In this document: positions 1 to 64,000 of the stretch, one piece after another
Numbering within the stretch: the first letter of the stretch is position 1
How the letters are laid out: the number at the start of each line of letters is the position of its first letter
NCBI GenBank assembly: GCA_027625915.1
Contig: JANTQA010000016.1
Coordinates: 2,423,001 to 2,487,000, forward strand
DNA: 64,000 bases
Direction: 5' to 3'
From: Anaeramoeba flamelloides
Taxonomy: Eukaryota > Metamonada > Anaeramoebidae
Notes under the pieces: model-generated
Database searches by the model: none
The model's input: the letters and a program-made list of their open reading frames with translations, nothing else
What the model was told of the DNA's origin: nothing
Translations under genes and position numbers: made by a program

Positions 1-442
1 ATCAAATATTCATTTATCAAATCACCTTACCTTCGATTAGTTTTATGGGCTGGTATTTATATTGAAATAAAAATTATTAAAAATAAGAACAAAATATAAA
101 ATTTTCTTTCGAATCAATACTTTCCGACCTAAAATGAAAAATATGTTTCACCATTTTTCACAGATTAATTTAATTGTTAATAAAAATAATAGGTTTACTT
201 TTTTTGGTTTTATATTGGAAACACGCGAATTTTGGATTTCAAAAAATAGATTCAAATTAATAAAATGTTTAGATGGTGTTAACTCATCCATTTCATCAAG
301 TCAAAACACAAATTTAAACAAAAAAATTTGTCATTAATCTTGACAAGATTTCATTTTATTTTTTAAAAAATAATATTCCCTTAAAAATTATTTTTTCAAG
401 AAATATATATATATATATTTATATAGATATTTAATATAATAC
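1..442. other. Left edge, no secure gene
   Basis: A frame open from the left edge on the + strand ends with TAA at 97-99 and reads like a protein end rich in hydrophobic and Lys residues. It is only 32 codons and I recognise no family, so it may be the 3' end of a gene outside the window or chance. The rest is A+T-rich sequence with a short TA run near 405-420, downstream of the minus-strand gene that ends at 443. Confidence 0.3.
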
Positions 443-1945
443 TTAATCTTGTAAATCTTGTAATAAATCAAAATCTTCATTTAAATCGTGATCTTGTTGG
501 TTTTTTTTTACAATCTGTTCGGCCTTATCCCATTGTTCGTCTTCGTCGCTTTCATAATTGACAACTTTAGTCATCAAAATTTTTCTTCTTTTTCTTTTTC
601 TTTTCCGTTTTTTCGATTTGGAATCCTGATTAATTTCATCTTCTTCGAAGGGTACCTCGCTGACAATGAAGGTCTGCGATCTAGGGCCAAACTTGCCAAC
701 GTCATGAAATTTTTTCATTTTGTTCATTTTTTTGGATTCGAGAATGAAATTGTTATAGTCGACGTTGACATTGGAGATGTCCTTTCTCAATTGTTCAATT
801 GTCACGCGCTGTTGCTTTTTGATTCTTTCCTTTTGAAGTTTCTTTTGGTATTCCAACTCCTGCTGTTCCAAGAGTTTGCGTTTTTTATTGATCTCTTCGC
901 TTCGCTTTTTGAGCATTTCTTCGCGCTCCTGTAATTCTCTTTCCAATTGAAGCTTTTTTTCGTTTTCAAGCTCCAATTGCTTGCGGAATTTTTCGTCTTC
1001 CAATTCCTGATCCATTTGATCTAATAACAATTTTTTATTTAAGAGCTCCTCTTCCTTTTTTTTCAGTTCTTCTGCTTTCCTTTCCAGCTCCTTGTTCCAC
1101 TTCTGTTGTCTCTGCTTCTTTTTCAATTCCCTTTCCTTTCTTCGCTGATCGGCTTCACGGATTTTCTGTTTGTGCTCCATGCGCGCCAATTCGTCCTCTT
1201 TCTTTTTCTGCTCCTTTAGCAGCCTTCTTCTCTCCTTGTCTTCAAGCTTCCTTTGTTCCAGGACCCTCTTTTTCTCTTGCAACTTTCGTCTCTTCTTCAG
1301 TTCGTGCTCCTTTCTCTTAAGCTTCAATTCCTTGAGCCGGAGCTCCTCTTCTTTCTTCCTCTGCTCTTCCTCCTTCCGCTGTTTCTCCTCTTCGATGGCA
1401 CGCTGCTCGTCAAGAAACCTTCCTTCGTCTTCGTAGTAGAACTTGTTTTGATACAGGGATCCGCTTACCTTTTCGATCGCGCCCAAAACCTCGTCTCCGT
1501 CTTGCTTACGGATCAGGATCTTCCTCGCATCCTCGCTGTCGTCCTTCCAGCTACCCTTCGTTTCAATGGTCTTCTTTATAAAGGCTAACGAATTAACTAG
1601 GGACTTTATAGCAATATCAGATGAGGAAATCAATGATGCGATCTCAAAATGGTTTTGCTTTGGATAGCCCAATTGCTTTGTTAAAATGCTTTGGAATAAT
1701 TTGAGATTTTCAATCTGTTGTTTCTGTAAAAAGTTACATTTCACAACATTGATATTCTTTGTCGGTAACAGAACATTTAAAATGCTAATCAATTGAAGCC
1801 CGTTAGGATTTAGCAATCCTTCTTCAGTTAAATTCTCATCCAATAAGACACTCGAATAAAACGGTATTAGCTGAAGGATCGTGTTTTGATACCTTTTCTT
1901 TTTGTTTTTGTTGACCATTACCGTGAGACTAGTGATCTTTTTCAT
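443..1945 (-). CDS. Calponin-homology domain plus long coiled-coil protein
   Basis: A single uninterrupted frame of 500 residues. Residues about 18-125 look like a type-3 calponin-homology fold: an NGLQLISILNVLLP segment stands where CH domains carry DGxxLCxLIN, followed by a QIENLKLF helix, a LGYPKQNHFE turn and a closing IKSLVNSLAFI helix. Residues about 170-400 are almost continuous Glu/Lys/Arg/Leu heptads, predicted to be a long coiled coil. Near residues 440-460 there is a dense [11 protein letters not shown] cluster that could be a nuclear signal or simply basic, then an acidic tail. CH domains of this type bind actin or microtubules; CH plus Lys/Glu-rich coiled coil also occurs in IFT54-like ciliary proteins. 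Which of these applies cannot be decided from sequence alone. The fold call is inference; the coiled coil is directly visible. Confidence 0.75.
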   Translation of the reverse strand: MKKITSLTVMVNKNKKKRYQNTILQLIPFYSSVLLDENLTEEGLLNPNGLQLISILNVLLPTKNINVVKCNFLQKQQIENLKLFQSILTKQLGYPKQNHFEIASLISSSDIAIKSLVNSLAFIKKTIETKGSWKDDSEDARKILIRKQDGDEVLGAIEKVSGSLYQNKFYYEDEGRFLDEQRAIEEEKQRKEEEQRKKEEELRLKELKLKRKEHELKKRRKLQEKKRVLEQRKLEDKERRRLLKEQKKKEDELARMEHKQKIREADQRRKERELKKKQRQQKWNKELERKAEELKKKEEELLNKKLLLDQMDQELEDEKFRKQLELENEKKLQLERELQEREEMLKKRSEEINKKRKLLEQQELEYQKKLQKERIKKQQRVTIEQLRKDISNVNVDYNNFILESKKMNKMKKFHDVGKFGPRSQTFIVSEVPFEEDEINQDSKSKKRKRKRKRRKILMTKVVNYESDEDEQWDKAEQIVKKNQQDHDLNEDFDLLQDLQD

Positions 1946-2879
1946 ACGTGAAATTTTTGTTTGTGTTTATGTGGATATGTTTTTTTTCTTTTTAGGTTTT
2001 GAAAGAGAAACGGTTTTGATTTAGTTTAAAAAAAAAAGTTTAAAAAGGAATTTCAAAAAATCAGTCAAAAAATTTAAAAAATAAAAAAAAAACAGTTTGC
2101 ATATTTTGTTCTTGGTTCTTTGAGTCTTTGAGTTTTTTTTTAGGGGTTTATTTCTGGTGTTTTTTTTTCGGTTGAATTTTAATAAAAGGAAATAACAATT
2201 GTTAATTTTTTTTATGAAAAAAAAAAGTGATTCTTTATCTTTATATTGTTATTAACAACAAATTCTTTCCAAATTACGAATAATTTAACACCTTTTTGAA
2301 ATTTTTTGAGAAATAAATCCAAAACCGAGTGAAAAAAAAGGTCATTTGAGAATTTTTAGTACAGGAAAGAAATAATACCCACTATTCTTACATTTTCCAT
2401 TCTTTTATTATTCCATATTGCTTCAAGACTTTAGTGTTGTCAAAAATTTCCTTAATTTCTTTTTTATTTAAATACGTTAATTTTGAATGTAAAATTATCC
2501 CTTTATCAATTTTCTTGAGATCTTTGAAAGATATGTGAAAATAAAAAAATAGTAAAACCTAAATGGAGTTAACTCATTTTTAAAGAGATTTCTGTTACCG
2601 AACAAATTCGCAAATAATATTTTTTTCATTTTATTTCTCCTTAACGCACGTTAAAAAAACCCATTCATCAAATTTTAACTACTGTTACAAAACAAAAAAT
2701 GCTTTTTTTTTAAAAGAAAGCCCAAACATTAACTTATCAAAGAAAACTATGATAAGCATCAGACAAATATGGTTTTGATTTCATAAACTTCCATTATTTA
2801 AAAAATGAAATTCTAAAAATTACAGCGATTAAAATAATATGTTTACAACGTTTTTAATTAGTATTCCAGAATATAATCT

Positions 2880-3480
2880 GTACTTTTTTTTCTTCTTGTT
2901 CCAAGGCAACATCCAATTTAACCTACCAAATAGTATACCTAAGCCCAAATCAATTTTGAAAGTAAAGGTCTGATTATTTTCAGTAAAATTTAAATTAATC
3001 ATGCAAATAGTTGAAAATTTTCCATAATATTCTCAATTTTTTTGATTTTTTTAGTTTTTTTGATGGTTAAAAAGTTTATCAAAAATGAAGTACTATTTTT
3101 GAGACTAATTTTCACAATTTGATCCTTCTTTTTTAGAATTTCTTTTTAAATAAGAGGACTTTAAGAAACCAATACCATATTTTTTTTTGACTTTATTGTC
3201 AGTTTCTTTGATTGGTTGATGTATAGGTCTTCCATATCAAAAAAAAACACGCTTTTTATTTTGAGATCTGGATTAAATTTTTTTACACTCATTATTTTGA
3301 CTTCAGTAAAGCTCAAATTGAAAAATTTTTTATGAATATTTATACATTTTTTGATTGAGTTTTTGTTTATCAAAAAACTTTTAAATTAGGAGAATAGAGG
3401 AGAAAATTATAAAATAATTTGAAAAAATTTCACTCGTAATTATAAAATAGCGTAAAACATCAAGAATTTTACCATAAAAA
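2880..3480 (+). repeat. Dispersed repeat family R6, copy 1
   Basis: This stretch matches the reverse complement of 55180-55600. Shared landmarks, in order, are a GGCAACATCCAAT / ATTGGATGTTACC block, an ACTTTAAGAAACCAAT block, the TTTCTTTGATTGGTT block and an AACACGCTTTTTATTTTGA block. Divergence is heavy, so the copies are old. No coding potential is seen. Boundaries are approximate. Confidence 0.65.
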
Positions 3481-4299
3481 AATTAATTTGAACTTATTTC
3501 TACAATTTTTAGAAAATTCGAAGTTGAATTATAACAAGAAGAAAAAAAAAAAAAGGGGGGGTTATTCTGAAAACAGGCTGTGGGCTTTGGCTAGGAGTTT
3601 TTTTTAATAATCTAGTTCAAAAACAAAATCAATAATTCTCAACACTTGAAACTTAGAATTTATTTCGCTTATAAAATCAAAACAACTGGTAAATTGAAAA
3701 TTCATTTGAATACTTGTTCTTTTATATATGGTTTAAAAATTTGTATTTTTATTTTCATTTTGAAGAAAATAAGAAATACATAACAAAAAATATTTTAGAA
3801 ATTCAAAAGTTCTCAATTTTTTAAAGTTAAAATATTTTGAAAAGAGCAATGATAATTAATTTCAATTTACCTTTCTACGTATAAAAATTAATCAGATAGA
3901 TTTTTAATATTATTAAAGTATGTATCACTTGAAATAGATAAACGATCATTTTCTTATTATGATATACCCAATCCATCTCTTTACCCGAAAGTTACAATAT
4001 CTCAAAAATTATAAAATATTTTTTTGCAAAAAAAGAAAGAAACCACAAAAATTATTATAAATTGTTTTACAATTTACAATTAAAAAATATAAAAAAAAAA
4101 TACGTCAAATTCAAAATTTATTTGTCTTAAGTAGAATGAAGTTTTCCCCAAGCACTTAAAAGATAATTCCGATGAAAAAATAAGAATGATTTATTAAAAT
4201 TCATAATTTATAATATTTAAATTTAAATTAATGTACTTTATACCAATTTCACTACTTTTTTGTTTCTACAATAAATCATTTGCATTTTACAACACCCTT

Positions 4300-5770
4300 C
4301 GTGAAATATCTTGATGAAATAGACATTAAAATAGAATAGGTTATGTCTATTAAAATGTTTTAACCCTTAGGTATAATTCTTATTAAGGGTAGAATCATTA
4401 AAGTTTAAAAATAATTTTCTCAAAAGGAAAAAAAAAAAAATGTAATTTTTATGAGTGTCTTATAAAAATTAAAAACTAATCAACATATGAAGCCTGATCG
4501 ATCTGAAAATTATTATTTTTCAAATTTGGTCAAATTTTAAAATTAGTCAATTCCATTGAAATATCTTGACTGTAGACATTTAAAAACACCCTTTACTGGT
4601 AGGCTAAGGTATTTTCGGGTAGATTAGAGTATGATTGGGTCAGTTTGGGTGGCTTAGATGGTGTTTTGAGAATTTTCACTGGGATTTTGAAAAAAAAATA
4701 ATTAAGAGACCAATTATACCTTTGCAACTTTTTTTTTAGGGTTAAAATTTTCCACTCAACTTGGGTGATTAAAATTGTGTTTCGAATAAATTTTTAGAAA
4801 TATTTAGTATTGATCGTTTCAAAATTTTAAATTTTTGCCAATTTAAGTAATAAAATACAACTAATCACAAAATAATATTTTTGATTTTCCCTCCTACAGC
4901 CAGTAAAAGCCTTTAAAAACTTTTGCACCGATTAAAAATTATCAAGAAAATCCCCAAAAAAACCAAAAAAATTCAATTTGACCAATTTTTCAATTTAACA
5001 AAATTTGATATTTAATAATATACGTTGATCAATATCCAAAAACCAACAATCAAAAAAAAAAAGATATTTTTAAAAAAAAAACACCAAAATGCCCGAAACT
5101 CAATTTCCAATTTAATGATTACAAATTTTAATTTCGAAAACAACTGTGGAATATAATTTTGACATGTTGTTATTTGAAGATTATTGGGATATCCAAGATT
5201 TTTTTTTTCATTATTACTCAAATGAGTTATTATATTCTCAAGAATGTTACAAAATCCTAAATTTAACAAATATAGAATGTTACAAAATAACCACGAATTA
5301 GATTAAATAGAATTAAATTGATATTTTACCTTTAGAAAACGATTTGTTTTAAATTTAGCACATTTAACTCTTTTAAAAATTAACTTTATGAAACAATTAA
5401 TTTTTATTTTAAAATTTGATTTTTTTGGAATTGTGAAATATTTGAGAACTTTTTAATTTTTAATTGAATTTTTTAATCAAATAAAATTTGTGATTGTTTT
5501 TCTTTTAATTGAATTTTTTAAATCGAGTTCCTTGGAAAATTTTTTTTTGTTTTGGCATTGTAAATGTTTTTAAAACTTGTTTTTTTGATTGAATTTTTTA
5601 AATAGAGATCCTATCAAAAATTTTTTTCGTGACTTAATTTTATCAATCAATTTAAAGTCAATTTCACAATACTCTTTTTTGTTACAAGCCACCCTTTGGA
5701 TATGGAACAAATTAACAGCACATGACTTGACCCTTAACCATTAAAAATATTGGTTATTTTGATCATTATC
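4300..5770 (+). repeat. Dispersed repeat family R4, longest copy
   Basis: Related to 54050-54830 in the same orientation and to 42980-43345, 31075-31265 and 12780-12960 in the opposite one. Shared landmarks include GAGTGTCTTATAA followed by a CAACATATGAAGCC block, TTCTCAAGAATGTTACA, and ACTTGACCCTTAA near the right end. A G-rich stretch of short imperfect units (GGGTAGATTAG, TTGGGTCAG, TTGGGTGGC) lies at about 4590-4665. No terminal inverted repeats were found. Confidence 0.65.
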
Positions 5771-6196
5771 ACCAATGCTCACAATTAAATTTTTAACATT
5801 TCTAAAAAAAAATTCAAGTTTTGCATTTTAACAAAAGTCTTTTTACGAATTGATTTTTGACTTTTTTCCGACATTTTTTGATTATTTCCAAGCAATAATT
5901 CTTGTTCAAACCTGAGCAAAGTTACGAATTCTGCGAGAAGGCGGATATTTTTCAATCAACGATCTTTCGTCCAAAAGCCATAATTCTTATTGCTTTGATT
6001 TTGTCTACAAAGATTCTGAATAATTTTTTCACTGATTTTGAAAACAAAATTCGAATCTTATAACCTCCTAAAATAACAGATCGAAATTTAAATTAATACC
6101 TTGTCATAAAATTCACAATTGGTGAAATTTAGCCAATTGAAAAAAAAGAATAAAAAAAAAAAAAAAAGAAAAGAGAAAAAATAATCATCATCTCAA

Positions 6197-6985
6197 TCAC
6201 TTTTTATTAATAATTTTGGCTGTAAAAACACAGTCAGGTAGTTGTTCACAAATTACTGTTACCGTGCACTCCACACCAATTGCACTTAAAGCACCACGGA
6301 TGATTCCACAGGGAATATATAAATATGATTGAAGGATTTGTTTTTGTGATTCTGTCATTATAATATTTGTTGTGTTTGTCTGTTTTTGTTTTTGTTGGTT
6401 CTTTCGTGTGTTTTGCTGGTGGCTTACATTTTGCAACTCTTCTGAAAGTGTGAAGGAGATGTTGCGGATTAGTTTAAAATCGTCGTCTTGGAACATCCAC
6501 TTCCCTTGGTGGTTGGTTCTCAAATTTTTGACCATTTTGCCAAACAGCGCTGTCCAGATATCCTTCGCAACAAAACGCATTTTTTCGACCTCCTCTTGGA
6601 ATCTGGGCTTGTTTTTCGCGATCCTTTCAGCTGTTCTTTCTCCTAAACGATAACCAATAATTTCTAGTCGATTGATAATATTTCGTTCAATGTCGGTTTT
6701 GCTGCTAATAAACTCCAATTGGGGAACATTTTCTTGTTTCTTTTTCTTACCATTTTCTTTTTCCTTTTGATTTTCTTTGTCTTGATCTTTCTCAATGTCT
6801 TTTTCTTTTTTTTTTTTTTCTTCTTCTTCTTCTTCTTCTTCTTTCTCATTAAATCTTGTTGCTATTTTAACTCGCAAATTTGTTTCTTCAGGATCTAATA
6901 CTTTTGATTGGGAGTGAACAGTTCGAATTACATAATGTACAGACTCAAAAATAATTTGTTCAAGAAGGGAATAAGAAACAGACAT
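6197..6985 (-). CDS. TRAPPC6: TRAPP complex subunit 6 (Trs33-like)
   Basis: A 262-residue single-exon protein. TRAPPC6/Trs33 is a small core subunit of the TRAPP tethering complexes, which act as Rab1/Ypt1 exchange factors in ER-to-Golgi and Golgi transport. Family signatures are clear: IINRLEIIGYRLGERTAERI at 104-123 (metazoan form xxLExMGFRVGQGLIER), an RFQEEVEKMRFVAKDIW helix, the diagnostic NLRTNHQG at 154-161, and a C-terminal YIPCGIIRGALSAIG at 224-237. Usual family length is about 160 residues. The excess comes from two low-complexity insertions: Glu/Lys tracts at about 46-88 and a Gln/Asn/Thr tract at about 186-210, both falling between core helices. It starts at the first ATG. It lies head-to-head with the macro-domain gene, whose start is only about 170 bp away, so the two may share a promoter region. 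Confidence 0.93.
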   Translation of the reverse strand: MSVSYSLLEQIIFESVHYVIRTVHSQSKVLDPEETNLRVKIATRFNEKEEEEEEEEKKKKEKDIEKDQDKENQKEKENGKKKKQENVPQLEFISSKTDIERNIINRLEIIGYRLGERTAERIAKNKPRFQEEVEKMRFVAKDIWTALFGKMVKNLRTNHQGKWMFQDDDFKLIRNISFTLSEELQNVSHQQNTRKNQQKQKQTNTTNIIMTESQKQILQSYLYIPCGIIRGALSAIGVECTVTVICEQLPDCVFTAKIINKK

Positions 6986-7156
6986 TATTTCAAGTTTGTT
7001 GATTTTTGTTTTTGGGAAAAGTAAAAAAATGATTTTTTAGTGTTTTGGCTTTTTTGATGAAAAATGGTGGTTGTACAAATCACTGTCCACAAATAAGAAT
7101 TCGTTTTTCACTTTCAAATCATTAAAAAAACATTTTTATTTTTTGTCTACTTATCG

Positions 7157-10100
7157 ATGTTCAAATTCAGCAAGAAAAAAAATCTTCGCTATATTTCTGA
7201 AAATGTTGAATTATACTTGGCAAAGAAAATACTACTTCCACCTCTTCAAGAAAGAAGAAAAAAATATTGGTGCGGAGAACGTTATGTAAAAGTGAAAACT
7301 ATCCCAACTTGGGAAGATTATGTGAAAGGGCAGCTCGCTTTAAAAAAGGAATTACCTCAAAATTCACTTGAAACAATTAAACATGAACTAAATAAAAAGG
7401 TTGCTGTATGGAATGGCGATAGCACAAGACTCGAGATCGGCTCAATAGTAAACGCAGCTAAGAGATCACTCAAAGGGTAAATTTTGTTCATATTCCTTTT
7501 GTTAATTTAATAATTTTGAATTTACCTCAAAAGTCTTGTAAATTTTTTTTTTTTTTTGTTATTTTGGATTTGTTCCTGTTCTTTTTATTTTGTTTTTGAT
7601 TTTCTTTTCTTTTTCTTGAAAACATGTCAAGTGTTTCATTGTAAACTTGAGATTTTCTTTGTATTTCGAGAAATGACCAATACTGAAGATTAAATTCCAA
7701 ACAAAACAAAACAAAAAAAGATTTACTTAAGTCCAAACGATTCATTCACCAAACGATCACTGAAAGTTTCAATTTGTAAAGAAATAAAGTTAAAGTCCTT
7801 TCCGAAAAATGGTGTTTGATCTAACTATTTTTTTGAGCTACGAAACAGCTTTATTGTAAATAAAGTGAACTTTTTTTCTCAAGCTTTGTCTTTTTCATTT
7901 GGTTGATAAAATTAGTAGATCCAAAGAAAAGAAAATTGAAATAAAACTAAGTTTGTCCACTGAAAATTTTGAAATTTTTTTTGATTTTAAACAACAAGGG
8001 AAAAGTTGAATCCTTATTTTCATTTGAAAAATATCAATATCTATTTCGGCAATCAGTAAAAGATCGAAATTTCAGGAATGATCCTGAAGATTTTAGATTA
8101 AGATCTCGTTATTGCCTTTTAAATCTCATTTACGCTGATTCTTTTGGAATTATTTTCAAATATTCAGAAGCCATCCAACTTTTAAAATAATAATAATTAC
8201 CAAAAACAACTTTCTAGGGTAATCATGATATTAATTACTTATTTTTAGAGATATTTTTATCCATATAGAAACCTTTTTTTATATTTAATAATTTCTGTTA
8301 TCTATCAGATCTCTTCCACAAAAAAATCCTATGTATTGTTTTTAAGATAGTAATCAAAACTGAAAATGAATAAATAAACAAACAAAAAAAAAGAATCGAG
8401 AAAGTTACTATTTCTCTATTCAATTCATGATAAAATTGATACAATTAATGGAAAAGTTTACAAAATGGTGATAAAGTTTAATATCCCATAATAAATGAAA
8501 TAAATATCATGATATTTTTTTTTTTTTTGGAATTTTATTTATGAGAGGTGATTTAACAAAATTACATCATGTTTATCGTTAGGTTTTCTTGAGTTTTATC
8601 TTTATTCCAAAAAGCCAAAAAAACCACCGTTAGATTTTCTTGGGTTTTCGGTTTATTTGGGAAAAAAAAAAATTGCCGTTAGATTTTCTTGAGTTTTCTG
8701 TTTATTTCGAAAATCGATAGATTTTCGTTAGGTTTTTTTGAGTTTTCTATTTATTTGTGAAGTGTTCTAGGTTTTTTTGAGGTTTTATATTTATTTGTTA
8801 AGTGTTCTAGGTTTTTTTTACTTTTCGAAATAAACAGAAAATTTATTAATAAATTTTCGGTTTATTTCTAAAGTAAAAAAAACCTAGAACACTTAACAAA
8901 TAAATAGAAAACTCAAAAAAACCTAACGAAAATCAATAGATTTTCATTAGTTTTTTTTTTACTTTAGAAATAAACCGAAAATTTTAATAAATTTTCTGTT
9001 TATTTCTAAAGTAAAAAAAACCTCGAAGACTTCACAAATAAAATAAAAAACCTCAAAAAAACTTAGAACACTTAACAAATAAAACAAAAAAACCCAAGAA
9101 AACCTAGGCACCTGGCAGCACCCCCGGAAACTTTAAACCCCCATTTAGAATTTTTTACACTAGTTATAATGTCGGCATGATCACAACCCTTAGTATAACT
9201 TTTATTTTAATACAAAAAAACAAAACGTTTATTTTTAAACAAAGACAAAAAAAAAATAAAAAGACAAATAAAAGAGATTAAACAATACAAATTTAGCAAA
9301 AATTAATTTTAAAAGTTCTGTTTTACATCTTGAGTGAAGAATTGTGTTATTGGTTGTTTTCCCTTATGCTAATTTTTTCGAAAAGTTCTGGATCACCATC
9401 GCAATATTAACACATGTTTGCATAATGCCTTACTTAACAGAAGTTGACCCCTCTTCAATGCAGAAGTACACTTTCAAAATTAATATGATATATTGTTAAT
9501 AAATTTTGATTCTTGTCTACAAATCCACTCTTAACTGCCATTAAATACCAGTACTTAAAAATTACTCTAATAGATTTATCCTTTTCAATTTAGAAATAAA
9601 ATTTAGACACTAAAAAGAAATATCCATAAGAGGAAAATAAATAACGAAAAAATATTTTGTTTAAAGTATTTATTCGTCGATTTTTCTCATTTACCCATAA
9701 GAAATGATTGTTTTCTTTCATAAAAAGTTTTTGTTACAGAGCAAATATTTCTTCATTTCTCGAATTATCGTGAATAGTTTCATCCCAAGAATTTATATCT
9801 GAAAAAATTGTTTTGTTTGCGATCGTAAAGAATGCATATGTATTTAATCAGAATAATTCAAAATAAAATGTTTAACCTTAAAAAATGAAACAAATAAAAT
9901 AAATTTTATTTTTGAGTTTCTTCAGTCTTTCTGATTTTTTACATGTGTCAAATTCATTTGAGATTATATTTTTTTTTTAAAAAAACACACCAACAACCCT
10001 TGAATCTATCTATAAACTATATCTCATGGTTAGATATTATCAGAATATATTTTTAAAGTCTTGCCTTTTCTTTGGAATTAAAAAAAAATAAACTTGCTTT

Positions 10101-11702
10101 TTACTACTTTGAGAAATCACAAAATCAATTTATCAAGTCTAATTGCAAGTTTGTTCCATTAAGAGAGTTTTCCAAATTAAAAAAAAGAATAATGTAACTC
10201 TTTAATTGAACTCTTTGAGAATTGAAACAATTTATACAATTTATGGATCTGAAAGATTTTTATTTATTTATTATTATTATTTTTTTATTGCAAAATGGAA
10301 ACTATGATTACCATCCGATATGTTCGATGATTTTATAAATGCAATTTTACTTTAATAAAAAACATTTTTAATTGAATTTAAAAATAAAGGAATATATTTG
10401 AAAGAAATATTCAACCAAGGAGTGCTAAATCATTTATTAACACACCAAATAATTAATATTTTTTCACTATATATCTTATAAATCCCGTCTTTTGTTTTTC
10501 AAAAAAAGATTTAACTAAAAAAATATTTTTTTTAAACATCTTAAAATCGAAAAAAATCACTGATAATAATTTAAAAAGTTTATTTGAGGTGTTTTTAAAA
10601 AATAAATTAATTTTAAATTAGCTAGTAAATTACTTTACCTTTTGAATAACTTCAAATAGATCAATTTAAAAAAAAGTTTGACAAATCACTTTTCAAGAGT
10701 ATTTATCATCAGTTAACAAACTCTAATAGATCTATTTTTTTTTTCAGGGCTTTATTGAAAAATTTTTTGCTAACATCCTTTTAATACGGATTTAGTAATC
10801 TATTCAAAATATAAAAATAAACTAGTCAAAAAAAAAATAATAAAAAAAAAATCCAAAAGAATAAAAGATTAAAAAAATTATTATCAAAAAAAATAAACTG
10901 ATTGATCAAGGGTTTATACCAATTTACCAAAAATTAAAAATTTTACTTTTATATAATATTCATAAACCAATGTATATTTATTTATAATTATTTTCAGTTT
11001 ATCTGCGAAAAAATAATAATTACCAATTCCTTAAATTCTTTTATTTTGACAATTCGTATTTGTTTTTTTCCAAATAGGGGCGGTGGTATTGATGGCGCTA
11101 TTCATAGGGCCGCTGGAGGCAAATTTTACAAAGAATGTTGCTCACTTCATGGTTGTAATACGGGAGAAACAAAAATAACACTGGGTTATAATTTACCAGC
11201 TAAATTTGTTCTGCACACAGTGGGGCCACAAGGTTACAAACCGAAATTATTAACAAGTTGTTATCGAACATTATTAGACTTGATGGTTGAGTGTAAGATC
11301 CGCACAGTGGGTATTTGTGGGATTTCAACAGGAATTTATGGATTCCCATTAAACCCAGCAGTTAACATTGCATTAAAAACAACACGAGATTGGCTTCTTG
11401 AAGACAACCATTTAGATTTAGTTGACAAAATTGTCTTTGTTACTTTTTTAAAGAGAGAAGCGAAGGCATATGAAAATTATATGTATAAATATTTTCCATG
11501 TGATTTTGACCAATTAAGAGAAGAAATTAAATCAGAGAAATATGAAAAAAAGAAAAGAAATACAAAAAGTAAAAAAAAGGTAACAAAGAGAAATCAAAAT
11601 ATTATTATCAAGGAAACTGAAAAAAGTGAAAATAAAAGAAATAAAACACAAAAACAAATTAAAGAAAAAAAGGAAATAAAATGTGAAACACAAAAAAAAT
11701 GA
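7157..11702 (+). CDS. MacroD-type macro domain protein (ADP-ribose hydrolase)
   Basis: Two exons, 7157-7476 and 11078-11702, join in phase 2 to give 314 residues. MacroD enzymes bind ADP-ribose and remove mono-ADP-ribose from acidic residues or hydrolyse O-acetyl-ADP-ribose. The domain spans about 80-250: VAVWNGDST, IVNAAKRSL, then the glycine loop GGGGIDGAIHRAAG formed exactly across the splice, TKITLGYNLPAKFVLHTVGP, and the second phosphate loop GISTGIYGFP at 188-197. The usual NAAN is NAAK here, a change in a residue that often contacts the ribose. N-terminal residues 1-78 resemble the extra N-terminal segment of MacroD proteins. The tail after about 255 is Lys-rich low complexity. Splice sites are GTAAAT and AATAG. 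The intron of 3601 bp is exceptional and is described separately. Confidence 0.92.
7969..8190 (+). other. Orphan coding-like frame inside the macro intron
   Basis: A 73-codon open frame in the sense direction whose composition is more protein-like than the surrounding intron: FRNDPEDFRLRSRYCLLNL followed by YADSFGIIFKYSEAIQLLK. It begins with TTG, not ATG, and has no obvious donor at its end. I recognise no family. It may be a relic of an inserted gene or mobile-element protein, or chance. Confidence 0.3.
8535..9250 (+). repeat. Foldback repeat family FB, copy 1
   Basis: The core at 8577-9125 begins CGTTAGGTTTTCTTGAG and ends AAAACCTAGGCAC, which are inverted relatives. Inside are nested hairpins, the clearest an arm TTTACTTTAGAAATAAACCG pairing with TGTTTATTTCTAAAGTAAA across a few A/T bases (about 8960-9020), and an earlier one at about 8805-8890. 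The left flank (8535-8575, GAGGTGATTTAACAAAATTAC) and the right flank (9126-9250, ending near AAACAAAGACAAAA) recur at copies 2 and 4. It is in sense orientation relative to the host gene. Confidence 0.8.
9351..9480 (+). repeat. Repeated coding-like segment, copy A
   Basis: Alignable by eye, at about 70 percent, to the minus strand of 16735-16895. Both contain a GTGTTxTTxGTTGTTTT block and end in a CTTACTTxACAGAAGTTGA block. In both introns it follows the foldback repeat in the same orientation. Frames are interrupted in both copies, so no product is claimed. Confidence 0.6.
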
Positions 11703-11805
11703 AAAAAAAAAAAAATGATAAGAAAAGAAAATAATTAAAAAAAGAAGCAAAAATCGAAAATTAATTCAAAATTTTTACCAATTAATGATAGAATGAAAAA
11801 ATTAA

Positions 11806-11989
11806 TTATTCCTTGGGACGAAAAAAGGATAAATTTATTTTTTTTTCTCTTTGTCTAGAAGATCGTGAATTATCAATATTATGTGTCAACGAATCATGAA
11901 AATTTGAAAAAAGATAAATTTTTTCGACTTTTACTTTTTCATGATCCCAATAATCAAATAATAAATCAATAATTGTGGTTTTAGACAAT
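11806..11989 (-). CDS. Candidate 3'-terminal exon of an unknown gene
   Basis: A protein-like frame of about 60 codons (LSKTTIIDLLFDYWDHEKVK, then a polar, basic end FFRPKE and stop) is preceded by an acceptor-like AATATGTAG. It looks like a last exon. I found no upstream exon in 12000-15500, and it does not join in frame to the BTB exon. The family is not recognised. It could be a stranded remnant. Confidence 0.25.
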
Positions 11990-12779
11990 CTACATATTTT
12001 TTTAAAGTAAAATATTTTTTAGAATTTAGATCCATATTGTAAATTTAATTAATTTATCAAGAGTTAGAATCTAATTATGTATGATCAATAGTTGGTAATT
12101 TCTGATCATTCAAAATTGGTTTTCTGTGATTTCTGTGATCATTCAAAAATTGATTGTAGAATAACCAAAATTTTAAAGGTAAATGTATGATCCTATAATA
12201 TTATACTTTTTAATAATATTGAGAAACATTACAATATTTTTAAATATCAGAATGGATTTTAGAAATATTTTTTTGATATCATGAACTTTTAATGTTTTTG
12301 AAAATAACTAAACAGATTTAATTTTCAAAAAATATAATATTTTTTATGATGATATTTAACTAGGGGGGATTGATACACCTTTAAATCTCTATTTGGAGTC
12401 TTTAAAAAGATAAAGAAAGTAAAAAAGAAAATGTTGGGAAAAAGACTTTAATTCATTCAAAATTGTTTTTAGAATTGGAAAATAAAATTTACTTTTTCAG
12501 AATTAACATTTTTACCTGAAAATCAAAAAAATGTTTGTGTAACGTATGAAAGATTTTGACTTTTTGATCTAAAAAAAAATAGATTCTCAACACAATTGAA
12601 TAAAAAAACAGAACAGATTACAAAATTGATGTAAATACAAAATATTAAAATCATCAATACTAAATATTTTTTATAAAATTTGTTTCAAACCCAATTTTAA
12701 TACACCAAAAGTTAAGTGGAAGATTTTTACTGTTTAAAACAAGTTTCAAAAGTCTAGACCCTCTCTTTATTTTTTTTTC

Positions 12780-12960
12780 CAAATCCTAAAAAAAAAATTC
12801 TCCAACCTACCCAAACATTCCCACCAAAACTCACTCTAACATACCCTAACTTACCATACCATACCTTGAACTACAAGAAAAAATGGTTTTTAAATACCCA
12901 CAACTAATATCTTTCAATTGGATTGACTATTCTGAAAAAATGAAAAAAAAAAAAAATAAG
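12780..12960 (-). repeat. Dispersed repeat family R4, inverted fragment
   Basis: The reverse complement of 4500-4690, including the G-rich short units, here seen as C-rich (CTACCCAAACATTCCCACC, ACATACCCTAACTTACC). Only this part of R4 is present. Confidence 0.6.
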
Positions 12961-13374
12961 AATTTGACCATATTTGACATTTAATAATTTTACTGAATTA
13001 TTTAACAATTTTTTTTTGTTATTTTTTTTTATATGACTTAAAAAGATGTTTTAGAAAGAAATTCATTTTAAAATTTTAATTTTAATACAAAAAATAAATT
13101 TCAGTTTTCTTTTGATTCAATATCTGTTTGTATTTTATCTGAATAAAATGACAATTTCTCAGTAATATTTTTTAAAATTCTACATCATAAAATCGACAAA
13201 AGTATTTTATAATGATTATTAATAAATCAATATATTACTGTTTTGAATTACTATTATTATAAAAAAATTTCATATTTGAAAAATTCAAAATAAATTAATA
13301 AATTTTAAAAAATATCAAAAATGAATAATAATTATTTTCACAAGTTGAAAAAAAATACAATAACACAATTAATT

Positions 13375-14419
13375 TAAACTCAATTCCAAAAAATGGGATA
13401 CAAAAAAAAATTACATTAATAAAAATATACTCCAAAATACAAGATACATAAACATTAAAATAATAAAAGATCTGAAAATATTTAATTAATACTATTTATA
13501 TATTTTATAGTAAATATAAAATTTAATTCAAAAAATAAAAAAGAAAAAATAAAAAATAATGTGCCCCTATTTTTGGAACACGGTTACCAAAAAAACCATT
13601 TTTATTGAAAGAAAAATTAATAAAAACTATTAATAGATTCAGCTTTTTTGATAACTAAATCTATCCTTATATCTAGAGTTTACTAATTTTCTAAGGTTTC
13701 CCAACTCAAAGTATTCCATACATTAGTGAAAATTTTAATAAATTCTTCTTCTCCGTTTTTTGGATTACAATTTTTCAGTTTAGTATCCATAATTGACCAT
13801 AAATTCCCAATTGGGTTTGAATCTGGGGAATAGGGGGTCAAGGGTCCATAACATTACACCCACGGTTTAAGTAAGTTTGAGTTTTTTTTTTGAAGTGTGT
13901 GGACAAGCTCCATCCTTTTGGAAAATACATTTCAACTCACCATATTCTGAATTGGCGAGTTGAATTACATTTGATTTTTTGAAAATATCATTAATAATAC
14001 ATTCAGTATTCACATTTCCATTAATGGTAATAAGGTCTGTTTGTTGGCCATGTGCTCAAGCACCCCATATCATGATTTTTTTTTCAAAAAAAATTTTTCT
14101 TGATAAAAAAAGAATCTTTTTACATTTTTGAGAGAAGAAAAAAATTTTTTCTTGTGATCAGAATCAAAACTTTTAAATTTCATTTTAAAGTGATTTTGAG
14201 ATTTTCGAAAAGTTTTGAAAAAAAAGAATACAAAAAAAATCAAAAAAATTATTGAAAATCAAAAATCAAAAAATAATGAAAAAAAATGATAAATAATTAA
14301 CTTTAAAATTATTTCTATGGATTGTTAATATCTAATGTTTCTATTTAAGAGTCAAATATCACTTTTCTTAGAATTAAATTGATTTTGAAGGTGTGCCCCA
14401 ATTTTTGGAATTGAGTTTA
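13375..14419 (-). mobile_element. Tc1/mariner-like DNA transposon relic
   Basis: Inverted ends: TAAACTCAATTCCAAAAA at 13375 and TTTTTGGAATTGAGTTTA at 14402-14419, about 1.05 kb apart. On the minus strand the decayed DDE part of a transposase reads KIMIWGA, then DLITINGNVNTE, QKDGA followed by PHTSK (second-Asp region), and YSPDSNPIGNLWSIMD, the classic SPDLNPIENLW block with Glu changed to Gly. Several frame changes and stops are present and the N-terminal helix-turn-helix part is not visible, so it is inactive. A third terminus-like sequence, GTGCCCCTATTTTTGGAAC, lies at 13561-13579 in the orientation of the right end, suggesting that a short derivative (13375-13585) is fused to or nested in the left end. 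Confidence 0.85.
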
Positions 14420-15504
14420 TTTTTGAACAGTTTTGAGTTTTATAATTCAAATCTGGATTAAAGATTAATAACAAAATAAATTTATTAACTTATCAATATC
14501 ATTGTAAAACTTTTTTTAAAAGTTGACAAAATTTAGGCAAATCGGGCTGCTAAGGGGTATATATCATAATAAAAAAAACTTGTTTTATTTTTTTCCATAT
14601 TTTTCTTGCTATATTTTCTCTATATAAGAGAAGAAGAGTTGCAAAGTAAAAATATCAAGTGCTTAGTTACTAATATTGGAGGCACTGGAACACAAAAGTA
14701 TGAATAACTTGAAAATTAAAACTAAAAAGTAAAAGTAAAAATGAACAAAGGTTAAAAGTAAGTCAGATTAAAAAGAAAAAAGAAATTACAATAATTAAAT
14801 AACAATTCCCAAATAAACATTCATGATCAATTATAAAATTAAATTAAATTAACCAAAAGTTATAGTAGTTGCGATTCTGGGTGTTCTTATTTATGTATAG
14901 CATTATTTTTTTTTATTTTTTTTTTTTTTGATTTTAACCAATTTCTTCCTCAAATCTTTTTATTAATTTCCTTTTTTTTCTTTTTTCCTTTTTTCTTTTA
15001 AATTTTTTGTTCATACTTTTTAACCAAAAAGAAAATTTGGGTATGTATTTGCGTTGAACAATTGTGGAATCAATAATTTTATTCTTAAATTACATTTGTG
15101 GAAATTTAAGTAAAATAATATGTAGAATATAATTTATACCTCTTCGATTAATAATAAAAAAAAAAAAAAAATTTTTTTATTGTATAAAATTTTGACAAGA
15201 TAACATTTTAAATACTTGCTGAGATGTTATATTTTTAATATTTATATATAGAAATTTATTTAATTAGAATTTTAAATTTTCAGAAAGAGATCCATAAACT
15301 AAATACCATTTAAGATCACTGGAAAATTATTTGATTCAAGTGATATTTCTATAAAAAGGAAATAATTTTTAAAATAAATTTTCAGAATCAATTTGATAAA
15401 TTATTTGAAAAAATATAAACAAATAAAACCATAAAGAAGAAAAAATGCATGGAAACAGGCAAGGGAACATTAAAAATAAATCAGGATATTTTCAAAATTG
15501 TTCA

Positions 15505-18500
15505 TTAATTTTTTCCGTTTATTAATAATTTACTATTTTTATAAGACATATTTAAATAATTAAACGAGCAATTTAATTTTAATTGATAATAATTAACTGA
15601 ATCGTTAAGTTCTTGCTGTATTTTATTAGTTAATTGGTTTTTATCAATTTTCCGAGTATATAAATATTTGATTATAATATTTAGTGAATCATAGGTACGG
15701 ATCGAATAATCTGTGATTTTATTTATATTATTTGAATCATTTGCTGTTAAAAACATTCCTCTAAATAGCCCGGTTCTGCATTGCAAAATTATTTTATGAA
15801 CCTTAATTTTTTGATTTGAATTTTTCATTATTATTGTAAAATCCTTTGACGTTTCGTCTTGATATAAACCCTTTATCGATTTTGCAATCGTATTGCTTTT
15901 TATCGAATCGAGTGGAACTTGTAATTGTGTAAATATTTTGATTAATTCCAAATTTTGTTTCTTTTCTTTGCTATTATTATCATCTGGTTTCAAGAGGTGT
16001 TTCCAATGCTTTGGCAATTTGTCGTAATAAACCCATTTTAAAAATTGAATTATCGAAGTTTTACTATACAATTTGAGGATCATTGAAATTTCGTGGATTT
16101 TTTTTTTTGTCCGAAACTCTAATAATAATCTATGGAATTTTACTCCTTTAATTTCATAATCAGTGAATTCTTTTCTCTGAAAAAATTGTCTGAAATCATC
16201 CTGTAAACAATTAAAATTAATTTCTGATAATTGCTTCAATTTATCTATCTTTGATGGATAATTCGAATAATTTTTATAGCAATGATCAAATATTGTATGT
16301 CCTTTTTTCTATATAAATAAAAATATTAATTATGTTTTATTTTAATAAAATTAAAAAAATCGGAAATAATTATTTAAAGTATTAATAAAACTATTTTATT
16401 GAAATTGATTATTTTTTATTTGTTTCATTTTATTGAGGAAAAATGCAGATAGATTAAATAACTATGCAATTTGTCTGAAAATAAAAATAAAAAAAAAATG
16501 AAAAATTCAATTTATATTATTTCTCCATTAACTTTTCTTGAGTTTCTTTATTTTTCTCTAAAAAAGATTTTTTTTTTCAGTTGTTTTTTTTATAAAAAAG
16601 TAGAAAAGAAGTAAAATAATCAAAGGTGTGGTTCTAATTTAATAATTAAATCAATAAAGAAGAGAAATGATAATGTCAATTTAAATTCTTCTTATATAGA
16701 ATTTTACTTTGACTGGAATTAACTTCTGGCGAGTATAGTAATAACAACTCCCATTGGGATCAACTTCTGTCAAGTAAGACATTACTCAAACAGATTAGTA
16801 TTATCACGAAGATCAAGAAATTTTTGACGATCCATAAAATTTCGACATAACAAAAAACAACGAACAACACCTTCAACACTTGGATTCAAAATTAATTTTT
16901 TTTTTTTTTAATTAAATTATCGCTTATTTTGTTATTTTTTAATATCTTTGATTTCAGAAAACTAAATTGAGTTAAAAATACTTCTAATGACTGTAATTAA
17001 AAGGTTCTTTTGACTACTTTTTGAAAAAGGAGTCACACATTTAGTCACTTCAAAACCCTCCCTTTAACAGATAAAGAGCTTTAGAGCACATAACCATTAC
17101 CAATAAAGCCTAATATCTTTGATTTCTTTCTTTCTTTTCTTTCTCCATATCTTGTCATTGTTTAAAAAAAATTTTTTTTTCAATTCATTTTTTAAAGAAA
17201 AGATATACTATGAGTTATAATCTTACCTAAATGATAGTTAGGATAAAAAAAAATCCGAAATAGAGTTTGAGTTTCAGGAAGTGTTATGGAGTGCTGTCAA
17301 GTGCCTAGGTTTTTTTAAATTTAAGAAATTAAAAGAAAATTTATTTAATTTTCGGATAATTTCTTGAAAGAAAAAAACTCCAACGGCACTTTTCTTGAGG
17401 ATTTCTGTTTATTTGTGAAGTGTTCTAGGTTTTTTTTGAGGTTTTCTATTTTATTTATAAAATCAAGAGGTTTTCCAAATAAAATATAAAACCTCAAAAA
17501 AACCTATAATACTTCACAAATAAAATAGAAAACTCAAAAAAACCTAACGAAAATCAATAGATTTTATAAATAAAATAGAAAACCTCAAAAAAAACCTAGA
17601 ACACTTCAAAAATAAATAGAAAACTCAAAAAAACCCAAAGAAAATCTATTGATTTCACAAACAAACAGAAAACTCAAGAAATCCTAAAGGCGCTTTTCCA
17701 GAATTCAAAAGAATAGAGTAAAATCAAAGATTTTTCTTTATTCTTTTAAATTCTGGAAAAGTTAAAAGTTTTTTATTTCTCAAATTAAAAAAAAACTAAT
17801 GGTAAATAGGAGGTAATTTTGTTGAAACACTTCTCATAATTAACAATTAAAAAAAAAAAAAAAAAAAAATTTTTTTTAGAATTTAAATAATAATTAACAA
17901 ATTGTTGTTTTTTGATAAATTAATGTATTTTTTAACTGCAAGTTATTTTTAAATTAGAATCGTTTGAAAATATTTTGAGAAAATAAAGAATTTCAACATT
18001 ACAATATGACATATGAACTCCAATTCAAAACTTTTAACACACCAAAATTTAACTTTCTAAAAAAATAATCTTGTTAATCAATTCTAGAAGAAATACAAAA
18101 TTAGAACTATTCACTAATTGGAATATTAACAATCTTTTATAAATTAGAATGCCCACAAAACACAAAATAAATAATTACCAATACTAATAAATTATCTGTT
18201 TGTTAAAAATTTTGGAGAGAGCAAAACACAAAAAATACATTGGTAAATTTGTTTAAATTCTATAAAGAATATTGATCGATCAAATGGTTAGGTGCCATCA
18301 ACTAATTGCTTTTGAGTTTTTCTTGTTGAAAAGAACTCAACTTTAGCCTAATATTAATTGTTCGAAAAATAATTTGGATCAAATTTAACAAGTTAAGTAA
18401 TTAAAAAAATTAAATGAAAATAAAAAATCAAAAAAATGAAAAAATGATGTTCATATTTTACAAAAATCAAAATTATTTCAAATTTGAATGAAATTGTATT

Positions 18501-18902
18501 ATTTCGATTCTTTGAAATATTTTAAAAGTGTAGAAAAATTTTGAATTTTAGTTTATTAATAAGGATTAAATGAATAAGAATGATTTCCGATGGGAAAGAA
18601 AGAATTTTGAAATGACAAAATTTGTAATTTCCGATTCAAAGAGCTTCCAAAATAAACACAGTCATTAGAAGTATTTGGAACTTAATTTAGTTTTCTAAAA
18701 ATAATTGAATTATAGTTTGTCAAAAATTTTCTGTTTTATTTTTTGAATGAACAATTCCTTCTCTTTAAGGATTTTCTCAATGCCTTTTTAGGATATAATT
18801 TTAGAAAATTGAAATCAAATATTTAAATATTCCCCAAAAATGGAATATAAGGATCCCAATAAAATTTATAATATATTAAAGGAAATGTTTCTGATTTAGT
18901 CA

Positions 18903-18939
<37 letters not shown>

Positions 18940-20867
18940 GCAGTTATTCACCTAATACACAAAATGAAATATATATATATATATATATATTTTCATAAAA
19001 ATTCACTTTTAAAGTTAAATAAAATCCTAAAAAACGAAATGAAATAAAATAAAATAAAACGAAAAAAAAAAATAACAAAAGTATCGAAAGTAAAAAAGAA
19101 AACAAAAGAAAAGAAAAGAAAAGAAAAGAAAGGATAAACAAATGTTACATTAATGATTTTAGGATCAGCACCATTTTGTAAAAAAAATAAAACTAGTTTA
19201 CAAGGGACCCATCCAGAATCTGTATAATAATGGAATGGTGTGTTTCCGAGCTTGTCCTTTTTATTAATCTTAGCACCATATTTTAAAAACAGCGTGCAAT
19301 ACTTTGGAGAAGGATTTTCAAGACACAAATAATGGAAAGGTGTTTTCCCCAAGTCATCTGTAGCGTTAATATTTGCACCATTTAAAAAAAAGCATTCGAA
19401 TAATTCCAAAGACTTTTTGCTATTTTTACACAAATAATGTAAAGGTGTTTTCAGCGAGGAGTCGACAACGTTGATATTAACGTTATGCTTTAAAAAGAGT
19501 GTGATCAGATCGACACTTAACTCCCCAGATGCCAAAAAGTGCAAGGACGTTTTCCCTTTGTAGTCTTGTTGGTTGATATCTATATCCTGCTGAAGGAAAT
19601 ACTCGATTGTTTCAATTGTGGGGTTACCCGAGCAGATAAAGTGGAAGGGTGTTTGTCCTTTATTGTTTTTTTTCATTGGCTTGGCGCCCTTCTCGAAAAA
19701 CAATTTCAAATTCTGAATGCTCGGGTTCCGGCAGCACAAGTAGTGTAAAAAGGTTTGCTTTTGATTGTCCTTCTGGTTGATGTTATGGATTTTCTTCACG
19801 ATGTATTTCAATGTTTGGTGATTTGGCTGTGTGATACACAGGAAATGGAATGGTGTGCGCCTGTAGGAATCCTCTTGGTGTAAATTGCTGCCGTGCGTTA
19901 AAAACAATTTAATCACCTTCTTGTTTAAATTATTTTCACAGCAGAGGAAGTGGAACGGCGTGAGCCCATATATGTCGTGTTGGTTGATATCGTTAATGTA
20001 TTTGAAGCAGTGCTTAAACAGGATCCGTGAGGGCTTTTTCAAAAATCTGGAAGTTAGGCCGTATTTGACGCTTCCATAGCTGTCTGGTTTCAAAATGGTC
20101 GACCGGATGTAGGTCAAAAGTTTTCGTTGTCTCATCGAGGATTTGCCCTGGCACAAATAAAAAAATGGGGTTCGATTGAATTTGTCTTGGATGTTGATAT
20201 CGGCGCCGTTTTTCAACAAATATTTCAAGATCTTGATCGTAATTTTATTTTCAAACATGTAGTGGATCGGGGTTCGCCCATGCGAATCCTGCGGGTTAAG
20301 ATCCGTGTTGTTACGAAGAAAGAGATCCAAGATCTCGAGGCTGATCTTCCTTTTGCACAGACAATGAAACGGCGTTTCTTGGTTTGAGCTGGGCTTGTTT
20401 GGATCAGCCCCGTATTTCAATAACAATTCTAAAATCTCATATGAGGGGTATTGGTTGCAGATGTATTGGAAGGGGGTTTCCTTAAATGAATTCTGTTGGT
20501 TGGGATCAGCTCCAAACACCAAAAAGGTTTTCAATAACTTCACCTTTGGCTTTTTGTTGCAATAATTATGGAAATGTGTTTTGTTATTCCTGAGCAAATG
20601 GTTTGGGTTGGTGATGTTCTCAAAAATGTATTTATAAAATTTCTTTGATTGGTTTTCATTCAAACAGTAATGAATAAAACAGGAGCCATATTTGTCTTCT
20701 TCATTAAAATTGATTTTTCGGCTTTGTAAAAATTTGATTGTTTCAATGTTTGGGTTGCACAAACACAGGTAACTTACACCTTCACTTTTGTTTTCAATTA
20801 GTTCTTCATTTGTTTGATTGGGATTTAATTTTTGATAAAGAGAATGGTTTTTAGAAAAAATGATCAT
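15505..20867 (-). CDS. Ankyrin-repeat protein with two BTB/POZ domains
   Basis: Two exons, 19149-20867 (573 codons) and 15505-16308, join in phase 0 to give 840 residues. Exon 1 is an array of about 16 ankyrin repeats of about 33 residues with the signature GxTPFHYLC; the last ends NGADPKIIN at the donor GTAACA. Exon 2 opens KKGHTIFDHCYKNY, which completes that ankyrin repeat exactly, supporting the join. It then carries a BTB-like unit (LQDDFRQFF, EFTDYEIKGVKFHRLLLEFR, FLKWVYYD) and a second one (KDFTIIMKNSNQKIKVHKIIL, FRGMFL, IIKYLYTRK). Ankyrin repeats bind partners and BTB domains dimerise or recruit cullin-3, so an E3-adaptor role is possible but inferred. An in-frame stop lies just upstream of the ATG at 20867. 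The 2840 bp intron is listed separately. Confidence 0.87.
16735..16895 (-). repeat. Repeated coding-like segment, copy B
   Basis: Partner of 9351-9480. One minus-strand frame reads VEGVVRCFLLCRNFMDRQKF and LDLRDNTNLFE before a stop, then a related stretch QKLIPMGVVITILARS after two stops. The conserved length between two introns and the protein-like composition suggest a decayed ORF that moved with the neighbouring foldback repeat. I cannot assign a family. Confidence 0.55.
17147..17845 (-). repeat. Foldback repeat family FB, copy 2
   Basis: Read on the minus strand it has the same left flank (GTTTCAACAAAATTACCTCC), the hairpin core, the AAACCTAGGCACTTGACAGC end and the same right flank (AAGATTATAACTCATAG) as copies 1 and 4. 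The core differs in hairpin content: one at 17694-17760 with arms ending in TTTTCCAGAATT, another at 17310-17365, and long alternating CTAGAACACTTC / AAAACCTCAAAAA units. It is in sense orientation relative to the host gene, like copy 1. Confidence 0.78.
17960..18490 (-). repeat. Dispersed repeat family R2, copy in intron
   Basis: Read on the minus strand it matches 24120-24960 and 36280-36840. Shared landmarks are TAAAGTTGAGTT, GATCGATCAATATTCTTTAT, AGAATTTAAACAAATTTACC and TTAAAAxTTTTGAATTGG. No coding potential and no terminal inverted repeat were seen. Confidence 0.7.
18904..18990. repeat. TA microsatellites
   Basis: Two (TA)n tracts, about 33 bp at 18904-18936 and about 22 bp at 18969-18990, just inside the giant intron near its donor side. 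Confidence 0.9.
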
Positions 20868-21443
20868 TTGGTTTCAAAATTACTGGTTTTATTATTTCTC
20901 AAAAAACTCATTCTTTTTCCGGGCTCTTGTATGATTAAAGAAAATGGGATTGATAATTTGAATAATAGACATTATTAATTGTTGAGTTTTTATAGTACCT
21001 TGCCGTTAAATTTCAGGATCAACAGGTAAAAGTTACAAAAGTTTTTTATTTCTGATCGTTTTGGTTTTAAGAAAACACAAATCAATTATTTATCAAGTTT
21101 TAGTAAAATCGATTGAAATTTAACCCTTCTTTTACACTAGGAATTTGAATTAAGTTGCAAAACTATTCGCTTTTTATTACTTTCACAGCCTAATATCATT
21201 TTTAAAATTCCTTTATATTTGATCTTTTTTTTTTTTTGGAAAAAGTGTTGTTTTTTTACTTTTGAAAGCAATCTAAGGAATATTTGTAAGATGTGGTTTA
21301 AGAGTATTTTTGTTTTTGTTTCTTTGAAGAAGGGTTGTTTTCCAAAATGATCAAAACGAAAGATTTTTCATTATCTTAACTAATCCTAGTTTGTGGATCA
21401 AAACTTTTACAAATAATAAAAAAAAAACTATAAATTAAAAGAT
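20868..21443. other. Intergenic, nothing recognised
   Basis: Probable 5' region of the ankyrin-BTB gene and 3' region of the small B-box-like frame. It contains short T runs only; no splice-compatible exon linking the two genes was found. Confidence 0.5.
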
Positions 21444-21722
21444 TCAAAGATTACCTTGTCTTTCTTGTCTTGAGTATTCCTTTTGTGAGAAGTAATCAAA
21501 AAAATATAATTTATTTAAATCTATATCTAACAACCAAGCTTCCTTTCTTTCATGGATTTTAAAAAAACAGTAATAGCACTGGCCAATCAAATTACAGTAA
21601 CAGACTATTTGACTTTCTCTTTTCTTACATATTTGGCATATTGGGTATTCTTCATTACTCTTTACTTGAAAAGGATAAACAGCAAAATTTATTATTTTTT
21701 GTGATTTTTCGCTTTCCATCAA
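21444..21722 (-). CDS. Small zinc-binding (B-box-like) protein or first exon
   Basis: A 92-codon frame starting with two Met codons. Residues 29-57 hold a Cys/His pattern, C29-x2-C32-x8-C41-x-C43-x5-C49-x2-C52-x4-H57, of the kind seen in B-box or RING-related cross-brace zinc modules (ICQICKKRE, QCYYCFFKIHER). Its end contains ACAAG followed by GTAATC, a good donor, so this may be exon 1 of a longer gene, but I see no convincing second exon in 20900-21440. It cannot be spliced in frame to the ankyrin-BTB gene. B-box proteins often have TRIM-like roles; none is assigned here. Confidence 0.4.
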   Translation of the reverse strand: MMESEKSQKIINFAVYPFQVKSNEEYPICQICKKRESQIVCYCNLIGQCYYCFFKIHERKEAWLLDIDLNKLYFFDYFSQKEYSRQERQGNL

Positions 21723-22769
21723 ATTTTATTTGAATCAATCAAATTACTTTTAAAAAAAAAATGATCCGAAATCAAAATTTTTATTAAAAAAGTTCTTTTC
21801 TTTTTCGGTTTTAACCATATAAAATCAAATTAATATTCTTTCTTCACAAAATATCTTGACTTTCTTGATATTTCAAAATTGTTTTTTTTTTTTATTTGAA
21901 TTAATAAATTGACTTTTCCAATACCAAAACTAATCTTGAATTTTTTCAGATTTAATTATTTTGTTCTTTAAAAGTAATCAATTTCTGCTTTTTTTTATAG
22001 TTAAAATTTTGTTTGAAAATAAAATGTCTGGGTGAAACCATTGACTTATACACTTTTTCATTACACTTTGTGAAAGAATGTATTACTTTTTTTGGGTTCT
22101 AAAATTAGATTAGTATTTTTTTGTATAAACTGTTATAATCCAATTAATAAATGAAAATTTTTATGTCAATTTCCAAAACGAATATTAATTATTACCGCTA
22201 CAATCAATTTAATATATTAAAAATTTTGTCTTCAAGTTAACTAAGGAAATGTTGTTTATTGTCTAAATATATCATTTCTAAATGAAGTTGTAAAGATTTT
22301 GGATTTTCTTCAACATATAAACTAGAAAAATATTTTGGGATGTGAACTTAAAAATTTCATTTATTAATTAGATTATAACAATATGAAAATTTGAATTCTA
22401 ATTAAATATTTAAAAATTCTAGTTTCGTACTTTATTACAAAATTATGTACAAAAGATGTTCTAAAAAAGTTTTCAAAAATCTTTATAAAATACTTGGCAA
22501 TTTTTAAAGAGACTTATTTTTTGGGTTATTCTGAAAAACAATCTTATGGTAACATTTTTTATTTTATAATTAGATCTTTTATTTGGGATTTCGAGAAAAA
22601 AATTTTTAAGTTTTTTCAACTGATTTTTTATTTTGACGATTATTACAGGAAATCTAGGAACGTCTGTGAAAACAATTTCAAGTGTATTTAGAATTATTTC
22701 AAATAATATAAGGGTAATCTAAATTGTTTCTAGTGGATATTGTAATCGGATATAATATAAACTATTTTT

Positions 22770-23440
22770 CAGTCAAAGGGGCCCAGTTGTAATGGTATAA
22801 TACATGTGTTTAAAGAGTTTGTATAGATATTAGAAGAAAAATTTTATTTTGGAAAATTTTCAAAATTGAAATCATTTTTAAACATTTTTGTTTTTTTTTT
22901 TCGATTTTTTTTTAAAACGTAATTCAGTTGCAAAAAATTTTTTTATTGCAAGATCAATAGTCACTTGGTAAAAATGTGTTATTCTAACGTTATTGGAACC
23001 ATGTAAAGATTATTGAGAAATCATATTGATTTCTATTGCAATTCTATTCGATCTTTGATCTTGATATGTATTTAATAAATGTGAAAAATTCCCACTTCAT
23101 TTTCATTTTCTTTTTCAAAAAGAGACCACAAATACCAACAAACTTCGTTTGGGGCTTAATTTCTAAATGAAAAGTATGGAAAATGAAGTGAAAATTGTTT
23201 CATATTTATTATTCAAATACCAGTAGAAGTTCAAAACGAACATCGTTGTTTTTCTAAATAGGGCCCTAAGAATTTGAGTTTTTCAATTTTTAAGAAAATC
23301 CATTCATTAATTAGTTTTCTTTCAGACATATATCAACAATTCTTTGATGTGTATTATTCTGTTTATTTATTATTTGTTCTTCAAAGGTCAATTCTATAAA
23401 ATAATTGATATTTGAAAAAAAAGTTGGGCACCTTTGACTG
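22770..23440. mobile_element. MITE-like element with CAGTCAAAGG ends, copy 1
   Basis: Perfectly placed terminal inverted repeats: CAGTCAAAGGGGCCCAG at the left and TTGGGCACCTTTGACTG at the right, differing at few bases, 671 bp apart. No ORF of note inside. Related sequences lie at 27895-28470 and 52860-53430. No obvious TA target duplication flanks it. It is probably a non-autonomous DNA transposon. Confidence 0.75.
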
Positions 23441-24119
23441 AAACAGAGTTTACGAAAATAATAAATTAAAATATTGTAAGTTATTTACAAAAAAGTGGTA
23501 CTTTTTTTTTTTACATTTAATAATAAGATATCTTTATTAGTCGTGTTATTGGTTAATTTTTAATACCAATTAAGTTTAATATTAATACCAGTTGAATCAA
23601 TACCTCTTTGTCTTTATTTCAAAATATCTTCCTTACAATTTTTTTATAGAAATTGAAGAAAAAAAAAGAACCCTTTTTTGTAAAAAACGATACAGATCCC
23701 ATTTCAATAAAAAAGCTTCATTTACCAAAAACCTAAATTATTTTTTGCACAATAAAATAAATTTATTATATTTCAATTCTATTGAAAATTTTTCAAGATT
23801 AAAGAAGTTCTGAAAAGGATTTTTTTGATCAAAAAAACAAAAAAGAATTTTCAATTTTCACTCCTAAAAAATATCAAATATTTTAAGTGATGTAGAGCTG
23901 AAAAATATAGCATTATTTTTTATATTTTTTTTAATAATTTTTTCTCGAGAAACATTTCAGATAAAATAGAGATCTTGAAAATTTAAAATATTTTTTTAAA
24001 GTAATTATATACTACCAAACAAATTGGATTATTTAAAAGAATCAATAACTAGTGATTAATGATTTTGAATATTTAAATCGTTTTATGAAGATTGGATTTA
24101 ATCAAGGTATCTTAAAATA

Positions 24120-24960
24120 AATTGACAACTTTTTTTTTGCAAACCAAAATTCAAAATTTTCACGACAGTTCGAACATTTCAAATGATCACAACAATATAA
24201 TTTCATTCCAATTTGAAATAATTTTGGTTTTTGTAAAACATGGAAATCATTTTTTCATCTTTTATTTATTTGTTTTTAGTTAATTTTTTGAATTAAATAA
24301 CTTGTTTTGTTTGATCAAAATATTTTTTCGAATGATTAATATTAGATATAAAGTTGAGTTGTTCAAAATAGATGAACTCAAATGAAATTAGTTAAATTGG
24401 TATCTCAAGATTTTATTGATCAATATTCTTTATAGAATTTAAACAAATTTACCAAATATTTTTTTGTTTAACCCATCTCCAAAATTGTTTACTCACTTGA
24501 TTTATTATTAACAGTTCCACTTTAAAGACAAAAACTTTCAAAGAAATTGAAGAATAAAAAATGTTTTCAAATTAAGGTGTAAAATCCAGATTCTAGTATA
24601 AAAAAAATTGTGTAAAAAAAAAGTCCAAAAAATGTTCATTAATTTAAGATAGTTTTGTTGCTTAAATTATGTTTAAATTTTGTGTCTTTTAATTGGAACT
24701 GACTGCAGTATAAATAATTATTTGTTTTTCATTTTCACATTTTTGTCATAGATAAACAATTGTTACTATTTCAATTAGTGAAGGGTTTTAAATTAGTTAG
24801 TTCTTTGAGAATTGATTAAATAAGATTTTTTTTTTTCAAAAATTGAATTTTGGTATTTTAAAAATTTTGAATAGGAGTTTATTTCACTATATACTTTTGT
24901 TTACATCAAAGGATTTTCAATTTATCTTACCATTTAGCAGATTCATATATAAATTTTTTT
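24120..24960 (+). repeat. Dispersed repeat family R2, copy
   Basis: It shares with 36280-36840, and with the reverse complement of 17960-18490, the order TAAAGTTGAGTTGTTC, a TTGATCxATCAAT block, AGAATTTAAACAAATTTACC, and TTAAAAATTTTGAATAGG. The three copies diverge strongly in length of A/T runs. Confidence 0.7.
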
Positions 24961-25605
24961 TATTGATTTAATAAAAATTTTCAAACTTTTGATAAATTTA
25001 AAAAGATGTCTGAAAAGTTTTTTTTCATTTTCTTTTTTGAAATTTTTTTATTTTAGCTTTTAATAATGTATTTTATTGAGTTTAAATGTAAATCAACTTT
25101 GGAAAATTAGTTGATCTTTCAAAATAATCTTTCTCAAGAGTTGTATAAAAAGTTGAGTTATTAGATTTACAAAAATGTAAATTGAACGAAAAAAATTTTT
25201 TAAAAGTTTTTGAATTGAAACACATCAAGCCAAATTTAAAATCAAAATTTTTTCACCTCAGTAATCTGTCAGAAGTTTAAGATATTATATTCACTTCTAT
25301 TTCACTGAAACTCCAAAACATTTGAAAATAAATTGGATGTGAGAAGGAGAAATTTAAGTATTTTGGCTTTCAAAAATGTTCAATGTGAATTTTGTATTTG
25401 TAAAGAAAAAAATGGTTTGCCAAAATAGAAATATTACTGCCATAAAAAAAAAAGAATTTGGTTTTTGAAATACAAAACATCAAAAAATGAAAAATGAATC
25501 AATGTAATTCTCAAAATATTAAATGTAAGTAATCAAATTTTATTTTGGAAAGGAATCAAATTTCAAAATAAATCAAAAAATAAAAAAAAAAATATGGCGA
25601 ATCAA

Positions 25606-28600
25606 TTAATTCCATTCAACAACTAATTCATCGTTTAAGTTTTCATCTAAATTAGACACTGTGAGAACTTTAGTTTTTGCATTGTAATCAAATTGGCAGG
25701 ATTTGCCATTTACATTAAGAGAAGTTATAGGGCTCATTCCAAAAAATTTCAATAAATGAAGAGGTGTTGAACTTAAAGGTTGATATTTGCCATTTTTAAT
25801 AGTTGAGGTTAATTTATTGTTTGCGACATTAAAATGAATTTCACTATAATTATCACCAACTTCGATTGATTCTCCATCATCGACATATAACCAACCTGAT
25901 GCTTCACTGTTTGAATCTAATGCGACAATAAGTTCAAAATTGTTTTGGCGGGCTTCATACGTGGATAGGGCAGGGAGCTGTGCGGGTATGATCTTGCCGC
26001 CCTTAAGTAGTATTGGCATGGTATCAATGGATGCAAGGAATTGCATGTGTAATCCATGTACTTTATTTTCCAGTTTATTCATTACACTTTCGCCTGTTAG
26101 GTAATTATACCAGTCATCATTTGGCACATATCCCTCAACTGATGTTGCGCCTTCTTCAAGGACTGGGAAGATGAGGAAACTATCGCCGACCATGACTTGC
26201 TCGTCAAGATACCAAGTGTCGGAATCTTCGGGGTAATCATACATCATTGCGCGCCACACGGGCATGCTGTCTCTTGCAGCAGATTCAAAAGTGGTATAAA
26301 GATAAGGTAGTATGTAATATCTTAATTCAATAAAGCTTTTAATGGTATTTCTTGCATCTTCGCTAAATGCAAATGGCTCCTGTGATCGCATGTTTTGAGA
26401 ATTATGGTTTCGAGAGAAAGGATAAAATACACCAAGTTGGGACCACCTTACACACAATTCTTCTGTGGTTTCTCCATTAAATCCACAAATATCGGCACCC
26501 ACTAAAGGAACACCAAATAAATTAAAATGAATGATTCCTGCAATTGATTCCTTCATCCATTCAAATGTACTATAATTATCCCCTAACCAATGTTGGCCGT
26601 GCTTTCCCTGCCCAGCAAAGGTCGACCTTGAAATGATGGCAGTTCGCTTTCCTGGGAAGATTTCATCAAAGGCTTCTCGAGTGACAATGGTTTCAGTATA
26701 GCCATACATCGAATGTGTATTAAACGCACTTGAGATGTACTGTTCCGATTCAAGTGTTATAGTACGTTGACTTAAACATCTTCCACCTGGTACATATGGA
26801 TAATTATGTACTTTTTTTTATTATTTTTTTTTAATTTGTTTTTAAATAATTTGGAGTTTTGATAAGAAAAAAAAAAAAAAAAAAGAAGATATTAGGGATT
26901 TTTATAAATTTAAAATGATTTAATGGAAATTTTGAATTTTTTATTTGTTTATTTATTGTGGAAGAAACGAACAATAAAAGAATATTTTATCATTAATAAA
27001 AAAAAAAAAAAAAAAAAGAGAAGAAGAAAAATAATTGAAATATTAACATAAAAAAATCATAATATCATTTGTATGGCCAAATTAAAAATTTATCCACTTT
27101 ATTTTGGTTTTCTTGAGTTTTCTGTTTATTTGGAAAATCAATAGATTTTCGTTAGTTTTTTTTTACTTTTCGAAATAAACCAAAAATTTATTAAAATTTT
27201 TTGTTTATTTCAAAAAAACCTAGAACACTTAACAGATAAAACAGAAAACTTCAAAAAAACCTAGAACACTTAACAAATAAAACAAAAAACTCTAGGCACT
27301 TGACGGCACTCTACGGCACTTTGTTACACTTCGACGGAATTCAAAGGAGGGGAAAAATCCGATAAAAAAATTATCAATTATAAATAAAAATTTCACAATC
27401 TGTGATTAATAATTGGTATTCCACTGTCGTTAGGTTTTTTTTTTTAATTTATAAGAATGGATTAAAATCAAAGGTTTTAATAAATTCTTTTAAATTAAAA
27501 TAAATAAAAAAACGAGACATTACCTCAAAAAGTGGGGAACGTGTACCCGAATTTATATATTTTATACTATATACAAGTATTTTTTTATTTTCAATTTTTT
27601 ATTATTAGTTTTTCTTTTATTACCTTAAGTTTTCTAGCCATTAGTGTTTTGATGAAAAATTATCTTCAAAAACAACAATAAATTTCAGAATTTTGATTAA
27701 CAAGATTCAAGATATTTTGAGTATTTTTTCTTAAAATTATGAATTTTTCACGAATTGATGAGTGTTTCGCGAATTCATACCTTTTCAAGAATTTATTTAA
27801 TTTTTATTTAGAAGTTTAATTGTAATGACTTTCATTTAAGGTTTGAAAATTTCTATGATAACCATCAAAATGCATCATATCGAAAATTAATCATTTTCCC
27901 ATGAAAGGTGCTCAGTCCAAGTTGACATGGGTTAATTATATATGTTTAAAAGGTTTTTAATTAATATTAGAAGAAAAAAATTATTTTGGAAATTTCATAA
28001 TTGAAATCATTATTTTCACATTTTTTCTTTTTTTTTTTTTTTTTCCGATTGTATTCTTTTTACCTAATCGTTTTGCAAATTTAATTTTTATTGCATGATT
28101 TATAGTCACTATTGGTAAAAACCTGTTATTCTAAGGTTAATGAAACAGTGGAAAAGATTGTAGAAAAATCATATTGGTTTCTTCTGTAATTTTCTTTGAT
28201 CTTCAATTGAAGATCAAAATTAACATTGTTGTGTTTTTTAATAGTTTATTAAGAATTTTAATTTTTCAATTTTGAAGAAAATATATGGATTGATTAGTTT
28301 TATTTCATACGGGTATCAACAATTCTTTGATTTGCATTATTCTACTTATTTCTTATTTCTTCTTCAAAGGTCAATTATAAAAAATAAATATTATTTGGAA
28401 AAAAATTTGGGGATTTTTAACAGAAACAATGTCCATTTTTATACTAACCTTTTTTGTTCAAAATAAAATAAAGTATTCGATCAAATATCATCCTTTTAAA
28501 AAAGCATGAATAATAATTTTTCAATAATATCCCTTTAAAAGTTGGTATATTTAAGTAGAACTATTTTCTGAAATATATTAAAATCGTTTTGTTCTCATTC

Positions 28601-31600
28601 TTTTCAAATGGCTTTATCTTTGTTTCAATTTATTTTAATGAAAAAATTTTATTTATCTGGAAATTTTTTAAATCTTTGTAATTGTTATACATCCCAAAAT
28701 GAGTACTCACACAAAAATAAGAAATGAGTAAAGTGGTTTACATAAATGATAAGTAATCACATTTTGATTATATAATACGCTATATCCTCAAAATTCGAGA
28801 AAATTTATTTCAAAATTTCTTTATATACTCAATTCTGAATATAATTATTTAACAATCCAAAATTGTTATTCATGGTTTATTGATTATTAACAATAATTTA
28901 ATTTTGTTTGTGAATATGGTATTACTTTAATTAAATATCTCAAAATTTCTAATAACCATTTTTAATGATATTTTTCAAGTGCGCGAAAATTGGTGTGTAT
29001 TTTTTATCTTTTTGATCCAGAAAAAAATTGTTTTCATTAGACAGAGGTTTAATCTTAATAAAATTCCAGATTGTTGAAAAATTTATAGCTGTAATTTATT
29101 GTTTAAAAAATCGTTTGTATCGTTTCCATAATTCCAGTTTTTTTTTGAAATTTATCAGTAACTTGTTTTGTCTCAAAAAAAAGTGTTTAATGTTTTTTCA
29201 TTTATTGGAAATATTTTGATGAATATATTTTGAAATACAAACAAAAGGTTCTGGTTCAATACAGTATTAATATTCCACTTAATTTTATATTACCAAATTG
29301 CAAATAGAACTACTTAAAAACATATATTGTATTAAATGTAAAAAAAAAAAAAAAAAAAAAAAATGCCATGTGTTTTTGGAAATCCCTCCAAAAGATAAAA
29401 AAAATAAGATAAAAAAGTATCGTATAATCAAGATCGAGTATATAGGATAAATTGACTTTTTTTATCACACTTTTTTCTCATTATTTAGCATAGTATGTGT
29501 TTAATTCTTATCTTTGGGTATAAAATAAATTGAAAGTTTTTTAAATTTTATTAATCTCAATTTTAACATATGTGTTAGTTATTTTTTTTTTTTGGTTTTT
29601 CAAATAAATTCCAGGTGATTAAAGTATATCACATATATATCACACTGATCTTCCAGGATTTTTTTCTCATAAAGATAAACAAATCTAATTTTATTAATTA
29701 TAAGATTAATAAAGAAACAAATTTTTGAAAAAATTATTTTGGAGAAATCAATTTTTCTTTTATCTTGTTGATTTTTTTCTGAGTTTTGGTTAGGTTAGGT
29801 TAGGTTATAATAGAACCGAAATAAAATGATTTATGTTTTTTTTTTTTTTTTGTTTGACAAAATTAAAATTAAATAAAGAACTAGAAGAAGAAGAATAATA
29901 ATAATTAATATAATCAGAGAAAAAAATTTTTTAAATTTACCATTATCGTCACAAATTTCAACAAAATTAGAAGCTTCGTTCATATCAATCCAAATGGAAT
30001 CAAAACCAATATCCTTATGATATTGTTCAAACAATGCTTTCCAATATTCCTTGGCCTTTGGATGTGTAAAATCAGGGAAATAGGTATATCCTGGCCAAAC
30101 TTTACCAAAAAATGGTGCACCTGCACTGTTTTTTACCCAAACATCTAATTCGTTTCCAAGTTCATATGCGAAATAATCAGATTCAATTTTGATTCCGGGA
30201 TCAATGATTGGGATATAATGCTTATGCTGTGCGTGTAGACTATCAGTAAATTCTTTGAATTCAGTTTTTGGAAATGTTGTAGGATTGAATGTAAAGTCTT
30301 TATAGTTATCCATTGTATCTATGTCTGTCCATTGCGTATCTAAAGGAATTTCATATTTATTAAAATTGTCAACAATATTTTGAACATCAGCTATATTTTT
30401 ATATCCCCATCGGCATTGATGCCATCCTAAATGCCAATAAGCGGCTCTGTATGGTTTTCCAATAACTTCTTGATATCTTTATTTTTTTTTGTTTTTTTTT
30501 TTTTGTTTTTGAAAAAATGAGTTGTATTAATAATTATATTCTTTTTACAAGTATTTAAAATGAATTTTTGTTTTGAAAAAGACATAATTTTTTTTTTTTT
30601 GAGACTAAACTTCAATAAAGATAAGTTTGAATTTGAAAAAAAATAAAAAAATAAATTGATAATATTTAAAAGTTTAATGTTTGATAAAAATGAATCTATC
30701 AGATTAAACAAAAAAAAAAAATAGGATAAGAGTTCCGAAAGATATTTTATCTTGATAAAAAAAATTAATAGAGAATCGAAATTAGCACTTTAAACTTTTT
30801 AAAAAGTTTTAATCATTTTAGTTGGATTAAGAGTAGAAGAAATAATATCCTGAATTTCCTTCATACTTGGGCAGTGACTTAAACTCTTAAATTGATAATG
30901 TGAAAGTAGAATTATCTTTTTGTTGGAAAAATCAAAAAGAAAAATAATAATGATAAAGATTCAAATGATTAACAGTATCAAAAGTTCAGATTTAGAAAAA
31001 AGGCCAATGTTTTTTTGTACTTGTTTTTATTTTCAACATGCTTAAATTTCTTCAATTTTGGGTTAAATCGAATTCTTTTGATACAAAATCAATTTAATTT
31101 GATTTAATGAAATATTGGTTATTTTGTAATAATCAAAATTTGACAAAGTAAGGATTTTTTAACATTCTTTAAGATCAAAATAACTCATTTTTGAAATGAA
31201 AAAAATGAAAAAAAAAAAATCTATTTAAGAGATCTCAAAAATGGGCCAATTGGCCACACACCTAGAAAATAACATTCTTGTATTCAAAATTCTAAGAAAG
31301 ATATTTTAAAACTTGAAATTGACTTTTAATATTATTGCTTTATTTAAAAAATGCTATTGATTCGCATTGTTGGTTTGTTGAAATTTATTATAAAGTATTT
31401 CCAAAAAACTGAGGAATTTTTTTATTTTTTTAATAATTCATATAATATTATGTTTGAAAGTTGTTATATTTATAACTAGGTAATATAAAATTAACAGGAA
31501 TATTACTACTTATTAAATTAGAACCTATTATGTATGTGTTTCAAAATATATTTGTAAAAAATCTAAAAAAAAAATTCATTTTTTTTTATTTATTTATTTA

Positions 31601-34600
31601 TTTTTGAAAAGAGGTAATTCAATAAAATTACTTCCTTTTTGCCGTTAGGTTTTCTTGAGTTTTTTGTATATTTGGAAAATCGATAGATTTTCGTTAGGTT
31701 TTTTTGAGATTTCTGTTTATTCAGAAAATCAATACATATTCGTTAGGTTTTTTTTTACTTTAGAAATAAACCGAAAATTTTAATAAATTTTCTGTTTATT
31801 TCTAAAGTAAAAAAAAACCTAGAACACTTTAACAGATGAAACAGAAAACCTCAAGAAAAGGGCCGTTAGGTTTTTTTTTACTTTTTGAAATGTAAAGAAA
31901 ATTTATTTAATTTTCTCTACATTTCTCAAATTAAAAAAAACCGCCGTTAGCTTTTCCAGAATTTAAAATAATTGGGTAAAATCTTTGATTTTACTCTATT
32001 CTTTTGAATTCTGGAAAACCACCGTTAGCTTTTCTTGAGTTTTCTGTTTATTTGGAAAATCAATAGATTTTCGTTAGGTTTTTTTTACTTTAGAAATAAA
32101 ATAGAAAACCTCAAAAAAACCTAGAACACTTCACAGATAAAACAGAAAACCTGAAGAAAACCTAGGCACTCTACGGCACTTTCAGAAACTCTAAAATTTA
32201 TTTAGAATTTTTTATAAGAGCTATCATATAGACAAGATTATAACTCAGAGGATATCTTTTGTTTAAAAAATGAAAAGAAAAATTTTTTTAAACAAAGACA
32301 AAAAATTCACTTTTTTTTTTTTACAAAGCAATGTACTGATAAATTCAATAAAAAACTGGAAAATATGGTATGGGTACCAAACGATTTTTTAAACAATAAA
32401 ATACTGTTATAAGTTTTCAATTCAATCTGGAATTTTATCAAGATCAAATCTCCTTAAGGACAACAATTTTAAGGATCAAAAAGAAAAAAATAAACACCAA
32501 TTTTCATGCACCTAGAAAATGTCATATAAAATGAATAGGGTTATTAGAAATTTTGAGATCTTTCATTAATTTAATGTCTTACAAACAAACAAATTGAATT
32601 ATAATATAGAATCAAATCTGATAAATAACAATTTTGAATATTTAAATAATTATAAACAGCTGCTCCAACTCTACCATAAAAATTTACTTGACATAGAAAT
32701 TGATTTTCAATTATAAAATTATATTCTGTTTAATAAATCGTGGAATGGTTATGAAAGTTTATTATAAACCGTAAAATTTATCATAGAAAAAAAAAAAATT
32801 CTGTAATCCATTTTTTGATTTTGGAAATTTACAAACAAATTGATACAAAGGCTTACATTAATGCTGATCTTCAATTTCCAAAATTCAAAAAATCAAAGGT
32901 TTGTACAATTTAAAAGCAATTCTTAAAAATACTTTTAAGTTTCTGTGTTTTCTGTAACTTCTGTGATTTCTGTGATTTCTTTTCTTTTGAAATTCTAATT
33001 TTTGTCTTGGTTTTTATTAAATAAAAAAAATAAAAAATTTCTCTTATGTTGGAAGAGAAATCGAAATTTTCTTTGATGATGTGATAGAAATTGAATTTTC
33101 TATTTCATAGCACACAATTTTATAATTGAAAATCAAGTTCAATGTCTTATAAATTTTTATGGTAGAGTTGAAACAGTTGTAGGAATTAAATTGAAGAAAG
33201 ATATTTTAAAATAAATTTGCCTACTTTTTAGGAAATAGCTTATAACATTTTCAAAAAGTGTTACAAAAAAGTTTTCACAAAGTATCTTTGAAACAGCCAA
33301 CAAACGTTAAAAGACCTATTTTTAATTCTCTATTAAAAACTTTTTTAGCTACACAATTTTTAAAATGACCTACCAACACACTCTATTTTGTTTTTAAGTC
33401 GAATTATGTTCCCATAAATATAGTTTAAAAAATTTTTTCACCCGAATAACTACAAGTTTGTACAGAAATCAACACTTATTATCAAGTACCGTTTTTGTTT
33501 GAATTTTGGATCTCAACATTAAATGCATTTAATGTTGAACCTATTTTTAATACTCTCGAAATAATGTTTTTACTGGTATTTGAAGAATAAATGGGAAAAA
33601 ATTTTCACTTCTTTTTCTACTATTGTTCTTTTCCTCTAGAACGATTTCAAAGAAATGGATTGTAATTTGTCTTTTTCTAATGATCTGTTTGAATCTTTTT
33701 TCGAAAATATATTTTTATAGGTATATTTTGGGTGAACTAAGAAGCCGTTAATGAAAGGATAATTGAAGAACTGAAAGATCAATCATCAGCCGAAATTTCA
33801 TCTACTTTTACTTTTCAAATACCCAGTATTTCAAGTAAATTATTCATTTCCAGTTTGGAAAATATCAAAATACAGCCTATATATCAAAATTAAGAATTGT
33901 GGAGGGTCTCACGATCAAAAAAAGAAAGTTGTCAAAAATATTTTGTTTTCAAAAAAATATCCAATTTTTTTCACTCAGCAAAGAGAGGAAAAAGTATTTT
34001 TTGGTGGAGAAAAAGAAAAACAAAAAAATTAAAAAAAAAAAAAAAGTTTACTGTGCCATTGTTTCATAAATTGTACCACCTGTAAAAACAAAAAGATCAA
34101 TTATACCACCAATAGTTCTCCAACTAATTGAAGTGTCATTTAAAACAACATCCATTGGGTTGGAATTTAACAAAAACAAGGCATGGAATTTTCCATTGTT
34201 TTTATTCAATTGGTAATAGACTGGGTGCACTCCGTACCAGTTATCATTAAAGCCATGGTTAATGTCAATGGCGAAATGGGTATAGACTTGGTTAAGATCT
34301 AATGGGAATTTGGATCGGCGTTCTCCCAAACCGAAAACAATTGGGTTTGCCTCCAAGTTGTTTGTCCACTCAATGTATTGCTTTTGGTAAATGAGTCCAT
34401 TGATTTGATTTTGGATTGGCTTGGTGTCGAGGAGCACGTAGTCATCACTGGTCCTTACAACTTTGAGTGAAAAGGGGTTTTTGGTGTATGTGACATCGTA
34501 GTCCATTTCGCCGGGTGCTGTGTTTGTGTTGTTTACTTGCGAAACATAGGGAACTTTAATTTTTTTTAGGAATTTGTTTCGTTTGGCGGTTGTGAAAAAG

Positions 34601-34884
34601 CAATAAGAGAGGGAAAGAAAGAAAGAAAGAAAGAAAAGAAAAAAATACTTACCTTGCCAATTGTCTTTTGAAGGATCAAAGATTTGAATTCGGAGTCGTT
34701 GTTGAGTTTGAAAATTTACAACAAGCTTGAGTGTATCAACAGAAGGTGGATAAGGTCCTGGGGATAATAAGGTAAGATCTCCTGTAAATCCGCTTGGGCT
34801 AATTTTAACATTGCTTAACTCGTATCCTGGTGTATAAGCAAAAGAAAACGTGACTAAAAGAAAACAGAGAAGAATAAAATTCAT
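25606..34884 (-). CDS. Secreted GH31 alpha-glucosidase
   Basis: Four exons (34653-34884, 34052-34553, 29941-30476, 25606-26810) join in phases 1, 0+2 and 1 to give 824 residues. GH31 alpha-glucosidases release glucose from alpha-1,4/1,6 glucans in the secretory or lysosomal route. The chosen start is the second Met, giving a clean signal peptide (MNFILLCFLLVTFSFA); an upstream in-frame Met at 34935 is possible. Domains: N-terminal beta-sandwich (to about 245, with VFGLGERR), then the barrel with HLGWHQCRWGY, TQWTDIDTMDNYKDF, nucleophile Asp in WIDMNEASNF (about 408), RSTFAGQG and acid/base Asp in WLGDNYSTFEW (about 501), GADICGFNG, FYPFSRNHN, and the C-terminal beta domains with LKGGKIIP. All catalytic motifs are intact. 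Introns are 99, 3575 and 3130 bp; the last two are giant and repeat-filled. Confidence 0.93.
27107..27345 (+). repeat. Foldback repeat family FB, copy 3 (short)
   Basis: It begins GGTTTTCTTGAGTTTTCTG and ends with TCTAGGCACTTGACGGCACT followed by a further CTACGGCACTTTG unit, a short tandem of GGCACT motifs. The central hairpin (TTACTTTTCGAAATAAACC arm) is present but the conserved outer flanks of copies 1, 2 and 4 are missing. A separate hairpin at 27425-27520 (AAGAATGGATTAAAATC arm) resembles the second module of copies 2 and 4. It is antisense to the host gene. Confidence 0.72.
27895..28470 (+). mobile_element. Relative of the CAGTCAAAGG MITE, copy 2 (degenerate ends)
   Basis: The interior aligns with 22800-23420: TTAGAAGAAAAA, TTGAAATCAT, TTATTGCA, ATAGTCACT, GGTAAAAA, TGTTATTCTAA, and TATCAACAATTCTTTGAT near the right end. 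The terminal repeats are eroded (AAAGGTGCTCAGTCC at the left). Confidence 0.65.
28975..29300 (+). repeat. Dispersed repeat family R3, copy in GH31 intron 3
   Basis: Matches 60785-61085 (same strand) and the reverse complement of 32325-32515. Shared landmarks: AAATTGGTGT, TCTTTTTGATC, TATTGTTTAAAAAATCGTTTG, a CCATAxTTCCxGTTTTTT block, and AACATATTTTGAAATA-type end. No coding frame is conserved. Confidence 0.65.
31075..31265 (-). repeat. Dispersed repeat family R4, inverted fragment in GH31 intron
   Basis: It aligns with 42980-43150 on the same strand (GTAAGGATTTTxTAACATTCTTT, then ATGAAAAAAA and GAGATCTCAA) and with the minus strand of 5190-5400 and 54380-54560. Confidence 0.6.
31600..32305 (+). 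repeat. Foldback repeat family FB, copy 4
   Basis: The core 31641-32182 runs from GCCGTTAGGTTTTCTTGAG to AACCTAGGCACTCTACGGC. It is the richest copy: hairpin 1 at about 31745-31820 (arm TTTACTTTAGAAATAAACCG), hairpin 2 at 31860-31945 (arm TACTTTTTGAAATGTA), hairpin 3 at 31950-32015 (arm TTTTCCAGAATT), then a second start-like GCTTTTCTTGAGTTTTCTG. The outer flanks (AAGAGGTAATTCAATAAAAT on the left, AAGATTATAACTCAGAGG on the right) match copies 1 and 2. It is antisense to the host gene. Confidence 0.8.
32325..32515 (-). repeat. Dispersed repeat family R3, inverted fragment
   Basis: Read on the minus strand: AAAATTGGTGTTTATTTT, CTTTTTGATCC, TATTGTTTAAAAAATCGTTT, CCATATTTTCCAGTTTTTTA, as in 28975-29300 and 60785-61085. 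It begins within 25 bp of the right flank of foldback copy 4. Confidence 0.6.
32657..33179. mobile_element. MITE-like element with about 65 bp terminal inverted repeats
   Basis: The left end CAGCTGCTCCAACTCTACCA is the inverted match of the right end GGTAGAGTTGAAACAGTTG, and similarity continues inwards to TTTTCAATTATAAAATT / AATTTTATAATTGAAAA. The right end abuts TA and TA lies near the left end, as for Tc1/mariner-type insertion. About 523 bp, no ORF. Confidence 0.7.
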
Positions 34885-37190
34885 AACAAGAAAGAATGTT
34901 TTGAAAAAAATAAAAGAAAATTGGAAGAAATCCAAAAATATTTTCTCTCTGACTCGTTTTGTTTATGTTCGATGTGAATTATCTTCTTTTTTTCAAAATT
35001 AGACTCTATAAGTAAAAATGTAGATGATTATTCAAAAAAAAACGATTAAAAATTGACGATTTTTTCAGTTTAACTTGAAGAAATGGAAAAAAAGCAATAA
35101 GTTTTTGAACCAAACCAAGACAATTATATTTTTTCTCAATTTCCAATTAAGGAAAGTTATTTTAAATTGTCTTTAGGGAAAACAAGACAAGCCCTGTTTT
35201 TAATTGAAAACTTCAATAGAAGTTGAAAGTGTTAATGAAAAGTATGATCAATTAATAAAAGAAACAATAAAAGATAATCAAATTATTGAGGGTTAAACAC
35301 AATTTGAGTTTTTTTACTTTGATAAATTATTGTCTGTTCTAATCAAAGTAATCTAAAATTAAAAATTTTTTTGATAATTCAAGTTTTTTTGACGATATCC
35401 AAAATTACGATTTAGATTAAAAAGGAGATTTAAATTTTTTTGTTGGAAAGATTGAAAAAAATATTGTGAATTATTCTTGGAAGTTAATTTGTGTCGATTT
35501 TAATTGATTTTACAATAGGTTTTGCGAATGGTATTAATTAAGAACCAGCTTGAATTTTTTTTCCTAGTCGGTTATCTTTTTTCAAAATTTTTATTGGGAA
35601 TACATTACTAAAAAACTTTTTTTGAGTGACACAGGAAAACTGTAGCTTGGAAATTAAAGTAAAATAGCCCTTTGCTACTCTACCTTTCAAAATAAAATAA
35701 CACCAAATCAAAGTGGAATCTTTAAAATTTCTATTTTTAGCATTTATTAAGATATTATGTGTAATAATAAATTTGGTTGTACATCTAAATGTGTTCAGAA
35801 GATTGTGGATATTAATCAAAGATTGAACAAAAAAATAAAAATGAGATTATATATAGATATATATATTGTGGACAAATCTTTTCTTTTTGAAGACCAAACC
35901 AGAAAGATCACCCTTTTCCATATAAACTGGTTAAAATAAGTAATAAAAAAAAAATTCTAACCAAAGTATATCTTATTCGATTTATTTCATATTTTTCTTT
36001 ACAATCTTAATGGTAATAATATAGAAAAACCTGAAATTTCTATTTACATTCTTATTCATTGTATTTTAACAAAAATATTTTTTATAATTTTATTTTGAAT
36101 ATTTTTTTTTTGATTTTATTTCTAGACAAGTTACCTTCCTATTTTAAATTCTTTTTTATAAATTTTGTTATTAATTGAAGAAAAAAAATGAAATATTATT
36201 TTATATATTAATCTGGGAGCCGGGGTATCAAAATCAAAAAAATAACTATAATAGTTCAAACAAAAGAAAAAGGAAATATAAACAAAAATTCAAAATTCCC
36301 CAAAGCAATTAAAACGTTCCAAAGAATCACAATAAAATACATTTCATTTAAATTGGAAATATTTTTTTTATTTTTAAAATATCAAAATCGTTTTTTCTTC
36401 TTTTCAGTTTTTTTTAGATTTATTTTTTTAAATATCTCAACATGTTTCGTTCAATCAGAAATTTTCTTCCAAGGATTGATATTACGTTAAAGTTGAGTTG
36501 TTCAAAATAAAAGAACATGATTAAATTAGTTGGTACTATCTAACCTTTTGATCGATCAATAATGATAATAGAATTTAAACAAATCACCAATATATTTGTT
36601 TTGCTCTCACCAAAAATTTTAACACATCCTTGATTTATTTGAATTGATAATTATTTTTTGTTTTGTTTTGTGAGTATTATAATTCAGAGTTAAGTGTTTA
36701 GATTTCAATGAAAAATGGTTCTTATTTGGTATTTCTTCTATAGCGGATTATCAAAGTTTTTTTTTTCCACAAATCGAATTTTATTGTGTTAAAAATTTTG
36801 AATTGGGTTTTATTCTTATTATTTTTATGTAATTTTATTCTATATATATATAAGAATCTGAAATTATATTATTGTAAAATTTTTTGATTGATATGAATCT
36901 ACTTTGATTTGGTTATAATATTTATTCGATTTTAAATAGTTTATAAATAAAAGAATTTAAATAATAAATTAAGTAATAATTTATTTTGATATTTTGTTCT
37001 TATATTTTATTGATTATATATATTTGCAACAAATTTTGTGAAATTTATATTTTATAATTTAAATTAATATAGATCTTAATAAATAGTTTTTGATTTATGG
37101 TATCTTATCAATTATATTTTTTTTTTTTTTTTTTTCTATATTTTTGAAAACTCAAAAATTGACAAATATTAAAAGTTAAAAGAAAAACAT
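34885..37190. other. Intergenic, GH31 upstream region
   Basis: It contains the GH31 5' region and repeat R2 (36280-36840). A short (TA)n run occurs near 36840. No convincing coding frame. Confidence 0.55.
36280..36840 (+). repeat. Dispersed repeat family R2, copy upstream of 5S
   Basis: Landmarks TTAAAGTTGAGTTGTTCAAA, TTTTGATCGATCAAT, AGAATTTAAACAAATCACC, TTTGCTCTCACCAAAAATTT and TTAAAAATTTTGAATTGGG match 24120-24960 and the minus strand of 17960-18490. Confidence 0.7.
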
Positions 37191-37196
37191 AAAAAA
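37191..37196 (-). terminator. RNA polymerase III terminator of the 5S gene
   Basis: Six consecutive T residues on the minus strand directly follow the last base of the 5S RNA, the standard Pol III stop signal. Confidence 0.8.
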
Positions 37197-37317
37197 GTAT
37201 TCAGCACCAAGTGTTCGCGAGAGGTTGCTCATCTTACTAACTAGCTTAGCCCACAATACGTTGATCTTCTGGGTTCGGAATGTGCCCAGGATTATTAAAT
37301 TGGATATGGTCAAATAC
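37197..37317 (-). rRNA. 5S ribosomal RNA
   Basis: 121 nt on the minus strand, the usual eukaryotic 5S length. It starts GUAUUUGACCAUA and ends GGUGCUGAAUAC; the ends pair as helix I (GUAUUUG with UGAAUAC). The loop C/helix III region reads CUGGGCACAUUCCGAACCCAG, given here in part, and the 3' half has GGCUAAGCUAGUUAGUAAGA, then GAUGAGCAACCUCUCGCGAA, matching the GGUUAGUACUUGGAUGGGAGACC region of other eukaryotes. It is by far the most G+C-rich short stretch in its neighbourhood. The internal promoter should lie in the GCUAAGCUAG region (box A equivalent) and just downstream. It is a single copy here, unlinked to other rRNA genes in the window. Confidence 0.93.
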
Positions 37318-38374
37318 ATTAATTTAGAATTAACAATTTAAATATATGATACAAATTAAATAAATTTTATACTTCATTTAAGGGGCTAAGCATTATTAAA
37401 TTTTTTTACCCAAATTTAATAGAGATCGAGAAAATTTTTTGCCAATTACTTAGATTTGAAACCCCCAGATTATTTTCAATATTAAAAATATTTCCAGAAA
37501 AGGAAAATTTATTTAGAAATTGGCCAAAAAAATAAAATAAACGAGATTAGTCCCTTAACAATAAACTAGAAATTTTCAAAATCGAAGAAAAATTACGAAA
37601 AAGTTTGAATTAATTTCCTTCCTAATTTAAAATTAACTTAAGCCATGAAGGATTTTTATTTCAAAATTGATTCAACCCCCGGTATATGATTGTGTTGGTA
37701 ATTAGATGTTTCAAGGGAAAGAGAAGAAAAAAAAGCACAGGATTATATTTGAAATACCGGTTTTCTTCTTTTATATGGCCCTTTGTTGATCACATTAAAT
37801 ACTTCATACTTCAACTTTTAACAACCAAAACTATATTTTCTTCTTATTTGTTGTTAATTTCTTTCAAAGGGTTTAAGACTAAGTCCTTCAAGATAAAAAG
37901 AAACACTTTTAATATTTCAAAACATGGGTTTTACCAATCTATAATCTTTCGCTTTAAAAAATTAAAAAACTTTTTGGTGTTTGTAAAAAAATAACATATT
38001 TGGAGAAAAAAATGTACATTTGTTACAAATTTCCAAGATGAACCGTCAATCAAAAAACGAGAAAACCCCTTAGTATTTTTACAAATCCACCTTCATTCTG
38101 TTTTTATTTCAAAAAAAGAGAGAAAGATTCCTTGTTTTTTATCTAAGTAAAGAATTTTCAAATTTCAATTCCTAACAGAAATTTTGTTGTTCAAATGAGA
38201 ATTTGAATATTTCAAATATCATTTGTTTTATCCAAACGTTCAATTCCATGTATTTCAAACTTTCGAAAAGGAAGAAAACAAAAAAAAATCAATCAGAAAA
38301 TTTTTTCATTTTCTTGTTGTTTGTGCTTTATTATTTTTTACAACAATACTTTGTGTTTCTAAAGAAACGATATA
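37318..38374. other. Intergenic between 5S and Rho genes
   Basis: Upstream flank of the 5S gene and 5' region of the Rho gene. A frame at 37686-37994 encodes a Phe/Lys-rich string of no family and low plausibility. Confidence 0.5.
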
Positions 38375-41300
38375 ATGTCAAGATTCAAATTAGTGTGTGT
38401 TGGTGATGGTGCCACCGGAAAAACCTGTTTATTAATTACATTTGCAAAAAACAAGTAATTGTTTCCTTCTTTTCTTTTTTCTTTTGAAATTTCAGTGCTT
38501 TGCCAATAAATTTAATGCTTTGTTTCTTTAAAAAAATCCTTTGAATCATGATCCTTTTAGATTCCCAGAACAATACGTTCCAACTGTTTTTGAAAATTAT
38601 ATTGCAGATATTACTGTTGATGGAAACCAATATGAACTTAATTTATGGGATACAGCTGGTAATATTTTTTTTTTTTTTTTTTCTTTTTTTCTCTAATTTC
38701 CTTGTTTTTTTATTTTTAAAAAGACTTTTTCGTTTTGAATTCTTTTGATCCAATTTTTGTTTTCTTCAGAAAGTCAACTCAAAGCTAATTAATTTTTTTT
38801 TTTTTTTTCTTTTTTGAATATTGGTTAAAATTTTTTTTTTATTGCGTTAATTATTTGATCGTACTTAAATAGGTCAAGAAGATTATGATCGACTTCGACC
38901 ATTGTCGTATCCAGATTCAGATGTTGTAATAATTGGATTTTCTGTTGATAACCATCTTTCATATGACAATGTTACAGATAAGGTAAAAGGATTTTTTTTT
39001 TTTCTTTTTTTTATTTCAAAGATATTTTTCTTTTTCTTCAAATTTCAAACAATTGTTTTGTTTGTCTTTTCACGCTAACAAATTTCTTTTTCTTTTTCTT
39101 TTTCTTTTTCTTTTTCGCAATCTTAAAAAAATAACAAAAACATTTTTAATCTTAAATACTAAAATTTGTATCGGTTCCAAAACCAATGAACAACTTTGTT
39201 TCTCGAAATTAAAATACCTTTAATTCTTCAAAAATAAAATAAAAAACAAAAAAAAAAATGTAAAAGTGGGCTGATGAAGTGGATCACTTTTGTCCTCGAG
39301 TACCAAAACTTTTGGTTGGATTAAAAATCGATCTTAGAAAAGACCAAGGAACAATCGAAAAACTCCAAAAAAAAAAACTTGCACCAATTACTTTTGAAAA
39401 AGTAAAACACTCTTCATTCTTTATTTTTTTTTTTTTTTTTTTTTTAAATTTTGATAAATTTAAATGAATTACGAAATATTTGTTTGGAGAAAATCAAGAC
39501 ACATTACGTCCATTGTAAAATCCATATGGCTTATAGACGTGGTTCTTGCTAGAAACTAAATTACCGACTAGATAATCAATTAATAATTTTTTCACTAATT
39601 TTTCTACAAATTAAGGAATCTAATGAACTTCGAAACACAATTAGATTACCTTTACTAAACTGACCATTTTGGTGAGAAGGAGTTCGATTTTGAATTGGTC
39701 ATACTCTAGCAAAAACAGCGGCTTAAGCCACGTTTGAATATGAATTGTTGTATTTAAAGCAAAAAACAAATTTTTAGACAAAATTAAACAAATAAATTAA
39801 CCAAAAGACACAAATAAATTAAAAAAGAAAACAACAATTACAAATTTTTAAAATGCGAATTTTATTTTTTTTTATTTCGAAAGTTTAAGGAATATTTCAG
39901 GTAAATTTACAAAAAGAAAAAAATAAAATTGCATGTATAGGAATACAAAATTTTCACCAAAAGTTGGTTTAATTATGATAAAAAATCCATTAAATCTGAA
40001 ACAAAAAATGTAATTATTTTGTTCTGGTACCTTTTGTGAATGGAGTATATTACATTTGCTGATTTTTTTTTTTTTTGAATTGTAAAGTCTTCATAAAGTT
40101 GAAGGTGTATCTCTTGAATTTGGTTTCATAAACTCTTGGGTTGAAATTTCCCATTACAGTAACAATATAAATTGAGATCTTTAATTTTTTTTTTTTCAAA
40201 TTCGTCATATTTAAATAAATAAAAAAAAAATTGATATTAAAAAAAAAATACTTTTCAAAAGAGATAATTTTGTCCTTATTAGATACAGTGTTATTATGTT
40301 ATGAGGTATGTTTGTTGATGAAATTTTTTGCGGTGGAAATATCACCAATTTACAATTGGCCACCTTCTCGCAAAAATGGACATTGGTTTTCTTAATGAAG
40401 TGCAAAATAAATTCTAATTTATTTTTAATTTGATTTATTTTAAAAATGTAATAAAGGTAAATTGCCACTACATAAAAAATGTTTTCCTTCAAAGTTCAAG
40501 ATTTAATGAAGTTTCAATTTAATTAGTGTCATTTTAAAAAAGTGTGGACTTTTTTAAATTTTTTTTTATAGATTGATAGAATTAAAACTTTTTTCAAGTT
40601 TTCTATTTTTCAAAGGTAAAGACTTTTTTTTTTAAATCAAACGCTTCAAAAAAATAAAGTTTTAAAAAAGTGTAGACTTTTTCAGAATTAAATTCTTTTT
40701 AAAAAATTCAGGTTTAAAAAAGTGTGTGCTTTTTTAAACTTTTTATCAAGTTTTCTATTTTATAAAAGCGAGGGGCCAACTTTTAAATGTGAGGTAGAGG
40801 TTGGAGTGGGAAGAAAAGCAATTTTAAAAATTTTGAGAAAAATCACCTCACTTTTCGAAAAATTATTTTTCAGAATAAGTTTTAATTATAGCAATCTCAA
40901 AAAAAAAAAAAAAAGACCTCATTTTTTAAAATAGTTATTATTTAAATCATAATAAAATTTTAATTCAAAATAAATATTTCAAAAAACCCTTTTTTTTTTT
41001 TTTTTTCCAAGATATTCTGCAACAAACCAAAAGTTAGGAAAAATAGATTTTTAGTTTAATATTTATTTTTCATATTTATTATCCACAAACATGAGCATTT
41101 AAGGAATAAATTTTATTTTAAAAGATGATGAAAGGAAGAATAAAAGTTTAATAACTAAAAAAAAACTAAAGTACAGAAAATAAAATTAACAAATGAATTG
41201 TGAAAGATTTTAAAATGATAATTTTCAAAACAACAAATATGAAATGCTTTATTCTATATATTACAATAATGAAATTTGTGATAACATGATTAAATTTGAA

Positions 41301-42104
41301 TTAGATATAATCATTCAACTATTTTGGTTAAATATGCTTAAAATTTTGAGTTATTTTTTTGATTTCTCATAAAAGAATTTTGTGAATTCCTTTCCTTAGA
41401 TTTACAGGATATCTCTATCGATCTTCAATAATTTTTGAACTGCCATTTGATAAGATATTGATAAAATTTTTTGAAACAAAGGCTGTGAAATAGCATTAAA
41501 ACTAATGGTTAAAAAAAATTACGCAAAATTCCCACATAAAAAATTATTTCAAAAAAAAAAATAAAAAGAATTATAAAACGAAAATTTTCATTTAATCAAA
41601 AACAAATTTAGAGAACAAGTTAAATGCTTGTTTTTTTGGAATTTAGAGGGTGAATTCAAATTTTTTTTCGCAATTACTAACTTGTTTTTTTTTTCACCGA
41701 GCAAACTGAAGTGTTAAAAAACTTGATTACAACAATTTAAAAAGACAAAGTTATATTATTTGGAATTTAGTGTTCATTCTTATCAAACACGAAGATTTCC
41801 AAAAAAATTAACTTTTTTAAAAATACTAATTTGGGACGAGGAGGAATATTGATAACTTATTTTTCTTAAAAATCGATTTATTTTATTGAAAAAATTCTAA
41901 AAATATTTTTCATCTTATTTTAATTACATTTACTCTTTCCTCCTCTTTATTAAAAAATAGGGACAAGAATTAGCCAAAAAAATCGGTGCTGTTGCATATG
42001 TTGAATGTTCCGCTAAAACAAGAGACGGACTTCGTGAAGTATTTGAAGAAGCTGTTCGATCTGCAAAATTAAAAAAAAAAAAAGGAGGATGTTCAATTTT
42101 GTAA
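38375..42104 (+). CDS. Rho family small GTPase
   Basis: Five exons (38375-38454, 38561-38658, 38873-38982, 39267-39401, 41961-42104) give 188 residues with consistent phases. Rho proteins switch between GDP and GTP forms at membranes and control actin and motility. Motifs: P-loop VGDGATGKT, switch [30 protein letters not shown] with the catalytic Gln, the G4 position GLKIDLR, a Rho-type insert ([17 protein letters not shown]), the G5 motif ECSAKT, a polybasic KLKKKKGG stretch and the prenylation box CSIL, whose final Leu predicts geranylgeranylation. Two differences from textbook Rho: Thr in the P-loop at the residue before GKT, and Leu where G4 usually has Asn or Thr. The first three introns are 106, 214 and 284 bp; the fourth is 2559 bp. 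Subfamily (Rho, Rac or Cdc42) is not clear. Confidence 0.95.
39402..41960 (+). other. Giant intron 4 of the Rho gene (2559 bp)
   Basis: Donor GTAAAACAC, acceptor AAAAAATAG. It holds a coding-like relic (39480-39740) and a local array of three TTTTAAAAAAGTGTxGxCTT units (about 40533, 40660, 40711) with CAAGTTTTCTATTTT twice. Unlike the other four giant introns it has no foldback repeat that I can see. Confidence 0.85.
39480..39740. pseudogene. Unidentified coding-like relic in the Rho intron
   Basis: A patch of balanced composition inside otherwise A/T-run sequence. One + frame reads [42 protein letters not shown] and [13 protein letters not shown] between stops; the minus strand also has a 39-codon open stretch ([18 protein letters not shown]). 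The strand and family are undecided. A decayed mobile-element or host gene fragment is the likeliest explanation. Confidence 0.35.
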
Positions 42105-45100
42105 TTCTGCAAATTTTTTTCTTTAAAAATAATCATTTGTGTATTTTGGTTATTTCTGGAACTTCTTTTTTTTTTTTATATTATTATATATATATATAAT
42201 TTTTTTTTTTTTAAATTTTTATTTTTTTTTTTTTTATTTATTTTGTCTTTGGCAACTTAATTTTCCAAAAAAAAAAAAAAAAAACAACTTTATGATACAA
42301 AATTTTCTCAGCAAATAATTTAGAATTTAACAGGAAAGAAATAAACAATAATAATAATAATAATAATTTGTGTTCACATTCATCTTTTTTTTTATTGAAT
42401 ACATCTTCTTTTATTTTCTATTTTTATCTTTTTTTCTATATTATATCCTAATTGTTTACATTGAATATATTTAAAGCTTTTTTAAAATAGTTTGACATTG
42501 TATTTGAATCAGGGACGAAGACAAAACGGTGATAATTAAACCAATAATCCTAAATGAGAATATATTAACAAATTTAAAAAAACAGACATGTAACTGGTTC
42601 TCTAGATTTGTTTTTGATTCAATGAAAATTTTCGTTTTATAATTCTTTTTATTTTTTACAACATTAAAAATTCTTTGCAAATACTCAGATCACGCATTTA
42701 ATTCCATTTCACAATTTTTTCCAAAAAAATTCTTTTTTAATTCGAAAGAATCGGTTAATTCTCCTTTTTCATTTTGTTAGAATTTTTCAATTCCATTTTT
42801 TAAAAACTCTTAAAAAATACTTGAAAATCTCTTTTTAGCTCATAAAGTCTATTCCAAAAAAAATCAAAAAGCAAAAACAAACAAAATGTGAAAAATGGCA
42901 AAGAGGAAATGTAAACCTCTCAAAAAATTGAAACAAAATTTGGAGAACAAATGAGAACAAAAAGAAACCATTATTTTCTTTGATTACAAAACCAATTTAA
43001 TTGAATTCAATCCAATTTGTGGTTATTTTATAACCATCTATAAATGATGAAGTAAGGATTTTGTAACATTCTTTTGATAAAAAAATAAGTCATTTGAAAA
43101 AATGAAAAAAAAAATCTTTGAGATCTCAAGCACCAAAAATCGAAACTTCATAACCAACAAAGTTGTTTTTAAAATTATATATTCTAAACATTAACATTGG
43201 AAATTGAGTGTTGCTCTTTGGCGCCTTTCCTAAAAATGTCCTCTTTTTGATTGTTGATTCACAGAGATCAATAATGCTTCATATGTTGGTTAGTTTTTTG
43301 ATTGGCATTAGGCACTCATAAAAATTACAAATTTTTTTTTTTTTTTCTATTTCAAGAATTGCTTTATCACCTAATGGATTCGTATTTATACATCTTTTTT
43401 TTTTAATCCTGAGTTAGTTCAAGAAAAAATAATTTATCTGAAGAGAATTAAAAATATTGAATACCTGAATAGTTTTATTTGTTATCAGGGATTTGTATTG
43501 TTATTTGTTTATAAGACAAATAACACGTAGAAAGCCAATGGTTATTCCATTAAAAATTATTATTACATTGATAAATATTCAATTAATACTTCAAACAAAT
43601 TAAAACTATAAGAAAAATATTTTTTGTTTTGATCAATGGTTTAATTTTTTTCGTTTATTTTAGTTTCTTTTTTAAAAAAAATTTTTTTTAAAGATCCATA
43701 TGCTAGCATAATAATTATTATACCATAGACTATTTATATAAGAAGACGATACTTGTTAAATTGATTGTTTTTTCATCAAAGATGTATTTTTTTAACAGTT
43801 CTGATAATAATTTGTATTAATTGGGAAAAAGATACCAAGACATGAATTCAAAATTAAAATTGAAAAAAAATTTCTTATCAAAATGAAAAACTTATATTTT
43901 TAACTCTTTTCAGATTTTATTCTTTTATGGGGATAGGGGTGGGGTTATTAATGATTAATAATTTGTGTTGATTAGTATAGAATTAGTTTTATTTAGGCAA
44001 CAATAAACATCTAAACACAGAAGATTCGATTCGAAAAGTAATTTAGAAGATGATAATTAGTGTTTTTGAATACTCTTATAATTTTATTTATTGAACTAAG
44101 ATTATTCACAAAAGTGAAATAAACTAAAAAATAAGTAGTTTCAAACATGTAGTTATGTTATTATTTAGATTATTGAATATTTTTTATTTTTTTTTTTTTT
44201 TTGGAATTTTTATTAAAAAAGCCATTTCACAAAAAGGATATACTTTTTCTACCGAATCTTGGAACTGAGATTAACTCAATTTTTTTTTTTCAATCTTGAT
44301 TATCCATTTTTAATTATTGAGTAATTCTTTTGTTAATTTTTAATTCCGAGATTATCTATAAAAATTTGTAATTTTTCACAAAATTGGATTTAATTATTAT
44401 TGACAGTTTTTAAATATTGAAATAAAATATTGGGTTTAATTGGAGAAAATAATTTATTTTGTTTTTTTTTTGTTTATCTGTTTATTAAAGTTGGTTCCAC
44501 TTCTAAAATATACAAGTTCAACAAAAATTTTGAAATTATAAAAAATAAATCCAAATTAAAGTAAAAAAAAAAAATATTCTGTTCAAATAATTTGTCAAAA
44601 TAAAACTAAATAAAATGTAAATTAATCTGATACTTTCTTGTTTCATTAAATTTTGTTGAAAGTAATACATTAAAAGTGGAACTAACTGTATTTGATAATT
44701 TAATCATAAATTTTAAAAATATTATTTGATAAATAAGAGTGGACAATATTCCTGGAAATTGGGTTTAGGTCTGATGAATCATTGTTGAAAAAAAAAAAAT
44801 AATATATTTTATAGTTTTTCAATACTTTTTGAATTCTAATAAAATATATTTGTTTTGCTGTTTTTTATGAATTAATAAAAATGTAAAAGAGTTCTGGATT
44901 TATATCTTTAATATAACACTTGAATACATTGGAAGAAAACATCTACTCTCGACAAATATCGTTATTTTCTTTCTTGAATGTGTTTTTTAAAGTTTATATT
45001 TCAAATAAAAAAAGAAAATTAAAATAAAAATAATGTTTTTATTCAAGGTAATTAATAAAATTAGTGCTAGGTATTTATTGTTTAAGGGGGTATATTATTA

Positions 45101-48100
45101 TTAATGAAAATTGATGTAAGAATATGATTTATTTTGCTACAGCCATCTTCCTATTAAAAATATCAATCAAAAATATTTTTCAATTTGATGATAAATTTTA
45201 GTGTATTAAATTGAAATTATTTTTTAATACAAAACTTGAGACTATTATTAAATTTGATAATTTGTTTCAAAGTAGAGAATCTCACAATTTCAAAAAAGTA
45301 GACATTTTGAAGTTATAACTGTATTTTGTATTTAGTTTTTATTTGTAATTTAACTGTTAATGTAGTAAATATGTTGAAATAACATTGAATACAGCCATCT
45401 TGTTCAGTAAAAATTATTTTTCATTTCAAAATTGTTATAAATTGTATAAAAAAAAAAATTTACAAACCAAATTTGGCATTTGATGTCAAAAAGTTGAAAA
45501 TCATAATTATCTTTTTCATTAAATTTTCGCTTCATTTCAAAATATTTTGAGTTGAAAGAAATGGTAAAGATTAAGCATGTATACAAAGCTGAAAGTGAGG
45601 GAAGTAAGTGTTTTTTTTTTTTAATTAATCTTGTATATTTTTTTTTTTGATACTTTCAATAACTTTTGGTTACACTAAATATTTTTTAATTTTCATCAAA
45701 ATCTCAAAATAATTTAAAAATTTGTATAAATTTGCCTTTAATTTAATGTATATTCTTTTCAAAAAAAAATTCTATTTTACAATATTGTGTTTCAGTTTTT
45801 ACAGATCTTAATACTTTGAAAGTTCTTAAATTATCAAGAAAGTTGAAAATTGGTTATATCAATATTTTTTAACTTTAAAAAAGACAAGAGAAAACGAAAA
45901 AGATATGAATTTGATACTATTTTGGAAGGAATCTTTAAGGAAAATTTAATTAAATTTGATTGAAAATCATTGCATTTATTTAAGTTCATTGAAGAATCAA
46001 AAAATGTTCTAACCATTAGAACTTTCTTGAAAATGTTAGTAATTAAATGAATCAACTTTATTAAATGTTTTAATTTCTTTGATATCATAATTCTATGTGA
46101 AATTTTAAAAAAGGTGAAAAAAACCCAATAAATATTGGCAAGATTCATTGTGGAATTTTTATTGTTTTGTTATTTAATAATCATTTAACAACTTTTATTA
46201 TATATCGAAGTTGGTTTAAGGAAATTTTCATCTTACTTCCATTAGAACGTGTTAAATTAAATTTAAAGGGGCTTATATTGAAATATTATAAAAATTTCAC
46301 AATATATTTTTTTTTATGAAGCTAATTTGAATCTGTAATGTAAAATTCAATTATTTTATCTTTATAAAGGTATATTTGTATAATTTTCTAAATTCTCTAT
46401 GAATATTTTATTGAATATCAGTTAAATTATGAAGTTGTACCATCCAAATATTCTCCAATTTGGATCGATAAATCAAGTAATCTATCATTAAATGGAAAAC
46501 TGAAAAAAAAAAAACATTTTAATTTATAAAAACAAGACAATCCTTATCAACGATAATGAGAATGTATATTGGGGATATAATCATTATTTCCCGGTATAAA
46601 AATTGATGATAGTTTCAAATAAAAACTTTATCAAAAATTCTTACTATAATATTGATCCTCTCAAGGTTTATCTATTGAGTTACTTTAATTGTTCTATTAT
46701 CTCTATCAATCTTAAAAACTCATATAAAGAAATTGAATTTGACTTATTATTTTTTGTTTTAGTTCTTTTTGTTTTTTAAAAGCATTGAAGTTTCCAACAA
46801 TATATTTGTGGTGAGATTTAATTTGATTAGATTTTTATAGATAATTTATATTACTAAATAATCAAAAACTTTGATTTAATTTTATGTAACAATTGTTTTT
46901 GAATGTAGCCAAAAATAAGGCACTAATCACATAATACCCACGTTTCAAATTAAATCAGTGGTTTATTTGTTCTTATTGTAACAGTAGTGCATATAATTAA
47001 CTTTCCAATTGCATACTCAATGTCAAATAAAATTTGAAGGTAAACTCTCTAAAATATTGAGTAAAATTTGAATTCAAAATTCAATTTGTTTAATTTTTTT
47101 TTTTGTTTTTTAAGTTAATTTTCAATTTTTATTGTTTTTTTGATGAGTAAAATTTACTTAAATTAACTAAAACTATTTTTGAGAAAATTTTTTTACCTTT
47201 GATTGTTCATTTTTAGAATTCCTTTTTTAGTAGCAGAATTTTTTGAATTAAAATTTCTACTTGTGCTAATTTACGGTTTCTTGGAACATATAAAGTATTT
47301 TTCTTCCTGAAAAAAATAATCTTTTGATTTATTTTGATACTTGAACCTTTAAAAAAGTTTTAAAGGGTTATTTTAAAAATAATGGTTTTGACTTTTAATT
47401 AAAAAGGGATAAAAACAAACAATAAGTTTTAAGATCAATTGACTTGATTGTGTTGACTATTTTGTCAAACTTTTCTCAAGTTTATTTTATCAAACTATTT
47501 TCTTCTTCCTCTCGTACTCTTTTTATTTGTTTTATTTAGTAGAGAAAAAATATGATGCGTGAAAATGATACCTGACAAGATTTTTAATTATTAACCTGGG
47601 GTAAATTAATGTGTAAATTGAAAATATATAAAATCAAATCCTTTTATTTCAAAAATCAAACTTTTTTTTTTATACATAACTCACTCACTTACTAGAATGA
47701 TGATAAATTAAATTATACTTTTTCAAAACAATATCCAGTGCATCAAAAAAACAAGAATAAAAATTAGTTTTTTTCAAACCCTAACAAACCTCTATATAAC
47801 TCTATTTTTTTCAATAAAAGTAGATCTACTTTAGGTTATTGAATGATTATATGAGTATTCTATAGATACCACAACTTTAGTGAACCCTAGGTAAGTGTAT
47901 TACTTAGTTTATAAAAAAAATTGATATTTATAAAAAGGGTTTGATTTTAAATACTAGTAATCACATAACAATTTTCCTAAAATTAACAATTAAAAATCTT
48001 GAAGGTGGTTAGTTTTATATCAGCTATTTTTTACTATTCTCCCTTCAAATATTAAAAAAATAATTTTATCTCAAAGTTTCACAAGGAAGTATTTGATTAA

Positions 48101-49414
48101 AATTCTCAAGCTATGTTTTTGAATTGATTTTATAAAGATAATTTGGTTTGTTTAACTACTATATTGTAAAAATATTTGAGAACTTGAAAGAAAAATATTC
48201 GATTATAAATAAGAACAAAACATTTAATATATTATTTTTTAAGAAGGTGCTTATGTGAAATATTTCAAGTAAAAAAGAAAACCTCATTCTGTGTTACCAA
48301 CATAACCTACAGATACCCAGAACGGTTTTTTTTGTCTTGATCTTAGTTTCTTACTTGTTCATCAAAAAACCAAGCGCCCCAAATCTTACAAGCAATGATT
48401 ATTTTTTACTTTTCTACTTTTCAATAACCAGATACACAAATTTATGAGAAAATTATTTTTTCTTCTTTTTTCAAGCTAAGGAACTTTTTTTAAAAAGCCT
48501 CTCATTCTAATCGATTCTATTCGAATTCTAACAATTCATAAATTTTTTTTAGTGATTTTTAGTTTGTATTGGAAATTGATGTTATAAATCTTTTGAAATA
48601 ACAAAACTACAAGTGTGAAAATCCTATTAGTCAAGACTTTAAAAAATTCAAAAAATACCACAAAAAGAGAAAATAATAATTATTTTTGATTAGCTTTTGA
48701 AGCAAAAATCAAAAAAAGAGAAAATTGAGTCAGGAAATAATTCGTCTGAGAAAATATGTCAAATTATAACCCTGTTTTTTTTTTTATTTTCGAAATAATT
48801 ACCATTTTTTGATCATAATTATTTTGTTCACATCTCAGTATTGAAGATTGTTGATGACATATTGGAGTGACAAAAAGAGGTAATGGATTTTCAAGTTAGC
48901 CTTTCCTTTTAAGGCTGTAATTTTTTTAAAAAGAAAACAAAAAAAAACAAACCTTATTCAAATCATGTTTTAATTTTTTTTTTCGAATGAGAAACTGAAA
49001 ACAAAAAAAAAAGAACGTTCTAAAAACAATATAAAAAAAAAGAGAATTTCTCAAATTTCACTTGTACTATATCTCGAACTGGAACTTTTCGAATAAAATT
49101 TGATAAAAACGAACAATAAAGAAAACAACTCTTAATTATCTTCAAATTGTACTGAGGAAATTATTTCAGATGGTAGTCAATGGTTAATAAATATACTGTT
49201 TTAATTTGATCAGAACCAAAAATAAAAGAAAAAAAAAATCAATTCGTTGTCTCTGAAAGAATTCTATTTTATTGTACAGAGCAATTTGAGAATGATCCAA
49301 TTGAAAAAAATTGTTTTCATTTATTAAAAATTTTCTTCTTAAAACGTTTTTTTTAAAATTTCTTTTTGATCTATTTTACACTCAATTTTACTTCAAAGGA
49401 ATGTGGATTATGAA
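42105..49414. other. Large gene-poor region
   Basis: More than 7 kb without a convincing gene. An R4 repeat lies at 42980-43345. Short local repeats (ACAGCCATCTT at about 45141 and 45393) and many A/T runs are present. A slightly less A+T-rich patch at 48270-48420 gives short protein-like strings on both strands but no continuous frame. Confidence 0.5.
42980..43345 (-). repeat. Dispersed repeat family R4, inverted copy
   Basis: Same-strand match to 31075-31265 in its first half, and reverse complement of 4440-4480 in its second (GCTTCATATGTTGGTTAG, then GGCACTCATAAAAATTACA). The order of the blocks is that expected for an inverted R4 copy with internal loss. Confidence 0.65.
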
Positions 49415-52372
49415 ATGAAGAATAAGAAAGGGTCAGACCAAAAGTTTTTACGGAATATGATTTTGCTTGATAATCGTAATCAGATAAAGAATGTTAGTCC
49501 TTATAATGAGAATCAAGAGATCACTCGAACAACCCAAAATCAAAATCTGAATAAGTTACAAAAACAAAATTATACAAAATCCCAAATTGAAAGTGAAATT
49601 CAAAACTTAAACAAAGTTAAACGCAAAAAAAAAAAAAATAAGGTAAAAGAAAAAAAAAAAGAAAAAGATAAAGATAAAGAAAAAGAAAAAGAAAAAGAAA
49701 TAGAAAAAAGAAAAGAAAGAGAAAAAGAAAATGATAAAGTTAAAAAAGAAGAACAAAATACAAATCAAAATCCAAATCAAGATATACAAGAAAAACAAAC
49801 CAACAATTATTTTGATCAAAAATTATTTCAATCTAATAAACCTTCCAATTTAAAAAAGAATTTATTACCCCAAGAATACACTGGCCCACCTTGGGAACGA
49901 ACAGGGAATATTTTTTCAACAATACTTGAGGATTTGGATCCGAATAGCCAAACAGAAAATGGGGTAAAAAATTTTTTCAAAAAAAATCCAAACAATGCAA
50001 ATGATAATATCAAAGCAAAAAAAATACAAATAAAAAATAAAAAGGATCTTGATATAAAAGAGAGAATTAATCCCAATAAAGTCAAAAACCCTGAATTAAA
50101 GTATCAGGCAGGACTGATCTTAAAAAAATTAAATCTATGGGAACAAGAACAAACAACAAACAAACTGCCTAAATGGCCTGAATATCGGAAACCATTTACA
50201 GTTTTTGATTTAATTCTTCAAAAAATTCCATATTTATCAATTGATTTTCAACAAGAAAGAGTTTGGAAGAAAGCACTTTTTAAAATTCTAGCTGAAGAAG
50301 CCAGGATTAAATACCGAGAATTGAAAAAGAAATCAAAAATTAAAAAAAAAAAACTGGGTTTAAAGTATTATTTACAATTACCCAAAACAAAATTCTTATC
50401 TAATAATGATATCATTAATTTTAAAATTCATCCGAATTTCAATTCATTGCTCTACCACGACTACACTCAAAACAGGTTTAATAAAATTCAAGGTGTGAAT
50501 AAAATTGATAATATTAGGACCAAGCCGAAAAAAATAAAAAAGAATTTCAGGAACAGATCCAAAAAATTATCTTTTGCAAAAAGTAATTCCAAGAAGAAAC
50601 AAATTCCGAATACTAATTTGAAATCAAATTTCAAAAAAAGTGTAAAAAATCGATCATTAGATGATTTAAAACTAATTGTTGATAAAAAGGTAGTAAATCA
50701 AGATCAACATCCATTATCAAATAAATTGAAACTTCTTGAACTCAAAAAGAAATTTGACAATTCAATCCTGGAAAAGGATTCAATAATCAATTTTCCTAAT
50801 ACCAATCGGCGAATCACAAGATCGTCTCTTTTAAAACAAAAACTTGAACTTGAAAAAAATCAAATCAATAAAAATGGTAAAGGGGGATCTTCTAATCAAA
50901 GAGAGTGTAAGGAAAATGAAATATATTTGTCTTCAAATAATTATTTTAATCCACAGCAATCCGTTCAAAGAAAAACTCAAAAAAAAACAATACAGAAATA
51001 CTTTGAAAAAGAAATAGAACATGAAACAAAACCATATTTAGTTATTGACAAAAACCCCGTCCTTGTAAGGCAAATGGAAAAAGAAAGAAAAAGAAAGAGA
51101 CAAAGAAAAGAAATCAAAGAAGAACCTAATGGTGGGATGAGTATGGGAATAAACGAAGAATATCCCATAGAAAGCGAAGAGGAAGATGATGAAGACGATT
51201 ATAAAGACGACTCTGATGATGATCCAGACTTCACTGGGCCAGAGGTGGATAAATTTCTATTAGCAATGAAAAAATCAGAACAAGAAAAGACAAAATGGAA
51301 CAATTATACACAAAGTATTTTGAAAAAACAAAAAATCAATAATCAAATAATTCAACGGGAAAAGATCTACAAAAATAATTTACCAAAAAAGCTTTGTATT
51401 TTTCATTATAATTCTTTAAACCCTTTTAATAAATTTAAAAAATTGAGAGATAGAAAAGAAAATAAATATTTTGAGAAACTAAAAAAAATAAATTTTGAAG
51501 AAACCGAAATAACAGATCACGATAACAAAAAAAAGAATAGAAAAATGGAGTGTAATCCATTTCACAAGGACGAAAATCAAAAAATAAATATCCTCAATTT
51601 AAAAGATTATGTAGAAAATAATTTAAAAAGTATTAATATTTTGAAACAAAAATATAAAAAGAAACCACATTTGCTGAAAAAATTTAATTTGAAACAATTA
51701 AAAAGTCTTGAATTCAATTCCAATAATATGAATTTAACAGAGATTTACCAAACTGAAAAAGAAAATAAGAAAAAAAATAAAAATAAAAACAATAAGCAAA
51801 TGTCTGTAAATCAGATCGATCGTCAAAAAAATGGCGATTTATTTTACCGGATAGAGTGCCAAGTTACCATAAATGATTTTGTCAAATGGCTGTTTACAAA
51901 TTTGCTACAATTTAATACAATCTCACACCAATCCATATTCTTGCAATTGCCTCTGAATAAAAAGTATAATCTAAATTCAGGTAACCATGCAAACCACATA
52001 TTTATTATATTGTCTCTCAAAGAGATATCACAATTCTATTCAAGAAACACTTCAAAAATTGAATTCATTTTTTTATTATTCAATTTTTTCTATCAATTCC
52101 TCCACAAAGATTTAATATCAATTGAAACAATTTTCAATCAACATAGTCTTACACTTTGTGAAAGAAAGAAGTACATTAAAAAATTGATTAAAGAAAGAAA
52201 TGTTTTTGATTTGTTTCAAAAGAAATTGATCCAAATAAATACACAAATCAATCATATACAATTATGTATAAATGCCAGAAAACGCCCAACTTTTGAAAAT
52301 CCAAGCACCATTAAAAAAGGTGGCAAGAAAAAAAAAAAAATTAAAATTATTACTACTTTGAAAAAAAAATAA
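49415..52372 (+). CDS. Lys-rich 985-residue protein of unknown function
   Basis: A single long frame; the first real ATG is at 49415. About the first 200 residues are Lys/Glu/Asn-rich low complexity with a KEKEKEKE tract. Two parts look folded: about 240-310 (LNLWEQEQTTNKLPKWPEYR, FTVFDLILQKIPYLSIDFQQ) and the C-terminal third (FVKWLFTNLLQFN, HIFIILSLKEISQFY, FIFLLFNFFYQFLHKDLISI), the latter mostly helical. An acidic patch (ESEEEDDEDDYKDDSDDDPD) lies near residue 595, just before TGPEVDKFLLAMKK, and the basic segments around it would suit a nuclear, nucleic-acid- or chromatin-binding protein. That is inference from composition only; I recognise no family. The size of the frame in such A+T-rich DNA makes it a real gene. 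Confidence 0.8.
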   Translation: MKNKKGSDQKFLRNMILLDNRNQIKNVSPYNENQEITRTTQNQNLNKLQKQNYTKSQIESEIQNLNKVKRKKKKNKVKEKKKEKDKDKEKEKEKEIEKRKEREKENDKVKKEEQNTNQNPNQDIQEKQTNNYFDQKLFQSNKPSNLKKNLLPQEYTGPPWERTGNIFSTILEDLDPNSQTENGVKNFFKKNPNNANDNIKAKKIQIKNKKDLDIKERINPNKVKNPELKYQAGLILKKLNLWEQEQTTNKLPKWPEYRKPFTVFDLILQKIPYLSIDFQQERVWKKALFKILAEEARIKYRELKKKSKIKKKKLGLKYYLQLPKTKFLSNNDIINFKIHPNFNSLLYHDYTQNRFNKIQGVNKIDNIRTKPKKIKKNFRNRSKKLSFAKSNSKKKQIPNTNLKSNFKKSVKNRSLDDLKLIVDKKVVNQDQHPLSNKLKLLELKKKFDNSILEKDSIINFPNTNRRITRSSLLKQKLELEKNQINKNGKGGSSNQRECKENEIYLSSNNYFNPQQSVQRKTQKKTIQKYFEKEIEHETKPYLVIDKNPVLVRQMEKERKRKRQRKEIKEEPNGGMSMGINEEYPIESEEEDDEDDYKDDSDDDPDFTGPEVDKFLLAMKKSEQEKTKWNNYTQSILKKQKINNQIIQREKIYKNNLPKKLCIFHYNSLNPFNKFKKLRDRKENKYFEKLKKINFEETEITDHDNKKKNRKMECNPFHKDENQKINILNLKDYVENNLKSINILKQKYKKKPHLLKKFNLKQLKSLEFNSNNMNLTEIYQTEKENKKKNKNKNNKQMSVNQIDRQKNGDLFYRIECQVTINDFVKWLFTNLLQFNTISHQSIFLQLPLNKKYNLNSGNHANHIFIILSLKEISQFYSRNTSKIEFIFLLFNFFYQFLHKDLISIETIFNQHSLTLCERKKYIKKLIKERNVFDLFQKKLIQINTQINHIQLCINARKRPTFENPSTIKKGGKKKKKIKIITTLKKK

Positions 52373-52513
52373 TACAAATAATCGTGAATGAAAAGTGATT
52401 ATTAAATTGAATATTCATTGAATTATAATTTCCTTTTTTTATTTATTTAATTTTGTTGTACAGTGATGAAAATAAAATATTATCAGAGGAAAATAAACAT
52501 TGTCTCAAATAAA

Positions 52514-52517
<4 letters not shown>

Positions 52518-52559
<42 letters not shown>
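52518..52559. repeat. Homopolymer T run of 42 bases
   Basis: The longest mononucleotide run in the window, about 145 bp after the stop of the Lys-rich gene. Its exact length is liable to sequencing error. Confidence 0.9.
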
Positions 52560-52564
<5 letters not shown>

Positions 52565-52859
52565 TAACTTGGGAATTGGTGGTAGAACTATTTATCGTTA
52601 CCCGATTTAAAATTTACTAACAATTTCCATTTATTTAATGAAAAAAAAAAATGATTGTGTCGATATAATTTTGTAGATTTTTATTTGATAAGAAATTTTT
52701 TTCTTTATTATAGTGATAAAATTTATTATTTTATTTTTATAAGAATAATAAAAAAGTTTTGCCGTTAATTTCCACAGTTTGTGTAGATTTTAGAGGAAAT
52801 AATATTGAATGAAACGAAAGGAAAAAATATTTCAAAATTAAAGTACAAAAATTAACTCT

Positions 52860-53430
52860 TTTTTAGTCAAAGGGGTCCAGTTTCGTTGAAGAAATAGAAA
52901 AAATTCCATGGATTTAAATCATTTGTTCTTCCCAAAATAATATTCAATTTTTAGATTAAAATTAGTCTTTTCTAATTTCAATAAAATTTTATTTTCTTTG
53001 TTTAATGTTTTTAGCTATCTTTTTATTGTTTTTTTTTTCAATCTTTTTTCTTTTTTTTTTTTAATAAAAAGTTAATTTGAAATTAAAATCATGTGAAACT
53101 CCAAATTAACATACAAAAAATTGAAATTTTCTTCTTTTGTTTGAAACATTTACAATTGAAAAATATTATTTTCAAAAATTTTAATTAGCAAAAGAAATTG
53201 AGTAATTTTTCATCAGATATTCCAAAGTAAGTGGCCCAAAAATTATTTTAACATTGTTTTTTTTTTTTAAATTTATGGTTTGTTCAGGTATTTCTTTTAG
53301 GATATCAACCATAATCGGAAGTTTATTATTTCTCTTATTTCTAAACAAATAATATGCTGGTTGATTCTTGAAAATATAAGGGGATTATTCATCTTGGGCT
53401 GGGTACTTTGAGTGAAATGGTATTTATCAA
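52860..53430. mobile_element. CAGTCAAAGG-type MITE, copy 3
   Basis: The left end AGTCAAAGGGGTCCAG is inverted at the right as CTGGGTACTTTGAGTG, about 560 bp apart. The ends match those of 22770-23440. The interior is A+T-rich and only weakly similar, so it may be a second internal variant sharing the ends. Confidence 0.6.
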
Positions 53431-54049
53431 AATTATTATTTTCTTAAATTATATATTCAATATTATTTTTATTATTTTGTAATTTAAATAAGTATAATTT
53501 GATAAAAATGCAGTTAATGAAACTATGAAATTCAATTCATAATTGTGAGATATCAAATCAAGTCAATTTCGAAAATTCTTGAAATTATTTGTTTTTTGTT
53601 TTTTTTTTTGCCGATTTAATTTATTATTTAAAAATCACAAATTCTTTTATTTTTGAGCGTTAATAATAAAATTATCAACGAATTTTAATCTTTCAAATGG
53701 GTTTTATTCTTTAAATATTATAAATATGTCATATTTTTATTTAATTAAATATGGAAATATAAAATCACATTATATATATATATAATAATTGAGAAAATTG
53801 TGTAAAAAGAAATCAATATTTTGATATCAACATGGAAAAATGAAATAATTTTTATTTCTTAATTTAAAATATTTATGTGATTATAAATTTGATGAATTTC
53901 TTTGATTGTTTTGAATTTTGATTAAATTAAAAAAATTCTCGGTTTGAAAATTTTTTGATGAAATAATTTATAACGAAATATAAAAATGGTTCTAAAGAAA
54001 AAAATAAAAAAATTAAAATGTTATTGTACATTCTATAAATAATTTAAAT

Positions 54050-54830
54050 ATTATAATAAAAGTTTCCTATGAATTTTAACATTTGCCTAGGGAATAATTA
54101 CATTAAAGGTGGAGTAATTATTGTTAAAAATAATTTTATGAAATGGATTATTATTTTTTTTTTTTTGCAATTGTTATGAGTGTCTAATAACACCAAAAAC
54201 TATACAAGATATCAAGCGCGATCAATCTCCAAAAATGAATAATGAAAAAAGGGGGGATTTAAAAAAAAAAAAAAACACCCAATGGTGGTATGTATTTTAT
54301 TTACAATTATAATGGCCCTAAATTCAAATTTTGAAAACAACTCAGTTAGTTTTGAAGTGTCGTTCTTTAGCCCTTTTTGAAGATCTCGAAGATTTTTTTT
54401 TCATTTTTTTCTATTCTTAAATGGGTTTTTTTTTTTCTCAAGAATGTTACATTTTCCTGACTTTAACAAATATATAAGAGTTGCAAAATAACTACAAATT
54501 AGACCATATGATATTAAATTGATATGTCCTTTAAGAAAACTATTTATTTTAAATTGTAGAAATTTAACCCATTGAAAATTTAAAATAAATAAATAAATAT
54601 TTTGTTTAAAAAATTTTATTTTTTGGAATTGATAAAATTTGAAACTGAAATCCCATCAATTTTTTTTTTTTTTTTTATTCAATTTAGTCTCAAACTTTTA
54701 ATTTGTTATTTGAATTTTGTCAATCAAAGGAAGGGCAATTGTACAATACCATTTTTTAGTTTCAAGTCACTCATTGGGTATAGTGTAAAACTGTGTTAAA
54801 TGACTAGACCCTTGACTTGAAAATTAATTT
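54050..54830 (+). repeat. Dispersed repeat family R4, second long copy
   Basis: In the same order as 4300-5770: GAGTGTCTAATAACACC with CAAGCGCGATC, TTCTCAAGAATGTTACATTTTC, and GACTAGACCCTTGACTTG near the end. It lacks the G-rich short-unit block of the first copy. Confidence 0.65.
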
Positions 54831-55179
54831 CTAATTATTTTTTCCCTTCACATATTTAAGATATTATGTTTTTATTTCCTTTATTAACCAAAATGTTAAA
54901 ATTGATAAATTTAGAATATATAAATAAAATTCCAATTAGAATGGTTAAGTGTTTACTTGTTAAATTCAAGATTTGTGTTTAAAAAGGGGATATGTTTTTC
55001 AATTTTTATTTATATTTTATTTGATCATGAAAATATTATATTTTGCAGATTTTAAGATTATAAATTATTCAAAATTTTATTGAAAAATAAAGAGATCCAT
55101 CTTAACAATTGATTTAATCACAAACTGTATCTTAAATCCCGAACTGGGGGTTGTATTAGAGCAAGAAGAAGAAAAAAAT

Positions 55180-55600
55180 AAAACTTTTACTGTACTAAAA
55201 ATAATGTGTGTTGAAAATTTTAATCAGTGTTTCAAAATAAAAAGCGTGTTTTTTTGTTATAGAAGACCCATACATGAACCAATCAAAGAAACTGGCCATA
55301 CATCCTAAGCAATTATTTAATTGGTTTCTTAAAGTCATGTTATTTTAAAAAAAATTCTTAGCAATTAAGGATCAAATTGAATAAGTTATCTCTAAAAATA
55401 GAGTAAATTTTTCAGATAATTTTTATTACATCAAAAAAAAATGAAAAATTTCTCAAAAAAACTGAGATATTACAAAAAAGTTTTCAACAAAATCCCATTC
55501 CTATTTAAATTTTACTGAAAACAAAAAGTGGTAAACATTCAAAATTGATTTGAACTAAGGTATACTCTTTGGTAGTAGATTGGATGTTACCTTGGTACAG
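55180..55600 (-). repeat. Dispersed repeat family R6, copy 2
   Basis: The reverse complement of 2880-3480 with the same order of blocks (AAAAAGCGTGTTTTTTTG, GAACCAATCAAAGAAACTG, ATTGGTTTCTTAAAGTC, GATTGGATGTTACCTTGG). Confidence 0.65.
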
Positions 55601-56329
55601 GGAGAAAAAAATGCACGGATAATATTTTGAAACACAGATTATAGTCATTATAAAAGCATTATTTTGATCACCTTATTTGAAAAATGATTAAAAATAATCT
55701 TTTCGTGCTTCTTGTTGACCTATCTGCTTGAAAAAATTAGAGTCATTTTTTTTGGAAATGATAAACAATTTTTAATTTCTAACTTTGTTAAACAATTAAA
55801 AAGCTAGATTGTGTGGATAGTAGTCCAACAAAAGAATTTCGACATTTTTATTTTTTTCTTCTCTCAATTTAAATATTATTTGTTTGATGATTTTTGATTG
55901 AAAATTTCAAAAGTCTATTTTATATCAAAAATTGTTGATCAAAAAAAATTTTCAACTCGCCTAATAAATTTCTTTGGGAAATTTAAAAAAATTATTCTTA
56001 CAATCAATAAGAAAATGATTAAAATGGTTAAAATTATAGATTATACCGTTTTTATTTGTCAAGAAGATATTTATCCGTTAAATGAAAAAATAAAAATATA
56101 AATTTAATCGAATTTCTTTGGACTTACTTTTAACCGACATTTCGAAAATAATTGAAATAAATTGGATTTTAAATGAGTTAAAAGATGATTTTTAATTAAA
56201 ATAAATAAATCTTGAATTTTTATTGAAAATCTTTTGGAAGAAAAAAAAATTTCAAAATAAAAAATCATTTTTTTTTTAAATTTAATTCAGAGATCTTTAA
56301 AATAAAATTTAGATATCTAAACAAATAAA

Positions 56330-57736
<1,407 letters not shown>

Positions 57737-59089
57737 AGAAGAAATATTTATTCTTTTTATTTAAACACTATTTTTATATTTTCAAAAACAACTTTTGAAA
57801 TATCTTTATGCTTCCTCTAGCCTGGAAACAAAGAGATAGACGTTTTTATTATTTTTATTTATATTTTTTGTAGAAATAATAAAATTTTTCATATCTTTTA
57901 ATTTTTTATTTTGCTTTTTTTAAAGAAAAAGGTAAATGTAAAAGATTTTAAAAATAATAACCAATTTTCATGAATAACTATTTTGAAATTTCCAATTTTT
58001 TTCAAGTATTTTCACCTTTTAATTCAATCCCGAAGAGATTAGAACCACCTTAGACATTCTAATAATTTAAATATACTGTATTTGAAAGGAAATTATGATA
58101 TTAGTTCCGAATGTTTTAATGGCCCACTTGATACTATTTATGATCCATATCCTTGATGAAATAATTATTAGTTTTTTGACTAGATCACTATTTAAAAATA
58201 TTTATTTTGCAAATTTTTTTTTTATAATTCCTTTTCCAATTCTAAATAATTAGAAACCCCAAATAATAGTATTCTAGTATTAAAAAATTCATATTTAGAA
58301 TCATAAAAGTAATCTTTTTTCTAGTTTTTTAATTTCATAAATTTACTCAATAATGATCAACATATTAATCCAATGTTAATTTGTTTTTCTTCCTTTCTAT
58401 GAAACCACCTGTAACATCAAATATATCAATATTCTATAAGATAATTTGCTAAATTTATCTATTAAGCTAATTATTTAATTTTTAAAAAAAATGAATTTTT
58501 AAAAGATTAATCCACATTTCAGAACAAATTTAAGATAGATATTTCACAACTTTGGAGTCTGTATATTTATGATTCGACCTTTAAATTTGTCTTGAAATGA
58601 ATTTTTTTCTGAAATTCTTGTTTTTTTTACTAATACGGATTTTTTTTTCAAATACGATAGATCATTTTTTTGTACTTTACAATCGAATTATTAGTGATAT
58701 ATGAACCATTGGAAACCGAAAACAATTTCCATTATATAATTATAGATTCTGAATTTAGACTTTTAAAAAATCCGAAATCCTATTTTTATTTATTATTTTA
58801 ATTCGATTTGTCTTTTTTTTTTTTTTTTAAATTCCCAAAAAGGATAGGTATTTACTATTGTGAATTCTCTTTTCACATAGTAGCACTACGATTTTTAAAA
58901 GTCTTTATCTGGGAAAAAAGGTCTATTTTGGGGTAAAAATTTTTAAAGGGGTGTGATAATGGATTTTCCTTAAATTCAACTTGCTGATATTTTTTTTTGA
59001 AGAGATAATAACTAATTATTTTGAAAACACTCTTATCATCTAAAAACTCAAACACAGAAAAAAAAATAACTGGAAATAAATATTGAAAG

Positions 59090-59212
59090 TGTCCCTAGAG
59101 TACTTATGTTTTCTTGGGTTTTTCTGTTTTCTTTAAAAAAACAATTGATTTAACTAATAAAAATAAAAAACCACAAGAAAACATAGGTTCTTCTAGCACA
59201 CCACGACACTTT
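59090..59212. repeat. Foldback family FB, small diverged copy
   Basis: Left arm AGTGTCCCTAGAG then TATGTTTTCTTGGGTTTTTC; the right arm inverts it as ACCACAAGAAAACATAGG then CACGACACT, with about 30 A/T bases between. The terminal motif resembles the AGTGCC and CCTAGGTTTTCTTGAG ends of the larger copies. It is the only copy outside an intron. Confidence 0.6.
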
Positions 59213-59689
59213 ATAATAACACTGTTTATTGATATTGATATAAATTCTAATAATTTTTTAAGATTCTTTTTGTCTCCACCCAAAACTATTTATAATTAAT
59301 TTTTCTCTAAAATAATTGAACTTTGTATTTATTAATTTTTTTTTTCTATTTCCCAATTGATATTTTTGTCAGTTTTTTTTTGGAAAATTTAATTGACCTG
59401 AAAGGTGTTCAAGCCCAAAATTTCTCATTTATTTTTGAGTTTATATCTTCTTTTATATATAGAAATTCTTACTTGGACAATTTTTGCTTCGGTTTCATAC
59501 ATTATTCTAGGAGAATGTGTATTAATTTTTAAAAATTTTAAACACTTTTTTTTTATTTATACAAACACTATTGTGTTGAAATCTTTTTGGATAAGATTAA
59601 AAATTACTAGTTGATAAAATCATTAGATAATACATATTGATTTAAATATTTTTAATTTTACCCCATTGTAGAGTTTTTTTTGGCTAAAA

Positions 59690-60085
59690 ATTTCTTTTTT
59701 CTTTTTTTTTAAACCATCTTTTACATATTTAAAGTTTTTTTATAAATGTTTTTATCTTTTTCAAGCCAAATATATAAATATTTTATTTTGGATAAAGTTT
59801 TTGACTTTAATGTTTTGTTAGTATTGGGTTTCATTCCAAATTCTTGAATAATTCTACTTAAATTATTATTAATTATTTATCAATTTCTGGTATTGTTCCT
59901 TCCATTGATAAAATCAAGTTATTTACAAATATCTGGACTTACTTTGAAAGATGTTTAATTTTTTCAATTAAAAAATAACTGATAAATCCAAATAATAAAG
60001 GAAATAGAGGGCCTCTTTGATGAAAACCTAACCTAACTTTTCTAAGCTTTTTTCAATAAACTGGGGCATATTTATTTTAATATAT
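59690..60085 (-). mobile_element. LINE reverse-transcriptase relic
   Basis: Minus-strand frames show GFHQRGPLFPLLFGFISYFL, the non-LTR RT block RQGxPLSPLLF, then IFVNNLILSMEG at the place of the YADD-LILS catalytic box (Asp pair changed to Asn-Asn), and, after a frame change, IIQEFGMKPNTNKTLKSK followed by IKYLYIWLEKDKN, corresponding to FGLxINPxKT and the LG motif. Stops and frame changes and loss of both catalytic Asp mean it is dead. Confidence 0.8.
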
Positions 60086-60362
60086 ATATATATATATATA
60101 TATTTAAAATCAATCTTTAAAAAAGTATTTAAACATATAAAACCATTAATCACAATTTATAGATTCTTGATAATTTTTCAATTTTTTAGAAAAAAGTACA
60201 AGTTGGAAAGATAAAATAGTGCAAGCTGGAAAGTCCAAAAATATTGAAAAATATCTAAATAAATAACATAATATGTAAGCAACACATATATTTAAAATGG
60301 ATGTGTTCAACTTCAATTTTAAAACTTAGAAAATTATACAAATTATTTAAATAGATACTCTT

Positions 60363-60581
60363 ATGTTTATGATTAAAAAGAAATCAAAATTATGTGAGAT
60401 ATGTAAAAAAATAAATAATTTAGATATCATTGGAGATTTGTACCATTTTCTATGGAATTGCTCAGTCTATGAAAATAATCATAAAATCTGGATATCTGAA
60501 TTATATATATATATTCTTATATATACAATAATAATAATATTTTATATTTATTATAAAAAAAAGATTGATCAAGTTTATTAG
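60363..60581 (+). mobile_element. LINE C-terminal zinc-knuckle fragment
   Basis: The + strand reads LCEICKKINNLDIIGDLYHF then LWNCSVYE, a C-x2-C-x13-H-x4-C knuckle of the type found at the C-terminus of many non-LTR retrotransposon proteins. It faces the opposite way from the RT relic 300 bp to its left, so the two are separate insertions or an inverted pair. Confidence 0.55.
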
Positions 60582-60784
60582 CCTTAGTGGATAATAAATG
60601 TATCTTAGGGTCTTTAATAAGATTCCCAAATAAAAATATAGGAATTCAGGCACATAAGAGGGGTCAATAACTCCTCCCTTAAATAATAATAAAAAATTAA
60701 TTCTATTTTTTTCTTAGTAGTATTACATAAATAAAAGATATTAAATATTCTGATCTCGATTTTATCTGATATTTTTTAGGATTT

Positions 60785-61085
60785 AAAATTGGTGTTTATT
60801 ATTATCTTTTTGATCAAAAAATCCGTTTTCATAACTTCTTTCATCTTAAAAATTTGCAAATAGAATCGAAAACATCTAAATGCATTTTATTATTTAAAAA
60901 ATAATTTGTACCCTTTCCATATTTCCGGTTTTTTATTAAAATTGGCCGTACATTGTTTTCAACAAAAAAGTGTAATTTTTTTTTTCATTTTTTGGAAAGA
61001 TTTCATCCAACATATTTTGAAATAAATACCTTGGCCATTTACTAAATCGGTTTTAATATTAAACTTAATTTGGTAATTCCAATTA
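60785..61085 (+). repeat. Dispersed repeat family R3, copy
   Basis: It shares with 28975-29300 the blocks AAATTGGTGTTTATTATTA, CTTTTTGATC, TTTCCATATTTCCGGTTTTT, CATTTTTTGGAAAGAT, ACATATTTTGAAATAAATAC and AAACTTAATTTGGTAA. Confidence 0.65.
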
Positions 61086-62229
61086 ATGAATACATTGACT
61101 AACAAATATGATTTTTTATGAAATGTCAAAAAAAATGCCCGACTTTATTGGACATACCTTATAATAATTTTTTCATTTTTAATATATTTATCAAGAGATA
61201 GGTACACTAAAACGTGGTTAATAGTAGCAACAAAAATTTAATACCAATTGAAACAACAAAGAATCAATTTTTTTTGGATAAGTTTTAATTTTTTTTAATT
61301 CAAAAATTAAATGAAAAAAAGCAATTCGAGTATCTACTTTTAATATAAAACCAAATTGAGAATATGATACCAAACCGAAGAGTCTTCAATTCATTTATAA
61401 GTCTGAGAAAATATCTTGCTCAAGTGTTATTAATTGATATTGGTCTCTAATTTAAAGGAATTCCTTTATCTCCAACTTTTTAAATAAAGACACTATTTTT
61501 TTTCTATAAATTTTGAATTTCTACTTTAGATAAATGATCCAATAATTTACATTTTTTTTTAATTCTTTGAGAAATTCAAATCAAATTTTTAAAAATACTG
61601 TCAGTTTTGATCACTTTTAATAATCCCTTACTTTATTTTTTGAAAATTTTTATAAAAAAAAAAATCTACTACTTTTTCGGACTATAAATTTTGTTTTTCA
61701 AACTTTTAACCGAAAAAAAATTTTGAGAAAAAGAATTTTTAATTGAATTCTAACAAAAAAATTTTGGTGATTAAGATTGATAACACACCAATTTCCAATT
61801 CTTTGAGTTAAGTTGTACCATTTAGATTTAAGATGAGACTTTTAAGATTGACAAAGTATATCTTGAAGAATCAAAAGTTTGCCGGCAATTTGTGGTAATT
61901 AAAACTTGAAAAAGAAAAACAGTTTCTCAATTAAACAAGGGAACTCATTATACAAAAGGAATTGTAAAACTACTCAACAGGGGGAACAAATATTCACATA
62001 ATCCAAGTAACAAAACTGTTTTATCTTTTTAAAAAATCTACAGGTTATTGGTTCGCAAAAAAATTTAACAGCTTTTTTAGATTTTTTAACAAAAAAAAAA
62101 CATACTAGATCTCAATATGGAGTTGGTTAAACTTTGAGAGTTTAAGATTTTTTGAAATTATTTTTTTCTTTTTTAACGGAGTTAGTCAAAAAGATTACTT
62201 CTTGTTTGTAAGATCAAAAACGCAAACCA

Positions 62230-62673
62230 ATGGGTAACATAAACCAGTCACTTGACAAATTACCCAAAGTCTCCACAAGACAATTCGAACGTAATTTTCG
62301 AAATCGACAAAATAATGACTCTTTTTTTTGGGTTGATGAAGCAGGGCAAATTTTCCGAATCAGTGACTTAGCTGCTAATTTGCTTGAATTTAAAAAAGAG
62401 GATCTGCTCTATTTCCCCCTTGAGCATTTTTGTCCACCAATCCAACCACACATCAAAAAAGAAACAAATTATTTTATTTATTCATTAGCAACCCAGTCTT
62501 GTCAATGTGCAAATCAAACAATTGATGTTGTTTGCGCAATTAAAAAGCCTAAAGAAAAAAAAATGAAGAAATCACACAGCTTAGAGTTTGAAAAGAAAAA
62601 CACAAACCCAACTGCACTGAAAAAACAAGAAAGTAAACCAAACTTAACCCGGATCAACCCCAACAACAAAACG

Positions 62674-62709
<36 letters not shown>

Positions 62710-64000
62710 AAAAAACATGAACCAAAGACGGAAAAGAATTCAAAAGAAAACCAACCCGAAGAAAAAGATGGAAACGAGGAAAAGGAAGAGGACAAGGAAG
62801 AAGAAAAAAAAAAAGAAAAAGAAAAAGAAAAAGAAAAAGAAAAGGAAAAAGAAAAGGAAAAAGAAAATGAAAAAGAAAACGAAAACGAAAAAGAAAACAA
62901 AAAAGAAAAAGAAAAAGAAAAAGAAAAAGGAAAAGAAAAAGAAATAGAAATAGGGGCTGAAAATAAAAAAGCTCCACAAACCAAAAAAAAGAAAAATAAG
63001 AAAAAAAAGAAGAAAAAACAAACAAACAAAAATAAAAAAAAAAACAGCATGGTTGGTATTTCAAAAAAAGATAGGCGCTACTTAAAAAAATACCTCTGGA
63101 CCAATTTAGGAATTCTTGCCGTGAATTTTGATGGTAAATTAGTTTTTAAAGTCCGAATATTTAAGCGAACACCACCAAAAAATATTATCAAATTAAGGGT
63201 TGGGATTGAAACTATCACTGAAAAGTTAAACGTTTTGCAAAAAGGTGTCAATGAAAAAATTGAACAAGACAAAAAAAGAAAGGAGCAAGTCGAAATTCGA
63301 GACTTTGAAAAAAAAATTGAAATTTTCATTGAGCAATCCAATTCCTTCATGAAGGAAAAAAAAGAGATTGAGTTACAAATTTTGAACATTGAAGACGAAT
63401 TAGAAACAAGAAAACAGGAGATTAGGAAAATTGAACTCAGTAAGCAAGAAGAAGGCAATAAGAACAATAGCAATGAAAGCAATAAAGATAATGAAGAAAA
63501 TAATATCCAAAAGGAAATTAATAATTTTATGAAGGCAATTGAATTAGAAAAAAAAAAACTCAAATATTCGATAACAAGATTTAAAGATCAAAAATTAAAA
63601 ACTTCGATCGTTAATAAAATGAAGTATTTAAAATTAAAAAGGGATAAAAGCCGAACCGAAACAAAAAGAATGAAGAAGGAATCCCAAAAAGTTGAGAAAC
63701 AAATTGAGCATGTAAACAAACAAATAGAGCAAGTCATCGAACAAACAAAAAAAGATATATTAAATTCAAAAGAGATTGTTGAAAAAAGAAAGAAGATTCT
63801 GGCGATAAAAAATGATATTGAATGGACACAGGATAAAATACAACGCGTTAATAAAAAAATTAAAGATAAGATGAAAGATAACCAGTTGGAAAAAGAATTG
63901 TTAGAGGTGCAAAGAAAATTAAAAAAAATGATCCAAATCAATAATGATTTACAAATGAATATTCAAAGTTTTAGATATTACACAACTCAAAACGATTCGA
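62230..64000 (+). CDS. PAS-like domain protein with Lys/Glu tract and coiled coil (3' end beyond window)
   Basis: The frame is open from the ATG at 62230 (in-frame stop at 62209-62211) to the right edge, 590 codons. Residues about 33-105 resemble a PAS fold: FFWVDEAGQIFRISDLAANL, LLEFKKEDLLYFPLEHFCPP, and later NQTIDVVCAIKKP. Next come a long poly-Lys run and an alternating Glu-Lys tract of about 60 residues, a short globular-looking segment (GISKKDRRYLKKYLWTNLGI, VNFDGKLVFKVRIFKRTPPK), and, from about residue 325, a long heptad-rich coiled coil. PAS domains sense small ligands or mediate dimerisation; the ligand is unknown. The minus-strand and +2 frames over the Lys/Glu tract are shadows of it. 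Poly-Lys from an A run of about 33 bases is a likely site of length error. Confidence 0.75.

Follow-up and report, generated by a model that had tools for sequence, protein, structure and literature searches.

The locus considered here raises the question of how repeat copies with common outer flanks come to carry different sets of hairpins between them. In the window, by which we mean the whole 64,000-nucleotide stretch of Anaeramoeba flamelloides DNA that was analysed, an initial annotation had described four main copies of a foldback repeat, and the sequence bears out those copies, their varied hairpin combinations and the outer flanks common to three of them (Table 1). They exceed what chance would produce: with four module HMMs, trained on sequences that include the window itself, the matches in the window number 4, 4, 0 and 5, against 0 in 20 dinucleotide-shuffled windows. 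A comparison with its own genome, using the 31600 copy as query, returned 253 matching pieces from the best 40 of 6,963 candidates, and folding of the arrays gave z-scores of -16.75, -20.09 and -16.65 (100 shuffles each). The setting is nuclear rather than mitochondrial: the contig that contains the window is 4.18 Mb long and carries GH31, macro and SIR2 genes that are split. Genomes of Anaeramoeba have been described as very rich in A+T (PMC11550330). We consider it probable that two mobile layers are stacked at this locus, with retroposons on the outside and mobile hairpin cassettes within them.

Table 1. Repeat copies and hairpin modules in the window
Feature	Position	Strand	Parts and remarks
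Frame-1 retroposon, copy 1	8509-9398	- (transcript strand)	3' tail and poly(A) 8521-8582; array ~8583-9107; body lies rightwards of it (best match 9127-9225)
Frame-1 retroposon, copy 2	16829-17869	+	Opposite orientation to copies 1 and 4; body 17176-17294; array 17295-17795; 3' tail and poly(A) 17796-17857
Hairpin array without frame-1 flanks	27106-27509	-	Array 27106-27300, GGCACT spacers
Frame-1 retroposon, copy 4, 5'-truncated	31565-32305	-	3' tail and poly(A) 31593-31648; array 31649-32164; body 32165-32285
Module B hairpin, nested in D module	31748-31814	.
Module B-type hairpin, TACTTTTTGAAATGTA type	31875-31941	.
Module A hairpin, TTTTCCAGAATT type	31953-32018	-
Module D hairpin arm, TTTTCTTGAG type	32029-32117	-
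Much reduced, diverged copy	59090-59205	.	Carries one D-type hairpin (59110-59181), with no recognisable frame of either kind

Introns are the likely hosts of the four main copies. For the 27107 copy this follows from GH31 exons on either side (25609-26817 and 29834-30478), which correspond to profile positions 181-327 and 4-168. The 31600 copy falls in the interval from 30478 to a mutarotase-like exon at 34051-34962, and the order of open reading frames suggests introns of a macro-domain gene and an ankyrin/BTB gene for the 8535 and 17147 copies. Some details of the original description needed correction. The 17147 copy is genuine, but it is inverted with respect to the other two that share its flanks, its similarity spans the full interval given in Table 1, and it ends in a module other than the TTTTCTTGAG one. 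The 27107 copy has the modules and lacks the outer flanks common to the three frame-1 copies: to its right stands another high-copy repeat (~27337-27428; best 40 of 1,272 candidates scored), followed by a further hairpin at 27429-27509. The proposed fifth copy at 59090 shows a single module-D match, and neither frame could be recognised in it.

The frame itself, frame 1, is a non-coding poly(A) retroposon of ~1.1-1.9 kb and not a foldback DNA element, so that the foldback nature first assigned to it was wrong. A 3' poly(A) or A-rich tail is present in 16 of the 20 copies aligned at that end, with further tailed copies among the extended set, and the 5' end is T-rich in 10 of the 14 copies that were extended. 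Six of the ten copies with a T-rich 5' end have, beside the A-rich tail, a target-site duplication above all nine mismatched-copy controls (two of them narrowly), and the other four have none above control. Copy 4 in the window is likely flanked by such a duplication, AAAAATTCA, as read by eye. The foldback or MITE reading of the frame was dropped in view of these tails and of duplications that surround the retroposon. Judged by eye, a small terminal hairpin is present in frame 1 as well as in the LINE of the same genome, and each ends near CCTCYCTTCAAWAATAAA. The LINE machinery may mobilise frame 1. With fixed ends and a variable central array (28 arrays, 2-870 bp), frame 1 fits the pattern of a non-autonomous retroposon of SVA type.

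The central array is built from a cassette of ~85 bp with near-fixed ends, GAAGTGCCTAG[G/C]-hairpin-[C/G]CTAACG. The corresponding syntax, AAGTGCCTAG-N55-80-CTAACGG, has 741 exact matches in the 254 Mb genome, and the reversed pattern has none. Among the 42 of these units that were listed and classed by hand, 31 belong to module A, 8 to B and 3 to D, and the loops of the 31 A units read AAAG in 12, TTTG in 7 and otherwise in 12. With one mismatch allowed, 19 of 26 filled frame-1 arrays contain CTAACGG, and the right end is thus not invariant; as a motif it is weakly specific (335 occurrences against 100-306 for letter-shuffled motifs), and an insert in the LINE open reading frame starts with GTCGTG rather than GAAGTG.

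The arrangement of these cassettes varies widely within the same frame. The 28 arrays resolve into 20 distinct module strings of 0-9 modules, scored from HMM matches of at least 34 nt that miss strongly diverged modules. Among the 11 closest valid body pairs listed (86-89% identity), the strings differ in 10 and agree in one, a twelfth pair (identity 1.000) having been excluded as overlapping body windows of a single locus; the modular exchange that had been proposed is upheld by this comparison. Cassettes stand in tandem and also inside one another's loops: a survey of 298,915 bp gave 65 outer-arm/unit junctions and 52 of the outer-arm/simple-loop kind. The spacer (GTAGAGTGCC)n varies in repeat number. 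In 5 of 17 arrays, drawn from the window and the extended flanks, the flanks could be assigned to no repeat, and insertion outside retroelements may therefore also occur.

Comparison of empty with filled sites reveals insertion without target-site duplication at the LINE 3' end, in the LINE reverse-transcriptase open reading frame and in a second repeat family. At the LINE 3' end, 7 of 10 LINE-downstream loci are empty (L077-L079, L081-L083, L086) and 2 are filled by one A cassette (L080, L085), with L084 not reaching that point; genome-wide, exact junctions at the target TTAGG/GCTG number 106 empty and 177 filled, and reversed controls number 0. The LINE reading-frame site is empty in all 5 loci chosen as empty, in 9 of 10 LINE-downstream loci and in 5 of 5 upstream loci. 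It is filled in L084, as well as in L022 and L012, which were picked for their arrays; in L014 an array follows the same left flank and a tail comes next. L012, where the array is inverted, is the sole locus for insertion in that orientation at this site. An RVT_1 domain is present in L022 and, genome-wide, in 150 scored places among 1,306 candidates. Thirteen pairs of places in the LINE reading frame, paired by eye, adjoin without a gap in empty copies, and because the frame is unbroken in those copies the empty state is likely ancestral there.

Frame 2 was contiguous, that is, empty, in 39 of 40 scored places and filled in 1; of the sequences read, two were empty and one filled. For frame 1, 40 places were scored among 318 candidates, including the one from which the query came, and all of them span the empty junction; its empty and filled sites differ by ~2 bp, so that clean insertion there is approximate. 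A common target sequence was not found, by eye, at the six kinds of insertion site compared. Also by eye, insertion sites appeared to be associated with neighbouring palindromes. These comparisons agree with the original view, in which a common frame gains hairpin units by insertion or exchange rather than being a simple MITE, and they extend to several host repeats. The idea of one common frame holds for frame 1, which is real, but there is more than one frame, and modules also occur in LINE reading frames, at the LINE 3' end and in other repeat families. Given that the same cassettes are found both in the LINE reverse-transcriptase gene and at its 3' end, the hairpins resemble an independent, small mobile element that travels with retroelements.

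These properties could be read in other ways. It is possible, if somewhat unlikely in our estimation, that the cassette is a non-autonomous DNA-level hairpin element moved in trans by an enzyme of HUH or recombinase type, with retroposons as frequent targets and vehicles. Near-fixed ends, duplication-free insertion and the inverted case fit such an enzyme as well as they fit template switching; for enzymes that recognise single-stranded hairpins, insertion into a hairpin loop is natural, and some array flanks were assigned to no retroelement. The lack of a common target visible by eye at the six kinds of site speaks against it, as do the termini expected of Helitrons, which have a 5' TC, a 3' hairpin with CTRR, an A/T target and no duplication: the cassette is duplication-free as expected, but its ends are GAAGTG...CTAACG and its LINE 3' target is that given above. 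An introner or other spliceosomal intron was likewise rejected, as the insert in the LINE reading frame ends in CTAACG and not in the AG of GT...AG. Improbable, in turn, is the proposal that the array is the ancient 3' region of a single retroposon lineage without mobility of its own, its variety arising solely by duplication, deletion and unequal recombination and its empty sites being deletions. Tandem palindromes are unstable, and the number of (GTAGAGTGCC)n repeats does vary in a VNTR-like manner; SVA and LAVA VNTRs are reported to be remodelled in a similar way (PMC4432496). However, the uninterrupted reading frame of empty LINE copies is hard to reconcile with this proposal at those sites, and identical cassette kinds occur in different host repeats.

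That the arrays are ordinary foldback or MITE DNA transposons, with subrepeats as terminal inverted repeats and target-site duplications of their own, would be very surprising. Their long nested inverted repeats and a fold far stronger than that of shuffled sequence are what one would look for in such elements, but the duplications surround the retroposon and not the array, frame-1 copies are poly(A)-tailed, and the empty and filled sites of the LINE and frame 2 show no duplication flanking the cassette. The reading is thereby contradicted for frame 1 and the LINE sites, although it may yet apply to the copy at 59090. We also regard it as most unlikely that selection keeps the hairpins as functional RNAs, for example as small RNA precursors. 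They are very stable and lie in introns and 3' ends, but the stems of module A are decayed, with mean Watson-Crick pairing of 83%, mispairing close to the divergence between copies and conserved mismatches that are inherited. Little compensatory change accompanies this decay save at the basal pair, and there is thus no sign of structural selection in module A, the one module so examined, and selection on stems was rejected for it. The basal pair is C-G in 24, G-C in 16 and otherwise in 32 of 72 units, and the loop AAAG in 30, TTTG in 13 and otherwise in 29 (n=72), a two-state pattern that suggests local inversion. A permissive Rfam search of two copies gave 17 and 32 matches, mostly to miRNA precursor models and a few to sRNA, leader and snoRNA models, all below gathering scores; at gathering score, the search of the whole window for known structured RNAs gave one match, a 5S rRNA outside the repeats.

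We return, then, to two stacked mobile layers. The outer layer would consist of non-LTR retroposons, the LINE with its reverse transcriptase and the non-coding frame 1, that spread by target-primed reverse transcription and so acquire target-site duplications. The inner cassette would enter at a point, without duplication, in retroelement sequence, beside an earlier cassette or in a hairpin loop, such that arrays lengthen through tandem addition and nesting; the host retroposon would then carry the array to new places, perhaps remodelling it en route. As to how a cassette enters, we favour template switching, in which the LINE reverse transcriptase passes from one retroelement RNA to another, over a DNA-level enzyme, and give it an even chance. 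More tentatively, and with some doubt, the cassette may represent a class of nuclear mobile element: a non-coding parasite of retroelements that enters LINE and SINE-like RNAs at reverse transcription without duplication, nests in its own loops and is spread by its hosts.

It is informative to set the cassettes beside known systems. To our knowledge, most mobile hairpin elements on record are mitochondrial or bacterial, and the literature searched showed no nuclear counterpart of the hairpin cassettes. The closest in behaviour are mitochondrial mobile hairpin elements and composite retroposons of SVA type; the comparisons below draw on excerpts of the papers cited. Sponge RHEs and Allomyces double hairpin elements are multiplying short hairpins, tandem as double or multiple units and located inside genes, and in Allomyces they have no duplications at their flanks and are suggested to move through an RNA intermediate (PMC2800124). 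The cassettes are likewise multiplying, tandem, genic and, as in Allomyces, duplication-free, and differ in being nuclear, present in hundreds of exact copies and many more that have diverged, nested in loops and carried by retroposons of LINE and SINE-like type. Yeast mitochondrial GC clusters (GC42) are also mobile palindromes that merge and shuffle, with RNA-mediated copying proposed (PMC4478555); unlike the cassettes, they are GC-rich and mitochondrial and have a putative target-site duplication (AG). SVA and LAVA are non-coding, LINE-mobilised composite retroposons with a variable central domain between fixed domains (PMC4432496), but their centre is a tandem repeat, whereas that of frame 1 is made of distinct hairpin cassettes that elsewhere are also separate insertions. 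The protist SINE EhSINE1 of Entamoeba likewise has target-site duplications, and its internal repeats vary in number (PMC2996970), although these repeats are of 26-27 nt and the excerpts mention neither hairpins nor exchange between families. Bacterial REP/BIME palindromes, likened to the cassettes by description, form mosaic arrays presumed to be mobilised in trans by REP-associated transposases (PMC2817692, PMC8266576), with no link to reverse transcription stated there.

For mitochondrial hairpin elements, the mode of movement is left open in the excerpts of PMC2800124 and PMC4478555. The Anaeramoeba cassettes, with hundreds of exact nuclear units, datable LINE hosts and sites both empty and filled, make the choice between movement by DNA and by reverse transcriptase testable by counting. 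They also show how a few exchangeable hairpin parts can make up an elaborately folded region of RNA, and point to one route by which long introns gain structured sequence.

The four main hairpin-bearing copies and the reduced fifth copy claimed by the initial annotation were all found in the window, where G+C content ranges from 19 to 34% in 2-kb steps (the source genome comprises 254 Mb in 76 contigs). Hidden Markov models of the hairpin modules, trained on sequences that include the window itself, gave 13 matches in total there and 0 in 20 dinucleotide-shuffled windows, and the folding proposed for the cores was carried out for three arrays, with the z-scores in the table. The intron placement put forward for the main copies is confirmed for the 27107 copy, which lies within an intron because GH31 exons flank it on both sides (profile positions 4-168 and 181-327); for the other copies it is weaker. 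On its right, the 27107 array is bordered by part of a different repeat, listed separately.

Features in the window and at two further loci
Feature	Location	Strand	Observation
8535 copy	near 8535		frame 1; array z = -20.09
17147 copy	near 17147		frame 1; array z = -16.65
27107 copy	near 27107		between GH31 exons
Right flank of 27107 array	27318-27440		repeat with 1,272 genome candidates; hairpins on both sides, here and in L095
31600 copy	near 31600		frame 1, 5′-truncated; array z = -16.75
5S rRNA match	37196-37317	-	single match, 50 bits (gathering score 38); several non-standard pairs; perhaps diverged or a pseudogene
Long open frame	49370-52369		lysine/glutamate-rich, simple repeats
Reduced copy	59090-59205		inward-facing AAGTGTC-like sequence at each end, which differs from the asymmetric cassette; may be a separate inverted-repeat element
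Long open frame	62212-63999		lysine/glutamate-rich, simple repeats
Array in L025	L025:850-1600		left flank frame 2, right flank frame 1; a chimera with the array as the join
L071	C57:10289000-10293500		different reverse-transcriptase element

Frame 1, the non-coding element that hosts three of these copies, is a retroposon. A 140-bp hairpin-free flank had 1,112 genome candidates, of which the best 40, including the query itself, were scored; the first 20 by rank among the 39 non-self places formed the sample. One end could be aligned directly in 16 of them and consists of a T-run and then fixed sequence, which on the opposite strand reads as a fixed 3′ terminus plus poly(A) tail. Fourteen of the 20 copies were extended, and 10 of these have a defined T-rich 5′ end, ~0.8–1.5 kb before the array. 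Judged against nine controls per copy, built from the flanks of other copies, six of these ten have a target-site duplication above all controls, two of them narrowly (13 vs 12 and 17 vs 15), and four have none exceeding the controls. By eye, the duplications start with A and the element carries an A tail, both of which are expected from L1-type target-primed reverse transcription; also by eye, the 31600 copy is likely flanked by the duplication AAAAATTCA. At the joined locus L043/L060 (places 7929 and 8283), a filled copy lies directly upstream of an older, array-less copy into which it may have inserted.

Between the fixed body and fixed tail of frame 1, the array is modular. Parsed with four module models (A, B, D and E), 28 arrays of 2–870 bp (26 of at least 60 bp) yielded 20 distinct strings, from empty (two copies) through AB (six copies) up to ABDDABABE. 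The closest valid pairs by body identity (86–89%) carry different strings in 10 of 11 cases, among them AEE, ABA and ADDD, and share AB in one. Across 72 aligned copies of module A, the arms average 85% identity between copies and 83% pairing within copies; three mismatched positions are inherited, not mended, and the stems therefore decay once inserted. The module A loop is AAAG in 30 copies, the inverse TTTG in 13 and something else in 29; this two-peaked distribution agrees with small inversions like those reported for template switching within hairpins (PMC8794818).

The suggestion of hairpin units in a common frame is supported by the variable strings between a fixed body and tail, but that frame is a retroposon and one of several. 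When 20 places were fetched with the whole 31600 copy, BLAST found frame-1 body or tail in seven (L011, L012, L018, L020, L023, L025 and, as a short piece, L022) and neither in the other 13. Inspection by eye identified flanks of a second repeat, frame 2, at L009, L017, L024, L027, L028 and the left side of L025; flanks from the open reading frame of a LINE at L012, L014 and L022; and further flanks that are only partly classed. The modules recur in frame 2 and LINE ORFs besides frame 1. The LINE is abundant in the genome: two pieces of its ORF have 7,136 and 7,133 candidates (best 150 scored for each), and L022 contains RVT_1 (5.5e-09; the L012 match falls below the cut-off). Of 17 listed arrays, five from the window and 12 from extended flanks (chance arrays in L016, L017, L071 and L086 uncounted), 12 were assigned by eye to frames 1, 2, 5, 6 or the LINE and five to none, so some insertions may lie outside retroelements; frames 2, 5 and 6 are repeats, and genome searches scored best candidates only. 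The chance array at L071 lies ~3 kb from the reverse-transcriptase element there, so arrays are dense in the genome.

Because the two LINE ORF pieces adjoin gaplessly in 13 pairs (by eye, among the best 150 places each), the ORF is normally uninterrupted at the insertion site. Among 20 short LINE stretches (five chosen as empty, ten downstream of one piece's good matches, five upstream of the other's), this site is empty in 19, reading AACAAACA/ACAAAAATATTT or close variants, and filled in L084; it is filled at the same point in L022 and L012, both picked earlier for their arrays, and L014 has the same left flank, then runs into a tail. At the LINE 3′ end, seven of the ten downstream stretches are empty (...TTAGG/GCTGTAAGAGG or close), L080 and L085 are filled at the same point by one module-A cassette, and L084 ends before the site; across the genome, the empty junction has 106 exact matches and the filled right junction 177, but the two patterns differ in length, so these numbers are not a frequency. 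A single LINE copy, L012 (3362 bp), carries three arrays, one inverted in the ORF where relatives are empty. For frame 2, 39 of the best 40 places run through without an insert, against one filled place, emptiness being overstated with an artificially joined query on which contiguous matches score higher; read directly, two are empty and one filled. For frame 1, with the same bias, the empty junction is spanned at every one of the best 40 places among 318 candidates, one of them being the source of the query; apart from the insert itself, the two forms of the site differ by ~2 bp.

Inserts in these hosts start with GAAGTG or a close relative (GTCGTG at the LINE ORF site) and end with CTAACG. 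Of 26 filled frame-1 arrays, 25 carry AAGTGCC at the left end and 19 carry CTAACGG at the right, each with at most one mismatch. Longer syntax motifs occur 58–83 times in 298,915 bp, against 0–7 for letter-shuffled versions; CTAACGG alone barely exceeds its controls (335 vs 100–306). Genome-wide, the full syntax, AAGTGCCTAG-N55-80-CTAACGG, is matched exactly at 397 forward and 344 reverse places, and the reversed pattern at 0. The D module loop is often swapped for a further unit with related flanks, AAGTGTTCTAGG...CCTAACG (over those 298,915 bp, 65 outer-arm/unit vs 52 outer-arm/simple-loop junctions).

Among known systems, mitochondrial hairpin elements behave most alike, as tandem units that insert in genes; those of Allomyces are described as lacking flanking duplications, and an RNA route is suggested (PMC2800124). 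The GC clusters of yeast, though they merge and shuffle, bear putative duplications (PMC4478555). Among composite retroposons, SVA and LAVA come closest (PMC4432496), and among protist SINEs whose internal repeats vary, EhSINE1 does (PMC2996970). Among the open-licence papers listed, no title or abstract opening showed a comparable nuclear hairpin cassette, which is weak evidence of novelty.

No target-site duplication was seen at the cassette insertions compared, and by eye donor and host have a few bases in common at the insertion points: GG for the LINE 3′ end, ACAAA for the LINE ORF site and GAAAATC for frame 2. Because of these two features we favour insertion by two template switches of reverse transcriptase between RNAs; the main rival is a DNA-level enzyme, which would also join hairpin ends without duplication. 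On the simplest account, a hairpin cassette would be set repeatedly into retroelement sequence, and retrotransposition of the host would then carry the inserted cassette along.
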